The position numbers were made by a program, and so were the translations under genes. From Apostichopus japonicus (lineage: Eukaryota > Echinodermata > Holothuroidea > Aspidochirotida > Stichopodidae), in NCBI RefSeq assembly GCF_037975245.1, contig NC_092577.1:15638013-15702012 (forward strand): 64,000 bases of DNA, given 5' to 3'. The notes under the pieces are model-generated. The model did no database searches. It saw nothing but the letters and a program-made list of their open reading frames with translations, and was not told the DNA's origin. Below, piece after piece: positions 1 through 64,000 of this stretch; position 1 is the first letter of the stretch; every line of letters starts with the position of its first letter.

Positions 1-1687
1 ATTGTCACCCACCTTTACCAAAGTGTACCATAAATCTACTGTGGTAAGTGCAGTTTTGCGTATTTCCCTAAGTTGCATATTGACATATAATAAAGCTCCG
101 TGCATAGAGACAGAGCTCCTTTCAAAGAATTCTTATAAACAGGATGTGATAAGTAAGTTTGCCTAGCAGGATCTTCTTCGGAGGCTATATGACAAGTAAC
201 ATTAACAGCAGGGACAAATATACACACAGAAATACAGACAGGTTAATGAGCATGGTGACCACAAATAGATGTAAGAGGAAATGTAAGATGATTACTAGAC
301 AAGGGATGGAGAGAAGAATGAAATAAACCAACCCGGGAAGAGTAGAGGTGAAAGATAAACAGTAGAGTGACAAAGAGAGGAATAAGGGAAGAGGGTAGGG
401 AATAAACAGGATGTGAGTCATCATGACAGGTTCCTCCTGCTACAAAGCTGTACCCCTTAGAGTATGGTGTCTTTGAGCCAGGTAAAGTAATCCAGAGTTA
501 ATGTTTGTCTTTGATTGGCTACTTCTCAGAGACTGCATACATCTGTCCTTTTCTCAATGTTTGTAAGAAGATCAGTATTAGTGAGTTGGTTGGAGACATC
601 TACTCCCAGTTCCCTTTGTTCCATCACTTCATAATTTGTGGTACTTTGGAGAAGTCATCGATCTCAGTAGAGTTCAAGAAGTTTAGTTTAAAGTATTATA
701 TAAATTTACATCCTTGCAGGAGAAGTTGACCAACAGGGTGAGTTAATTGACTGTATTTATTAAACTTAACAGTATGTTGGTCAATTAATGAAATTGGCAT
801 TATTTATAGTCTTATTTACCCCTACTGCAAAATGAGGGCTGGCATTTGCTATTCTTCATTGTACTGTGTATTGTGTAGGATAAGGCTGTGGTACAGTGCC
901 TTAAAGTGATATATTTGCTTATAAAGACTTTTGAGGCCAATTACTCATTAGAGTACCTCCATTAATTAAATTCTTTAATTTTTAACATGATTTCTTTGTA
1001 AATTTTTTTTACTTTCTGGGGTTTATATGATTATATATTGCAGGCCTATAGTTGGCTTCATCATTACTGCAGCTTCATAGTTCAATAGAAAGCTTAAAGA
1101 GCCAGTAATTGCCATTTATGTGTACATATGTGCCTATGTTCATTATTTCTGTATATAATTCTATGTTGAATTAGATATATGCTGGTATTTGTTTCTGTGC
1201 AGTTTAAAGGGAAAGCTAGCTACTGTACAATGTGGCTTTTCTTGTTGTTTATTATTACAATAATGTCACCATATATGGCATACATACAAGAATAAATGCC
1301 CTTTGACAACAGCCTTAAACAAAAGCAGCATCTACCAAACTACCCAAATATTTTTGTTCTATGCAGATTGATATACATACTAGCTGCATATGTATTTACT
1401 GCATAAGCCATGCATGATTATTTATGCTAAATATTAGTAAGGAAGTTTAAGTAATTGTAAGATCTCATTAATATTGCATTTTGATGAGTAGTTGTGTAAG
1501 ATGGTAACAAATACAGGTTTCGTGAGCATTCATCAATATTTCAAAAGGAGTATATTTTACATATTTATGTGTGGTGGGTAAAAATACAGGTGATAGCTGG
1601 TTGCACGTACCTCGTCACTCTCGCTCCAATTCCAAAATCAAGCCCCCCCCCCTCCCTTAACTAGGGAAACTTCATAAGTTACTCATT
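1..1687. other. AT-rich stretch with no recognised gene
   Basis: No open frame here resembles a known family. The longest frames (185-424 minus, 505-729 plus) are low-complexity or lack homology signals. A short C-run lies at about 1645-1655, just before the first LINE-derived sequence. Confidence 0.6.
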
Positions 1688-3002
1688 AGACCGGAGCCGG
1701 AGCCGGAATTCCTTGAATGTAAAGGTGTCAAGACCGGGACTAGTTAGAATCGAACTCAAGTCCGATATCCCCTCTACCTTGTGGGCTAATGGGCACAGGG
1801 CCCACATTGCATACCCGGGCCAGCCTCGCACTTGTTGGAGGTGTGGGCTGGAAGGGCATGAGGCCAGGTTGTGCCCGAACAAGCGGTGTAGCCGCTGTTT
1901 ACAGGTTGGGCATACCCTGGCCGAGTGTAAAGGGGATATCGTTTGCAACTCGTGTGGGAAAACGGGCCATCTCGCCCGTTTATGCCCAGACCGCTCATAC
2001 GCCGCGAGAGTGGCTACGGGCGTGGTTGAAGCGGTCCCTGTCCCGGCCTCTGACACCGTACCACATGATGCTCCTGTCATCGCCCCAGTGTCCGACACTA
2101 GCGCCCCGATGGAGGCTTTGTTCCCCATTTCGTGTCCGACCTCTCCCCTGATCGAACTTGCCGAGACTGCCAGCCTGCCCACTGAGGCAGAGCAGGACAA
2201 AACGGCGGAGATGGTACTAGCGGAGCGGCGCAGGATGCCGCTTGTACTGGTTCACCGGTAGCTACGCCCGCTATCGGTGATACTAGTCGGGCCCCGAGTC
2301 AACCGGCCCAAGAGACATTAAGTGGCCCAGATTCTGACTCGCCAATGGAGGACTGCACTACAGCCTTATTAGTTGTGGCTAAGGAGTCCTCCGATTGGTT
2401 TGATGAGACAAAACAGGCCACTGATCTCATTGACTCGAGTGGCCCTTCCACCCTACCCGCAGCCGCTTCCGCTATACCGGACACGATGGTCGCTAGTGGA
2501 CCTCCTGTTCCTGACAGGGAGGTCCACTCGATCAAGGTTGACGAGGAGTTAAGAACTCTGCTCCCTCGTAAGAAAAGGGGGAATACTGTTAGGGGCTTGA
2601 AAAGACCCGTATTGGGAAAATTTCGCAGGTAATGCGCAAGCCTGTCGTCTGCTATCGGGACGGCGTACCCCGGATGAATTTTGGAATTAGTTAGTTGTTA
2701 TGTGTGGGGTGGGGGGTTTGTGTGGTCCTTACATAATATGGGTTGGGGGTTTTCTGTTTGTGGTTTGGTGTTGGCTTTTTGGGGCTGGTTTGTGGAGCTT
2801 TATTGTTTTGGTTCTGTTAGCCTTTGGGTCCGTGTCCTTTTCACGTCACGTTAAATGCTATATTTTATACATTTGTGGGGTTAGTGAGAGATTTCTGTTT
2901 GTGGGTTTTCAGTTGGGTTTTGGTGGTTGTTAAACAGACTGGGATTGTTTTTGGTTTTGTTGACCTTTGGTCCGTGTCCGTTTCTTTGCACGTAAAAAGC
3001 AC
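1688..3002 (+). mobile_element. Family A: ORF1-only half-LINE, 5'-truncated copy A1
   Basis: A GC-rich block in AT-rich DNA. It holds an ORF1-type zinc-knuckle protein followed directly by a GT-rich 3' region, with no endonuclease or reverse transcriptase. The 3' end reads CACGTAAAAAGCAC at 2989-3002. The same ORF1 C-terminus plus 3' region recurs at 36820-37522 (minus) and 56573-57230 (plus), so this is a family and not a chance deletion. Within the 3' region, roughly 2750-2860 and 2888-3002 are two diverged copies of one unit. The 5' end is cut inside ORF1. No target duplication could be matched. The architecture recalls mammalian HAL1 half-LINEs. Assignment to the Tx1-like group rests on the related ORF2 of family B. 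Confidence 0.8.
1713..2632 (+). pseudogene. LINE ORF1 protein with three CCHC zinc knuckles, frameshifted
   Basis: The first frame (1713-2261) carries three successive CX2CX4HX4C zinc knuckles encoded at about 1833-1985, preceded by the GQPRTCWRC context typical of Tx1-like LINE ORF1. Proteins of this kind bind the element RNA and form the retrotransposition particle with ORF2 protein. After about 2220 the frame breaks relative to the fuller copy at 52956-53320. The C-terminal part reopens at 2345-2632 and ends in a basic tail (PRKKRG, KRPVLGKFRR). The N-terminus is missing. The copy is dead, but the zinc-knuckle part is well preserved. Confidence 0.75.
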
Positions 3003-3273
3003 GAAGGCGATTTTCGCCGTTTATCTGAGGCTGCCTTTTTTGGACGCTGGTGTGCTGGGGAGGGGTTTTTCGTTTCGCTGCGTGCGGGTCGTCCTTTTGT
3101 AGGTTTTTGAATGTGTGAGTGGGGGGTGGTGGGCGTTTTGTCTCTGCAGGTCGGCGGGCGTATGTTTTTTGGGCTCGCTAGACCTGAGTTTCGTTTGTCA
3201 GAATGGGATGGTTCGGTAGTGCCGTTTGGCCGTGACGTTTTGTATCCCGCATGGCGGGTCACGTAAAAAGCAC
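3003..3273 (+). mobile_element. Family B LINE, 3' stub joined to the family A tail
   Basis: This matches the last ~270 bp of the full family B element (compare 45625-45897): the end of ORF2, the G-rich spacer and the terminal hairpin with CCCGC-ATG-GCGGG followed by TCACGTAAAAAGCAC. It starts at GAAGGCGATTTTCGCC, itself a small hairpin (GGCGA/TCGCC), exactly where the family A tail ends. This is either a 5'-truncated insertion at the A tail or a chimeric A-B transcript inserted as one. No target duplication separates them. Confidence 0.8.
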
Positions 3274-4794
3274 ACTAGTACTATTGTTCCACTTAGCCGA
3301 AAGTTTATGACTGCAATGATATATGTGGTTCTGTGTAGTCCAGCCTTACTTAATCCTAACGAGTAGCAATTTCATTGTGTTTGTGCTGGCCCTAGCCCTG
3401 CCAAAGCAGAGTGGGGGCAGGGGGGTATTAACAGTAGGCCCTATAGGGTAATATTGTGAAAGAGATGATACTTGTTATAACTACAGATGTACTGTTAAAA
3501 ACAAAATAATACTAGGGGCCTAGGGCCTATTATAAGAACAGGTGAACAACCAAATTGCCATGCTACTTGGAAGTTGGAACATCATCTAGGCTACCTTATT
3601 AATATTAGCTTAATACTAATAGGGTACATGACTCTTAATGTAGTAAAGGTCGGGTGAGAAGCAGAAGTAGCTTATCATTGGGTCAGCAGAGGTAGAAATA
3701 TACTATTTTTAAAATGTGAAAGTCAGGCACTAGACCTAGGAATTTGAATAAAATTAGGCTTAGCCTATATGCCTAATTTCATTCAAATTATATAGGTCTG
3801 CCATTGTTAATACAAACCCGTTAAACTAAAAGCCTTAATTATTCTTGCAGTCACAATAGACCACAGAAGTCAATGCAAAGGCCGCTTAGTTGAATCACCA
3901 TTGCTACAAAATCCTTCACTAAATTCATAAGTGTACCAGTATGAAGTAGTTGATCATGATGAACTAGGCTGGATGAAATTTAGTGAGAAACGTACATCAG
4001 ATGATTTATTGTCATATTCTGATGATAAGGAGGGAAGAATAATAAAATTATTGATGTTAGTCAAAGCTCTGTCATGTCCTTGATGTTATAAACAGATGCT
4101 GATCGATGTCTCCTAGTTTTAAAATGCATATAGGCCTAATTTACAGCAGTTAATAGTTTCTCCTACTTTTTGAAGCTTCCTTTTACTTGTTTTTGTTTTA
4201 TTTCATTCAGACTACTTTATTCTTCTCAAAGCGTCACCAAAAAAAATTAATATTAATGTGAAAATCAACGGACAATGCCATTGCCTAAAATATTCATAAA
4301 GTGCTGCAAACGTTGATGAATATTGACTACTTGCAAAAGTCTTACTTTTGGGCTACAAAATTCTTCTTTTGTCCTGTTTTATCGATGATTTTTATACTAT
4401 ACTTCAACTGTATCATAGACTTTCACCATAGTCCACTTGAAAGCATGCTCTGTTCAACAGGCCATTGTAGGCATCAGTATAGAAAACTGCCTTGAATCAT
4501 GATTTTGAATTTAAAGCCATTAGTCAAATATAGGCCCATTGATGGTAATGCCTAAATGTGATTTTATAAATGTTTTAGGCCTACATAGAAAGGTGTTACT
4601 GGATTATACCAAGTTACATTTAATCAGTCAGTAATACTGCTATCAACAGTCTTATCTTTAAATAGCTGGAAAACATATTTCGTACGCTCTTTATAATGAT
4701 GTTTTGAAATGAACTGTTTCTTTTTCATTTCAGATTTTCATAAACACTGCAGAACGACAGTCCTGAAAAGGAGCCAAACATACGCAAAGTAAGC
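3274..4794. other. Non-coding stretch
   Basis: AT-rich, with several taggcct words and no recognisable coding or structural feature. The frame at 4301-4495 shows no family resemblance. Confidence 0.5.
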
Positions 4795-7215
4795 ATGGCA
4801 GAAAATAGGTGGAATTTAAATTACCAATGCCCAAAATGTTTGGTCTTTTGGACAGGAAGGTTCAACAAACTCTTAGAACATTTACACCTCAGTCACTCTG
4901 ATGAGCAAAATTTTTGACTAAGATGCGGGATGTTAAAATTTATTCATTTAAGAAACATCTGAAAAGGGTGCATAATAATTGTCATTTGGATGGAACACTG
5001 GCTATGTCTGAGGAAGCAAACATGCAAATGCATTGCGATCATGAAGATACCAATTCTGAAACGCTAGAATATGAAGCAAACATAACAGATCAAAGTTCTC
5101 ACCTCCAAAATCAACTTGAAAACCAGTATCTATTTCCATATGCAATCCATGTTTTAAAATTGAGAGAAGTTCAAAAATTACCTCGGACAATTTTAGATGA
5201 AGTTGCTAGTGAATATAATGAACTCTTTGTTTGAAATCTTCTTGACATTGAAAATGCCATAAATATTGATTTACCTGCAATGGGTGTAAATATAAAAGAT
5301 TGTCCTAACATTCAGGGAGTATTAAAGGAAAACAAACTTCGTAAAGCCTTTGAACACATGGCTAGTGAGAATCATCAACTTCACTTTTGTAGACAACAGT
5401 TGAATTTGGGGGATCCCCTACAAATTTGTCTTGGATTTGAAGCATCTGGCAAGAAAGAAACATTCGAATATGTTTCTATTTTAGGTACTTTGCAGTCTAT
5501 GTTGGTAAATGCTGAAATTTTACCACATGTTATCAATGGACATTCATCTAGGGATCCAGATATTATGATGGACTATTGTGATGGAGCCAAATTTAAATGT
5601 AGTAGACTTTTTCAAATTCATTCAACTGCAATTCAAATTCACTTATATGTAAATGATTTTGAGGTTGTATATCCTCTAGGGACATACATAAAGTGAATGC
5701 TATGTACATGTTTATTGGAAATGTTGAACCAAAATATCGATCTTCTGTGAACCATATTCAATTAGTTTGGCTTGCAAAAGTTCATTAATGAAAAAATATG
5801 GCTTGGATACAGTTATCAAACCCCTCATGGATGATGTAAACATTCTAGAGCAACATGGAATTCAGGTAAATGTTGATGGCGTAGAACACAAATTTTATGG
5901 TTCAGTTTGTAGTGTCATAGCAGATAATTTAGCCAGACATTTCATAGGGGGATTTACAGAATCTTTCTCAGGTTTTCGTGTGTGCAGGTTTTGTATGTGC
6001 ACATCTGAAAGTCTCAGAAAAAATGAGCTTCACCAAAATCATATGGAAAGAACAGTCAATGCCCATAGGATTCATGTGAGCAGAGTGCAATATGACAGCG
6101 AAATGTCAACTGCGTATGGTGTGAAGCTGGATTCGCCTTTGAATTCCCTTCATTATTTTCATGTAATTGATGGGCTACCACCAGACTCATGACTTGTTTG
6201 AGGGCGTTTGTCCCAAAATTTTGAGCACTGTGATGACGTTATATGTGCAGACATTGAACAATCAATAAGAGGATTAATGATTTTGCATATGCAAGTTTTG
6301 ACAAATCAAACACCCTCTACTTTATCTTGGTCATGCTCTTCAGTTAAGGTAAGGCAAAAAGCCTGTCAAATGTGGTGCTTGATGCGCCCTTTTTTCTTGA
6401 TGTTTTCAAATGACATTGAAGAAAAAGATGAAAAGTGGCAACTTTTGCTATATATCATTGACATTGTGGACCTTGTGACTAGTCCTAGTGTGACCAAACA
6501 GTCATGTGTTTACCTCAATGGTGTGGTTTTCGATTGCTTAGAGCTGTTTTGTGAGCTATATCCAAATTCACATGTTACACCCAAAATGCATTTTATGACC
6601 CACTATGCCAAACAAATGATGCAATTGGACCTTTATCACATTTTTGGACTTTGAGGTTTGAATCAAAACATTGTTACTTCAAAGATATCTGAAGGGCTAC
6701 TAAAAATTGAAAAAATATAACATACCCTGGCAAAGAGACACCAAATATTTCAGAGTATCATTATGTCAACTTCAGATTTGGGCAAAGAGAACACTTTACC
6801 GGTACAAGGTGAAATGATCAAGATTGGTGAATTATCACCTGAAATGACACCATTCATTTTGAAAATTACTGGCGAATGTGACGAGGTATATGTCTCAATG
6901 TCTGTACATTTCAATGGGGTGAGATATGATTCTGGAGGCATGTGTTATCCTGAATGTAGTTGAGAGAATGTGCCAATTTGGCTTAATGAAACTGTGTTTT
7001 TTCACAATTGCAAGTTTAACTTCATTATTCATGAAATGGATACTGAGTGCTTTGATAGGAATTGTCATGCATATGTTGTTGTAGAGTCAAACAGAAAAGT
7101 GATCATTCAGAGTAGGACTTTTCTTGATCACAATGCTTTACCAATGTACAAAGTTCGTACTAAAAGCTATGTAGTAATGAAGTACAAGTTGCATCAAGAG
7201 TATGCTGGCCTGTAA
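4795..7215 (+). pseudogene. Zinc-finger, transposase-like large protein (broken)
   Basis: A start codon at 4795 opens a C2H2-type finger (CPKC ... H-x3-H), followed by a stop near 4916 and a second, frame-shifted finger-like segment (KKHLKRVHNN). The protein continues through 5280-5696, 5767-6192, 6208-6654, 6763-6963 and 6970-7215, separated by stops and frameshifts. Recognisable blocks are a CRFC cysteine motif at about 5990, and a late block with PKMHFMTHYAKQM near 6580-6625. From memory, large proteins of this plan (N-terminal fingers, HFCRFC, LPKHHFMIHY) are repetitive in fish and invertebrates and are transposon-like. I cannot name the superfamily; a distant resemblance to tnp2/EnSpm-type transposases is only a guess. 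No introns are apparent, and at least five lesions make it non-functional. Confidence 0.6.
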
Positions 7216-7640
7216 GCCATTGTGCACATACTTATGAAAAAGGTCAGGAGACCTTTTGTTGCTTTTATGCTTGGTATTTTAAGTTGGTGGGCAGCCTTGC
7301 AGTACTCTAGCCATAATCAGCACAAACAAGTGTCACATTTTGATACATTTTATATCATTTTTTTTCTCATCAGGCTCTGCAGTTTCTAAAGCCTCATCTT
7401 CTATAAAAAATTAGCATGCCAAAACTTGCCTTAGCTTTAAAAATGGTACATGTTTTATCATTGCCCTTGAAAAATGCAGCAAAGATAACCTACATGTAAG
7501 AGACTGTTTTTTGGAAGGGAAAAACACAATCGTATTTTGCAGCTTAATTGGGTTTTCAACATTAATTAACTTTGTCTTAAAAAGAGCGTGTGAAGTAGAA
7601 GTTATCATTGTGAACTAAATCAGTATTAGTGAGCACCAAC

Positions 7641-10600
7641 ATGTCAACATTTCATATCACCTTCAAAGAACAAAAGCAGGTCTTTGAGGTTGAAGACATA
7701 TCAACTTTAAAGGAAAAAGTGAGAACTGAATTTCACATAGATGAGGATATCAGGTTTCAACTTTATTACAAAACATGGGATGATTGGGTAGATGTGGAAA
7801 TCCATCAGGTACCACAAAGAGGAAAAATCCAAATAATTACCATCCCTCTTGAGGATACACTTCCAATAAACTTGACTGACTTAAGCTCAACAAACAGCTT
7901 ATTTAATGAAAGTTATAACTTCTCAGATGCTCCAATCCAAATTGAGCCACCAACAAAAAACTTCATAAGTAGTATGATTCAACTTGCACACCAAAAAGAA
8001 AGTTGCCAATCAATCTCTCTGGCTGAAGATATCTCTTCAGCTTCAACAAGTTCTAGTCATTCATGGAATGTGGAAGAAGACTGCAGTACCGGAGAGTCAG
8101 ATTTCAAGAGAAAATGGCATGAGATGTAAGATACTGAAGTTCCTTTTCTTCAATGTTTTACCCTCAATGGTATGATCAATACCCATGCTATAATGTGAAA
8201 ACTTTCAAACCTTGAAATAACTTTGTCCTTTACTTGCTGACCTTTACTTGCTGATAGCATCATTGTAACATATCGAACAGTAACTGTAATGATTGCTTGG
8301 AAAGAAGACCCAGATGCATCACCGGACATTCTTCTGGGTGTGGTTAAATAACAACCAACAGGAGGAGCTGATGAAGGGGGGAGGGGGTAGAAGGGGAGGA
8401 TGGCATAGTTAATGAACTAACACGTTCGTGCTACGGCTAAGGATCTGATGGTAGATGTTGGTTTATATAAAATTGCAAAGCTGTGGAGATAACCGGTTTG
8501 TTAATCCAAAATATTTCTTCACAGGAAGCAATGGTCAGACAAATTTGCTCTGCCAAGACTGCCAGTTGTGTTGGAGGGAAAGCTCAACGCAGAGAGAATG
8601 CCTAACGACAGAGAATGGAGACAGATAGTCCAAACCTTGTTTGATTACATGGCAGGCTCTACAAGGTAAGTTAAAGTAACACTTGTTAATAGTAGATTTA
8701 CTTTACTGATGCCATCCCTCACTCTTACCATACCTCACAATTTGTTGGGTTACAAAAGAGGTTGCTAAGTTATGTAGGATATATCTTAGCATATTGGTTG
8801 TGCAACGGTCAAATTAACGGTTACTCGGGTGCAAACAAATCTACTAAATGGATCACTACTGTGGACAAGCTTAATTGTCAAAGCATTTGTTGTTGAATGA
8901 TGTCAATTATTTATGTGACAGTTACTTTGGTTATGGAGAAATTCATACATAATCTCTCAAAATATGTTAACCCAAAGATGTTCATTCAACAGTGGTCACA
9001 AATCTTGCAGTGCTTTTCCATTGGTTATTTTCATGTATTGATAGTTGCTCTTTGGTCCATCGACATACAGCTATCCATTGTCAGCTCACTACTCAGAGGC
9101 AGTGAGATGCTTATTGGAGAAGTACCCCTTCCTTGGAAAGGAAACCATCCCTGGAGCCCGTCCAGTAGTAAGAGATCACTTTTGAAAATTTGCATAATAT
9201 GGGTTCAGGGCTGCACACTTGTGCTGAAAGGAATTTTGGTGGATTAATGGTGCAGCTCTTCTCTTCATTACCTCGATTACAATGATTAAATAATTGTGAC
9301 ATCATTATTGTCATTCCTTTCTCTGCATATCGTTTTCATACTTTTTTATATTGAGTCTTGGCATGATATTGATTGATTTGTAGAGCAATACTACAAAATT
9401 GTTGTAAGAAAATCAATATTTGTAAGATATTTTGGCAGAAAAACTGCTTTAGTTTGACTTTTGACAGCTGATCGATTTCACTCTTAAATTTGAGAAATCC
9501 CAACATTGGTTTTGAGCTATATTAATTGGACGATCAAAGTGTAATCGTGATTGATGGCAATTATTAAATAGTTACAACTTTCAGCAATACTATGTAAGTC
9601 TGATGAAAACATCTGTTCTTTGTGTAATATTTCTAGAGCTTGGGACATGGTCACTGAAGGTTGAATATTATGGAGTTTGAAATAAACAGGTATATGGAGA
9701 GCCAGAGGGAGAGTTGGGGGGGGGGGGGAAGGCTTTTGAGGGAAAACATTTGGGAATCCATGTTCAATATTGACTATCCAATATTTTGATGTACAAATTA
9801 TTATTATTTTTTTAAACAGGAATACTGGAGAATGAAGTTAATGGACAAATTGAGGAATGAGAGAAAGCATATGTCAGTGGAAAAGAAGAGAAAAAGTAGT
9901 GGAGTGACACCAGCTAAAGCAGAAGTAAGTATATATGTAGTAAGTAATTTACTTTTTTTGATACGGGCTGAATATGAATGTAATAAATCTTCTTTTTCTT
10001 CTGAAAAACAAAACAAAAACACTCTTCTTGCTCCTTCTCAACTGTATCATTTCCATGTAGGCATCAGAATGGTAATCAAGGGTTTAAAACTAAAAGAAAT
10101 CAATCAAGACTTCTTGTTCTAGAAGGACACGGTGGTGCCTTTTGTTTTGCAATGCATGGTTGGTGTGACCTCCAATTGTTTGATATTTGTGTTTTCATAG
10201 GTGGATGCAGGAAGAGGCAAGAAGGGCTCGACAAAATGAAGTTAAGATATCACAGATGATGGAGATAACTTTTCAATCCAGAAGAAAATGGATTATCGAT
10301 GAAAAGCCTACTGTAGCTGAGCTGAAGCGGGAATTTCCTTGTCTGTTTTCACAGAGACAGGTAAACCTTCCTCCTACAAAAGCACAAGTTAAAATTTGCT
10401 CCTTGGAACTTTATGATGTGTTTCATACTGTTCTCCATTTCCATTGTTTTTCTTTCTTAATGAAAGTAACATTTCAGCATGCATCATGAAGATAGATATG
10501 CTTTTTGGTTCTGATTACTTATGTAACCATGACGTTCATGATCAAAGGCTACTATCTTTATTGTAACATCCATGTAATTGCTTTCTTTGTCTGGTTGTCA

Positions 10601-12992
10601 AATATATCATTCTGCAAAACATTTGCATTTTGCAGTTTGCATTACAGTTCTTGTTGGGATATGCAAACAACATTTTGAAATGGTTTCATATGTTCATTAG
10701 TTGAGTAGGGAATGAGATGGTGTTCAATGGCCATACACAGTGGAATATTCTCTTAAATTTATATATTTGCTTCATACTAACATCAATCTAGACTTCTATT
10801 TCTCTATGGCATGGACAGTGGCATGCACAAATGGTTTCATGTCTCGACGCCACCCAAGGAGTGTCGGCCTTTTTCGTCTGTTTTTCATACAAATATGTTT
10901 TAATTTTGTATTTTCTCATTACAAATTTGCTTTGCTGAAATATGAACTTCTACATTTTGTACAACAGATTCTCATCGAGATGAGGCGAATAACCCCCAGC
11001 ATTGATGCTTGTCATGCAAAAGATCTGATGAGCAACTTAGAGGCATATGCTAAATATTTAATAGATAGCTGCCAAAGCAGAAAGAATGCTAAAGCGATTG
11101 TTAACAACTACAGGGAGGCAATTGCCAACTTAACCAACGACCAAGCTAAAGGTAATTTTACTTCACTAATGTAGAATATTTATGTATATGAAAAGCTGAT
11201 TTCCAGCCATAGTGAAATAGGTAAGAGGTTAAAAAACACATTTAGTTAATGAACTTCTGAAACGACAATGCACCTTTTTCAAAATTATCTCTTTCAAAAT
11301 TTTTAGCATACATGAGGTTGTATGTAAAATGTGCTGTACTTAATAGTAAACTGATGCATATTTAGTACTATTACCATATGCATAAATGTACAAATAAATG
11401 CTACAAAAATAAGAGGTAAATCATGTTATTGCAGTTTATCGATTATTCTGGCCTGTTGGTAAGGGAGTTTGGGAAGTGTTAGTTCTTGAATGGATTTTTG
11501 CAGGATCATTTGGAAGAAACAGTTTTTTCACATGTTTTTGCACAAGGACTTGAAAATTGACAAATTGGGTTAAATCAAATTGCCAAAAAGCTGCAGCATT
11601 AAATCTTTATCCACATTTCTTGTTGTGATATTTTGTCCCTTTCTGATATTTGAAATGTCCATGTGCCATTTTTCAAATATTATTAGCACCTCTAAGACGG
11701 GGAGCTCTATTGACAAAGGAATGTGTGCGAATACATACTACATTATATTTTATTCAACTTTCTCTAGAAGCAAAGGTCCTCACTGTCACAACCCGTTCCG
11801 GGATAACCCCCTTAAGTATTTTATTGATTACTTTACGTGTTTAGTTAATTGGATGCTAATTATTTAGCCATGGTTTTGTGTATCCTTATGCATTACGTAA
11901 TCAGCTTTTTGTTAACGAGTATCGGAATTCCGTCGGCATCGGGTATAAATAGAACAGTAAAGCCACGTGCTCTCTCTTTTCAATCTCGGTCTTGAACCGA
12001 AAGCAAAACCGTAAGTTGCTCTTGTTTAATGTTAGCTCAGAATTTTAGTTCAAAAGAAAGCAACTTTCACCTTCATTGAGATAACATGGACTCATTACTT
12101 TACGAATTACATTCGGTGTTTATTGTACTTTTATAGATGGCAAAAGAGGCAGGGAAGAAACTAAATTAAAGCTTGAACGAGGAAAGAAAGAGAACGTGAA
12201 ACTACGAAAAGGAAAAGGCCGACGCTCGTATATAGAAAGAAAAAAAACATTCATTTGTGTAGTAACCATAAACGTTGACAGAACCCTCAACGAACAAAAC
12301 TAGGACCATAAGAAAGAAAGCCATATGAAGTATAGAAGTGGAAGTTTAAAAGGATATATATAGAAAATGATGATTTATTTTGTTCTATGTAACCAATATT
12401 AATTTTATTGTTGTGGTTAACAATAATATTGAACTTGTGAAACTCATATACTCTCTCTGTCCGTCTTTACACCGTTGTCGACTGCTCTCTTGAAAAGAAT
12501 CCGTGACACTCACAGCTCTTGTACTTGTACCGTTGTACTTTAAGGGAGAGAAGCTGTCTTCCTACCTCGTTGGAGATCAGGTTATGTTATGATAGCAAAA
12601 TGCAAACTTGATCCAGGGATTGCTGAACATAAATTGTTGGCTACTTTGTAAAAAATATATTATGCCGACTTTTTTTTTTAACCAAACACAACATATATTT
12701 ATGACAATAATGTGGAAACCATTGATATCTTTAAAAGGGTTGAAGTTGATTCAAGACTAATGATAATTATTTTTATACATTCTTGTGACTGTTTGAAACT
12801 TCATGTTTTTTTCAATTATTTTATCTTCTTCAGGAGGAAGATTCACTTCTTACAGCACACCCAAAAGTTTGTTACAAAGGAGATCTGTACGCCCCTGAAG
12901 AAATTGTTATGCAGGCTGAAAATGTTCTGGTCTGTACTTGCAAATCGATGTTAGATGCTCTTTGTTGTCTAATTTGGGCCGAAGTGATCTAA
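7641..12992 (+). CDS. Nine-exon gene with PB1/ubiquitin-like N-terminus, interrupted by a solo LTR
   Basis: Exons inferred from GT-AG sites and continuous frame: 7641-8125, 8525-8665, 9071-9167, 9820-9924, a micro-exon 10061-10071, 10201-10360, 10968-11151, 11768-11783 joined to 12514-12580 across the LTR, and 12834-12992 (stop TAA). Without the LTR and its duplicated 5 bp these total 1425 nt with every phase matching, about 474 residues. Residues 1-55 look like a PB1 or ubiquitin-like fold (TFHITFKEQK ... FQLYYKTWDDWVDVE). Later blocks (HYSEAVRCLLEKYPFLGKE; EITFQSRRKWIIDEKPTV; LTALVLVPLYFKGEKL) match, from memory, a repetitive uncharacterised family sometimes labelled SAM-domain-3-like. Function unknown. 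It follows the zinc-finger relic by about 0.4 kb on the same strand. The LTR should truncate the protein in exon 8. Confidence 0.65.
10061..10071 (+). other. Predicted 11-nt micro-exon
   Basis: The sequence GCATCAGAATG is flanked by a pyrimidine-rich acceptor (ttccatgtag) and a GTAATC donor. Skipping it puts the next exon (10201-10360) into a frame with an early stop; including it gives a continuous frame (AKAE-ASEW-WMQEEARR). Support is purely phase logic. Confidence 0.45.
11784..12508. mobile_element. Solo LTR of a Ty3/gypsy-like retrotransposon (725 bp)
   Basis: Begins TGTCACAACC and ends CCGTGACA, giving perfect 6-bp terminal inverted repeats (TGTCAC/GTGACA). It is flanked by the 5-bp direct repeat CTCAC (11779-11783 and 12509-12513). 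Removing the LTR and one repeat restores a coding exon in frame. A TATA box (tataaat, 11944-11950) lies about a fifth of the way in, as expected for U3/R in the plus orientation. No internal retrotransposon sequence remains, so this is the product of LTR-LTR recombination. It carries stops in all useful frames. Confidence 0.9.
11944..11950 (+). promoter_or_regulatory. TATA box of the solo LTR
   Basis: tataaat in GGGTATAAATAG, within a GC-richer patch. Transcription would start roughly 25-30 bp downstream. This is the expected U3 promoter and could drive host sequence in the plus direction. Confidence 0.6.
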
Positions 12993-15748
12993 AAATTCAT
13001 TTTCGTTGCAAAGTCACGGGGTCTACATGAAACCCATTACATTTTATTAGCAATATGTATTATTTTCCAAAGTCAGTTGTTCCCAAGTGTCAATGTTGCA
13101 CATTAATGTTTTTTAGGCCAAAATGGCGGCAATTTCCCCATACATATCCTGCACAAAATAGAATAGACCACAAATACCATAAAATTGAGCAGAAGGAGAA
13201 TCTACCTTCATGTTGAGGTCCCGCCGGCTATTTTGAACATATGTGGAATGATAATTTGTTTAGTGGGGGGAGGGGGTCTACTAAAAGGTCACAAAGCACT
13301 AAAAACAGAAATAGAGGGCGCTGTCCATTTCAGTATATCGGAGCATTGCATAGTGCTATGCGAAAAATTCTAATTAAAATTACTTCGCGATGCTTTTCAT
13401 TGTAATTACATGGAAAATCAGTCTTATTTTGATCATGTGCCAAACATCATTCTGCCTAGCCCAATTCTATGCACTGCAATTCCCATACCTATGTTTGGTA
13501 GCTGGACATGGATATATTAAATGGTGCTTAAAATCCAACCCCTCTCCAAAATTTCAGAGATTAAGCCCCTCTTGAATTGAAAATATTGAGGCAAACTTAA
13601 GGGATTGGGAAAGATGGGGAAGGGTGAGGTGGTGTAAGGAGGGGATATGTATAAATCTAGTTTATAAATGAGGAAAGCATATGGGAGTGAAGCTCCAATG
13701 TAAACCATAAAGTGTTATGTAAAGAAGGCGAGAAAGGTGTGTTGGTTTCAGTTCTGTATTATATTATTATTGCAAAAGATATTTTTTCATAATTTTTTTT
13801 GGAACCATTTCTTTTTTTACAGTTACTTTATAAAGGGCCAAAACATTATGAATAAGAAGTGTAAATAAAAACAAGCATTTAGCATATTTGGTCAACGGCA
13901 TATATGAACAGTGACAGTATTCTAGTTATTGTTACACTTTTTGAACAAGACATTCAACATGCACTGAGTGAGGACATTATGTGGTACAATGATAATTACA
14001 TTTATATAACCATTCAGAGAGTCAACTGAGTTGGAGATTCCTTGGAAAACAACATTTTCAAAGCTCACACCACTTTTGACCAAAAGAGATGTAGTTGGTG
14101 TGCCTACATGCAAGTTTGAAAATGTACTTAGAATATTATGTGTACAATCCAATACATCACAGGCACACACCATCACCAGTGCATAAATTCCTTTTTACAA
14201 ATATTGTTAAACTGAAGTAACAATTGAAAACATTTACTATATCTAATAGCTACAGTATGTATACATTTTCATAGACCAGGACCTGTAACTGTAGCCGTGA
14301 AAAATTAGGACCGAGTCTTCCACGGAAGATTGCTCTTTACTTATTCATCTGGTTTTCTTTGTTTACCTTCGTGAAAACTACAAATAAAAATAATAATTAT
14401 ACAAACAACTACAATATGCACATTCTATCGAATACATATACAATAACAAGTGAATATATCATCTATGGTAGTAAGGCTAGTCCATTCAGTGATATAGTCC
14501 CATCAAAACTGTCGCTAAGTTCTTACGAAAAGAATATTTACTATCTTTGTAATTGATGGATATACATATTACAATTGGACAGGAAGAAGCCTTTAGGTCC
14601 GGGGTAAATTTGCATCTAAACCATAACATAAAATAACGTACCTCTTTGGACTCTTTACAAATGTCGGCTCAGTTAAGCACTCTGATAGGTGTGGCAAAGA
14701 TAAATTGTGTCTTAACAACATGCATGGTCGGCCTATCTGTACAAGGCTGTGCACCCTCTCTCAAAAAATGTCGAGTGAGAGACATCTCGGCCTCGTACAC
14801 AAAACAATTTAAAGTAACCATTGTGCGGTACTGTAATGTGAAGAATTCCACATCTGGGAATATTTGCCATGCAGGACAGCACAGGATTGCTGCCGAGCTC
14901 ACAAATTATGAATACGAACATGTTTAAATAACAATGAATAGATTTTACGTATAGAAATTGTGAATCAACTGTTACAGGACCTATGAAGTACATTGTACAT
15001 TTTCATGAAAATTTGCAGGAATTTAGACATGGCAACTTTCCATCATGTCGTCTCTCATGCAGAATTGCTAATTTGAAGGTCTTGAATAATATAACTACTG
15101 GAGACAGAATGTGGCCACTGTGTAGTGTGTGGACTGATCTCAGCAGCTTTGGGGCAGGTCCTTGATCCATTCATTCTGTTGACAGAGCAGATGAAGATTT
15201 ATTTAATATGTATTTGTGATACACAAATGGGCTTCTTGACTTCACCTCAAGTAATTTAAAGTTGCTTTCAATCACTTCAATGTTGCATAGCTGATAGATA
15301 GTTTAAAAAGAGATATGCAACATTGCAATAAATGTCCACATTAAGAAAAACAGTGACTGATAAAACTCAAATAAAATATGCTTATTAACTTATGCTGCAT
15401 ACCATGAGCTTTGCAAAATTGATTATTGTACATTAATTTTTTACTTTACAATTCAATTATTTCCTCCCTCCTCCTCCCTCCCTTATTTACTTTTAAACAG
15501 TACATGGACCTGAATTTCCATTGAAATACATTTAATAAGCAAGACAGTATGCATGTCTGTTTACTTACCGAACCATGTTGTCGTTTTTTTCAATGATATG
15601 TTCACACACGGAACGGGACTACAAGCAGTTATGTATGTTAAAAGAGCTATGTTTTGCATCATTACAGTATCATAGGTATTTGTATAGGCCTATATTCCAA
15701 CACGTACATATTTGCACTCTATTTGAAGGCAACAGCCGGAAATCTTAC
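12993..15748. other. Non-coding stretch with minor open frames
   Basis: No family recognised. A G-run lies at about 13266-13275. A minus frame at 13922-14176 (84 codons) is unusually clean in composition but unidentified. Plus and minus frames around 14646-14993 overlap and are unconvincing. Confidence 0.45.
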
Positions 15749-16542
15749 CTGATTGATCATTGTGTGTGAAGTCTCCAAAATCTGTGCAGTATCAGTTTTA
15801 GCTGGTAAATCCTCTGCAAGACAGAAAATAAAGAAAGAGATTTCAACAACAGTTTTGTTGAATTGAGCCTAGGATGACGATCATATATTTACTTTGTGAT
15901 TATCATTTACTTGAAGGCCTGTATTTAAGAGACGGGTTGTAACTGTTCAGTTGGTTTAACTCGCATTAGTTCCAAAAATATATAAACAAGACATCTTCAA
16001 CAAGAAATACAGCATATTTGAAAGACCATACCAAGGGGAAAGAAACTTTGAACTCAATGCAAGTTTTACCTGAACCAGCAACCCTCTTCGTTCCTGTGAC
16101 AAATTGTACACAGAACGTACATCCAGCCAACCTTTTGTTTCAGCATAGCCTGGTCTATTGAATAACACTGGTTTAGTCAACGTTATAACTTAGCTAGAGC
16201 TGTGTACATTTTTTACCGCGTAGGCCTAGGCTAGTTGAGAAGGACTGTGGTTACTGTAACTGTACGAACTCGAATGACACAGTTTCCAGTCGATTAGAGC
16301 ATTCATTTTCAATGTAATATTTCAAGAATACTTAAATACAACTCACCAGCTGATTGTGTAAGTTTAGATATAGCCTTGGAGATTTTGGAAACGTCGGTAA
16401 ACTTCATATAACTTTGCCGATGATACCCGCACGTTGTTGTGTCCAACGTCAAGTTCAGTTCTGCATTGTCAGACAAAATAGTATTGGCAATATCCCCTAA
16501 TTCTCCACCTAAAGCCTTCCATTCCTTAGCACATGTGATTAC
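15749..16542 (-). pseudogene. N-terminal exons of the PIN/CXC multidomain family (fragment)
   Basis: Minus-strand exon 16542-16347 encodes an acidic and helical stretch and then CGYHRQSYMKFTDVSK, matching the YH-x2-C/S-Y-x-x-F motif in the N-terminal zinc-binding region of the family seen complete at 39610-48330. It ends with a GTGAGT donor. A second exon, 15813-15749, has a TTGCAG acceptor and GTAAGA donor and keeps phase (EDLPAKTDTAQILETSHTMINQ region). The second cysteine of the usual YHxxC is serine here. A frame stop lies just upstream of 16542, and no further exons could be joined, so it is probably a relic. Confidence 0.45.
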
Positions 16543-16958
16543 TTAAGCTTTGGAGACATTGGTAAATGCAGTCATTTTCTCTGAGGCTGTCTTTGAAACA
16601 TGGATAATGCATTATAATTTCATTTTCGTTCGGCAGGCCGCCTTATCACTAGTTGTCGCCATGTTCAAATGTTCCCAGATGTTAAAAAGTATTGCGCAAG
16701 CCTGTAGACGCGATTGTGATTGGTTACTCGTGACATCATACGCTGTATTTTCGCCTTATAAACTCTCTCCAAATTTGATTAAAATGGTAACGGTTATTAA
16801 TAACAACTGCAAAAATGTGGACGTTAGACAACTGGGAACAATCGATAATGGTGATTTCATATTATTTTCACAATTATAATGGCATTTGTTGGTAGTCCTC
16901 TCTGTGTTGCAACGAACTTAAACGATTTTGGACTTCGGCCCACGGTCTAATACTTTGC

Positions 16959-17092
16959 CTTTGATATGGAGTATCCAAAGGAATGTCAAAATTCCTTGTT
17001 GCTGGCAGAAACCATGCTTGGAGCGAAGAATAGAACAACACGAGGTGTACAATCACTTATTGAAAAGGTACTTTCATGTACCTCCAAAGTGT
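16959..17092 (+). pseudogene. Displaced terminal exon of the PB1-type gene family
   Basis: The frame reading YFAFDMEYPKECQNS and then VQSLIEK, ending at a stop at 17090-17092, matches the C-terminal end expected after the CLIWAE segment of the gene at 7641-12992. The base pair before it is AA where a splice acceptor AG is expected, so the exon may have lost its acceptor. That would explain why the upstream gene ends at 12992. Confidence 0.4.
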
Positions 17093-17454
17093 AAAACACC
17101 CTCATTTGCTGTAACTTTGATATTGAGTATGAAAGATATGTTAAACTCCATTACTGCTGGCTGAAACAATGATATTAGTCCAGAACAGAAAAAACACAAA
17201 CTATGCAATTATTGATTCAAAGGACCTTCTTATAGCTCTGATGTTTAGAACTTTAATAGACTAAGAGTTCTATACAATGGAAAACTAATTGAAAGCAAAA
17301 AAGTGTAAAAAGTATGGTCGTTATTGTTTCTCAAAGTTTAGGTGTATGTTTTTCTTCATTTTATTACCAATGCAAAGAAACTTTTGAAAAAAGAAAGGTT
17401 TTGACTGTTCTTTTCCATTTTCTTTCATATAAATTATTTATACTTCATAAATAA

Positions 17455-17515
17455 TTGCTGCATGGGCTGAAAAAGTTCTGGTCTGCACTTACAAATCCAT
17501 GTTTGATGCACTTTA
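17455..17515 (+). repeat. Duplicate scrap of the exon at 12834-12992
   Basis: GGGCTGAAAAAGTTCTGGTC and following bases repeat 12905-12955 with scattered differences and encode AEKVLVCTYKSMFDAL against AENVLVCTCKSMLDAL upstream. It ends at a stop. This indicates an old tandem or ectopic duplication of part of the gene. Confidence 0.6.
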
Positions 17516-18359
17516 ATTCATATATATATATAATTGTTAACCCTTGCCAATGAACGATCATCATTTCAAGTTTATGTCAACCTTTCCATGATGATATTAT
17601 AAGTAAATCACTCAAGTTTCATATTACAATTTAGTATCATAACAATGTATTTAGTGTCAATACGCAAAACATTGTAACCCTTTGAGATGTACACATGCAT
17701 GGGCGGGAGAAATCTAAAAAGCAGAGTTTTTTGTACTACGAAAACAAATAATCGTTGATGTTTAATTGACTGGAAATCAATGGTGTTTCTCGTTCTCGTC
17801 ATAATATCTGGTCGTTTTATAAGTCCTAGTATATACATGAAGTTAATTAGCCAAAGCATATCTTGGAAAGAAAATTATGTGTCTTTCATGAACGGAAAAG
17901 ATTGATCAAAGTCATCTGCTTTTTACGTACTTTCAAGGAAGATATCAATTTAACAAGTCTTAGAATACTTTAACTGTTTTATGAGAGTACATGTGTTTAC
18001 TGTGCCTTGTTTTGTTCTGTTCTGACGCGTTTAATTTGATACGTATTTGTTTCAATAAAACATTGACAAAACTACAATATTTTTTCTCAGCCTTCATTTC
18101 TTAAGATTACATAAATAGTTAAGTGAATAGTAATTTTACTCATGGCTTGAGTATGTTTATGGTTCGACTAGTAAATTTAAACAAACTTCCTGGTAGTTTT
18201 CGGGATGTAACTTTACGAGGCTTATATAGTAACTTTACTACCAACACCATGTAAGCATACTCATAGTGGTCGTAAATTTACTCACATTTGTCTAGTAGAA
18301 TTGGGGATGTAACTTTACTCGCAATTGGAGTAAATTTCGTTTTCTGTGCATCTACCATT
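17516..18359. other. AT-rich non-coding stretch with a 15-bp direct repeat
   Basis: No gene recognised. GGGATGTAACTTTAC occurs at 18202-18216 and 18304-18318, with a related TAGTAACTTTACTA between them at about 18226. This may be the remnant of a small non-autonomous element disrupted by the LINE copy that follows. Confidence 0.4.
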
Positions 18360-19494
18360 AATGCTGATATTCGTTTTGTTTCGCCCATCTTGTGGTACCC
18401 GGGCGCGGTGTATCCAATTCCGCGTCGCGTCCTGGTGCGGTTGGAGAGAGCGATATTTTCATTTATTTGGTCGGGTGGTACAGAGCTTGTCAAAAGGGCG
18501 GTAATGTACCAAAAACTGGAGAAGGGTGGGTTAGGGGTGGTTCATCTGGGAAGTAAATTGACCTTTTTGTTATTGAAGCAGTTGTTTGTAGCGGTAACTG
18601 ACCCAGGGTTGCCTTGTTCATATTTTGTACGTTTTGGGGGCGGTTTGCACCTGCGTCGATGGGTGGTGCGTGTCATCTGCTCCGTTCTGATTGAGTTGCC
18701 CCCTGTTGACCTGTCACAGCCGGCCCTCGTTCACTGTTCGTTGCGGGATTAGGCCTTGAATGCAACTTTTGTCCAGGGACGTCATTCTGCCGAAGTATGG
18801 CGTTCGGTGCATTCAAGGCTGAATGGTTGCAGGCTCCGTGATCTCGCATGGAGAGTTGCACAGGGTGCCTTGGTGACCAACGTAAAGAGATATTATTGGC
18901 GATTGGGTGATGGACTGTGCCCTAGGGCCGGCTGTGACAGCTTAAAGAGTACTGCTCATGTTTTTTTGGCATTCTTGATTTGTAGTAAACTTATGGGAGT
19001 GGTTCCAGACCTGGACCGACCGTGTTACGGGAGACCGTTCATGGTCGGTAGGGCAGGGCTTTATTTTATATGGGGTAGACCCTCCAGTTTGTTCGGTAGC
19101 TGTGTTGCACCGCATCATTTTTGTTTGCTCTATTGTAAAAAAACATGTTTGGCGGAATAGATGTAATTTGGTTTTTAGGTGCAAATTTGGCAGTTGGCAG
19201 TCCTGGAGGCGGTGAAGTCTGACATTCGCCTTCAAATTGAAGGCGATTTTCGCCGTTTATCTGGGGCTGCCTTTTTTGGACGCTGGTGTGCTGGGGAGGG
19301 GTTTTTCGTCGTCCTTTTGTAGGTTTTTGAAGGTTTGAGTGGGGGGGGGGTGGGCGTTTTGTCTCTGCAGGTCGGCGGGCGTATGTTTTTTTGGCTCGCT
19401 AGACCTGAGTTTCGTTTGTCACAATGGGATGGTTCGATAGTGCCGTTTGGCCGTGACGTTTTGTATCCCGCATGGCGGGTCACGTAAAAAGCAC
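18360..19494 (+). mobile_element. Family B LINE, 5'-truncated copy (ORF2 C-terminus and 3' end)
   Basis: Starts inside ORF2 at the segment encoding RFVSPILWYPGAVYPIPRRV and runs to the terminal hairpin and CACGTAAAAAGCAC at 19481-19494. The zf-RVT-like cysteine/histidine region (DGLCPRAGCDSL...HVF) is present near 18911-18966. Compared with 42718-45896 it lacks about 54 bp near 18663 and carries frameshifts. It abuts the gypsy relic on its right. Confidence 0.85.
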
Positions 19495-19559
19495 ATGGGA
19501 CTGGTTGTTACTGTTAGTTTCAATATCCACTGGTCTGGTCTGGTCTGATTAGTGGGAGT

Positions 19560-21087
19560 ATTTTCCATTTGATTTTGTTGAGTAGTATAGGATTCCTTTC
19601 TTTATTTTGCTTTTTCCCAGACTTTATCACCTGTGCTCATGCGCACAACATCCCCTGGGTTTAAAGGTTGCATATCTCTGGCACCTTGATCAAAATAAAA
19701 CTTCTGAGTTGATTTTGGTCCAGCTGTTCTTTGACAGAGCTAGGCTCCTGTGTTTTGGGTTTTAACAAGTGCTCTGTCATAGGGTGTACTGACCTACTTC
19801 TTCTGCCCATCAATAGTTGAGCAGGGGATGGTAGTCCCTCCATTTGGTGTATTTCTGTAGTCCAGAAAACTGAAATAGGAGCCTTGCCCTGAATCTTTAG
19901 CTTTTTTTCATTAGTCTCTTGACTGTTTGCACAGTCTTTTCTGCTTTAGCATTGGATTGGGGGTACTTGGGTGAACTAGTTATGTGCTTGAACCCATACT
20001 GTTTTGCCAAATCTTGGAAGGCCCCTGAGGAATATTGAGTCCCATTATCTGACATTACCACCTCTGGTATGCCATATCTAGCAAAATGTTGCTTACAGAT
20101 TTGAATGACAGATTCACTTCTCAGATTACGCAGCTTGTTTACTTCAAAGAAGTTAGAGTAATAGTCTACTAAGACAACATAGTACTCTTGATTGAACTGA
20201 AAAGAAATCTGTGGCAATTTTCTGCCATGGCAAGCTTGGTTTAGCATGACCTTTCATTGACTCTTTTGGATTTTGGTTACGATAGCGATTTCACAAATTT
20301 CGCACTTGGCAACAACATCTTCAATTTGTCTAGCCATGCCTGGGCAAAAGAATATGTCACGGGCTACTTTTTTGGATTTTTCTACCCCTTGATGACTGTG
20401 GTGAATTTTTTCAATGATTAGTCTTCTCATACATGTAGGTATGATCAACTTGTTATTTTTGAACAGCAGTCCTTGTTCTACTGTTAATTCATCTTGCATT
20501 TCCCAGTATGACTTGATGGGGCCTGGCACCTCCAGTTTACTAGTGGGCCAGGTACCACTGAGTACATGATCTCTAACAGCCCGTAACGTGACATCTGAAT
20601 TTGTTGCTGCCATTGCCTCCTGTAGCCTTTCATTTGACATAGGTACATTATCAACATTAATATCAATTTCACTTACTTGCAGAACATCATTTGAATTGGA
20701 ATTTGTTTCAGTATTGACGTCATGATTTCTGCTCAGTGCATCTGCGATGTACATCTCAGTACCTTTTTTGTACTTCACCACAAGTGCATACTTTTGTAGC
20801 TGAAGTAACATTCTTTGCAGTCGTGGTGGCGTTTGGGCCAGTGTTTTTTTTTCAAAATATTTTCTCAAGGTTTGTGGTCTGATTCCACCCTAAACTCTTT
20901 GCCAAACACATATTGATGGAATCTTTGGCATCCAAACAATACAGCAGCCAGCTCTTTCTTGTGCGTACTTCTTTTGACTACTAGTGAAAGCCTTCGACGC
21001 ATAGGCGATAAGGTGGCCATCTTGTAACACGACACCCCTTACCCCAGTGCTTGAAGCATGAACACTTAATGTGACAGGTTTTGTCAC
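19560..21087 (-). pseudogene. pol: gypsy RNase H and integrase, broken
   Basis: RNase H: LSVHASSTGVRGVVLQDG and the YASKAF segment at 21087-20890. Integrase: an HHCC-type zinc region (HHSHQGVEKS, CPGM, CEIC) in 20868-20254, then the DDE core with VMSDNGTQY and a YPQSNAKAEK segment in 20247-19897. The C-terminal SPAQLLMGRR block sits at about 19830. Stops separate these parts. Confidence 0.85.
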
Positions 21088-21345
21088 ATCATAGTATGAT
21101 AATACTGGTGCTTTTGATATGAGTGACTTTAGTCGTTCAAAACTCTTCTGTTGACCCTCGGCCCAAACCCACTCTTGCTCTTTTTTGCAGCAGTTTGCGC
21201 AACGGCTCAGATTCTGTTGTCCAAATTTGGTATGAATTTGCCTACGTAATTTATCATGCCCAGAAACTGCTGAAGCCCCTTTTTGTTGGTAGGCGACTCC
21301 AACTCATTGATTGCCTCAATTTTCCTTGGACCTGGTTTCACCCCG

Positions 21346-22121
21346 TCAGCTGTAAGAATATGGCCTATGTATCTTACCTCGTTTTGCCGGAACTGACATT
21401 TGGCGGGATTTAGTCACATTTTTCTCTTTGGCGCGCTTTAACAAACATTCCAAACGAAAATTATGCTCTGCTAGGTTTTCTCCCCACACCAAAATATCAT
21501 CCATAATTATCTCAACTCCCTCAATGTTCTCGAACATATGGGACATTGTCCTTTGGAATACTTCCGGTGCTGATTTTATACCGAAAGGCAAGCGTTTATA
21601 TCTATATCGGCCATAGGGTGTCTGAAAGGTGCATAACTTGCGACTTTCTTTATCTATTCAATACCCAGAAATTGGCGTCCAGGGTGCTGAATACCTTGGC
21701 ATTTGGCATGCGAGCGACGACCTCTATCGTTTTTATAGGGTAATGCTCCCGCTCGATCGCCTCGTTCAGGTCCTTCGGGTCCAGGCAGATGCGTACTTTC
21801 TCCCGGCCCGGTTTGACTACGGTGACCATACTGGAGACCCACTGGCTTGGCTCCTCTAGTTCCTCCATTCGTTTCAGCTCTGCCTTTATTTTGCCCCTCT
21901 GGAACACGGAACAGTGCTTCTGGAACACGGCGCGGCGCGTGTATGACAGGTTGGGCCTCAGGAGATGTACGGATGTGATGCTCCTCCTCAAAACATCCTA
22001 CGCCATGGAACACCTCCTTGTATTTGTCTTCGATCTTGCTTGGCTTGACTGCATCCTCTTGAATCTGGATTTTGTCTACGCGGCGGATAAGCTCTAACTC
22101 TTTACAGGTGTCCAGGCCCAA
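21346..22121 (-). pseudogene. pol: gypsy reverse transcriptase, frameshifted
   Basis: Blocks in order include RICLDPKDLNEAI, MPFGIKSAPEVFQ and IIMDDILVWG (the xxDD catalytic site), spread over two to three frames (22121-21654, 21991-21650, 21591-21346). RNA-dependent DNA polymerase of the family; not functional here. Confidence 0.85.
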
Positions 22122-22269
22122 AACTGGTGTGACCTTGCGGTCCAGAACTTGGAATTCTAGTGACTACAATTTTGTTTTATACCCACACAACAAGACACAT
22201 TTTCCGATAGTCCTGATTCTGTGGCCCGAGTATGAGGTTAGTTTTATCTTTGATTTGCTGATCTGGTCA

Positions 22270-22445
22270 CTGAGGGTATAACCATCTTGGTATAACCATG
22301 CATTCTGCACCAGTGTCCAATTTGAAGTCCTCATTACTCTCCACAGGGGTCAGATTTGTAATCCACTGTTTATCCTGAGGTGACTTCGTATTAACCGCAT
22401 CAACAAACAGTTCGGTCTCCGAATCCGAAGCGTCATCGTTCTGCA
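22270..22445 (-). pseudogene. gypsy aspartic protease fragment
   Basis: Reading the minus strand gives an acidic spacer and then FKLDTGAECMVIP, the DTG active-site motif of retroelement proteases. Frame is lost downstream before the reverse transcriptase. Confidence 0.65.
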
Positions 22446-22467
22446 CATGGTGTAATCACTTTTTCAT

Positions 22468-22990
22468 TCATCCCGGAATTCCCCTTGGTCGACTTGGCCT
22501 CCGACTCGACCTAAAAACTCGACCGCAGTCGTTCATTTTTCCAGATTTGTTGCATTTTTGCCCATATGCTGGACAATTTCCGGCTTGGTGCGATCCACCA
22601 CAGAACTTGCAATTTTTAATTTGTTTTTTCGCGACTGCCGATATTTGTTGATTTGAATGTCCCGATTGCGCGATTGCCGACAGTCCTCCCAGTTGCTGCT
22701 TGCTAGCCTCATTAGCGTGACAAATAATTAATGCTTTTGCCAAAGTTAACTCTGCGTCGCGTAAGTCTGGCTCTGAGTTGGTCATCCTCTACTCCTACGA
22801 CAATGCAGTCTTTAATCAAACTATCGGATAGTGCTCCAAACTTACACGATTTTGCCTTATTTCGTAAATCTGTGACGAATTGATCGATGGTTTCTCCAGG
22901 CTTCTGCACTCTCGTATTGAACACATGCCTCTCAAAAGTAAAACTTCTCTGAGGCGTGAAGTGCTTTGTGAATTTATCGAAGAGTACATC
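22468..22990 (-). pseudogene. gag: gypsy gag with CCHC knuckle
   Basis: Contains the gag-type segment GETIDQFVTDLRNKAKSCKF and a zinc knuckle beginning CKFCGGSHQAGNC. Two overlapping frames (22924-22712 and 22785-22468) show at least one frameshift near 22750. Capsid and nucleocapsid functions are expected for the family. Confidence 0.75.
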
Positions 22991-23063
22991 CAGTTTATTA
23001 ACTTCTTCTGCACCGAATTGAAAGGTAATATATATATATATCCAAGGCCTCTTCTCCTATCAC

Positions 23064-25220
23064 ATGAAGGTAGAAAAATTTCCACCAAGCCCTGAAGCTT
23101 CTAAATATAGTCGTCTCATGGTTCTCTTCAAGTTATGTTCTGCATGCAGTGGAACTGTGGAGGCAGTGGTGTGGAACATTATAGGGTCCATGATAAGGGT
23201 CAGGCAGAGGTGTAAAGAATGTACCAACATCACCTTCTGGGACAGCCAGACGTTAGTAGGAAACATTCCCCATGGCAACCTGATGATGAGTGCAGGGATT
23301 CTGTTTGCAGGATCAAATCCTTCAAAGACCCTGCGGGTCTTTACAAATGTATTGTCCTGCCATTACAAAACGGACATTTCATAGGCATCAGAGGAACTGG
23401 CTGCATCCAACAATCAGCAGAGTTTGGCGGGAGTCGCAGGAGGAGATGATTGAGGGGCTGAAGGAGATCGGTATGGCAGTGAACCTTGGTGGAGATGAAA
23501 GGAGTGACAGCCCAGGTGACTCTGCAAAATATGGGTCCTACACTTCGTTGGCCTTGACTGGAACATGGTTCTTCACCAAGAATTAGTACAGGTACTGATA
23601 TTTAAGATATAAACTTAGATTGATTCTACAAATGTACCTTAAACAGCTGTCTTTTGCTCACATTTGATGAAATGAGGCAATCAGAAAGAAATCTTTCATA
23701 TTCCTTGCAATTTTTTCCCTTTTACAGAGCAATGAAGTTTCCAGCAGTAATGCTATGGAACTAGAAGGCCTGAAGCGGGGGTTGCAGTTTTTTGCAGGGC
23801 AAAATCTCCAGGTCAACTCTCTAGTGACAGACAGGCACCGTTCCATTTCAAAATATATGAGGGAAGACCAAAGTGAGATTTACCATCGCTATGATGTTTG
23901 GCACATAGGAAAAGGTGTCTATTTATTCCACTTTTTAAATGGGTATATTACGGGTGTTGCCAAAATTCAATTAAGCTAATACAGCAACAACTCTCTGTCT
24001 TGGTTTAGTGACCAACATACAAAAGTGATTTTTCTACAATGGACAATTTATTACACTCTGCTTTATATTTTGCAGGTACTTGTAAGAAAATTGACAAGCT
24101 GGGGAAAAAGAAAACCTGTGCAGCAGCTGGTGCCTGGGCAAAGAGTGTGAGCAACCACCTCTACTGGGTTGCAGCATCTACACCTGATGGTGATGTGATG
24201 TTGGCCAAGTGGCTGTCTGTTGCCAATCACATCCAAGATGTGCACCAGCATGCTAGTCATCTTTTCCCAAGATGTGTCCATGGCGGGTGTAACTATTATA
24301 ACATGGGTGGATGTCCATCTCTCTTCTTGATAATCTTACGTTGAGAAACTGGAAGGTTATACATATACAATAAATGCAAAATGGTGTCCATGACAAGACT
24401 AAAAATCTATCCCTTTTTTTTAACAGGCACCGAAGTTTGTGAGAAAATAGTAAAGGTGATAACTGCTAAGTGTTTGCAGAAAGACGTAATGCAGTTGTCA
24501 TCTGCATATCAAACTTCAAACGTTGAAAGCTTTCACAGTGTAGTTATACACTTTGCCCCGAAGAATACCCACTACAGCTACCATGGAATGATCAGCAGGT
24601 AAACATTGTACCACTTTTATGAATTCTAGGCATGAAGGTTTAACTCATGTAGACATTTATACCCAGGGAAATACTTCAGCAAAACAATGAGCAGGGGTGT
24701 TTAGACACCTGCAATTTAATCATACTCAATTCTTATGCTTCACATGTTAGTCTTTAATTTTGATTTCAGACTGCAGCTTGCTGCTCTCCATTTTAATGAA
24801 AATTCAAGCAGATCACAAGCCACCACAAATGAGGGAAAAGAAAGGTTTGCCATGAGATTCCCAAAGTTTAAGAAAGGCCAAGCCACCGTTTCCAAGGTCC
24901 TTACCGATGCAACTTATGGTAAATATTTTTTCTTGCAACTACAGCCTATTGCAGTGAAATGCAACTTTCATAAGTTATGTAAAGGCAAATTTTTCCATTA
25001 AGTCACAGTGTTACTTTTTTGCCTTGAATAAATATTCTTTTTTATTGGGGTTGCAGGTTATGTAGAGAAACTGACATCAACTCTACTTCAGTTGTGTAAG
25101 GCTGGAACAGGCACTATAGAAGACCTTGAGGAAGCTTCTGCCCCACCACCACTGGCAAGCTCTTATGTCCATCCAGACAAAGAGGAGGCTGTCCAGCAAC
25201 ACAAGAGCAGATATAACTAG
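23064..25220 (+). pseudogene. Six-exon DDE transposase-like gene, two frameshifts in exon 1
   Basis: Exons: 23064-23591, 23728-23914, 24076-24288, 24427-24598, 24770-24918, 25057-25220 (stop TAG); all splice phases agree. Exon 1 holds paired CxxC motifs, then a GDERSDSPGDSAKYGSYT-type block (candidate first catalytic Asp), but shifts frame near 23345 and near 23560. Exon 2 has VTDRH and YDVWHIGKG, and exon 4 has TSNVESFHS (candidate second Asp and Glu of an RNase H-like DDE core), followed by LQLAALHFNENSSRSQ. From memory this is a widespread transposase-like family often linked with THAP domains and possibly Kolobok. The N-terminal DNA-binding part is absent. Outside exon 1 the gene is clean. 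It is convergent with the ballast gene at 26159-28532. Confidence 0.7.
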
Positions 25221-26158
25221 TTACAGCTCTACTGATCTAGCCATCTATCCGTCCGTCCATCTGCCATCAATTTTATTTTTATGTTACTATACCACCATAC
25301 TTGAACAGATTCACTTGAACATTATATATATTTTCAAAAAATAAGAAAGACTTATTGTATTGTATCATCATGAAAGTTGGTGAGCACTATGATTGACCAA
25401 TGGTACAAAGGGTGGGGGGGGGGATGTGGGTTATATGAAAGGTTAAATAGTGATCACTTTCACCCATTTTTTGTAAATGCTCAAATGCTGCTTCTACAAA
25501 TTATATTTAAGTTAATCAGTACTATCGCTTGCCAATGGTACATACTGTATGGGACCCACGTGAAGTTTGTTACACATTTTTTTCAATGAAGTGAAATTTA
25601 TTATGTGGGCTAAATGTTTTCATCTAGCCTGAACATTGCAGGGATAATGTATGGGCCACCCTCCTTGTTCATTAGGGGACATATCCTCTTCCCCATTCTC
25701 CTCACCATGACCCCTCATTTAAGTCTGTTTTTATGTCAAATAAATATTTGAAGTATTTTTTAATCTTATACTTGTTATGTTATGTAAGTCTTTCCTTAGC
25801 TCTAATCTTTCCTTGTTTTAAGTTACAGCTACTTCTTGAGAACTTCAACTTCTTGAAATATTTGAAAGTCGAGGCTTCACACAAGCACATGCATATTCAC
25901 ACACTGCCACATTAAGCACTCATTTATTTCTCATTATTTTGTGAAATTAAAAATAGTTATAAATATTTGTAAACAATCACAACTTCCAAGTTCATACTTT
26001 CTTCTGTCACTGTTTTTTGTTTTGTTTTTTGCTTTCTTTAATGTTACAAAACTATACAAAATCAGCACTTTAAAGTAGATGACCAATGAAGATTTTCAGT
26101 AATAAAAGAGACACACCTTCTCTTGATTTACCGTTATGTTTATTTAGTACATGTAAAT
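25221..26158. other. Spacer between convergent genes
   Basis: AT-rich, with a G-rich patch at about 25409-25429. The aataaa words near 25739 and 26101 could serve as polyadenylation signals. No coding resemblance. Confidence 0.5.
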
Positions 26159-28532
26159 TTACAGTGGAGGCAATCTAAAACCTTCATAGTTCTCTGATGG
26201 AAAAGTGTCTCTAATTTTTACTACTGCACATGCTGGGAGCATCACCCTGACATCTTTTCCCCAAAACTGCCAACAAAACCTCACTAGTTGTCGATACGCC
26301 ACATGTCGATACTTCCTACAGGTACAAAAGAAAGGAAAAGAAGAGAGAGAAAAAGCTTGTTCAGTACCAATACTTCCAAGCTGTGTATTGAAAACATACA
26401 TTAGTTCTGTTTGGATTGTTATCTAATGCTAGTTACAAGTCCATGAGTTGTACCTCTCTTCAATGATCAATAATGACAAGTGCTGCCCATTCCATTTTAT
26501 TTATTGTACATTTCAGCATAAAACTGCTGCCGTGTAGTTAAAGGCTTCTAAAATTATAATAACATTAAATTTCTATGGCAGTTCGTGTAAGCAATGCAAG
26601 TTTTTCATAAATCTTACTCGTGTAAACTTCTCTCTCTTGCATTTCCTCCATACTGTTGGCGGTAAGCAAAATATGCTGTCCTCAATCCCCACCTGTCAAG
26701 ACAGACAGCATGAAATCCAGGATGTGTTGTGATGCATCCTGCACCTTCTTCTTCCATAACAACTTTCACCTGATCAATTTCATTGCAGCATCTGCATTCC
26801 CTCGCAGTTGTCATTATGGCACAATGACCACAGGTACACCTTTATGTGAAAGAAGATTGAAGTAGTAGTAGTAAACCACAAGAAAGACCACTGTATATAG
26901 AGTAATAAATTAGTGATATAATATAGAGTAATAATGTGAAAGAAGATTGAAGTAGTAGTAGTAAACCACAAGAAAGACCACTGTATATAGAATAATAAAT
27001 TAGTGATATAATATAGAGTAATAATGTGAAAGAAGATTGAAGTAGTAGTAGTAAACCACAAGAAAGACCACTGTATATAGAGTAATAAATTAGTGAACGA
27101 CAATGCTGAGGCAGTTAGAAACTTCAACAGGGCCCTAGCTGTCTATCCTGTGTTTCATGAACCACTGCAACAACGCCCAAGTGCAACCCACCAAATTTCA
27201 GAATGTAAGAGATCTTTGATTAAAAAAAAATTCGCCTGTAACTGACAGAATGCACTGTTCAATATTACTGAAAGTTTTTACTGCCCAAATCATCCTTCTT
27301 TATTTCTATAAGACACTACCCCAAGATTAGATAAACAGGAAGAACAGACCCTATGTATTCACTTGGTCAGCTAATTGAAGCCACACTCTGATGACCAGGA
27401 GAAAATAAAAGAGTGTTCTGATTAGTGATTATGTGTTAGTACCATGTTCGGTTGGAACCATGAATTAATCCTACAAAATCTACGTTAATGGAATAAGCAG
27501 GCTCATATTGGCTTGATCATAAACAAATACTCATTCCGATATCATTCCAACAACTTGTGCCTTTCAAGACATGCATTAAAAATATGAAAATAACTTGTTG
27601 AGATGATCTGATGAATAACAAAATAATGTCCTTTCAAAATAAGGCACAGACTTTTTCTTAGAGCAACAGTTATTGTACTGCACTGTAGTACTGTGATGGA
27701 TTCAAGCCTAGGTTCTGTTCACCCTCAATGTTGCATACAGATACAGTTTGATTATCATGAGTAAATTTGATGGGCAAACAAACAGGGAAAACAATAATTT
27801 CCTTCATTTATCTATTTACCAATTAACCACAGAGTGAACAGACCTTTAAGTGACTGAATCACAGTACCCTAAGCCACTGATGTAGGCCTTGGTCATGGAA
27901 TATAATTCATATTGTCACTGACCTAAGCCAGCTAAACTAACGTTAGGCATAACTATGTTAGGCCTTGGCAGCCACAGGCTTGCCTAATTCCTGCTTGATC
28001 ACTTACACGATTGAGTGAACAACCTTCGATTGAGTCCAAATTAGCCTAGGCTACATGCCTACGAAAACTTTGTAAATCGCTTTCTACAACAAGTATGTAC
28101 AACTACAACGTACACTGGCCTAAATGATATGATGAAGCATTCGGGCGGCGTTCGATTACTAAGTATAATCTTATCAGAAGGCAAACAATGATATTGACAC
28201 TGTGATAAAGGACACTTAATTTCCCAGATATTTACTGGTGAATGGGGGGAATGTTCGACTAACTCACGTATCCTTCATTATTTGAGTACGTACCAGTCCA
28301 AATTCCTTTGGCGATTACCTTCATCGCCTTGTACATCTCCTCCTCCAGCACGGCCCTCGCCATCGTTCTCGTCACCGGAATCATCCGTTTCTGGTTCGTA
28401 CATGTAAGGCTGGATATCTCCGCCGCCAGGTAAATATTGTTGATCGGCGATATTCTCACCATCATTCTCGCTACTTTCGTCAGTATCTGAGCTCTCTACT
28501 TCGATACTGAGAGGAAAATATGGCACTGTCAT
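26159..28532 (-). CDS. P2X7 C-terminal ballast-domain protein (intact, three exons)
   Basis: Exons on the minus strand: 28532-28294, 26839-26618 and 26315-26159, total 618 nt (205 codons plus stop), phases agreeing. The N-terminus is acidic (SSDTDESSENDGEN; IQPYMYEPETDD). It is followed by cysteine pairs (DWCTCGHC; ARECRCCNEID), a GCITTHPGF block, and a C-terminus with YRHVAYRQL, VMLPACAVVKIRDTFPSE and YEGFRLPP. These match the zinc- and nucleotide-binding cytoplasmic ballast of vertebrate P2X7 receptors. It has no transmembrane segments, so it is not a channel; stand-alone ballast proteins are known in invertebrates. Function unknown. The 1.45-kb first intron contains a 90-bp tandem repeat. 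Convergent with the transposase-like gene. Confidence 0.8.
26841..27096. repeat. 90-bp tandem repeat, about 2.8 copies, at the intron side of a splice acceptor
   Basis: The word TGTGAAAGAAGATTGAAG recurs at 26845, 26935 and 27025 (period exactly 90), with near-identical copies. The array starts within 2-5 bp of the exon 2 acceptor of the ballast gene. On the minus strand each unit carries the same pyrimidine tract that precedes the real acceptor. The third copy breaks off at about 27096. Confidence 0.9.
27097..28293. other. Remainder of ballast-gene intron 1
   Basis: No gene recognised. A plus-strand open stretch at 27097-27204 (NDNAEAVRNFNRALAVYP...) begins exactly where the tandem repeat ends and stops at a tgtaag. 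It could be a stray exon of an unidentified gene. The rest is AT-rich with taggcct words. Confidence 0.4.
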
Positions 28533-29168
28533 GTTTGTTTTCGGTACAGATATCTGGTAATAGCGTGAATTCGTCCAGTAAAATATACTGCGCAGAAGTG
28601 ACAACTTCATCGACGTTCTGCGCTGCAATACCGTACGTCATCAAAAATGAATACGAAATTAGCTGACATTCGATGGCCTGATATGAGCGGTTATATTTCA
28701 CCAATTTTGAATCTGAAGGATTTTTCTGTCGAAAACCATCGAAGTCGATTTGGGATAATTGTTATACGTTATAAAGAGTTCAGTAGAGTTTCGTTTTCCG
28801 TGTCACATGTCCTTTAATGTTCGATCATTGCCTAGGAACGCTATCTTTAATTTCAAGTGACATATTCACGGGGGGGGGGGGTTCTCCTAGCAACAAAACG
28901 AACTTTTCCCAAAATGTGGGATGGATCTTGAAAGTAAATTGGTTTCATTAATGAGGGCTAAGAGGGTATACTTCATGTAGGCCGATATAATATCCCTTTA
29001 GCGTCAGATTCGTGCACCGCCTACCGATCCTGAAAAGGAAAAGTGCTTTAAGAGTGATATTGGTCACAACGTAATGTTTGTTTCTTTGTTAAATGCAGAT
29101 GTAAGGTTCCAACAGAAAAATATAGTATGAGTAGCTGAGGGAATCTCTGGAGGACGTATCTGTGCCTG
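28533..29168. other. Non-coding spacer
   Basis: Upstream of the ballast start codon on its strand. A poly-G run at about 28871-28881 is the only structure noticed. The promoter of the ballast gene may lie here, but no clear TATA box was seen. Confidence 0.4.
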
Positions 29169-31708
29169 TTGAAGCCACCAAGACCACCCTTTCAAGAGAC
29201 TGTTGGCTCGCAAAAGACGACTGGACCCAATGTTCAGAGATCTCCAAGGGCCACAACAACTGCACCAACAGCCTCAGATATTGATATCGAAAACCAGACT
29301 CCCCCAAGTGGTGATACCCTGGATATAGACATTGACAGAATGACACAAAGTGTCCATATACCAATCATCCAGGTAGATGTTAATTCCGAGAGGACAGTGG
29401 TAATGTGCCAACAGTGGATCTGGATGTTCATCTTGACAGGTTGGAAGAAAGTGTCTCAATGCCGACCACTGCCGTAGATGTAGAACATCAAGGGGTCTTT
29501 CAGAATGCTCAAGGGGAAAGAGAAATATATGGTGAATGCACGGAGAAGGCAGGTCTCGCATCTGATAGAATATTGTTGGTCCAAATGCTGATGACAGGTT
29601 AGTGTTTACACAGCAAGGGACTGATATTGACACCATCCATGACACCACCGACTTGACAGAAGCAAAAAGACTCTATGATGAGGTGATGTCTTTTGCATTG
29701 TCAGCAGAGGAAGCGTGTAAAGCAGATGTGTTGAAGAGAATCAGATGCAAACTTGAAGATCTCAGGCAAACAATGACGTCCAGGACAGCCCTACTTTGGT
29801 TCCAATACATGATATGCTAAACTTCCTTCAACGGTTTCTCAAGGCTGAACGAACTGGAAATTGAGGATTACATCTCCAAACAGTTGACGACATGTTGCCA
29901 TACTTTGCAGCCTCTGGACATGGTCTTTATGCCAAATGTGCATATGTGTACTTGCAAACAATGCTCAATCTACCAGAAACCCATCCAGATGTGTACCGAA
30001 AATTTCAGGAAGGCTATCATGTGGTGAGGAGGAGTGACATGTTTTGGGCAGGTTTATCATGAGATTTAATTATTGAACAAGTACTGATGAGAAGTGTTAA
30101 GACTGATGGTGGGCTCACAAGAGAAAAAGGAATGACTGAAAATCGAACCCACACCAGGCAAGCACTAATGAAGCCATGCAAAAGTTGAGTGGTGTGTCGT
30201 ATGAAACTAGTGACCAGCACAAGGATACTTCAGCAGCTAGACAAGCCAGAGATGTGAGTGACACACTTCAGCTCATCACCTACCTGACAGAGAGGAGTCC
30301 TTTTGCTGAGAAAGAGTCACTGTTTAACATAGTGCCACTCCGCTAACCCTGGACCAGGACCAGCACATGACAGCACATGGCATGACAGCACAGGAAGGAG
30401 TCAACGTTGAGAGATCAAGAGAAGTTGGAGAAAAGATTCTCTCCTCAATGGTAGGCAAATCTGTAGAAGCTTTCAAAATCCGAAAAGCTGACCAAGCAGT
30501 CACACTAGCATCACGGTCAGCTGTAAAGGTCTCAGGTAAATCTGTTACGGTTGATCCCCAGCTGTTATTTCAGCGACTTACTACTGTTCGAGACCGCTAC
30601 CAAGATGTGCCAGCGCTGTTCCAGTATGAACTCTGTAATTATCCCCCTGCATTGTTTGAATCATCTTGTCTCCCTCTGCAGCCAAAGGAGGCAGTCCTTG
30701 CTGATACCCTTTGGAGAGCTATGCCAAACGAGCAACGCAAACCCAGTGGAGATTGCCAGTATGTTCTAGATGACGGCGCATTGCTCCATAGAATGCCATG
30801 GCCCCGGGGATCTAATTTTGATGTTAGCTATGTGACACAGAAATATGGTCCTGCTGCCACCCACCTGAGGACAACAGCAGATTGTGCAGGCGTTACAGTG
30901 CACTTCACAGGTGGAATGGTTCTCCAATCCAAGAAGGAGGAATTTCAACAAAGTAAATAAACAGCGCTTCATATGCTTTGTAAATGACAAACTAGAAAGA
31001 GCAGGCTGCAGCGTAGACCATGCGAAGGATGATGCTGATGTCCTTATTGTCCAGACATGGTGCATAAAGAAAGCAAAGGAGTCACTAGGCCCTCACATAT
31101 GTGATAATATTCTCTTCATTCACGCCTTCCTCGGCTGCGATGTGACGTCTCGTCCATTTGGATTGGGGAAAGGCTTGGCCGTTAAGGAGATAAAGACAGT
31201 GAAATTTCGCAAACAAGCCGAGGTATTCAACTGTACGGAGGTAGCAAAAGATGATCTGGTGGAAGCAGGGGAAAAGGCGCTTGTGTCCCTCTATGGTGGT
31301 GGTGATGAAGAACGACTAGACGCTCTTCGCTACAGAAAGTTTTGCGAGAAAATCTCCAAGGGCACATCTCATGTGCAACCACAAACATTGCCTCCAACTT
31401 CTGCAGCTGCCGTTTATCACAGCCTTCGGGTGTATTTCCAGATAATGCAGTGGAAAGGGACAAACAGAAATATGAAGCCAGAGGAATGGGGTTGGCATGT
31501 CGTAGATGGTAAATATCTACCTCAGCAGACTGATAAAGCTCCAGCACCATCTGCACTACTGAATTTCATCTGTTGTGGCTGCAAGACTCAGTGCAACACG
31601 AATAGGTGTACATGTCGTCACCATGGTCTCTTCTGCAGTGATGTTTGCACCGAATGCAGAGGAATAAGCTGCAGGAATTCCGAGCCACCAGACTTCAGTG
31701 ACAATTGA
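29169..31708 (+). pseudogene. PIN/CXC multidomain family, middle and C-terminal part
   Basis: Starts with an acidic spacer (frames 29169-29477, 29405-29602, 29602-29820), then the block encoding LQRFLKAERTGNW and YVYLQTMLNLPETHPDVY (29815-30060). Next come 30367-30960 (VDPQLLFQRLTTVRDR; MPWPRGSNFD) and 30884-31708. The last frame has HAKDDADVLIVQ, FIHAFLGCDVTS and GLGKG, resembling the acidic motifs and helix-turn region of XPG/FEN1-type PIN nucleases, and ends in a CXC cysteine cluster (CGCKTQCNTNRCTCRHHG ... CTECRG). Stops and frameshifts occur at about 29400, 30060 and 30955. The block between DADVLIVQ and the IKKAKE segment is missing, removing the expected D-x-D motif. Dead copy. Confidence 0.65.
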
Positions 31709-32879
31709 TTGGCGCTATCTGAGCTAGAGATGTAATGAACGAAAGACCTACGGTAATACCAAAGGACAATCTAAAATCCACTGCGTAGTACCGGGGGCCA
31801 GGGCTTGAAGCAGATGATTATACTCAATTTCAAGTGATCTCCTCATACCATGATGCCCCTCTAGACTCTATTGGTGTCATGTCTTGCTGAAGTAAAGTGA
31901 TTTTCTCGAACTATGATTATTTGACAGATCACATTAAAAGGACATTCAGTGATATCTGACACACTGTCCACTTTTCGTATTCCACTTTGCATATTTCAAG
32001 GGATCTCTCATACTCACACATGAATAATATTTCCAAAACAGTCTGTTTATGACAAGAGAGATCTGTCATTGTTGCTGGAATGAATTGTTCGGACTAAAAA
32101 CTAAATACACAGTAACTTACAGAGCCATTGCAATACACCATACGAACTTCGAAACACGAAATTTGAATTTTGGAAATAGCTATATCCTGTGTATATGGAT
32201 GTTTCATATCATAAATAGGATAATAGAATCACTGAATATCCCTTTAATACCAATAACTGTACATTCTGAGCATGCTAGATATATCTTGTACCTACAAGGA
32301 CACACGATACTCTTTTACTGGAAAGTGAATTTTAGAATATTTGTATAAAAAGCAGCAAATAATATGGTCAATATAGGTATTCGGCGGACATTTTGAAAAT
32401 ATGCTAATCACTATGCAAATGAACCACTCATATAATCAAATTGTAACCTTTTGCAAATGAAATCCTATGGACAATATGTCAAAATATTGAATTTTGGCGG
32501 CCATCTTGGATTTATGCAAATTAGACATCTTTTCCCTATTTGGATATTTTGGGACTTTTAGTATGGTGTTCTGGGGACCTGAAAGAAATGCATTATGGTG
32601 GAAAAAATTCTGTTGCAATTTGTTTTAAGTGAAACGTTAAAATGACTGGACTATTGTTGAAGTCGGGTCCGGTAATGAACTCAGTTATTGCTACATCATG
32701 CTCAGTTGAGAACTTCTGGCGAAATGATACTACAACCAGAAAAATGCATAGTGGTTTCGATGACACCTGTTTTCTGCTTGAATCTGACGTAATGTATAGT
32801 GATGGTGTACAGCATACTAGATATTACTAATACAGTGAAAAGCACTGCGATGTGACAAACAATAATTCACAATGACACA
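31709..32879. other. Non-coding stretch
   Basis: No coding resemblance, including the 99-codon frame at 32049-32348. AT-rich, simple background. Confidence 0.5.
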
Positions 32880-34312
32880 GGTTGTCCCGAAATGGCCATT
32901 GACCTCAACAACAAGCTTCTTGTTATTAATGTGATAGATACATCAACATACTAAATATGACACCAGTCCTTGTTGAAATATTGTGTAACACATGGTTTCA
33001 CAATGTGACCCCTGGTGAACTCAAATGACCATTGACCTCCGCCCACAAATTAAGGCTTCTTGTACTAAATGTGGTACAATTACATACCAAATATGCGATC
33101 TGTCCAAGCTTCCCTTACGATATTATGTTAAGGAAGATGTGTTAGTGTGGAGAGACAGGTAGGTAAGAGGGGAGTGCAGTAGATGTTTGGCATTTGATGA
33201 CTTCAAATGACCTTTGAGCTCCACCAAAAGCAATAATAGGCTCCTGAAATGTAATATGGTACGTCTTCAAACCAATATGAGATCTGTCCTTTCTTGCAAT
33301 ATCAAGTTTACAAGGTTGTCACAATTTGACTTGTCCCCAAATGACCTTTGACCTACACGAAAAACTTGTGGCTTCGTGTACTCGATGTGTTTACGTATAC
33401 ACACTAAATATGAGTTGGTCCGAGCTTCCCTTCTTGAACCTTTTTACAAAGTTTTCACAATTTGCCCCCTAGTGATCCTAGATTACCCTTGACCTCCACA
33501 GAAAACATTAGGCTTCCTGTACTCAATGTGAGAGGTCTGCCCAAGTTTCCATTCTTTAGCAGATGAGGGTTGTCCAACCCACGGGCCACAGTCCGGCCCG
33601 CCGCAGGGTTGCGTCCGGCCCGCCAGAGATGCTCTACGGTGCGAAATTTTAGTGAGCAGATTTATTGATAACAATTTGAAGCTATACAATCAATCATTCT
33701 GAACCTTGTGGGTTCACAAAACTGCATACACGTCAGTTTGTGTGACACTCTCTAAGCGGAGGGGGGGGGGGCGGCTGGACTTCATTCAACTGTTTTATCA
33801 GAAAATCGAGCGTAGGGCTCATGCGGCCCCCTCCATCATATCATTCCATATGGCCCTCCTCTGCAAAAGGTTGGACAACCCTGCAAGTTTAGCTATTGTG
33901 TTTGCAAGGTTTGGCAATTTGACCCTAAATGACCTTTGACCTCCACAAAAAACAATAGGCTTCTTGTACTCAATGTGGTACTTGAAGACATTAAATATTA
34001 GGTCTGCGCAAGCTTCATTTCTTGAGATATCGTGTTTACAAGGTTTTCACATTTTGACCCGTAGTGACCCTAAATGGGCTTTTGACCTCCACAAAGAACA
34101 ATAGGCTTCCTGAACTGAATGTGGTACTTCTACAGATTAAATATGAGGTCTGCACAAGCTTGCTTTCTTTAGATATCGTGTTTACAAGGTTTTCACAATT
34201 TGACCTCCACAAAAACAATAGGCTTCCTGTACTTAATGTGGTTCATCTACACACCAAACATGAAGTTGTTCCAACATTCCCTTCTTCAGATATCGTCTTT
34301 ACAAGCTGGGCG
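32880..34312 (+). repeat. Decayed tandem array, about eight units of ~145 bp
   Basis: Each unit carries a TGACCTTTGACCTCCAC block, an AATAGGCTTCCTGTACT block, an ACTAAATATGAGGTCTG block and an ATCGTGTTTACAAGG block in the same order. Units begin near 32890, 33020, 33205, 33340, 33480, 33925, 34070 and 34198. The fifth unit is split by a MITE. The array ends in a short CA-rich microsatellite (about 34318-34333). Similar arrays are dispersed in fish and marine invertebrate genomes as far as I recall. Not protein coding. Confidence 0.85.
33561..33885. mobile_element. hAT-like MITE (325 bp) nested in the tandem array
   Basis: Left end GAGGGTTGTCCAACCC (33565-33580) is the inverted complement of the right end GGTTGGACAACCCTG (33869-33883), and the interior has the GGCCCGCC words typical of hAT-derived non-autonomous elements. 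Flanking 8-mers TCTTTAGC (33553-33560) and AGTTTAGC (33886-33893) agree at six of eight positions, consistent with an aged 8-bp hAT target duplication. No transposase is encoded. Confidence 0.75.
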
Positions 34313-34945
34313 TCACAAACGCACACACACACGCCATCATAAATGCATAGGTTACGATATCATCGAAAGCAAAAAACCTTACCACAAGTAGTAACCTCTA
34401 ATTAGGAAACCATGTAATTGTACAGCTAGCAGAAGAAAAACGAATCCCGAAAGTTCCATAACTGTTTTGAATTGTATTTTTCATTAACTGTTTTAAATTG
34501 TATTTTTGAAATTGATATTTTGGTTTATTTAATTGATATTGGCTGTTTTTTAGGGTTTTTCTCTGTATAGCGCTTTGAAGCTTGTGTTTGATATTATTGT
34601 TATTATCATAATAACTTGACATGCTGATTTAGTACATACTTCTAAGAATTTAGATTTTTCATATATAACTTGTTCGCAGATCGCTTACAGAATAGTGATA
34701 GGGGAGGCCGCACCTGGAGGCAACCACACGGGTACTGAACAGTGGCTCCGGATTGTGCTGGCGAAGCCGCGATAGCTTTCCAGATGTGGTGGACATCCGC
34801 GGGAACTCCACCGAAGGTAGCCGAAGAGTGGCTATACTGCACTCCACCTCTAACGTGCTCAGCGATTTGCGAAGCCCGATTTGAAAGGCTTCCGAATGGG
34901 GCAGATAGAACTCCTGCTTCAACAGCAAGCAGGAAAAGGAAATAA
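34313..34945. other. Spacer with unidentified open frames
   Basis: Overlapping frames on both strands at 34642-34945 have mixed composition and no recognisable motif. A GC-richer island starts at about 34690. Confidence 0.3.
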
Positions 34946-35202
34946 ATGCATTAAGGGAACGACTCTCAGAGCGCGCGATTTTTGTAGAGCAACCAATAGT
35001 CCAGCAACCTGCAGAAGTTTATACACCGTGGGTATCCAATGCCATCGGAGGAGCATTGGAATCCCCCAACGACGAAGATAATATTAATTTCAGTTATTAT
35101 CCAGCCCCTCCGACGTTGACGTCTCTCAACATTTTTCAGCTCGAGAAAATGCTGATAGAATGCGAGCATGATAGGTCGATAGCAGCAGACTGTGTGAGAT
35201 AA
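34946..35202 (+). other. Unidentified open frame, possibly an exon
   Basis: The plus frame reads through INALRERLSERAIFVEQ, VYTPWVSNAIGGALE and FSYYPAPPTLTSLNIFQLEK and stops at 35202 (tga/taa region). The composition looks protein-like and there is an upstream helical stretch, but I do not recognise a family. An upstream stop near 34906 limits it. It could be an exon of an unknown gene or a repeat protein. Confidence 0.25.
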
Positions 35203-35882
35203 AGAGGTTGATGCCCCTTGCTCCTTCTCCACAGGTAGAAGTGAGTGAGTGGAAGAGGTTGCGTGCCGTATTGATTTAAGTAATAGACATTTAAGGCACA
35301 CCGTCCGTGCAAATCAGGTGTAAATATGTTAATTATGGATGGTAAGGGGAGGGCCGGGGCTATTTTTTATGCAGGTAGGTTCGTACCATTGTGTATATTG
35401 AATAGCCAATCTCAGCCAAGTTCATTTTGACGTCATCAAATATGCACGTGTCACTCGCTCTAAAGCAGTAAGATTTGTAAACAATGTCAATCTGTACACT
35501 TCAGTGGGCTATACAGAATAGGCATATGTCAAGTTATACCTCAGTCCTAGGCTAGGTGTAATCAAGAGTCTGGAGTCAGTGCAGTCAGAGTGAGATATTG
35601 CCGTAGGCCTAGTTATGGAGTGGACACAAATACAACAGCATGCATGGTACTACAATCATCACACTGGCCACAATCATCACATAAAGTATACAGACATATA
35701 TATATATATACATTACAATGTAATGTATGGTATGTATGTACACGGGCCTACCATATAGGCTATATAAACCCACTGAAATGTGACTTAAAATACATGTCAG
35801 ACAGCAATAAAGTTCACCTGTCTCATCGCCAGTAAAGTTGTCACAAAAGGAATGCAGATAACTAACGATACCCTCGATACCC
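35203..35882. other. Non-coding spacer with AT microsatellite
   Basis: A (TA)n run of about 14 bp lies at 35697-35711. No gene recognised. Confidence 0.5.
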
Positions 35883-36662
35883 TCAAGTTTCAACACCTTC
35901 TCCATCAGCAATGAAAATTGAATCACCGTAGTGCCCTCTCAGTCTTTTTTTCATGTATTGGTTCCCATATGGAGTAGAGTCACTTTCTAATATATAGTCC
36001 TTCATCTTGCTTACGAGATGGGAAACCTTCAGCTGTTCTTCATCATTTCTTTCCAAGTATTCACATACCCTCAAAAGAAGGCCTGATGCTGGTCTTCATT
36101 CTTCGGTCGACCGACTCTATTCCGTTTGAGTGCAGGTTCAGCTCTAAATTGCTCTGGGATATCTCGCCCAGTTCTAAAGTTGACACTACACTGTGCATGA
36201 TAAATAGCATCCGCTGCATGGAGATCCTTAGAAAAAAACTCGATCCGGCCCTTCACAGAATGGGACCAGTCATCTGTACGATTCTCACATTGCTCTAATA
36301 CAGTGAAAGGGAAGGAATCTGTGTGTACTTCGCTGACGAGTTCATCGCGACCATGATTGCCCTTAACAACCGTTTGGCCACAGAAAAAACAGTCCGTTCT
36401 TCTGTTGTACGGACCCGTGCTAACTCGAACACTCCTCTTTTCAACTGGAGGAGCAGTTCCCCTGTTTTGTCGAAGAATGTCCTTTGCATTCGTCCATTTA
36501 TTGCGACACAATTTATGCACTCGTTGACCTGCTCGTGCAAGGATTTCTGGCCGACCTCGCTTCCTGCTTGACTCGTTGATTGTATCAGCTCCTTCCTGGA
36601 AGAGTTTGAAAAAATTCCAGGCATCATCGTCGAATAGCTCTTTGCAAATGGGACAAGCCTTC
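35883..36662 (-). pseudogene. PIN/CXC multidomain family, N-terminal zinc-binding part
   Basis: Minus frame from about 36662 reads ACPICKELFDDDAWNFFK, then HKLCRNKW (a CxxC...HxxxC arrangement). A second cluster follows, CFFCGQTVVKG and AADAIYHAQCSVNFRTG, typical of the N-terminus of this family. A frameshift at about 36075 leads into YMKKRLRGHYGDSIFI (35883-36074). The frame has no start codon: a TAA lies just upstream. The middle and C-terminal parts are absent. It is on the opposite strand from the 29169-31708 copy. Confidence 0.65.
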
Positions 36663-36809
36663 CCTTAACTACTAGGCATACTATAAATTTAACGCTATAA
36701 CTGTACTATCCCTTTAAGTGGGTAGTCATGACCTTAAATATGATATAAGAGAACATACCTCTTAAGTCTTAACAGTTAAAAGTAAAATAAAGGGAATACT
36801 GATAATATA

Positions 36810-37532
36810 GAATATAACTGTGCTTTTTTACGTGCAGAGAAACGGACACGGACCAAAGGTCAACAAAACAAAAAACAATCCCAGTCTGTTTAACAACCAC
36901 CAAAAACCCAACTGAAAACCCACAAACAGAAATCTCTCACTAACCCAGAAATGTATAAAATATAGCGTTTAACGTGACGTGAAAAGGACACGGACCCAAA
37001 GGCTAACAGAACCAAAACAATAAAGCTCCACAAACCAGCCCCAAAAAGCCAACACCAAACCACAAACAGAAAACCCCCAACCCATATTATGTAAGGACCA
37101 CACAAACCCCCCACCCCACACATAACAACTAACTAACTCCAAAATTCATCCGGGGTACGCCGTCCCGATAGCAGACGACAGGCTTGCGCATTACCTGCGA
37201 AATTTTCCCAATACGGGTCTTTTCAAGCCCCTAACAGTATTCCCCCTTTTCTTACGAGGGAGCAGAGTTCTTAACTCCTCGTCAACCTTGATCGAGTGGA
37301 CCTCCCTGTCAGGAACAGGAGGTCCACTAGCGACCATCGTGTCCGGTATAGCGGAAGCGGCTGCGGGTAGGGTGGAAGGGCCACTCGAGTCAATGAGATC
37401 AGTGGCCTGTTTTGTCTCATCAAACCAATCGGAGGACTCCTTAGCCACAACTAATAAGGCTGTAGTGCAGTCCTCCATTGGCGAGTCAGAATCTGGGCCA
37501 CTTAATGTCTCTTGGGGCGGTTGAATATAACT
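36810..37532 (-). mobile_element. Family A half-LINE copy with perfect 10-bp target duplication
   Basis: Element 36820-37522 on the minus strand, flanked by GAATATAACT at 36810-36819 and 37523-37532. It contains the ORF1 C-terminus (37478-37191 minus, ending KRPVLGKFRR) and the duplicated GT-rich 3' region, and ends in TAAAAAAGCAC. It is 5'-truncated within ORF1. Truncation plus flanking duplication shows insertion by target-primed reverse transcription, although the element encodes no polymerase. Confidence 0.9.
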
Positions 37533-38549
37533 ACTTAGAAATATATATATGCACGTGATGAGGCTACGACGTTATGTTACGTAACTACACGTTAAGAACC
37601 TCACCCTGTATACATATACAATATTTTAAATTGAACGTTACATGGCAGCTGCCATCTTAGCTGAAACAGAGGGCGCTCTCTCAGAACATAATCCCACCTC
37701 ATGTGAGTCCCCTTTTGTGGAATGATCTCTTAAGGATTACATTCCTTTAAAATATTAATGTCAAACTGATCCTTAAGTACGCTACTGTACATAACGTTAG
37801 ACTAGGGCTCCCCTCTCCCGGCATAATCTGTACAGTAGGATAGCGGATCCTAGCCAAGTTTTACCGTTACGAAAATATGAAATAAAATATACGATCCCTG
37901 AATAACTCCAGTGCTAAAAGAACTTAAAAGTTTAACGAAAGATATATTTACGTCCAAGCGTCAACAATGTGAGTTTCCAAGTGCATCACATGCTCCGTTA
38001 TTACTTAAAACTAAAACTTAGTAATACACGTAATTTAAATTGGAATATATATTCGTATGTGTATGAGCGGCTTGTGTGGACCGTCTGCATAATCTGATAC
38101 ACATGCTGAAAGTGACTATTTTCCATGAACAGTTTCAATCGGTTAACACAGGGGCGGATTTCGCGAAAGTAGTCGACGTAACTCCGTGTGTGAACAATGT
38201 AAGCAAAACCACTATTAGTCTTACTTAATACGTATTACTCGTCATACACTGTTCCACTGTTAGTGTCACAAGGTCAGGGTCAGTGGAGACTTCTGTATAG
38301 TGACACTGATTCTAAATTAGGGCTAGCAGGCCTTCCAAGTAAAGTTGTGGTAGGAATAAAGCAACCCAGGCTAGATATTAGGCCTAGACAGTTTTGAATT
38401 TGATGTAGTCACGTTCGGGGAGGGGATGACTGGCTTGTACTTGTTTTTTGCACATGTAAATTGTATGATCCTCTCTAGGCCTGTACCGCCTGGTAGGGTG
38501 ATTCGAAGGTGGGTTCTAGACGAATGAGGAGTGACTCATGGGAGCTTTT
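37533..38549. other. Non-coding spacer
   Basis: No recognisable gene or repeat. Moderately AT-rich. Confidence 0.5.
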
Positions 38550-39293
38550 TATTCATTCTTCAGGGGCGATGGGCGCTATGAAGGATAGAATGTCAGTTGC
38601 GAAAGCCAGCCGAGTCTACGGCATAAACAGGACCACACTACGTAACAACGTTGGTGGTAGACATGCCAAACGTGTTGGAAGGCTTCGTGTTTTAGCCTCC
38701 AAGAAAAAGGATTATTATGAAAACATTAAAACAAATGACTGCATGGGGTTTTCCATTCGTACAGAATGACTTATGGTCAGTGATTAAGTATTACCTGGAC
38801 CAAATGGCCGAAACAATGTCCAATTCAGGGACAACATGCCTGGATTTAACTTCCGTCATTCATCAACAGGGAGTCCTCGCTTCGCAGGAAATACCAAGAG
38901 AGCGAGGGCCAAGGTCAGTGCTCAGCAGGTCTCTGAATATTTTGCAAACTTGGAAATTGCCATCAGAGATGGGGTACCGGAAGCACTTTTCAATTACGAT
39001 GAGACCAATGTGACTGATGATCCTGGTTCCCAGAAAATTATTGTTCCGAGGGGCATGAAGAGGATCGAGAGAGTCCAGGAGCACTCTTGAATGGCGATTT
39101 CGCTGATGGTGTGTGGCAGTGCAGCAGGTGCCTTGTTCAGTGCAACGATAGTCGAGCAGCGTGGAAAGTCATGTCCACCATCACTGAAAAAATCAGACAC
39201 TGCTCATGCTACTATTAGACGGTGGGGCGAGCCGTTCTGGACGGTCGTCTCGTTGTCATCACTTTGGGACTACATGAAAATGATCTTAAAATG
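38550..39293 (+). pseudogene. pogo/Tigger-like transposase, N-terminal half
   Basis: Begins with a psq-type helix-turn-helix (MKDRMSVAKASRVYGINRTT). It shifts frame near 38740 into WGFPFVQNDLWSVIKYYLD and shifts again into KRARAKVSAQQVSEYF and FNYDETNVTDDPGSQ, whose NYDET Asp is the usual first catalytic residue of the DDE_1 domain. After a stop at 39088-39090 the frame continues with MAISLMVCGSAAGAL and then loses similarity, so the second and third catalytic residues are missing. Pogo-class transposases move DNA by cut and paste. This is a truncated relic. Confidence 0.75.
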
Positions 39294-39609
39294 AGATATA
39301 TTATTTTAAAAACATCATTTTTCCACACTGGGAATTGGGGCGTTATTTAGAAATTTACTGAAAATGGCAAATATATTTCTGTAAATTTACCCGATTGTAG
39401 ATACGAAAATATCCAATCAGATCGCAAGTTTCATTGACACTGGTTGCTAAGATTTGTCATTGACGCGATTGGTCCGATAATTTGCCTGTACATCAAAATT
39501 ATGCCGATCGACGAATCAGCGTCGCTGTTTTAGCGTGCTTCGGTACGGCTATTTTACGTGTCAGCTGGTACACACAGACGCTTCGCTTGCCGCAAAACAT
39601 GACATAAAC
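39294..39609. other. Short non-coding spacer
   Basis: AT-rich, nothing recognised. It may hold the original promoter of the PIN-family gene that follows. Confidence 0.4.
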
Positions 39610-42600
39610 ATGGATTGCAATGCGGGAAAGTAGCTGAATTCGTCCAAAAACAGGTGTTTTGCTCACTGCGCTGATGTTTTAGAAGATATTAAACCTTTTA
39701 CAACAGCAAGGTGGATCACATTCTTGAAAAGTGTGGACATTTGGAAGGATTTGGTCGGAAATCAAGCCGATATAGCAACAGCTTTTTTGCGAGAGCATGG
39801 GAGTACGCGTGTGTGTTAAGCTTGCCAATTCCAGAATTTGGTGGATGTCATAACACTTGTTATCGGTATTTTACCGACTCATCGAAGCAGAAGAGAGGAA
39901 AAATAAGCAAAGAGAAGCAACTACTAGCTGCCAAATCAAGTCATACATCAGGTACGTTCTTTATTTTTGTCATATAAACATGGACATTTACGGATAATTT
40001 TCACTCACGCACTCACTGCTCACACTTAGGCTAGGGTGAAATGCACTGGCTGTATGGTGTGTTCAACTGTGTTGGATTGGTGGTGCATGGTAGCCTATGG
40101 CAATGCTAATGTCATAAAATTTAAAAAAATACTGTCATAATCACCCAATATAAATTAGCAGACCTATATATCCCACTTCTTTATGTGTTTTGGTGTAAAA
40201 TATTGTTAGGTTAGATCCTTTTATTGGGTCATAAAAATCATGTTGCATAAATTATATAAAGCCAATGCATGATCATGCATGGCAGACCTATGCCCAATTT
40301 TTCAGAAGTTTTGCTGTAAATATTAATTGATAAATTTAGTGGTACATTGAAATTATTATAATATAATTCTACTTAGACTTGGTTTTCTGACGGTCTGTGT
40401 CTAAAAAGCTGTCGCACGGCAGACCTATGCCCGATTTTTCAGGTGTTTTGGTGTACATATTTTTATTATTTTCATTGCTACATTGAAATATCCATCATCT
40501 CCCTATACACAGAATACAAAATGAAAAATTCACACATATTTTTCTTTCTGTCTTTTGTGCCTTTACAGAATTGGAGCCTTCAACTTCAAGTATTGATACT
40601 GGTGATGAAGCAACACGTCCACCCCGAGGGTGTTACGATCTAGCTCAGCTGTTGCGGGTGTAACGAAGGAGCCATCTGTCCCTTCCCACATCCTGCCAAA
40701 GATTTGCATCTTCTGTTGCCGCTATGAAATATCATATACAGACTCTCAGAGGAGAAAAAGAAAAGAACAGTTGATGCTTAGTGAACAGCCTGATGGAGGC
40801 AAGCTAGCAGCAGCTGCTAAAGACAAGAACGTGACTGTGTGGCAATCGAATTGCGTTATCATAGAAGTTGCTACAGGAGCTACACAGGGTACCAAACCAG
40901 GAAGTATGTTGAGCCAAAAGAACAGCTCTATGCCACAGCATTTGATGCTTTTTGCAAGTACTACATCGAACAAGATTCTTCGAGCGAAACAGATTTACAG
41001 AATGACATCACTAAGGCGGTATTTTGGCAAAGCTGTGAAAGATGTTGAAATGCCTCCAACTACAGAACTTACAGACTGAAGCAGCGTCTCAAACGAAGGT
41101 TTCCACAGCTGTGCTTTCTTCAGCCCAAGAAGAGGTGTTCCAGTGAGATGGTTTATGTTGAGACACTATCGGCCGAAGGTCCCGAAGCCACCACCACACC
41201 AACTGAGATACTGACAACACAGATGCTGAGGAGGAAGAAGTACCACCCAGAAAGCGACCAAAGGGCATACCAAACAGTGGACAATCCAAGCCTCAAATGT
41301 CGTCACTAAGGGATCGCTACTCTACTGCACTGGATTTAAAAGAAGAAATCATGCAAGCCATGAAAAAAAAAAAACAATCTTCCATGGCCTCCAACATCTG
41401 GCGATTTAACCCTTGATGCAGCGCGCAAGATAGTCCCCACCAAGCTCTACAATTTTATAGCATGGATTGTGCTTGCTACGTGATCCGCCATGCGGGATAC
41501 AAAACTTCACGGCCAAACGGGACGACCGAACCATCCCATTCTGAAAAACGAAACCCAGGTCAAGCGAGCCAAAAAAGCAACATACGCCCGCCGACCTGCA
41601 GCGACAAAAACGTCCCCCACAGAAACATTCAAAAAACTACAAAATAGCATGGATTGTTGGTGTGTCCGATGAGACAACAGATGAGCAGAAAGTAAAGATT
41701 CAAGATGCAGCAGATCGTCGCATCCTTGCCATTGGACAGGACATCATCAAAGGGAAGGAAGATGATGCCCAAGCGTTCATCACTGTTAATGGCGATTCGT
41801 CATCTTAGTGGATCAGCCCAGCTCATTGGTTTACTCAATGGTTTTGGACATTCTGTGTCACACACTAATGTCTTGGAGCACGATACAGCAATAGGGCAGC
41901 AGGAAATTGATAGGCAATGTTCTTCCATCCAGTCTCAACAAGTCTATCTACACCACCCTTGTGTGGGACAACAAAGATTTTGGAGAATGCACCCTATCCG
42001 GTAAAGGCACTACCTACAACACCAACGGAGGAATAGCTGTCCAACATGTGAAGTTAGATTCTACATCTTCAGCGTCTCAACCGCGTCAACATATCAGAAA
42101 GTCAAGGAAGCGATCCCTGCCAGCACCTGCTTCAGCGATGGGTGAGATTTGGTGGTTTGAAGAAGTCATCCCCTCAGGCATTTGATGACAGTGTACAGCT
42201 GGAGGTTGAGCATTTTATTTTCTGAGGCCCGCCTTCTTCCCTCCTGGACTGGATTCAAGCAGCTGCTTTCTTCCAGCATTCCACCTAAAGCAACCATTGC
42301 ATACTTGCCAGTTGTAGATGCTAGCCCAACGGATTTAAATACTGTCAACACTGTACTTCACAGAAGCCTGGAAATAGCCGATCAGTTGGAACTTCCATCA
42401 ATTGTGGTAGTAGTAGACCAAGCGATTTATTGTAAAGCTCAGACAATCAGATGGCAGACTCCAATTTTCCAGGAGAGGATAGTTATTCGTCTTGGAGCTT
42501 TCCATACCACAATGACAGTATTAGCATGCATTGGGAAGATTTCAAGATGTCCTGATTGAGGCAGGTGTAGTGGCAACAGGGTCAGTGACTGGTGTGATGA

Positions 42601-42717
42601 ATGGCCACAACTACAATCGAAGTGTTCGCTGTCATAAGCTTATGGCTGAAGCACTGCACCGCCTTCGATGGCAAAGTTTCTTGAGTACTCTGGAGGAACA
42701 GAAGAGACAACAGTTCA
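39610..42717 (+). pseudogene. PIN/CXC multidomain family, longest copy, 5' portion
   Basis: Start codon at 39610. Exon 1 (to 39951, GTACGT donor) encodes AHCADVLEDIKPFTTARW and CHNTCYRYFTDSSKQKRG. Exon 2 starts at 40569 and encodes ICIFCCRYE and YHRSCYRSY, a second zinc-binding cluster like that at 36.1 kb. Next come YRLKQRLKRRFPQLCF (about 41060-41110), KLYNFIAW split by a LINE stub, IRHLSGSAQLIGLLNGFG, YTTLVWDNKDFGECTLSG, VVVVDQAIYCKAQ and the VMNGHNYNRSVRCHKL block (42530-42717). Frameshifts or stops occur at about 39631, 39790, 40635, 40830, 41807 and 42535. The coding line stops at QQF and resumes in frame after a family B insertion. Confidence 0.7.
41457..41657 (-). mobile_element. Family B LINE 3' stub with 14-bp target duplication
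   Basis: ATAGCATGGATTGT occurs at 41457-41470 and 41644-41657. The 173 bp between are the reverse complement of the last part of family B (hairpin CCCGC/GCGGG, G-rich spacer). The tail varies slightly (CACGTAGCAAGC). Removing the stub rejoins host codons for LYNFIAW and GVSDETTD, so the insertion hit a coding exon. A classic severely 5'-truncated LINE insertion. Confidence 0.9.
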
Positions 42718-45700
42718 CTTCCTTCACTGCCTTCCTTTGTTCCTGGTAGTGCTCCATGTGTCATGGTCGGAGACTTTAACTGTGTCCCAGACTCGGGTCT
42801 TCTGTGTCTGCTAGTCCCGACGCTGGGATCACAGAATTGGACAGATTCACTTCCGTACACCTTTTAGCCGATGTCTTGAGGCGTATACACCCGTGTAGTA
42901 CGGTGTACACGTGGGTGAGGCCTAACGGAGAAGATGCCTCCAGGATAGATCGAGTGTATGCGCCCGTAAGTTTTAAATTTTCGGGTTGCGAGACGCTCAG
43001 CTGTCCGCTCTCTGACCATGACACTGTGGTAGCACGTTTTGTTTTGCCTTCCATTTTCCCGATCGGGCGGGGCCTATGGAAGCTTAACTGTCGGATTCTT
43101 GGCGAGGCAGAATTCCGCCAAGGTTTCGAGACCAGGTACAAAGGATGGCAAACATTGAAGCCGGCCTTTGCTTGTACATCCCAGTGGTGGGATAATATCA
43201 AGTTGCGCATCAAACGCTACGCAATTCAGTATTGCGTGACCCGCGCACGGCGTCGAAGAGAAAAATTCTCGAAGCTGTGCGCGGAGGTGAAGTTTGGCGA
43301 CCCTTCGGCAGTCATCGCTTTGCAGACGTATCTCGATGAAAAGTACCACGGTGCCCGCGTCAGGGCCCGTGTCGAAGCGGTGGAAGCCGAGGAGCGCCCT
43401 TCACTGAGGTTTTACCAGTCCGTTAGCTCATCGGCGGGTGACAGACGCGTCCCGTCTGTGCGCGCTACCGATGGGACCGTGGTCAGTGACCCTCACGGCA
43501 TTGTCCGCGTATATAAAGAGTATTATTCGAGTTTGTTTACGCGTGGCAATGTCGACTTGTCGGCACAGTCTGATTTATTGAGGGGAATCTCAAAAACCGT
43601 TCCCCACGATGTCAATGATATTTTGGGGGGCGGAATAACCACTGTTGAGCTTTGGAAGGCGCTTTCGAAGATGAAGAATGGCAAGTCCCCGGGTTCGGAC
43701 GGGCTTCCGAGGGAGTTCTACCGAACCTTCTGGGCAATAATAGGACCCGACATCAGAGCCGTCTTCGGGGACGCCTTCCAAAACGGACTGTTAAACCAAA
43801 GTCAACGTCTGGGCATGATTACTTTGCTGCCAAAGTCTGGGGACCCCTTGGATCCCCATAACAAGCGTCCGATCACCTTGCTAAATGTGGACTACAAGTT
43901 GCTGGCTAAGGCTTTGTGCAACCGCCTTGCACTGGCTATGCCGCATCTTGTTGGTGATCTCCATCCAGACTTGTGCAGTGAAGGGTCATTGCATCCAGCA
44001 GAACTTGTGGTTGATGCGCGACTTGACCGACTTTGTTATTGACCGTGATCTGCCATGTACATTGGTGTCTCTGGACCAGCAGAAGGCCTTTCACATGGTG
44101 GATCGCGGTTTTTTAATGAATGTATTGGAGACGTTTCAGTTGCACCCAAATTTTCGTAAATGGATTTCTGTTTTGTATGAAGAAAGTTTCAGTTCTGTTA
44201 TCGTAAATGGGTTTTGTTCGGGGGTTTTTAACGTGGAGAGGGGGGTGCGCCAGGGGTGCCCTCTGTCTCCATTACTTTATGTTTTGTTTAGCGAGTCCCT
44301 CTCTCGTCTTTTGGAAAGGGACTCCAAACTTGTTCCATTCGTTGTGCCAGGGGGTGCCAAAGTGAAATGCGCTCAATATGCAGATGACGTGACATGTATT
44401 GTTTCGAGTCTCGACTCCTTTCGCGCACTCTCGCAGGATCTATCTATTTTTGAGAGAGCTACCGGGGCGAAGTTGAATCCAGAAAAGACAAAGGGCCTTC
44501 GTCTTGGTAGCTGGAGATACAGAGACTTACCATTCGGTGCGTCGTGGTCGGATCAGAATATCAAAATTAATGGTATATGGTTCGGCTACGATGCACCTTG
44601 TGATGTCACCTGGAACGAGAGGGCTGAGGTATTTCAGAGCAGACTCGAAACCTTTGGCACCCGCTGGCTTTCGATCTTGGGGAAAGTCACTGTCATTAAT
44701 CGTTTCGTTTCGCCCATCTTGTGGTACCCTGGCGCGGTGTACCCTATTCCGCGTCGCGTCCTGGTACGGTTGGAGAGGGCGATTTTTTCATTCATATGGT
44801 CTGGTGGTACAGAGCTTGTCAAGAGGGCGGTATTGTACCAAAAACTGGAGAAGGGGGGGGACTAGGGGTGGTTCATCTGGGAAGTAAATTGACCTTTTTG
44901 TTATTTAAGCAGTTGTTTGTAGCGGTAACTGACCCAGGGTTGCCTTGTTCATATTTTGTACGTTTTTGGGGCGGTTTGCACCTGCGTCGATGGGTCCCGG
45001 CGCTGTTTAGCAACAGAGAACCGCATAGTAGTACTCCAAACAGGGTGGTGCGTGTCATCTGCTCCGCTCTGATTGAGTTGCCCCCTGTTGACCTGTCACA
45101 GCCGGCCCTCGTTCACAGTTTGTTGAGGGATAAGGCCTTGAATGCAACTTTTGTCCAGGGACGTCATTCTGCCGAAGTATGGCGTTCGGTGCATTCAAGG
45201 CTGAATGGTTGCAGGCTCCGTGATCTTGCATGGAGAGTTGCACACGGTGCCTTGGTGACCAACCTAAAAAGATATCATTGGCGATTGGGTGATGGACTGT
45301 GCCCTAGGACCGGCTGTGACAGCTTAGAGAGTACTGCTCATGTTTTTTGGCATTGTTACTTTGTAGTAAACTTATGGGAGTGGTTCCAGACCTGGACCGA
45401 CCGTGTTACGGGAGACCGTTCATGGTCGGTAGGGCAGGGCTTTATTTTATATGGGGTAGACCCTCCACTTTGTTCGGTAGCTGTGTTGCACCGCATCATA
45501 TTTGTTTGCTCTATTGTAAAAAAACATGTTTGGCGGAATAGGTGTAATTTGGTTTTTAGGGGGAAATTTGCCAGTTGGCAGGCAGTCCTGGAGGCGGTGA
45601 AGTCCGACATTCGCCTTCAGATTGAAGGCGATTTTCGCCGTTTATCTGGGGCTGCCTTTTTTGGACGCTGGTGTGCTGGGGAGGGGTTTTTCGTTTCGCT

Positions 45701-45903
45701 GCGTGCGGGTCGTCCTTCTGTACGTTTTTGAATGTTTCAGTGGGGGGGGGGGGGTTGGGCGTTTTGTCTGCAGGTCGGCGGGCGTATGTTTTTTTGGCTC
45801 GCTAGACCTTAGTTTCGTTTGTCACAATGGGATGGTTCGGTAGTGCCGTTTGGCCGTGACGTTTTGTATCCCGCATGGCGGGTCACGTAAAAAGCACAGT
45901 TCA
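42711..45903 (+). mobile_element. Family B Tx1-like LINE (42718-45896) with 7-bp target duplication
   Basis: CAGTTCA at 42711-42717 and 45897-45903 flanks the element, and host codons continue in frame across it (RQQF then KKVVSSLQASYP). The 5' end is truncated within the endonuclease domain. The 3' end has the nested hairpin CGTGA...TCACG enclosing CCCGC/GCGGG, then TAAAAAGCA. The ORF2 layout, zf-RVT-like region and SLDQQKAF motif place it in or near the L1/Tx1 clade. Confidence 0.9.
42740..45731 (+). pseudogene. LINE ORF2: endonuclease (partial), reverse transcriptase, zinc-finger C-terminus
   Basis: Encodes the C-terminal APE-type endonuclease (VMVGDFNCVPD, SRIDRVYAP, SDHDTVVARF), then RT motifs KNGKSPGSDGLPREFYRTFW, NKRPITLLNVDYKLLAKAL, SLDQQKAF, RGVRQGCPLSPLLYVLF and QYADDV (YADD at 44377-44388), and GAKLNPEKTKGLRLG. 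The C-terminal region has a zf-RVT-type pattern (CPRTGCDSLESTAHVFWHC). Frames switch near 43960 and 44855; otherwise the copy is well preserved, suggesting a fairly recent insertion. ORF2 proteins nick DNA and copy element RNA at the nick. Confidence 0.85.
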
Positions 45904-48330
45904 AGAAAGTAGTGTCATCCCTACAGGCATCTTATCCAAGAGAGTTTGACACCCAGCTGGAAGGAAGTGCTTACAAGGCTATGATGGAAGAGTATGGAGA
46001 CTTCATTAAAGAAGGAAAGAACAACGCTACTTTCGCTTTATGGTGCTCTTACCTAGAAATGATTGGCAATATTCTCCTCTTCATTAGTGCTACCAGGGAA
46101 GGACACTGGAAACTGCATCTTGCTACTGTCAGAGCTTTGCTACCATGGATGTTTGCCTTTGATAGGACAAACTACTCACGCTACCTTCCGGTATACTGGC
46201 TTGAAATGAACAAGCTCCCAATCACTAATCCATTTATCCATGATGAACTAGTCAAGGGCCACTTTGCAGTTCAGCGTGAGTAGCTTGCGACATGACAATT
46301 GAGCAAACTGCCAATAGAGATTCGAAAACGAGAGGGGGTGTCAAAGGCTTCTCAAACAACCAAGGTGCCACCAATCGATGGATCAGAGGCCACCATGAAA
46401 GAGCACTGATAACGAGACAGTGTGAGGAAATGGCTGACAAGGGAGAAAAAGTTTCAAGACGTGCAGATTTAACAAGAGTCGTATGATGAGAGATCAGAAT
46501 GACATCAACAACATCATGAGCACCATAATGAGTATGACCAATCCTTTTGATAGTGATCCAGAAGCAGATGCTGCAGAACTTGTGCACCTATCATCAGGGG
46601 TCATCGCTTATGAATGCATATACTAATGGCGACGAAGCCTTCATCAATTTCTCCAAGACCCGTCTGCAATGAGACATATACCTCAACAAAACTCTGTCCA
46701 AGATGAAGTTGAAGACATTTGCAGATGTAGGCAAAGCAACTGTGAACATGAATGGGAAAGAGGTGGCTTTGAAAAGTGATAGAGAGTTGCTGGCGAGGCT
46801 TATTATTATTGGCAGAGTACGTAAGGTAGATCAGCGGAACATGTTGACTTTCTCATTGAGTCCATATCCTCCAGCCCTGGCCAAAGTTAATTGATGTTTG
46901 GTGAAGACGAACAAAGCCAGTCTGTTGCACCACCTAGAGAAGTCACCAGAAGCATCTCCAACTGTCGAGTTACCATAGGACAATTAGCAAAGAAAATACT
47001 GAGAGACCTGGTTTACTTGGCAAGAAGCACTGGATCAAACATCATACACTTTGTGACAGACACATATCCAGCTATGAGCATGAAAGGTGCACAGAGGAAG
47101 CGGCATGCAGCAAGTGGATCGCAAAGGATCAAGATCACCAAGCCAGACCAAGCCGTCCCCAAACAATGGAAGAGAAATACCTGGCTAATGGATTCAACAA
47201 GGAGCAACTTGTGAATTTCCTGTTTGACTCTTGGAGTACTTATGGGGAGGAGGATTTGAAGGGAAAATCTGTGTACATTGCACACGCAGAGCAGTGTCAT
47301 CTAATTACAGCAAAGAATGGGACAACAGATGTCCAACAAGTTCCAGAACTCCATTGTACACACGAGGAAGCCGACACCAGGATGTTGCTCCATGCTAAGT
47401 ACGCCAGCGACATGGGAAGTAAAGACATTGTCATCAAGAGTCCTGACACGGATGTGTTCATCATTGGTATTGCTATGTCACCAAAACTTGAGAGCTCAAA
47501 GCAATATTTTAACACAGGGAAAGAAGAAAAGAACCGCACCATCAGCCTACAGGCCACCCAACTTGACCTGGGAGAGGAAACCACAAAAGTTATGATAGGC
47601 CTGCACTATTTCACTGGCTGTGATTCAACAAGTTCCTTCTACGGAAAAGGGAAGAAAAGACCATTGAAGCTAATTGTAGACAATGAAAGGTATAGACAGG
47701 CTTTTCAAGCCCTGGGTGAAGCATTCACGCTTACAGATGACGTCATCTCAACATTGAAGGACTTTGTGTGCAAGCTTTACAATATGCAAGAGCACAGCAG
47801 TGTGAATGATGCCAGGTACGCATTATTTTCCATGGCTACCAGGCAAGAGGATATCATTCCCCCCAACAGAGATGCACTACTAAAGCATACACAACGTGCA
47901 AATTACCAGGCAGCTATTTGGAAACGCGGTTTTGAAAGCCATCCTGACATACCATCACAAGTTGGCCATGGTTGGAAATTAGTAGACGGTAACCTTGCGA
48001 TAGATTGGATGGACCCGCAGCCTGCTCAACAAAGCATCATGGAATTAACTCGATGCACCTGCAAGAAGTCAAGAGTGCCAAGCTACAGATGAAGGATGCT
48101 GTGCAGCTTTGGGTTTGCGCTGTACCGAACTATGTGAATGTAAGAACTGTGCCAACATGCCCATACCAGATGAAGAGCCAGCCACTCAGCCTGAAGGTGA
48201 TGAGGAAGATGATGACGAGCAAGACAATGACGATGCTGACTTCCATGATGATGAAGAGAACTTTGAAGATGAAGAATCATTCTATAAGAAAGCAAAATGT
48301 TCTTTAATCATGCTAATTGCTATTTGGTGA
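45897..48330 (+). pseudogene. PIN/CXC multidomain family, longest copy, 3' portion with nuclease-like domain
   Basis: Resumes with KKVVSSLQASYPREFD, then ISATREGHWKLHLATVRALL and PVYWLEMNKL, then TIEQTANRDSKTRGGVKGF (46290-46490). After damaged sequence at about 46500-47160, the frame 47166-48092 carries CTHEEADTRML (residues 66-70 are HEEAD), IKSPDTDVFIIG (92-96) and HYFTGCDSTSSFYGKGKK (151-153 are GCD). The spacing and acid residues resemble the metal-binding core of XPG/FEN1 PIN nucleases, with GCD...GKGK like the helix-two-turn-helix entry. A frameshift at about 48073 leads to a CXC-like cluster (CTELCECKNC) and an acidic tail to 48330. The core motifs survive, but the gene is broken elsewhere. 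Nuclease activity is inference. Confidence 0.65.
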
Positions 48331-48790
48331 AATGTGATCCGTCATATCACAAGCAAAATATTCTTGCAAATTATAAAGAAAAACATGCATTTTTGTCATA
48401 AAAAAGTGATTAAATGGCAAAAATGTGTTATTTTGGGTAAATTTCATCAACTACCGGGTTTCGTTTCAACACTTCATGGGTTGCACGTCCTTAGTAGATG
48501 CCAATTCCAATATCATTACTTATAAAAAACAATATGGGTCATTGTAGGATGTGAAATCCATGAACAAACAGTGTAATACCATATTTGACTTGCATGACAC
48601 GCAGTCCTTTTTAAAGGAATTTTTCTTTTTTAGTGTTTTGTTTTTAGGCGGGATTTACTCAAAAGTGCCCCATTTCTGGGAGTGGGAACTGTTGGGATAT
48701 TGAAAGGACAGCATTTTAGGCCACATTTCATGTAGTCCCCAGGAGATGACTGCAAGAATTAATTTAGAAAGCTGTTTTGGCCACATGCCC
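48331..48790. other. Non-coding spacer
   Basis: AT-rich, nothing recognised; follows the end of the PIN-family copy. Confidence 0.5.
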
Positions 48791-49149
48791 CATAGTCTAT
48801 ATGGACTGGATTGATGAACTCAATCAGTTTTATTGTAGATTTGATGAGATTGATTTTAATGAAGAACCGCTTTCTCTTCGTGCAATACTATTTGATAAGT
48901 GCAATGATTTTAAAAGGGTTATTTTATCACTTGACGAGGAGGTCCATACGCTATTTTATCGGGTAATTGTACATAAAGCTAGCGGACCAGATCGTATTAG
49001 TAATAAAGCAATTAAGTTATGATCTGCCCAGTTAGCCCCCATCTTCACTGAAATATTTCAAGATGCAATTGATACTGGTGAGATCCCTGTTATTTGGAAA
49101 ACATCCGTAATCACCCAGTTCCAAAATCACGTGCAGTCACTACTTTAAA
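48791..49149 (+). mobile_element. LINE reverse transcriptase fragment (jockey/CR1-like group)
   Basis: The plus frame encodes ELNQFYCRFDEIDF and HKASGPDRISNKAIKL, a stop, APIFTEIFQDAIDTGEIPV, WKTSVIT and, after a 1-bp shift, PVPKSRAVTTLNA. These are the finger/palm entry motifs of CR1/L2/Rex-type LINEs. The fragment is cut off at 49149/49150 by the family B copy. It is related to, but distinct from, the LINE at 53340-55993. Confidence 0.7.
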
Positions 49150-52100
49150 TGCTTTTTACGTGACCCGCCATGCGGGATATAAAACGTCACGGCCAAACGG
49201 CACTACCGAACCATCCCATTCTGAAAAACGAAACTCAGGTCAAGCGAGCCAATAGAACATACGTCCGCCGACCTGCAGAGACAAAACGCCCAACCCCCAC
49301 TCAAACATTCAAAAAACCACAAGGACGACCAGCACGGAGCGAAACGAAAAACCCCTCCCCAGCACACCACCGTCCAAAAAAGGTAGCCCCAGATAAACGG
49401 CGAAAATCGCCTTCAATCTGAAGGCGAATGTCAGACTGCCTGCCAACTGGCAAATTTCCCCCTAAAAACCACATCACATCTATTCCGCCAAACATGTCTT
49501 TTTTTTCACAACAGAGCAAACAAAAATAATGCGGTGCAACACAGCAACCGAACAAACTGGAGGGTCTACCCCATATAAAATAAAGCCCTGTCATACCGAC
49601 CATGAACGGTCTCCCGTAACACGGTCGGTCTAGGTCTGGACCCACTCCCATAAGTTGACTACAAAGCAACAATGCCAAAAACATGGGCAGTACTCTCTAA
49701 ACTGTCACAGCCGGTCCCTGGGCACAGTCCATCACCCAATCGCCAATGATATCTTTATACCAAGGCAAGGTCACCAAGGCACCGTGTGCAACTCTCCATG
49801 CAAGATCACGGAGCCCGCCACCATTCAGCCTTAAATGCACCGAACGCCATACTTCGGCAGAATGACGTCCCTGTACCACCCGACCAAATAAATTGAAAAT
49901 ATCGCTCTCTCCAACCGCACAAGGACACCCGGGTACCACAAGATGGGCGAAACAAAACGATTAATTACGGTGACTTTCCCTAGGATCGAAAGCCAGCGGG
50001 TGCCAAAGGTTTCGAGAGCCTGCTCTCAAGTTCCTCAACCCTCTCGTTCCAGGTTACATCACAAGGTGCATCGCAGCCGAACCATATACCATTAATTTTC
50101 ATATTTTCATCCGACCACGATGCACCGAATGGCAAGTCTGTGTATCTCCAGCTACCAAGGCGAAGGCCCTTTGTCTTTTCCGGATTCAACTTCGCCCCGG
50201 TAGCTCTCTCAAAGATAGATAAATCCTGCGAGAGGGCACGAAAGGAGCCCAGACTCGAAATAACACACGTGACGTCATCTGAATATTGAACGCACTTCAC
50301 TTTGGCACCCCCTGGCACAACGAATGGAACAAGTCTTGAGTCCCTTTCCAAAAGACGAGACAGGGACTCGCTAAACAAAACATAAAGTAATGGAGACAGA
50401 GGGCACCCCTGGCGCACCCCCCTCTCCACGTTAAAAACCTCCGAACAAAACCCATTTACGATAACAGAACTGAAACTTTCCTGATACAAAACAGAAATCC
50501 ATCTACGAAAAACCGGGTGCAACTAAAACGTCTCCAATACATTCATTAAAAATACCCGATCCACCATTTAAACGGCCTTCTGCTGGTCCAGAGACACCAA
50601 TGCACATGGCAGATCTCGTTCAATAACAAAGTCGGTCAAGTCGCGCATCAACCACAAGTTCTGCTGGATGCAATGACCCTTCACTGCACAAATCTGGAGA
50701 TCACCCACAAGATGCGGCATAGCCAGTGCAAGGCGGTTGCACAAAGCCTTAGCCAGCAACCTGTAGTCTAGATTTAACAAGGTGATCGGACGCTTGTTAT
50801 GAGGGTCCAAGGGGTCCCCAGACTTGGGCAGCAAAGTAATCATGCCCAGACGTTGACTTTGGTTTAACAGTCCGTTTGGAAGGCGTCGGCTCTGAGGTCG
50901 GGTCCTATTAATGCCCAGAAGGTTCGGTAGAACTCCCTCGGAAGCCCATCCGAACCCGGGGACTTGCCATTCTTCATCTTCGAAAGCGCCTTCCAAAGCT
51001 CAACAGTGGTTATTCCGCCCCCCCCCCCCAAATATCATTGACATCGTGGGGAACAGTTTTTGAGATTCCCATCAATAAATCGGCCTGTGCCGACAAGTCG
51101 ACACTGCCACGCGTAAACAAACTCAAATAATGATCCTTGTATACGCGGACAATGCCGTGAGGGTCACTAACCACGGTCCCATCAGTAGCGCGCACACATG
51201 GGACGCGTCTGTCACCCGCCGATGAGCTTACGGACTGGTAAAACCTCAGTGAAGGGCGTTCCTCGGCTTCCACCGCTTCGACACGGGCCCTGACGCGGGC
51301 AACGTGGTACTTTTCATCGAGATAGGTCTGCAAAGCGATGACAGCCGAAGGGTCGCCAAACTTCACCTCCGCGCACAGCTTCGAAAAATGTTCTCTTCGA
51401 CGCCGTGCGAGGGTCACGCAATACTGAATTGCGAAGCGTTTGATGCGCAACTTGACATCATCCCACCATTGGGATGTAGGGGCAAAGGCCGGCTTCAAGG
51501 TTTGCCAACATTGGCGGAACTCTTCCTCGCCAAGTATCTGACAGTTAAGCTTCCATAGGCCCTGCCCGGTCGGGAAAATGGAAGGCAAAACAAACCGTGC
51601 TACAACGGTGTCATGCAACCCGAAAATTAAAAACTAGCGGGCGCATACACTCGATCTATCCTGGAGACATCGGCTAAAAGGTGTGCCGAAGTGAACCCGT
51701 CCAGTTCTGTGACCCCAGAGTCAGGACAAGCAGACACAGAAGCCCCGGGCGAGTCTGGGACACAGTCAAAGTCTCCGACCATGACACATGATGCACTACC
51801 AGGAACAAAGGAAGGCAGCGTGTCAAAAACATCTCGTCTAGCAGACCGATTGGGAGCATACACAGTACAAAGGGAGATATTATCCTGTGCATACTTGAAT
51901 AGAATGCAAACCAATCGGCCCTCGTGATCCGTCTCCACCCTAGTGGCGCAACCCGCCCGACGAGGTGACAGAAGGATGACAGTGCCACAGGATGAAGACG
52001 AACCAAACGAAGCATGCAGCCCACCACCCCACTCATAAGCCCACAGAGGGACATCTTCCAAAATGTGTGTTTCTTGCAGGCAAACGCAGTCGACCTCCAT

Positions 52101-52190
52101 TGAAATACAATATTGGAAAATGCGACTGCGCTTGCGATGATCCCTCATGCCATTCACGTTGAAAGTGGCAACTGAAAATGTATGGGCCAT
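49150..52190 (-). mobile_element. Family B LINE, ORF2 from its start codon to the 3' tail, internally deleted
   Basis: Minus strand. The ORF2 start codon is at 52190 (MAHTFSVATFNVNGM), followed by endonuclease motifs CLQETH and VMVGDFDCVPD, with about 20 residues missing before SRIDRVYAP. RT motifs follow: GVRQGCPLSPLLYVLF and QYSDDV, where the usual YADD has become YSDD (about 50273-50284). A deletion of roughly 400 bp joins the IFNLFGR segment to VQGRHSAEVW near 49880. The zf-RVT region and hairpin tail follow, and TGCTTTTTACGTG at 49150 is the reversed terminus. Several frameshifts. It is the only copy retaining the ORF2 start. Confidence 0.85.
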
Positions 52191-52199
52191 GAGAGGGCA

Positions 52200-52955
52200 A
52201 TGGGGCAAAACTACGCCGACGACGATTCTGTAAGCTTCAATCGTGCTCTAGACGACATATCGTCGTCCGAGTCGTCACTTGAAGCCGACCTTTTTAGAGA
52301 GGGTTCTCCCCCATCTCGTCGTACCAGCTCGTCCCAGTGGCACGTGGCATGTTTTGGATGTTCGGTTCACCTCCCTCTGGACATGTCTGGCGGACACTGG
52401 GGCGTTTTGGGAAAGTGACCGGCTACGAGGAGCCGGAATTCCTTGAATGTAAGGGTGTCAAGACCGGGACTAGACGAGTTAAGAGTTGAACTCAAGTCCG
52501 ATATCCCCTCTACCTTGTGGGCTAATGGGCACAGGGCCCACATTGCATACCTGGGCCAGCCTCGCACTTGTTGGAGGTGTGGGCTAGAAGGGCATGAGGC
52601 CAGGTTGTGCCAGAACAAGCGGTGTAGCCGCTTTTTACAGGTTGGGCATACCCTGGCAGAGTGTAAAGGGGATATCGTTTGCAACTCGTGTGGGAAAACG
52701 GGCCATCTCGCCCGTTTATGCCCAGACCGCTCATACGCCGCCAGAGTGGCTACGGGCGTGGTTGAAGCTGTCCCGGCCTCTGACACCGTATCACATGATG
52801 CTCCTGTCATCGCCCCAGTGTCCGACACTAGCGCCCCGGTGGAGGCTTTGTTCCCCCTTTCGTGTCCGACCTCTCCCCTGATCGAACTTGTCGAGACTGC
52901 CAGCCTGCCCACTGAGGCAGAGCAGGACAAGATGGCGGAGATGGTACTAGCTCCT
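52200..52955 (+). pseudogene. LINE ORF1 N-terminal two-thirds, head-to-head with ORF2
   Basis: Start codon at 52200 (MGQNYADDDSVSFNRALDD). One in-frame TGA at 52416 separates an acidic N-terminal region from the zinc-knuckle region (LRVELKSDIPSTLWANG and three CX2CX4HX4C knuckles), same frame throughout. It ends after TEAEQDKMAEMVLA where sequence switches strand. It lies 9 bp from the ORF2 start codon at 52190 on the opposite strand. This is the only copy showing the ORF1 N-terminus. Confidence 0.75.
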
Positions 52956-53320
52956 CGTCGTCATTGATCGAGTGGACCTCCCTGTCAGGAACAGGAGGTC
53001 CACTAGCGACCATCGTGTCCGGTATAGCGGAAGCGGCTGCGGGTAGAGTGGAAGGGCCACTCGAGTCAATGAGATCAGTGGCCCGTTTCGTCTCAAACCA
53101 ATGGGAGGACTCCTTAGCCACAACTAATACGGCTGTAGTGCAGTCCTCCATTGGCGAGTCAGAATCTGGGCCACTTAATGTCTCTTGGGCCGGTTGACTC
53201 GGGGCCCGACTAGTATCACCGATAGCGGGCGTAGCTACCGGTGAACCAGTACAAGCGGCATCCTGCTCCGCATGCCACTCCTCTAATACCGTTTCCGCCG
53301 TTTTGTCCTGCTCCGCCTCA
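52956..53320 (-). pseudogene. LINE ORF1 C-terminal part, inverted relative to its N-terminal part
   Basis: Minus strand reads EAEQDKTAETVLEEWHAEQD, then SPMEDCTTAVLVVAKESS and PVPDREVHSI, continuous in frame and fuller than the copy at 1713-2632. It overlaps the plus-strand N-terminal part by about 35 bp of ORF1 sequence (the EAEQDK segment), so both strands carry that stretch as an inverted duplication. Confidence 0.75.
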
Positions 53321-53339
53321 ATGTCAATTGACAGTGGAA

Positions 53340-55993
53340 GGAGATTCAGTTGGAGTATAAGAAGATAAGATATAAGAATCTTTATTGGCCATAACAGGAA
53401 TTGGAGTTCACTCCATCTCAGTATAACATACATAAAACAGTCAAAAATACATCAAAACATAAGATTAAGATTTATAATATATACATTTCTTAAGACAATA
53501 AAAATCCATGTACTGGCATATAGAAAAAAAAAAAATTCCTACAAAACTCGTTGGCAAGACTAAGAATGGCCCTTGGCAAGAACGAACGTGTGTATCTTTC
53601 TGTCCGGCATCTGATGACAATTGGCCTGCCAGTTCGACTGCTTTACTCAACCTGATTTCCTACAGGATGTTCCGACGACGTAATTGACACAATATTTCTT
53701 TTAGTTTCCCTGACAAGCAGCTCATCTACCGATCTGAGATCATCAGACCGGCAAACTCGCCTCGCTTTTCTAACAAGTGTATTGAACTTAGCCATGTCTC
53801 TAGCAGTCGTATTGCCACCCCATGCAGCCAAGCAGAATGTAATAATGGTCTCGATGGCCGCATTGTAGAACAAAGAATTGAGAGAGGCGTCTAGTCTGAA
53901 TAAATTGAGCTTCCGTAGAAAGAACATACGTTGATTAGTTTTGGCCAGAACAGTATTTACATGTTCACCCCACTCCAATTTATCAAACTCCCAGATACTT
54001 ATAAGAATGGACTTGTTCTACTGGCTCGTTCCTAATTTCAATTATCTCTAGTTGGTGCCCCTACGCCGGAAATCAAGAACAAGCTCCTTAGTTTTAGACA
54101 CATTCAGTTGTAATCTGTTTTCGTCACACCAATTCGTAAAGGTGGATATTTCATGCCTCTACCCGGTTTCGTCACCATTCTTCTCAATAAGACCTAAAAT
54201 GCATGTGTCGTCAGCAAATTTAACAAAAGGAATGGGTGATAAGACATATAAAACACTAAAGGCAGATTTTTTAGGGATTGGCACCAAGTGGGAAGTTTTC
54301 CAGGAGACTGGGACATGATGAGTGAGTAGAGACATTGTTAAAAATATGATGAGAAATGTAAGAGAGCTGTTCATGACACATTTTGAGGACTTTACCATTA
54401 ATACCATCTGGTCCAGAGGCCTTGCCAGGTTTGACCCGCCTCAATTCCCGGGAGACTTCACCAAGGGTGAACTCTATTCTTTCAGATTGACAAAAACCAT
54501 CTAGTCTATGAGGCACGCCGAAGCTCTGCTGAAAATTCATGATTATCAAACCTAGCATAAAACTTGTTAAAAACATCAGGCATGTTGTCAGAGGTTACAT
54601 TGTCTACAGTGATATAATTGGTTTTATGGTTTTGCCACCCAGTCACGCTTTTCATGCCTTTCCATACCATGCTAGTGTCATTTGATTTGAAATGACTTTC
54701 TATTTTGTCCTTGTATCTATCCTTGGCCTTCCGTATTTCACCATCTAATTTCCGGTTCACCGTTCTCAGTTTATCTCGATCACCTTCTCTGAAGCAAGTT
54801 TTCTTCTCGTTGATAACAGCTTTCAGTTCTGACGTTACCCATGGTTTGTTGTTTGGGTAGAGTGTCACCCATTTCTTTTCAACTACGATGCCTTTACAAA
54901 AGTTTTTATATTCACCAACAGTGTCTGTGAGTTCATCGATATCTTTACAGTTTTTCATAAACAAGTCCCAATCAGTCTCTCCGAAGCAGTCCTGCAGGCG
55001 TTCGTGGGCCGCCTGGTTCCAGACTTCAATTGTTTTCTTGATCGGCTTACTCTCTCGGAGCACTGGTCTGAATTGCAAAGGGGGGGATGGAAAGTCGGCT
55101 TGTAAGCGTCTTTCACCGAACAATAGAATAATTCCAGCGTATTATTCCCTCGCGTGGCTCTGTTTAAATACTGCGTGTATCCATAGAAACCATCTTGACA
55201 GTTGTTGAAGTCACCAGTAATGAGGCTTACTGCGTCTGGGGATTTGGTTTCTTGTTCAGCAATTAACTCGATCAGTATTGCGTGAGCTGTTGCAACGTTG
55301 GCTGATGGTGGAATATACACAACGTTTAAGGTGGATGGCTGGGAACTCTCGTGGGAGGTAGAATGGGCGGATTGTCAAAGGCAGTAGCTCAATGTCTGGT
55401 GTGCAAAGTGTTTCTTTGATGTGTACGTTGTTGGGACTACACCACTTATTGTTAATGAAAGCACACACGCCTCCCCTCTCTCTTTCAGGGATTCTGGGGT
55501 ATGATCTGCCCGGTACAAATGAAATCCATCTACCCCCAAATTCGTCATATCATGATGGAACCAAGTTTCTGAGAAACATAGGATGGAAGAGTTTCTATAG
55601 TTATGTAGATACCGTGTACTAGCTTGCAATTCGTCAAGTTTATTACAGAGGGAGCGGGTATTCGCCAAAGTCACGCTAGGTAGAAATGGTTTGTTCGAGC
55701 GCCTGTAAGCTCTTAATCTTACCCCAGAACGGTGTCCCCGCTGGCGTGGTCGCACTTCCTTTGGCAAATTGAATATCTTGTGCTGGTTCGATCTCCCGGG
55801 TCGTAGGGGTTTCAATTCGTAGGCTGAATACCGTAATATGTCCTGGTTCGTGTTCACAGCGCCAGTTTGGCGGAATGATGCCAATATAATGAGCATCCAC
55901 ATGACAAAGAACAGCACTGTATCCATATTGGGTATAGGCTAGATCGCCAATATACAATATATTACACACAAACACTGTATGCACCAGTTCCAC
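53340..55993 (-). mobile_element. CR1/L2-like LINE, internally deleted
   Basis: Minus strand. Endonuclease: LPSVTLANTRSLCNKLDE, CFSETWFHHD and LITGDFNNCQDG (55926-54955). Linker: KPWVTSELKAVI. RT: RVKPGKASGPDGINGKVLK and VSWKTSHLVPIPKK, then an abrupt join to VKFADDTCILG (54159-54407), so the middle of RT is deleted. The C-terminal block is MEWGEHVNTVLAKTNQRMFF and CLAAWGGNTT (53978-53643). The 3' end has a TCTTATA-like repeated tail (53355-53385), as in L2/CR1 elements. It interrupts the family A/B nest. The 5' region to about 56230 is unassigned. Confidence 0.75.
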
Positions 55994-56329
55994 GAAACGA
56001 GCTGAATCACCCGGCTAAGTCCATGAAGTTCCTCGTTTATTTCGAGTACAATCAGTCACAATTTTTCTCAGTATTGACGGGCAGGGACTTCAGGAGCACT
56101 CACTATCAACTTTGTAGGAAATATTAACTGCCAGGACGTGAATTTATACCGTAAATACAAAACGGATCACAGCGAGATGAAGAGCGGTCTGCTGTCGAAC
56201 AGCGACCATATTATCCTGTTACTACAGATGTATAGTTGAAAGTCCAAATAAGAAACTGATGACTAGAGGTTATTTGTTTTACAAAAGTAGCCCCTGTTAT
56301 TTGGTCATCTGTATAATCAGATTAAACAT
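55994..56329. other. Spacer, probably 5' UTR of the CR1/L2-like LINE
   Basis: No coding signal; lies upstream of the minus-strand LINE. Confidence 0.35.
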
Positions 56330-56520
56330 TCCTTTTGTAGTTTTTTTTAATGTTTCTGCTGGGGGGGGGCGTTGGGCGTTTTTTGTCGCTGCAGGTCGGC
56401 GGGCGTATGTTGTGTTTTGGCTCGCTTGACCTGAGTTTGGTTTTTCAGAATGGGATGGTTCGGTAGTGCCGTTTGGCCGTGACGTTTTGTATCCCGCATG
56501 GCGGATCACGTAAAAAGCAC
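56330..56520 (+). mobile_element. Family B LINE 3' stub
   Basis: Last ~190 bp of family B: G-rich spacer, hairpin and CACGTAAAAAGCAC ending at 56520. Flanks ACATTCCTTTT (left) and ACATTCGTTTT (right, starting at 56519) differ at one position and may be the target duplication. Confidence 0.75.
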
Positions 56521-56572
56521 ATTCGTTTTCACAAACTATTACTGTTCCATTGGACACGGTTTTCCATAACAT

Positions 56573-57230
56573 GACTCGCCAATGGAGGACTGCACTACAG
56601 CCTTAGTAGTTGCGGCTAAAGAGTCCTCCGATTGGTTTGATGAGACGAAACAGGCCACTGATCTCAATTAACTCGAGCGGCCCTTCCACCCTGCCCGCAG
56701 TCGCTTCCGCTATACCGGACACGATGGTCGCTAGTGGACCTCCTGTTCCTGACAGGGAGGTCCACTCGATCAAAGTTGACGAGGAGCTAAGAACTCTGCT
56801 AGCTCGTATGAAAAGGGGGAACACTGCCAGGGGCCTGAAAAGACCCGTACTGGGAAACTTCGCAGGTAATGCGCAAGCCTGTCGTCTATCGGTACGGCGT
56901 ACCCCGGATGAATATTGGAGTGAGTTGTTAGGTGTGGGGGGGGGGGGTTGTGTGGTTGTTACGTAATATGGGTTGGGGGTTCTGTTTGTGGTTTGGAGTT
57001 GACTTTTTGGGGATGGGTTGTAGAGCTTTGTTGTTTTGGTTCTGTTGGCCTTTTGGTCCGTGTCCTTTTCACGTTACGTTGAACGCTGCAATGTATACGT
57101 TTGTGGGTTGGTGGGAGGTTTCTGTTTGTGGGTTTTCGGTTGGGTTTTGGTGGTTGTTTAACAGACTGGGATTGTTTTTGGTTTTGTTGACCTTTGGTCC
57201 GTGTCCGTTTTCTTTGCACGTAAAAAGCAC
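56573..57230 (+). mobile_element. Family A half-LINE copy, 5'-truncated
   Basis: Starts in ORF1 at the SPMEDCTT codons and runs through the ORF1 C-terminus (a stop near 56670 breaks it) and the duplicated 3' region to CACGTAAAAAGCAC at 57217-57230. Only a short CACGGT match (left about 56555, right 57228) could be a target duplication; this is weak. Confidence 0.85.
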
Positions 57231-58534
57231 GGTATGAGCTAAAAATGATATACATGAATCTTGGTTCACAGAGTCTTCATTTAATGCTTGAATTTGAGGT
57301 CACCAATTGAGAACAAATCACAGAATATTGTTGAACATTGGAGTGATTGTTAATAGCAACATGTACAAATGTGAATACGAATTTGCTGGTCCACAGCTAC
57401 CGAGATATTAACAATTGTTTTACAGAAGGTGAAAACTTCAAAGCTAATTGTAGGCTGTTTTTCTTACAAAACTTTCAATTTGCTGTAAACCTACAACTGA
57501 CCCATAACTGATTTTAACTTGAATAGTAGGGTGGTGTTTTGTTCAAATTTCTATTAAATATGGTGATTGGTGAGGATGTCAAGTTTCTTGTAAGGAAGGA
57601 CACTAATGCTCATGTGTGATGATGAAATTATCTATGCCAATTGAACTTACTCTTCGTTATCTATGCCAATGATGGTGCAGGTTGCTTCGGCTGTTTTCCT
57701 GTTATCTGTGAAGAAATTGGAACGTAGTTGTAATGAGCATTTTTGTTCATGTTTACTGGTTTGGAATGTTGAAAGGCACAATTGAAATTGATTCTGAAAT
57801 TTTTAGGGTCATTTGACTTGGTTCAGAATGCAGTGTTCAGGGTTGTGTACAATCGAGAGAGCAGAATATTAGTACTTGCCTATGACTAGATGTGATATGT
57901 CCCAATCTGTGTGGTTTAAAGAAACAAAAACATGGCAATGTGCCAAATTAATAGGCCACTTAATAAAAATTGCATCATAGCAGCTTAGAAAAATCAGTGA
58001 AAGGCACTATGGTTCCTTGTACTTGAGATGCCAAATGATGCAATCATTTCCAAGTATGTTTATACAGTGGCATATATCTAAAATAGTTGGCATCTGGGAC
58101 GAAAACTTCCTTTGTCATTTTTGCAAGGAATGCCATTCTGGTTTTCCTCCTGTTTGAGATTTTTTTTTCTATTTTTGGCATTGTAACAGTGCCAGGATGC
58201 CATGCCGTCTTGAGGAATGTACCTCTCCTCTCTGAGAAATTCTTCTTTATGCAGGTGGGTGGCTTAAATGCAAAAGAGTGCTATACACAGGCGAGCTGTC
58301 CTATCTTATTCTTCATCTTATTGACTGCTGAATTCAGCCCCCCCCCTTCCCCTTCATACTACTTAGTATTCCACTGTGTTGATGTATTACATTTTCTTTA
58401 TCTTAATACAATATTTCCCCCCTAGGTTTTATTCTATTTATCAAAATCGTCAAAATAAATGGAAACTAGTGTGAACACTCTCAGATTCTTTCATGTAAAC
58501 GATAATACAGTTCAGATATATATGCAATATATAC
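57231..58534. other. Non-coding stretch
   Basis: AT-rich; the frame at 58087-58425 is hydrophobic but has no family resemblance. Further 3' exons of the OB-fold gene could lie here but were not recognised. Confidence 0.45.
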
Positions 58535-60965
58535 CTCTAGTGCTGTCAACGTGGTAGACTTCAGTTGATGCCTGTCGTTGTAGACATCTATTTCTACATT
58601 GGAGATTCTGATTACTGATCAGTGTCGTTCTCATTAATTTTTTCGGAGTGCTCCCCCAGATGGTAACTTCATCTGCAAGCAGAATATCACGCCTCTTCCA
58701 TGTGGGACCCTCTTTCATATCATACACCTAACAATTCAAGAAAGTGCATTTTGTGAACATTTTTTAATAATACACTAAAGCAATGTTTGTTATTATCATT
58801 GTTTAAGTATTTACATATGAACAAACTGGAAAATGTATTAGATGTACTTTGTGTCCTTTTTGAAAATGACGTCGAGTACTGTAATTGCTCTACATTTCAT
58901 TGTTCTACACAATGCATGCGTATCGTATTCATTTAATAGAAACGCACTACGCGGTCGTAAAACCAGTATTTAGCAGAACTGGTACATGTACAAAATGTAT
59001 GAATGAGAACTATTTGAGCTGCTATGTCAGCGCCAAGCATTTGGGGCAAGCTCCTGTTTGCGTTACATGAACTGTGGCTGTACTTGACACTATTTTCAGT
59101 TTTTAAATGTTGGTGTTTTTATATTCAAATTTTCGTGTTTGTGATAATTGGTGTATCCGAATTTTCAAAGTGTGCTACTATTGAGGTATAAAAAATTGAT
59201 ATTTTATCGAAAACTCAAATGTGTTTCTATTACGGCATGAGCTGCTATTAGAATGAATATGGTATACTATTATATAGGGTTTATTTCACTAATGATGGTC
59301 TGTATGACAAATTGTCTAGCCTTATTTAATTCTTTCGACAAGTTATTTGTTGGCCAAGTTTGTGCTCTAATAAAAAGGCGTGATACATTGTCAGCTATAA
59401 TTAGCAATACCTCTCCAAGTTATTTGAATTTGAAGCTTTAATATTCGTGTCATGATGACCCTAAGTAATGGGGTTGAACTACTCATTATGGACTATTTAC
59501 CCAGCAAATAACACCATGATTGTAACAGCTGAATATTAGTCTGTTGTCTAGTACCACCTCTATACGAAGCTCATGTCTTAAATCCTCACAGACACATACA
59601 AACAGTGTTTGTTAGTTTTGCGGTGTAGTGACTTTGGTGTAGCTTTGGGGTTTCCAAATGGGAGTTTCATTGAAAAGAAACTTACATTCCACTTAACTAT
59701 GACTGCTTTGTGAATCGCTTTCCTGTTCCACCTTTACAGCATTTTGTTTTGATTAGATACTTTTAGCATATTAAATTACCTTTGCTTACTTTTCCTTCAA
59801 CGGAAAGCCTCCTCTTCTTTGGTGACGCTAAAGCATCAGGGATGGTGCAGAGTGTTGCATTGAAAAACTTTTCTACTTTCTCTTTGGGAAGGCGGAATGA
59901 CTTCGACGTCTTCAAAACCTATTGTAAATAAGAAATAGATGGTTGTACTTCATAGAAATTTGGAACATACATATTATCGATGGTGGTTAGGGTAGGGGAA
60001 GCTATGCTGGAGGGTGTTCAAGGCTGGTGGTATGGGTACAATAGATATGATAAATGTCTTAGTGTTATGAAGACCGTTCATTATTATGGGAAATATATGG
60101 ACAAATTGCTATTCAAAAGTACTTTCACTAGTCTTGTAGCATCTAGTATGTTGAGATTTGAGAAAGTAATGTTTCAAATTCATGTTGAAAGTTGTCATCT
60201 GAAAAACATTATCAAATATATGTCATAGTTAGCAGCACAAAATTTCCTTGCAAACAACCAGCCACGTCTTTTTACATAAATATATCCCCCATGTGTTTCT
60301 ATTTCCACTAGTCTCCCCCTCCCCCCTCCCCATTCAAACCCATCCAAACCCATCCACAATTTTCAGGTAATGTCTGGATACAGCTGGAGCTTGTTCCGCC
60401 AATCATAGTTCATTTTGTGTATAACTTGTAGTATATGACTGGATGTATCTGGAATCTTGAGTATTGTATAGTGTTCATATGAAAATGAGCAGACTGGTAT
60501 GAATAGATATGAAGTCATAAGATTCGAAAGGTTTTTGGGCGAGCCAACTGTTCAAGTCCTGAAGGGGTATATTACCCAACTTACGAGTGACTAAATGGTT
60601 TCAATTGGATAAAATGGTTGATACCTGCTGTAGGAAAAATGTTCGTCGTAGATCTGGTAAGAGTGCACAGGTGTCAGTACCACTTAAACTAATTGTGAAT
60701 CTTGGTTAAATCTTACCTTTGATTTGTCGGCAGCCAACCGCAGATAGGAACACTCCTCTTGTTTGTTGAGAGAAAAGTTCGCTAGGACAAAAAACCTATC
60801 CTTTTTCAACTTAGTTGCCAGCGTTTTCGCTAGCGACTTCCCAATGCTGACAATGAACATCTCATGGATGTCGCCTTTTTCCGAAATTGCATAAGCAATG
60901 TAGTTTGAACCTCTTGGCTCCAGCTCAGTAAGCATGTATACAACCATTCTTGTCTTCGATGCCAT
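58535..60965 (-). CDS. OB-fold (RPA-like) protein, three in-phase exons, 3' end not found
   Basis: Minus exons 60965-60717 (start ATG directly after a CAG acceptor; 83 residues), 59918-59790 (43 residues) and 58727-58535 (64 residues plus one base), with consensus donors (GTAAGA, GTAAGC, GTATAT) and matching phases. Exon 1 ends in FFVLANFSLNKQEE and YLRLAADKSK, like the first strands of an RPA-type OB fold. The second and third exons give RRLSVEGK-VYDMKEGP, RRDILLADEVTIWG, like a second OB fold (x-V-x-G-x-V ... x-D-E-x-V-x-x-W-G). Single-stranded DNA binding is inferred. It lies on the same strand, 57 bp downstream of the Helentron endonuclease frame, and might be captured element cargo or a host gene. 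No frameshift was seen. Confidence 0.5.
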
Positions 60966-61021
60966 CTGATGATGAAAGGAATAAGAGGAACCAAAAGACA
61001 TGGACTATTTCAAATATGCTA

Positions 61022-61673
61022 CTAATACTGGAATGTTTTCAATTGCAACTTGCTATTTTGGTCTTGAGTTTTATGGTCAGACCACACACAATAGACTGCT
61101 TGACATAGAAGTAGATCTACATTCGAAAATACCGGGTCTATGCTGGCAGCTGATGTAGTAAGTTGATTTACATATTGTTCACATTGGAATGTAGAGGTCA
61201 TGAACTGTAGAAATGTAGATTCCTGTTGGACATTGAAATTGAAATCTCCCACAATAAGAAAAGGCTTATCAATTGATACTTGTGGCCTAAGTTGAATTTC
61301 AATGAAGTGTTTGAATTCATGGAAAGAAGAAGAGGGAGCCCCATAGACTGTTGATACTTGTATTGGCAATGGACTAGTGACAGTCACAGTCATGCATTCA
61401 AACAGATTACTGGTATGCAATGATACACTAGAATTTGTACAATTTTGCTTTAGAAACATCACAAGACCATGTGGTGGGCGTTGCTGCAGTTTGATTTTCA
61501 TCATTTCTCATTGAAACAAATCCAGGAATATCATAATCTTTATCTCTGCTTGTTAATCTACTTTCTGTTACACATATTAAATCAGACTTAGTCAAATTAT
61601 GGTCTTTCGATAGATCTTTGAAATGTTTATGAAGTGATCTGCAATTTTTAAATGACAATGTTAAAATAAATGC
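61022..61673 (-). pseudogene. Helentron C-terminal APE-type endonuclease
   Basis: Frame 61658-61428 (FKNCRSLHKHFKDLSKDHNL, SDLICVTESRL) continues, after a frameshift near 61490, in 61504-61022 (PHGLVMFLKQN, VSTVYGAPSS, LIVGDFNFNV, SIDPVFSN, WSDHK). GDFN and SDH are core endonuclease motifs. The frame is the same as the end of the helicase, separated by the single TAA at 61674-61676. Confidence 0.8.
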
Positions 61674-63990
61674 TTACATTGGAGTATAACATAGATTCAT
61701 AACAGAAGTAGATTTCATCCGTTCCATTTCATTGATTACACTTTCTGTAACCTTGATTTTTGATTCATTAAGTTCCAACACATGGATACCTGTTTTTATT
61801 GTTACTCTACTCAATGCCATATAGTGTGCATGGGCAATTGTAGATTTCCCCATATCTACAGCTACTTGTGTGAGTGTGTCACATTCAGCTTTATGTATGG
61901 TCTTGGCACATGTAGGCCTTAAAGGAAATACTGTCAATGTGTGCATTGTAATAGGTTTTGTAGCGAGCTGTGGCAATTTTACCAACATCTGGATTGTCAA
62001 ATTTAATCCAGAGTATACTAGGTAAAGGTTTATTAGCGTCAATGTAATGATTTTTTTTTCTTCAATACACAACCACTGCCATTTGTTATGCCATCTTCAA
62101 CATTTATATTTGCTATAGTTTCATATTTATTGCCAACTGCAATTGTTAATGTACCAAACAGACCAGAAGTTGTACTAGCATCTTTCGGTATTGCAGCTTT
62201 CATTTTCTTTGATGCTGTTTGCCATATTTCCACAAATTGAATCTTGAGCAGAAATAGTTATGTTTTTATTACAAGACAAAGTGAATGTTTATCGTTATAC
62301 TGATTGACCAAAAGCGTTGGTGGGATATAAATGTGGAATGCAAGGCGAAATTAGTCTTTCATTATGTATGATGCATGATTTTAAATCCTGTATGTCGGCT
62401 GCAGTATGTTCTCCTTCTCTAAGCCTTTTTAGTCATTGTGCAAATTGTATGTCATCTTTTTGTCTCATGATTTCTGTCAATTCATGTACAGTAAAATATT
62501 CTTTCCACATATTTGGCGCAAGAGGTCCAAAACCATGCTCAAGATCTTCAAATATCCATCGATCCATAACAGGTTTCAGCAGGAAAAGGTCAGCAACTGC
62601 AATTATGTTAACTCCTTCAAATGGTTTTTTTATTACCCATTATTTCTTGCAGCCTTTCATGTATGAAGAGAAAGTGTCTATTTCCTACCATCGAAATTTC
62701 ATCAATGATTACAACTTCTAGACTTATACTGTACTTGCAAAGTGTTGAGCTTGTGAGTGGTTATTTTTTTATAGTTGGCGCACGGAGCAAACAAACAGTC
62801 TAACTGGTAAATTCCGCTTTTTGTATAATTATATTTATTCAATCTGTATTGAAAGAAAATAAAGAAAAATAATCAAGAAAATCATTTAAGAAGAGCGCCA
62901 TCACTTTGAAAACTTGCCAAGCCGTAAATGTATCATCGCGCTTGTACCACTACTTATACACTAAGCCTAGCTACACACAATCCAGCTAACTGTAAATCCA
63001 TAAAAAATGAACTTATCTAACCTTCACAGGGCTCGCCAAACCATAGAATAATGATTAAAAGCAATACACAAACATACACGCACGACCCCCGGTCGGAACA
63101 GTAAGAGTAAACACTTGCCCACCCCCATAAATACGGCAAAGTTGTCGAGTATACTCAAAATAAATCAGTAAGTAGTCTATACACTGCTTACGGTTAGGCC
63201 CGCAAAACATAAACCTTAAACTAAAGACAATGTCAAACTTATAAGACATTATACATGAACATTATATAAGAATACCTACTTCTTTGGCGGAATCACCGGT
63301 ATTTCTCACAAAACTTTAACACTTCTATTCAACGTAAAAACATGTAAAATGATCACAAACTGGTTAGCAGAATATGATTGAACAGGTTAGCTTTACGGTA
63401 TGACTAACTTCTCGTTTTCCAAGAAAAACACGACAGAGCGCTCCCTTGGAACGCCGATTGATACAACGAAACAATAGTTGAATCCTCTATTTGGATCAAT
63501 TTTAAAAGCAGAATGAAAAGTGTGTCTATGAATATTATACGCAGCTTTCCCAGTAGGTGCACATAATAAAATTCTACACTGCTCTGGATCAGCGCCTTCT
63601 GTCGAACAAAGCAATCTGTTCAAAGCTTGGTACAATGTTTTCACAACAATTGATTTTCCTACACCTGCTCCGCCAGTTAGAAATACATGTAAAGGTTCTC
63701 TGTTTGTAGTCATCCATTGCATGACATGCGTGAACAATTTTCTTTGTCGGACATTTAATTGAGACAAAGTTTCAAGAAATTGTTCATCTCAAATGCGTTT
63801 AGACGAATTTTCAACAGTTGGAGATGCAGTTGCACATAAACCTATTTCATTTGATATGTCAGAAACAGCATGTGATTGTACAGTGGGATAAAAGAAGCTG
63901 TATTCAGTACAATATCATGTTCCTAGCATCAAATCATCTTCTTCCATTTGTTGTGTCATGGGTGCAACTGTTGGCAAGCTATTTTCACTG
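61674..63990 (-). pseudogene. Helentron PIF1-like helicase
   Basis: Walker A is in FLTGGAGVGKSIVVKTLYQA (about 63649-63700), followed by CAPTGKAAYNI and HSAFKI. Sequence is lost at about 62900-63390. Walker B is in VVIIDEISMVG (about 62690-62725), then LFLLKPVMDRWIFEDL, VHELTEIMRQKDDIQFAQ, GLFGTLTIAVGNKYETIANI (62150) and the C-terminal VAVDMGKSTIAHAHY and LSRVTIKTGIHVLELNE segments (61760-61870). It unwinds DNA during rolling-circle transposition in the family. Stops near 63790, 63910, 62440 and frameshifts, for example near 62630, make it non-functional. Confidence 0.8.
62234..62316. other. Degraded helicase linker
   Basis: Between two helicase frames; contains remnants of the PIF1 middle region (LIHNERL and FGQSV codons on the minus strand nearby). 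No separate feature. Confidence 0.3.
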
Positions 63991-64000
63991 AAATAGTCTA

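Follow-up and report, generated by a model that had tools for sequence, protein, structure and literature searches.

The 64-kb window, by which we mean the whole stretch of DNA analysed, holds three copies of a LINE-derived family, A, in which ORF1 sequence is followed directly by a GT-rich 3' region, with no ORF2 (Table 1). This is the arrangement that a sequence-only reading of the window had described, except that copy 1 starts at 1699 and not at 1688. The three copies are 90-99% identical over the parts they share, and ORF1 is broken in all of them, by truncation in each and by a frameshift in copies 1 and 3. Copy 2 is, as had been claimed, 5'-truncated and flanked by a 10-bp target-site duplication (TSD), AGTTATATTC; no TSD was found when the flanks of copy 3 were searched. 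The window also carries copies and tail fragments of an ORF2-bearing LINE, B.

Table 1. Elements of families A and B in the 64-kb window
Feature	Position	Strand	Remarks
Half-LINE A copy 1	1699..3002	+	5'-truncated (A positions 547-1862); ORF1 fragment, 3' region, tail; frameshift near 2225
ORF1 remnant, A copy 1	1743..2629	+	tblastn; CCHC knuckles; residues 133-430 of intact protein, two frames
GT-rich 3' region of A copy 1, ending CACGTAAAAAGCAC	2640..3002	+	
B element 3' end adjoining A copy 1	3003..3274	+	B positions 4699-4976; B read as insertion target
LINE B-related	18368..19495	+	5'-truncated; about 90% to copy at 42.7 kb
TSD of A copy 2, 3' side	36810..36819	.	10-bp direct repeat AGTTATATTC
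Half-LINE A copy 2	36820..37522	-	5'-truncated; TSD AGTTATATTC
TSD of A copy 2, 5' side	37523..37532	.	10-bp direct repeat AGTTATATTC
LINE B 3' tail fragment	41468..41644	-	
LINE B	42700..45898	+	5'-truncated; ORF2 frame-broken; tail present
LINE B	49150..52190	-	ORF2 frame-broken and internally deleted; by eye extends slightly upstream into B ORF1 end
A ORF1 fragment, residues 91-292	52365..52952	+	Head to head with fragment at 52948..53331
A ORF1 fragment, residues 276-404	52948..53331	-	Head to head with fragment at 52365..52952
LINE B 3' tail fragment	56330..56524	+	48 bp upstream of A copy 3
Half-LINE A copy 3	56573..57230	+	5'-truncated; ORF1 remnant frameshifted

A copy 1 ends in a B element, at B position 4699. 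We asked whether the join at 3002/3003 could mark a chimera made by a template jump, or a composite element, and set this aside, because the same join at two other loci, L082 (with a third family, C) and L083 (with A), belongs to an element that has inserted into B and is flanked by B left and right. The insertion point in both is, within one base, position 4699, so that this spot in B has been hit three times. In the window, unlike at L082 and L083, B sequence is lacking upstream of A, and at L082 about 40 bp between B and C are unassigned.

Throughout the genome, a complete A element measures about 1.86 kb and carries a single CCHC ORF1 of about 430 aa, ORF2 being absent. An ORF2 between ORF1 and the 3' region was looked for and was missing from all 40 of the best-scored A 3' ends, in which the 3' region comes directly after the end of ORF1; 35 of these were judged by exact junction listing and five by fetched sequence, one of the five having a small deletion at the joint. 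The deletion junction between ORF1 and the 3' region occurs at 154 places in the 672-Mb genome (reversed control: 0), and with the 3' region of copy 1 (2640..3002) as query, the 40 scored genomic matches were 96-100% identical. Full-length A was recovered at 10 of 16 fetched loci, an eleventh (L006) being a mosaic. The intact copies without ORF2 that the sequence-only reading had proposed to look for do exist: ORF1 (about 430 codons) is uninterrupted in four of the ten full-length copies and broken in the other six.

TSDs of at least 9 bp flank 9 of 18 A, 5 of 10 B and 5 of 8 C copies, and 5'-truncated A copies are present beside the TSD-bearing ones, both hallmarks of retrotransposition. The A insertions with TSDs sit inside contigs and are not TSD-less additions to chromosome ends. 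Together with the number of junction copies, these hallmarks bear out the earlier claim that A moves although it lacks a polymerase; it is a young ORF1-only mobile LINE with copy numbers like those of its complete relative. Being ORF1-only family-wide, with both ends kept from an autonomous LINE and with signs of retrotransposition, it is a half-LINE. A SINE or a coding-less SIDE has no open reading frame, whereas the ORF1 of A can still be open.

A, B and C have in common a 5' stem-loop and an exact 3' end, CACGTAAAAAGCAC. This 14-mer is far from rare, with 829 exact genomic copies (reversed control: 2), so the tail that A and B had been said to share holds up. The terminal hairpin that had been proposed with it fares less well: the predicted fold of the last ~50 nt is no more stable than that of shuffled sequences (A z +0.34 and -0.19; B z -0.41), and a second shuffle comparison gave the same picture (A z +0.39, C -0.43, B -0.54). 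A CGTG...CACG pairing can be drawn and the hairpin is putative, while the shared primary sequence is solid. Microhomology of at least 2 nt between tail end and target was seen in 7 of 19 copies (p about 1e-4 against 1/16, a rough null), including four of five in B. A search of four loci with Rfam for an HDV-like ribozyme or other known RNA gave two chance-level matches, none at the 5' ends of the elements.

Some relatives of A do encode ORF2. Family C is a LINE of about 5.2 kb in which an A-type ORF1 (87% aa identity, L028) is followed at once by an ORF2 and then by a 3' end of the A type. Its two ends align with A positions 1-1496 and 1496-1864, leaving ORF2 as a gap in between, and the C joint between ORF2 and 3' region that corresponds to the A junction is found at 118 places (control: 0). 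A further type, D, consists of older truncated copies with ORF2 sequence and an A-type 3' UTR, mostly 84-90% identical to that of A and closer to it than that of C. Of 12 D-like loci read, eight have the same 3' flank and two more have a different flank in common; many of them are therefore copies of one old insertion, and D is a thin witness.

B is a sister LINE. Its copies were checked for an ORF1 of their own, as had been suggested, and carry an intact but diverged one (40% aa identity to that of A over 370 aa); C likewise has copies with an uninterrupted ORF1. We rejected B as the parent of A because B has its own ORF1 and because blastn of its full length against the A loci matched no more than about 60 bp at the 5' end, in L006, apart from a separate B fragment in L015. 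Judged by sequence similarity, the closest ORF2-bearing relative of A is C, together with the older D type. The earlier picture of a HAL1-like A paired with B therefore stands for the ORF1-only anatomy and for ends held in common with ORF2-bearing LINEs, and not for the choice of B.

Exo_endo_phos and RVT_1 domains were found in the ORF2 of B and C, whose ORF2 proteins are 52% identical. An APE-type endonuclease with an RT is seen in the Tx1 clade, to which the sequence-only reading had likened these elements, as in many other clades, and is not diagnostic. Among solved structures, B ORF2 matched the LINE-1 ORF2 protein best (E 1e-70) and R2 proteins less well (E 1e-16). A fixed target site is typical of many Tx1 families; 19 TSDs compared by eye, without a statistic, had no common motif that we could see, yet one place in B was hit repeatedly.

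In our best reading of these sequences, A would be a half-LINE comparable to HAL1, derived from a LINE of the L1 group and dependent on C and/or B for copying in trans. Very probably, it was founded by a deletion that removed ORF2 from a LINE of the C/D lineage, and it is copied by the ORF2 protein of a sister LINE. The deletion would have started at the ORF1 stop and spared only the last ~57 nt of ORF2, a loss of about 3.4 kb, so that both ends and the ORF1 gene were retained. Sister LINEs with the same 3' end, most likely C and possibly B, would then provide the ORF2 protein that takes up A RNA and, by target-primed reverse transcription, inserts copies of it at new sites. The common 3' end would be the recognition signal, C would supply the enzyme, and mosaics may arise by template switching between RNAs.

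We consider it rather unlikely that B, by way of the 3' end they have in common, is instead the main mobiliser of A, and that A and C are linked by ancestry only. The identical terminal 14 nt are consistent with this, both ORFs are open in two of ten B loci (L019, L022), and B seems to be the most numerous of the three families: rough first-look counts gave 918 candidates against 528 for A, and 40 sampled tails, chosen by exact match to the 3' arm, were closest to B in 25 cases, to A in nine (at least five of them D-type), to C in four and to none in two. However, A and B have no blastn similarity beyond the short 5' stretch, the tail apart, while over its 5' 0.9 kb A matches C at 95-97% identity, a sign that the RNAs of A and C come together in one complex.

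This high identity ends with the 5' ~0.9 kb, the remainder being only 75-90% identical. By A position, A and C are 95-97% identical at 130-880, 88-90% at 880-1490 and, with gaps left out, 85-87% at 1500-1870. Fixed differences from four C copies number 1-3 per 100 bp up to position 900 and 2-16 thereafter, but the step is not clean, as they drop again to 2-3 per 100 bp at 1100-1300. Copies of C carry either A-like or B-like 5' ends. Because the 5' end of A is nearly identical to that of C and C has 5' ends of two types, the three families seem, from their sequences, to recombine with each other; L006 and the A/C mosaic could have come from gene conversion between genomic copies and not from template switching. 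A more extended scenario, tentative and on balance doubtful, has A surviving its D-type parent with an ORF1 that still works on its own RNA. The common 3' end would have given it access to the machinery of its sister LINEs C and B, and template switching with C would renew its 5' half, with the promoter and the RNA-binding domains of ORF1, so that the three families would make up one recombining pool in which 5' modules are exchanged next to a constant 3' end.

Purifying selection on A ORF1 was not significant: fixed A-C differences comprise 25 N and 17 S, with six further multi-hit codons outside this count, against 55 N and 24 S within A (Fisher p 0.31). A could thus be a passive, SIDE-like internal-deletion derivative whose ORF1 is a leftover without a role, as the lack of a significant departure from the among-copy ratio and the broken ORF1 in most full-length copies would allow; we regard this as a serious possibility, if not the favoured one. 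Against it, though suggestively only, the two fixed A-C indels in ORF1 (9 and 24 bp) are multiples of three, whereas those in the 3' region (1, 7, 3, 1, 17, 19 and 1 bp) mostly are not, and no premature stop is fixed in A ORF1. The opposite notion, already raised as mutual help in the sequence-only reading, would make A a genuine partner in a cooperation, with an ORF1 protein that B or C uses as well. Some copies of A do have an open ORF1, and the A junction is found as often as the C joint, but nothing points to such a supply; with uninterrupted ORF1s of their own in some copies of both B and C, the notion is highly improbable. The little-diverged A copies, the recent autonomous relatives that still have copies with both frames open and the mosaic junctions would make direct tests possible of why ORF1 persists after loss of the polymerase, which part of the 3' end the LINE enzyme needs, and how LINEs trade promoters.

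Several known systems resemble A in part. In stringent-type LINE/SINE pairs, a common 3' tail is recognised by the LINE protein (PMC4176376). A and its sister LINEs also have a common 3' tail, by analogy a candidate recognition signal, but A is a protein-coding LINE derivative and not a SINE. SIDEs such as Persaeus, from the CR1 element Zenon, are described as rare, internally deleted non-LTR elements spread beside a partner LINE (PMC6740152). A differs in retaining a complete ORF1. Persaeus presumably has none. Drosophila HeT-A is a Gag-only non-LTR element found beside the pol-bearing TAHRE, with a similar Gag, and the pol-bearing TART (PMC5537684); it joins chromosome ends, whereas A inserts internally with TSDs.

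Another parallel is HAL1, which probably uses the ORF2 of its parent in trans. HAL1 (half-L1) of mammals is a non-autonomous LINE derivative encoding ORF1p only, which arose several times (PMC5753468). A is likewise an ORF1-only LINE derivative. It is not HAL1 proper, which is derived from mammalian L1 and has a poly(A) tail: the ORF1 of A and its relatives is of the CCHC zinc-knuckle type, their 3' end is fixed, is not poly(A) and recurs in several LINE families, and the 5' half of A looks exchanged with an autonomous relative. Among the results listed, our literature search returned no ORF1-only LINE besides HAL1 and HeT-A; it did not cover Repbase, where A may already be named. To our knowledge, the main examples of ORF1-only LINEs are HAL1, from mammalian L1, and, in a different form, Drosophila HeT-A; A would add a further case, in a LINE with a CCHC-type ORF1 and a short fixed 3' end.

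The three copies of family A, the ORF1-only half-LINE, are real: as the sequence-only reading had described, an ORF1 fragment leads directly into a GT-rich 3' region in each. They terminate in CACGTAAAAAGCAC, with one extra A in copy 2, which is 5'-truncated and flanked on both sides by AGTTATATTC. The B copies in the window have the same terminal sequence, slightly shortened in one. In copy 1, the terminal segment of the 3' region is duplicated internally in diverged form (73-76%). Elsewhere, a head-to-head pair of A ORF1 pieces sits immediately upstream of a B copy on the minus strand; simple twin priming would not be expected to give this order. Translations inspected by eye also contain frames similar to Ty3-type pol fragments and to a Pif1-type helicase.

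Coordinates of the features discussed
Feature	Sequence	Position	Strand
A copy 1	window	~1699-3002	+
A copy 2	window	36820-37522	-
A copy 3	window	56573-57230	+
Internal duplication in A 3' region	window	2744-2984	
Head-to-head A ORF1 pieces	window	52365-53331	
Ty3-type pol-like and Pif1-type helicase-like frames	window	20254-22121; 63393-63767	-
Insertions at B 4699/4700	window; L082; L083	3003; 5561; 2349 (oriented)	
Copy cluster	contig C17	15.4-25.7 Mb	
Copy cluster	contig C16	26-31 Mb	
Copy cluster	contig C11	13-14.6 Mb	
Copy cluster	contig C7	16.4-17.7 Mb	

The genome spans 671.6 Mb in 35 contigs, with the window on contig C17. With the A 3' region as query, a first look gave roughly 528 candidates, of which the 40 best were scored, at 96-100% identity. 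Thirty-five of these 40 have the exact junction between the ORF1 end and the 3' region, among the 100 of 154 junction places listed; in the other five, fetched sequence shows ORF1 leading into the 3' region with no ORF2 in between, and one of the five carries a small deletion where they join. A 26-mer spanning the junction, with up to two mismatches, occurs 154 times genome-wide, and its reversed control is absent. Ten of the 16 A loci fetched are full-length (~1.86 kb); one more, L006, has a mosaic structure. ORF1 is uninterrupted in four of the ten (L005, L007, L010, L012); that of L005 includes a stretch of about 20 residues unlike other copies, as after two compensating frameshifts. Of 18 A copies, made up of the 16 fetched loci and copies 2 and 3 of the window, 9 have target-site duplications (TSDs) of at least 9 bp, as do 5 of 10 B copies and 5 of 8 copies of family C, described below. 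The A junctions are strongly clustered: among the 100 exact ones listed, 70 lie on contig C17, 69 of these within one 10-Mb block, and 22 on contig C16. The clusters on contigs C7 and C11 come from the listing of tails by the terminal 14-mer. The clustered regions are possibly pericentromeric or non-recombining DNA.

In L008, the A copy is preceded by the end of another ORF2 (44% amino acid identity to that of B) and an A-like 3' region. These belong to family C (~5.2 kb), an ORF2-bearing relative closer to A than B is. Identity is 94-100% in 40 of the 42 matches listed, and the ORF2/3' joint of C occurs 118 times genome-wide (control 0). Among the eight C loci fetched, both frames are open in L028, where the ORF1 stop and ORF2 start overlap; its ORF1 (426 aa) is 87% identical to that of A and its ORF2 (1144 aa) 52.5% identical to that of B. 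Positions 1-1496 of A align to the 5' part of C at ~88-91%, and 1496-1864 to its 3' end at ~75-78%. A is without the intervening 3.4 kb, nearly all of ORF2, and retains its last ~57 nt directly after the ORF1 stop, followed by the 3' UTR. Fixed ORF1 differences between A and C comprise 25 nonsynonymous and 17 synonymous changes plus six multi-hit codons, against 55 nonsynonymous (three stops) and 24 synonymous among A copies, a contrast with no significant departure (p = 0.31). The two fixed ORF1 indels (9 and 24) are multiples of three; those in the 3' region (1, 7, 3, 1, 17, 19, 1) mostly are not. Tentatively, A ORF1 may have kept its coding.

The likeness of A and C is uneven. Against four full-length C copies, the fixed differences of A number 1-3 per 100 bp over roughly the first 900 positions and 2-16 beyond, dipping to 2-3 at 1100-1300; the two C copies with a B-like 5' end show an additional 33 differences from A within the initial 100 bp. 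Pairwise, the two families are 95-97% identical over 130-880, 88-90% over 880-1490 and, without gaps, 85-87% over 1500-1870. Protein constraint alone does not account for the 5' likeness, since no differences are fixed in the first 125 codons even at silent sites. The 5' ends of C are A-like in L029 and L032, and B-like in L028 and L030. L006 is identical to the A majority over 1200-1800, while its 130-880 part differs by 6-7% from both A and C; a TSD was sought at this locus and none was found, so rearrangement is possible there. Gene conversion is an alternative source of such mosaics. We take the mosaics to result from exchange among RNAs that were copied within a single complex; this would support C as the helper of A.

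Older copies extend this picture. Forty further tails (L035-L074), the first-listed exact 14-mer places on contigs C1-C11 and hence a non-random sample, were nearest to B in 25 cases, A in nine, C in four and none in two. At least five of the nine A-closest tails are not half-LINEs: their A-like 3' UTR is preceded by ORF2 sequence, a structure termed D type. With one D copy as query, 19 places including itself match over its ORF2 part among the matches listed, the other 18 at 85-94% identity. We examined seven longer D-like loci. L075-L077 have lost their 5' part; they match C at 86-93% identity over the aligned ORF2/3' stretch and A at 88-89% in the 3' UTR. L078-L081, picked mainly for an A-like base variant at the C joint or in the D search, are rearranged and older, and in each a remnant of the ORF2 end still precedes a D-like 3' region. 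Eight of 12 D-like loci, on several contigs, have a common 3' flank (L049, L052, L059, L061, L063, L075-L077), and L079 and L080 have a second one; many therefore descend from single insertions and probably multiplied inside other repeats. The D type shows that ORF2-bearing LINEs with a near-A-type 3' UTR existed, and does not imply that they were abundant.

Full-length B (~4.97 kb) encodes a 391-aa ORF1 and an overlapping ORF2 frame of 1130 aa. The idea that B might depend on A for ORF1 protein finds no support, as B has its own, intact in L019 and L022, the two of ten B loci with both frames open. Across 370 aligned positions the ORF1 proteins of A and B share 40% identity, rising to ~52% within the first 243. 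Pfam detects zf-CCHC in the ORF1s of A, B and C, and Exo_endo_phos and RVT_1 in the ORF2s of B and C; among solved proteins, B ORF2 matches the LINE-1 ORF2 protein best (1e-70), well above R2 proteins (1e-16).

All three families begin with a shared stem-loop, GTGGAG...CTCCAC or its wobble variant, whose folding is slightly more stable than that of shuffled sequence (z -1.0 to -2.9, seven sequences). The 5' ends of A (L003, L005, L008-L013, L015) carry a short GTTCA-type repeat of varying number, and B and some C begin with GTTGGC-type motifs. At the 3' end the last 14 nt are identical in A, B and C; folding energy gives no support to the proposed terminal hairpin. Between B and C, only about half of the ORF2 residues are identical and blastn finds the 3' UTRs otherwise dissimilar, so the conserved exact end suggests, by analogy with stringent-type LINEs (PMC4176376), that this end matters to the enzyme. 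The element end GCAC overlaps the TSD by at least 2 nt in 7 of 19 TSD-bearing copies (4 of 5 in B), a hint that the RNA end base-pairs with the nicked target. Two A insertions and one of C lie at one place, within one base, in different B copies. This place adjoins the inverted repeat CGCCTTC-AGATT-GAAGGCG and is likely an insertion hot spot.

HAL1 is described as an ORF1p-only L1 derivative with several independent origins (PMC5753468). A resembles it as a half-LINE by anatomy, and shares with HeT-A the need for a polymerase from another element (PMC5537684). We rejected its identity with HAL1 proper, with a telomeric element, and with a coding-less SIDE (PMC6740152). A is a real and well-supported further half-LINE of the HAL1-like sort, and its recent relatives form an unusually clear set.
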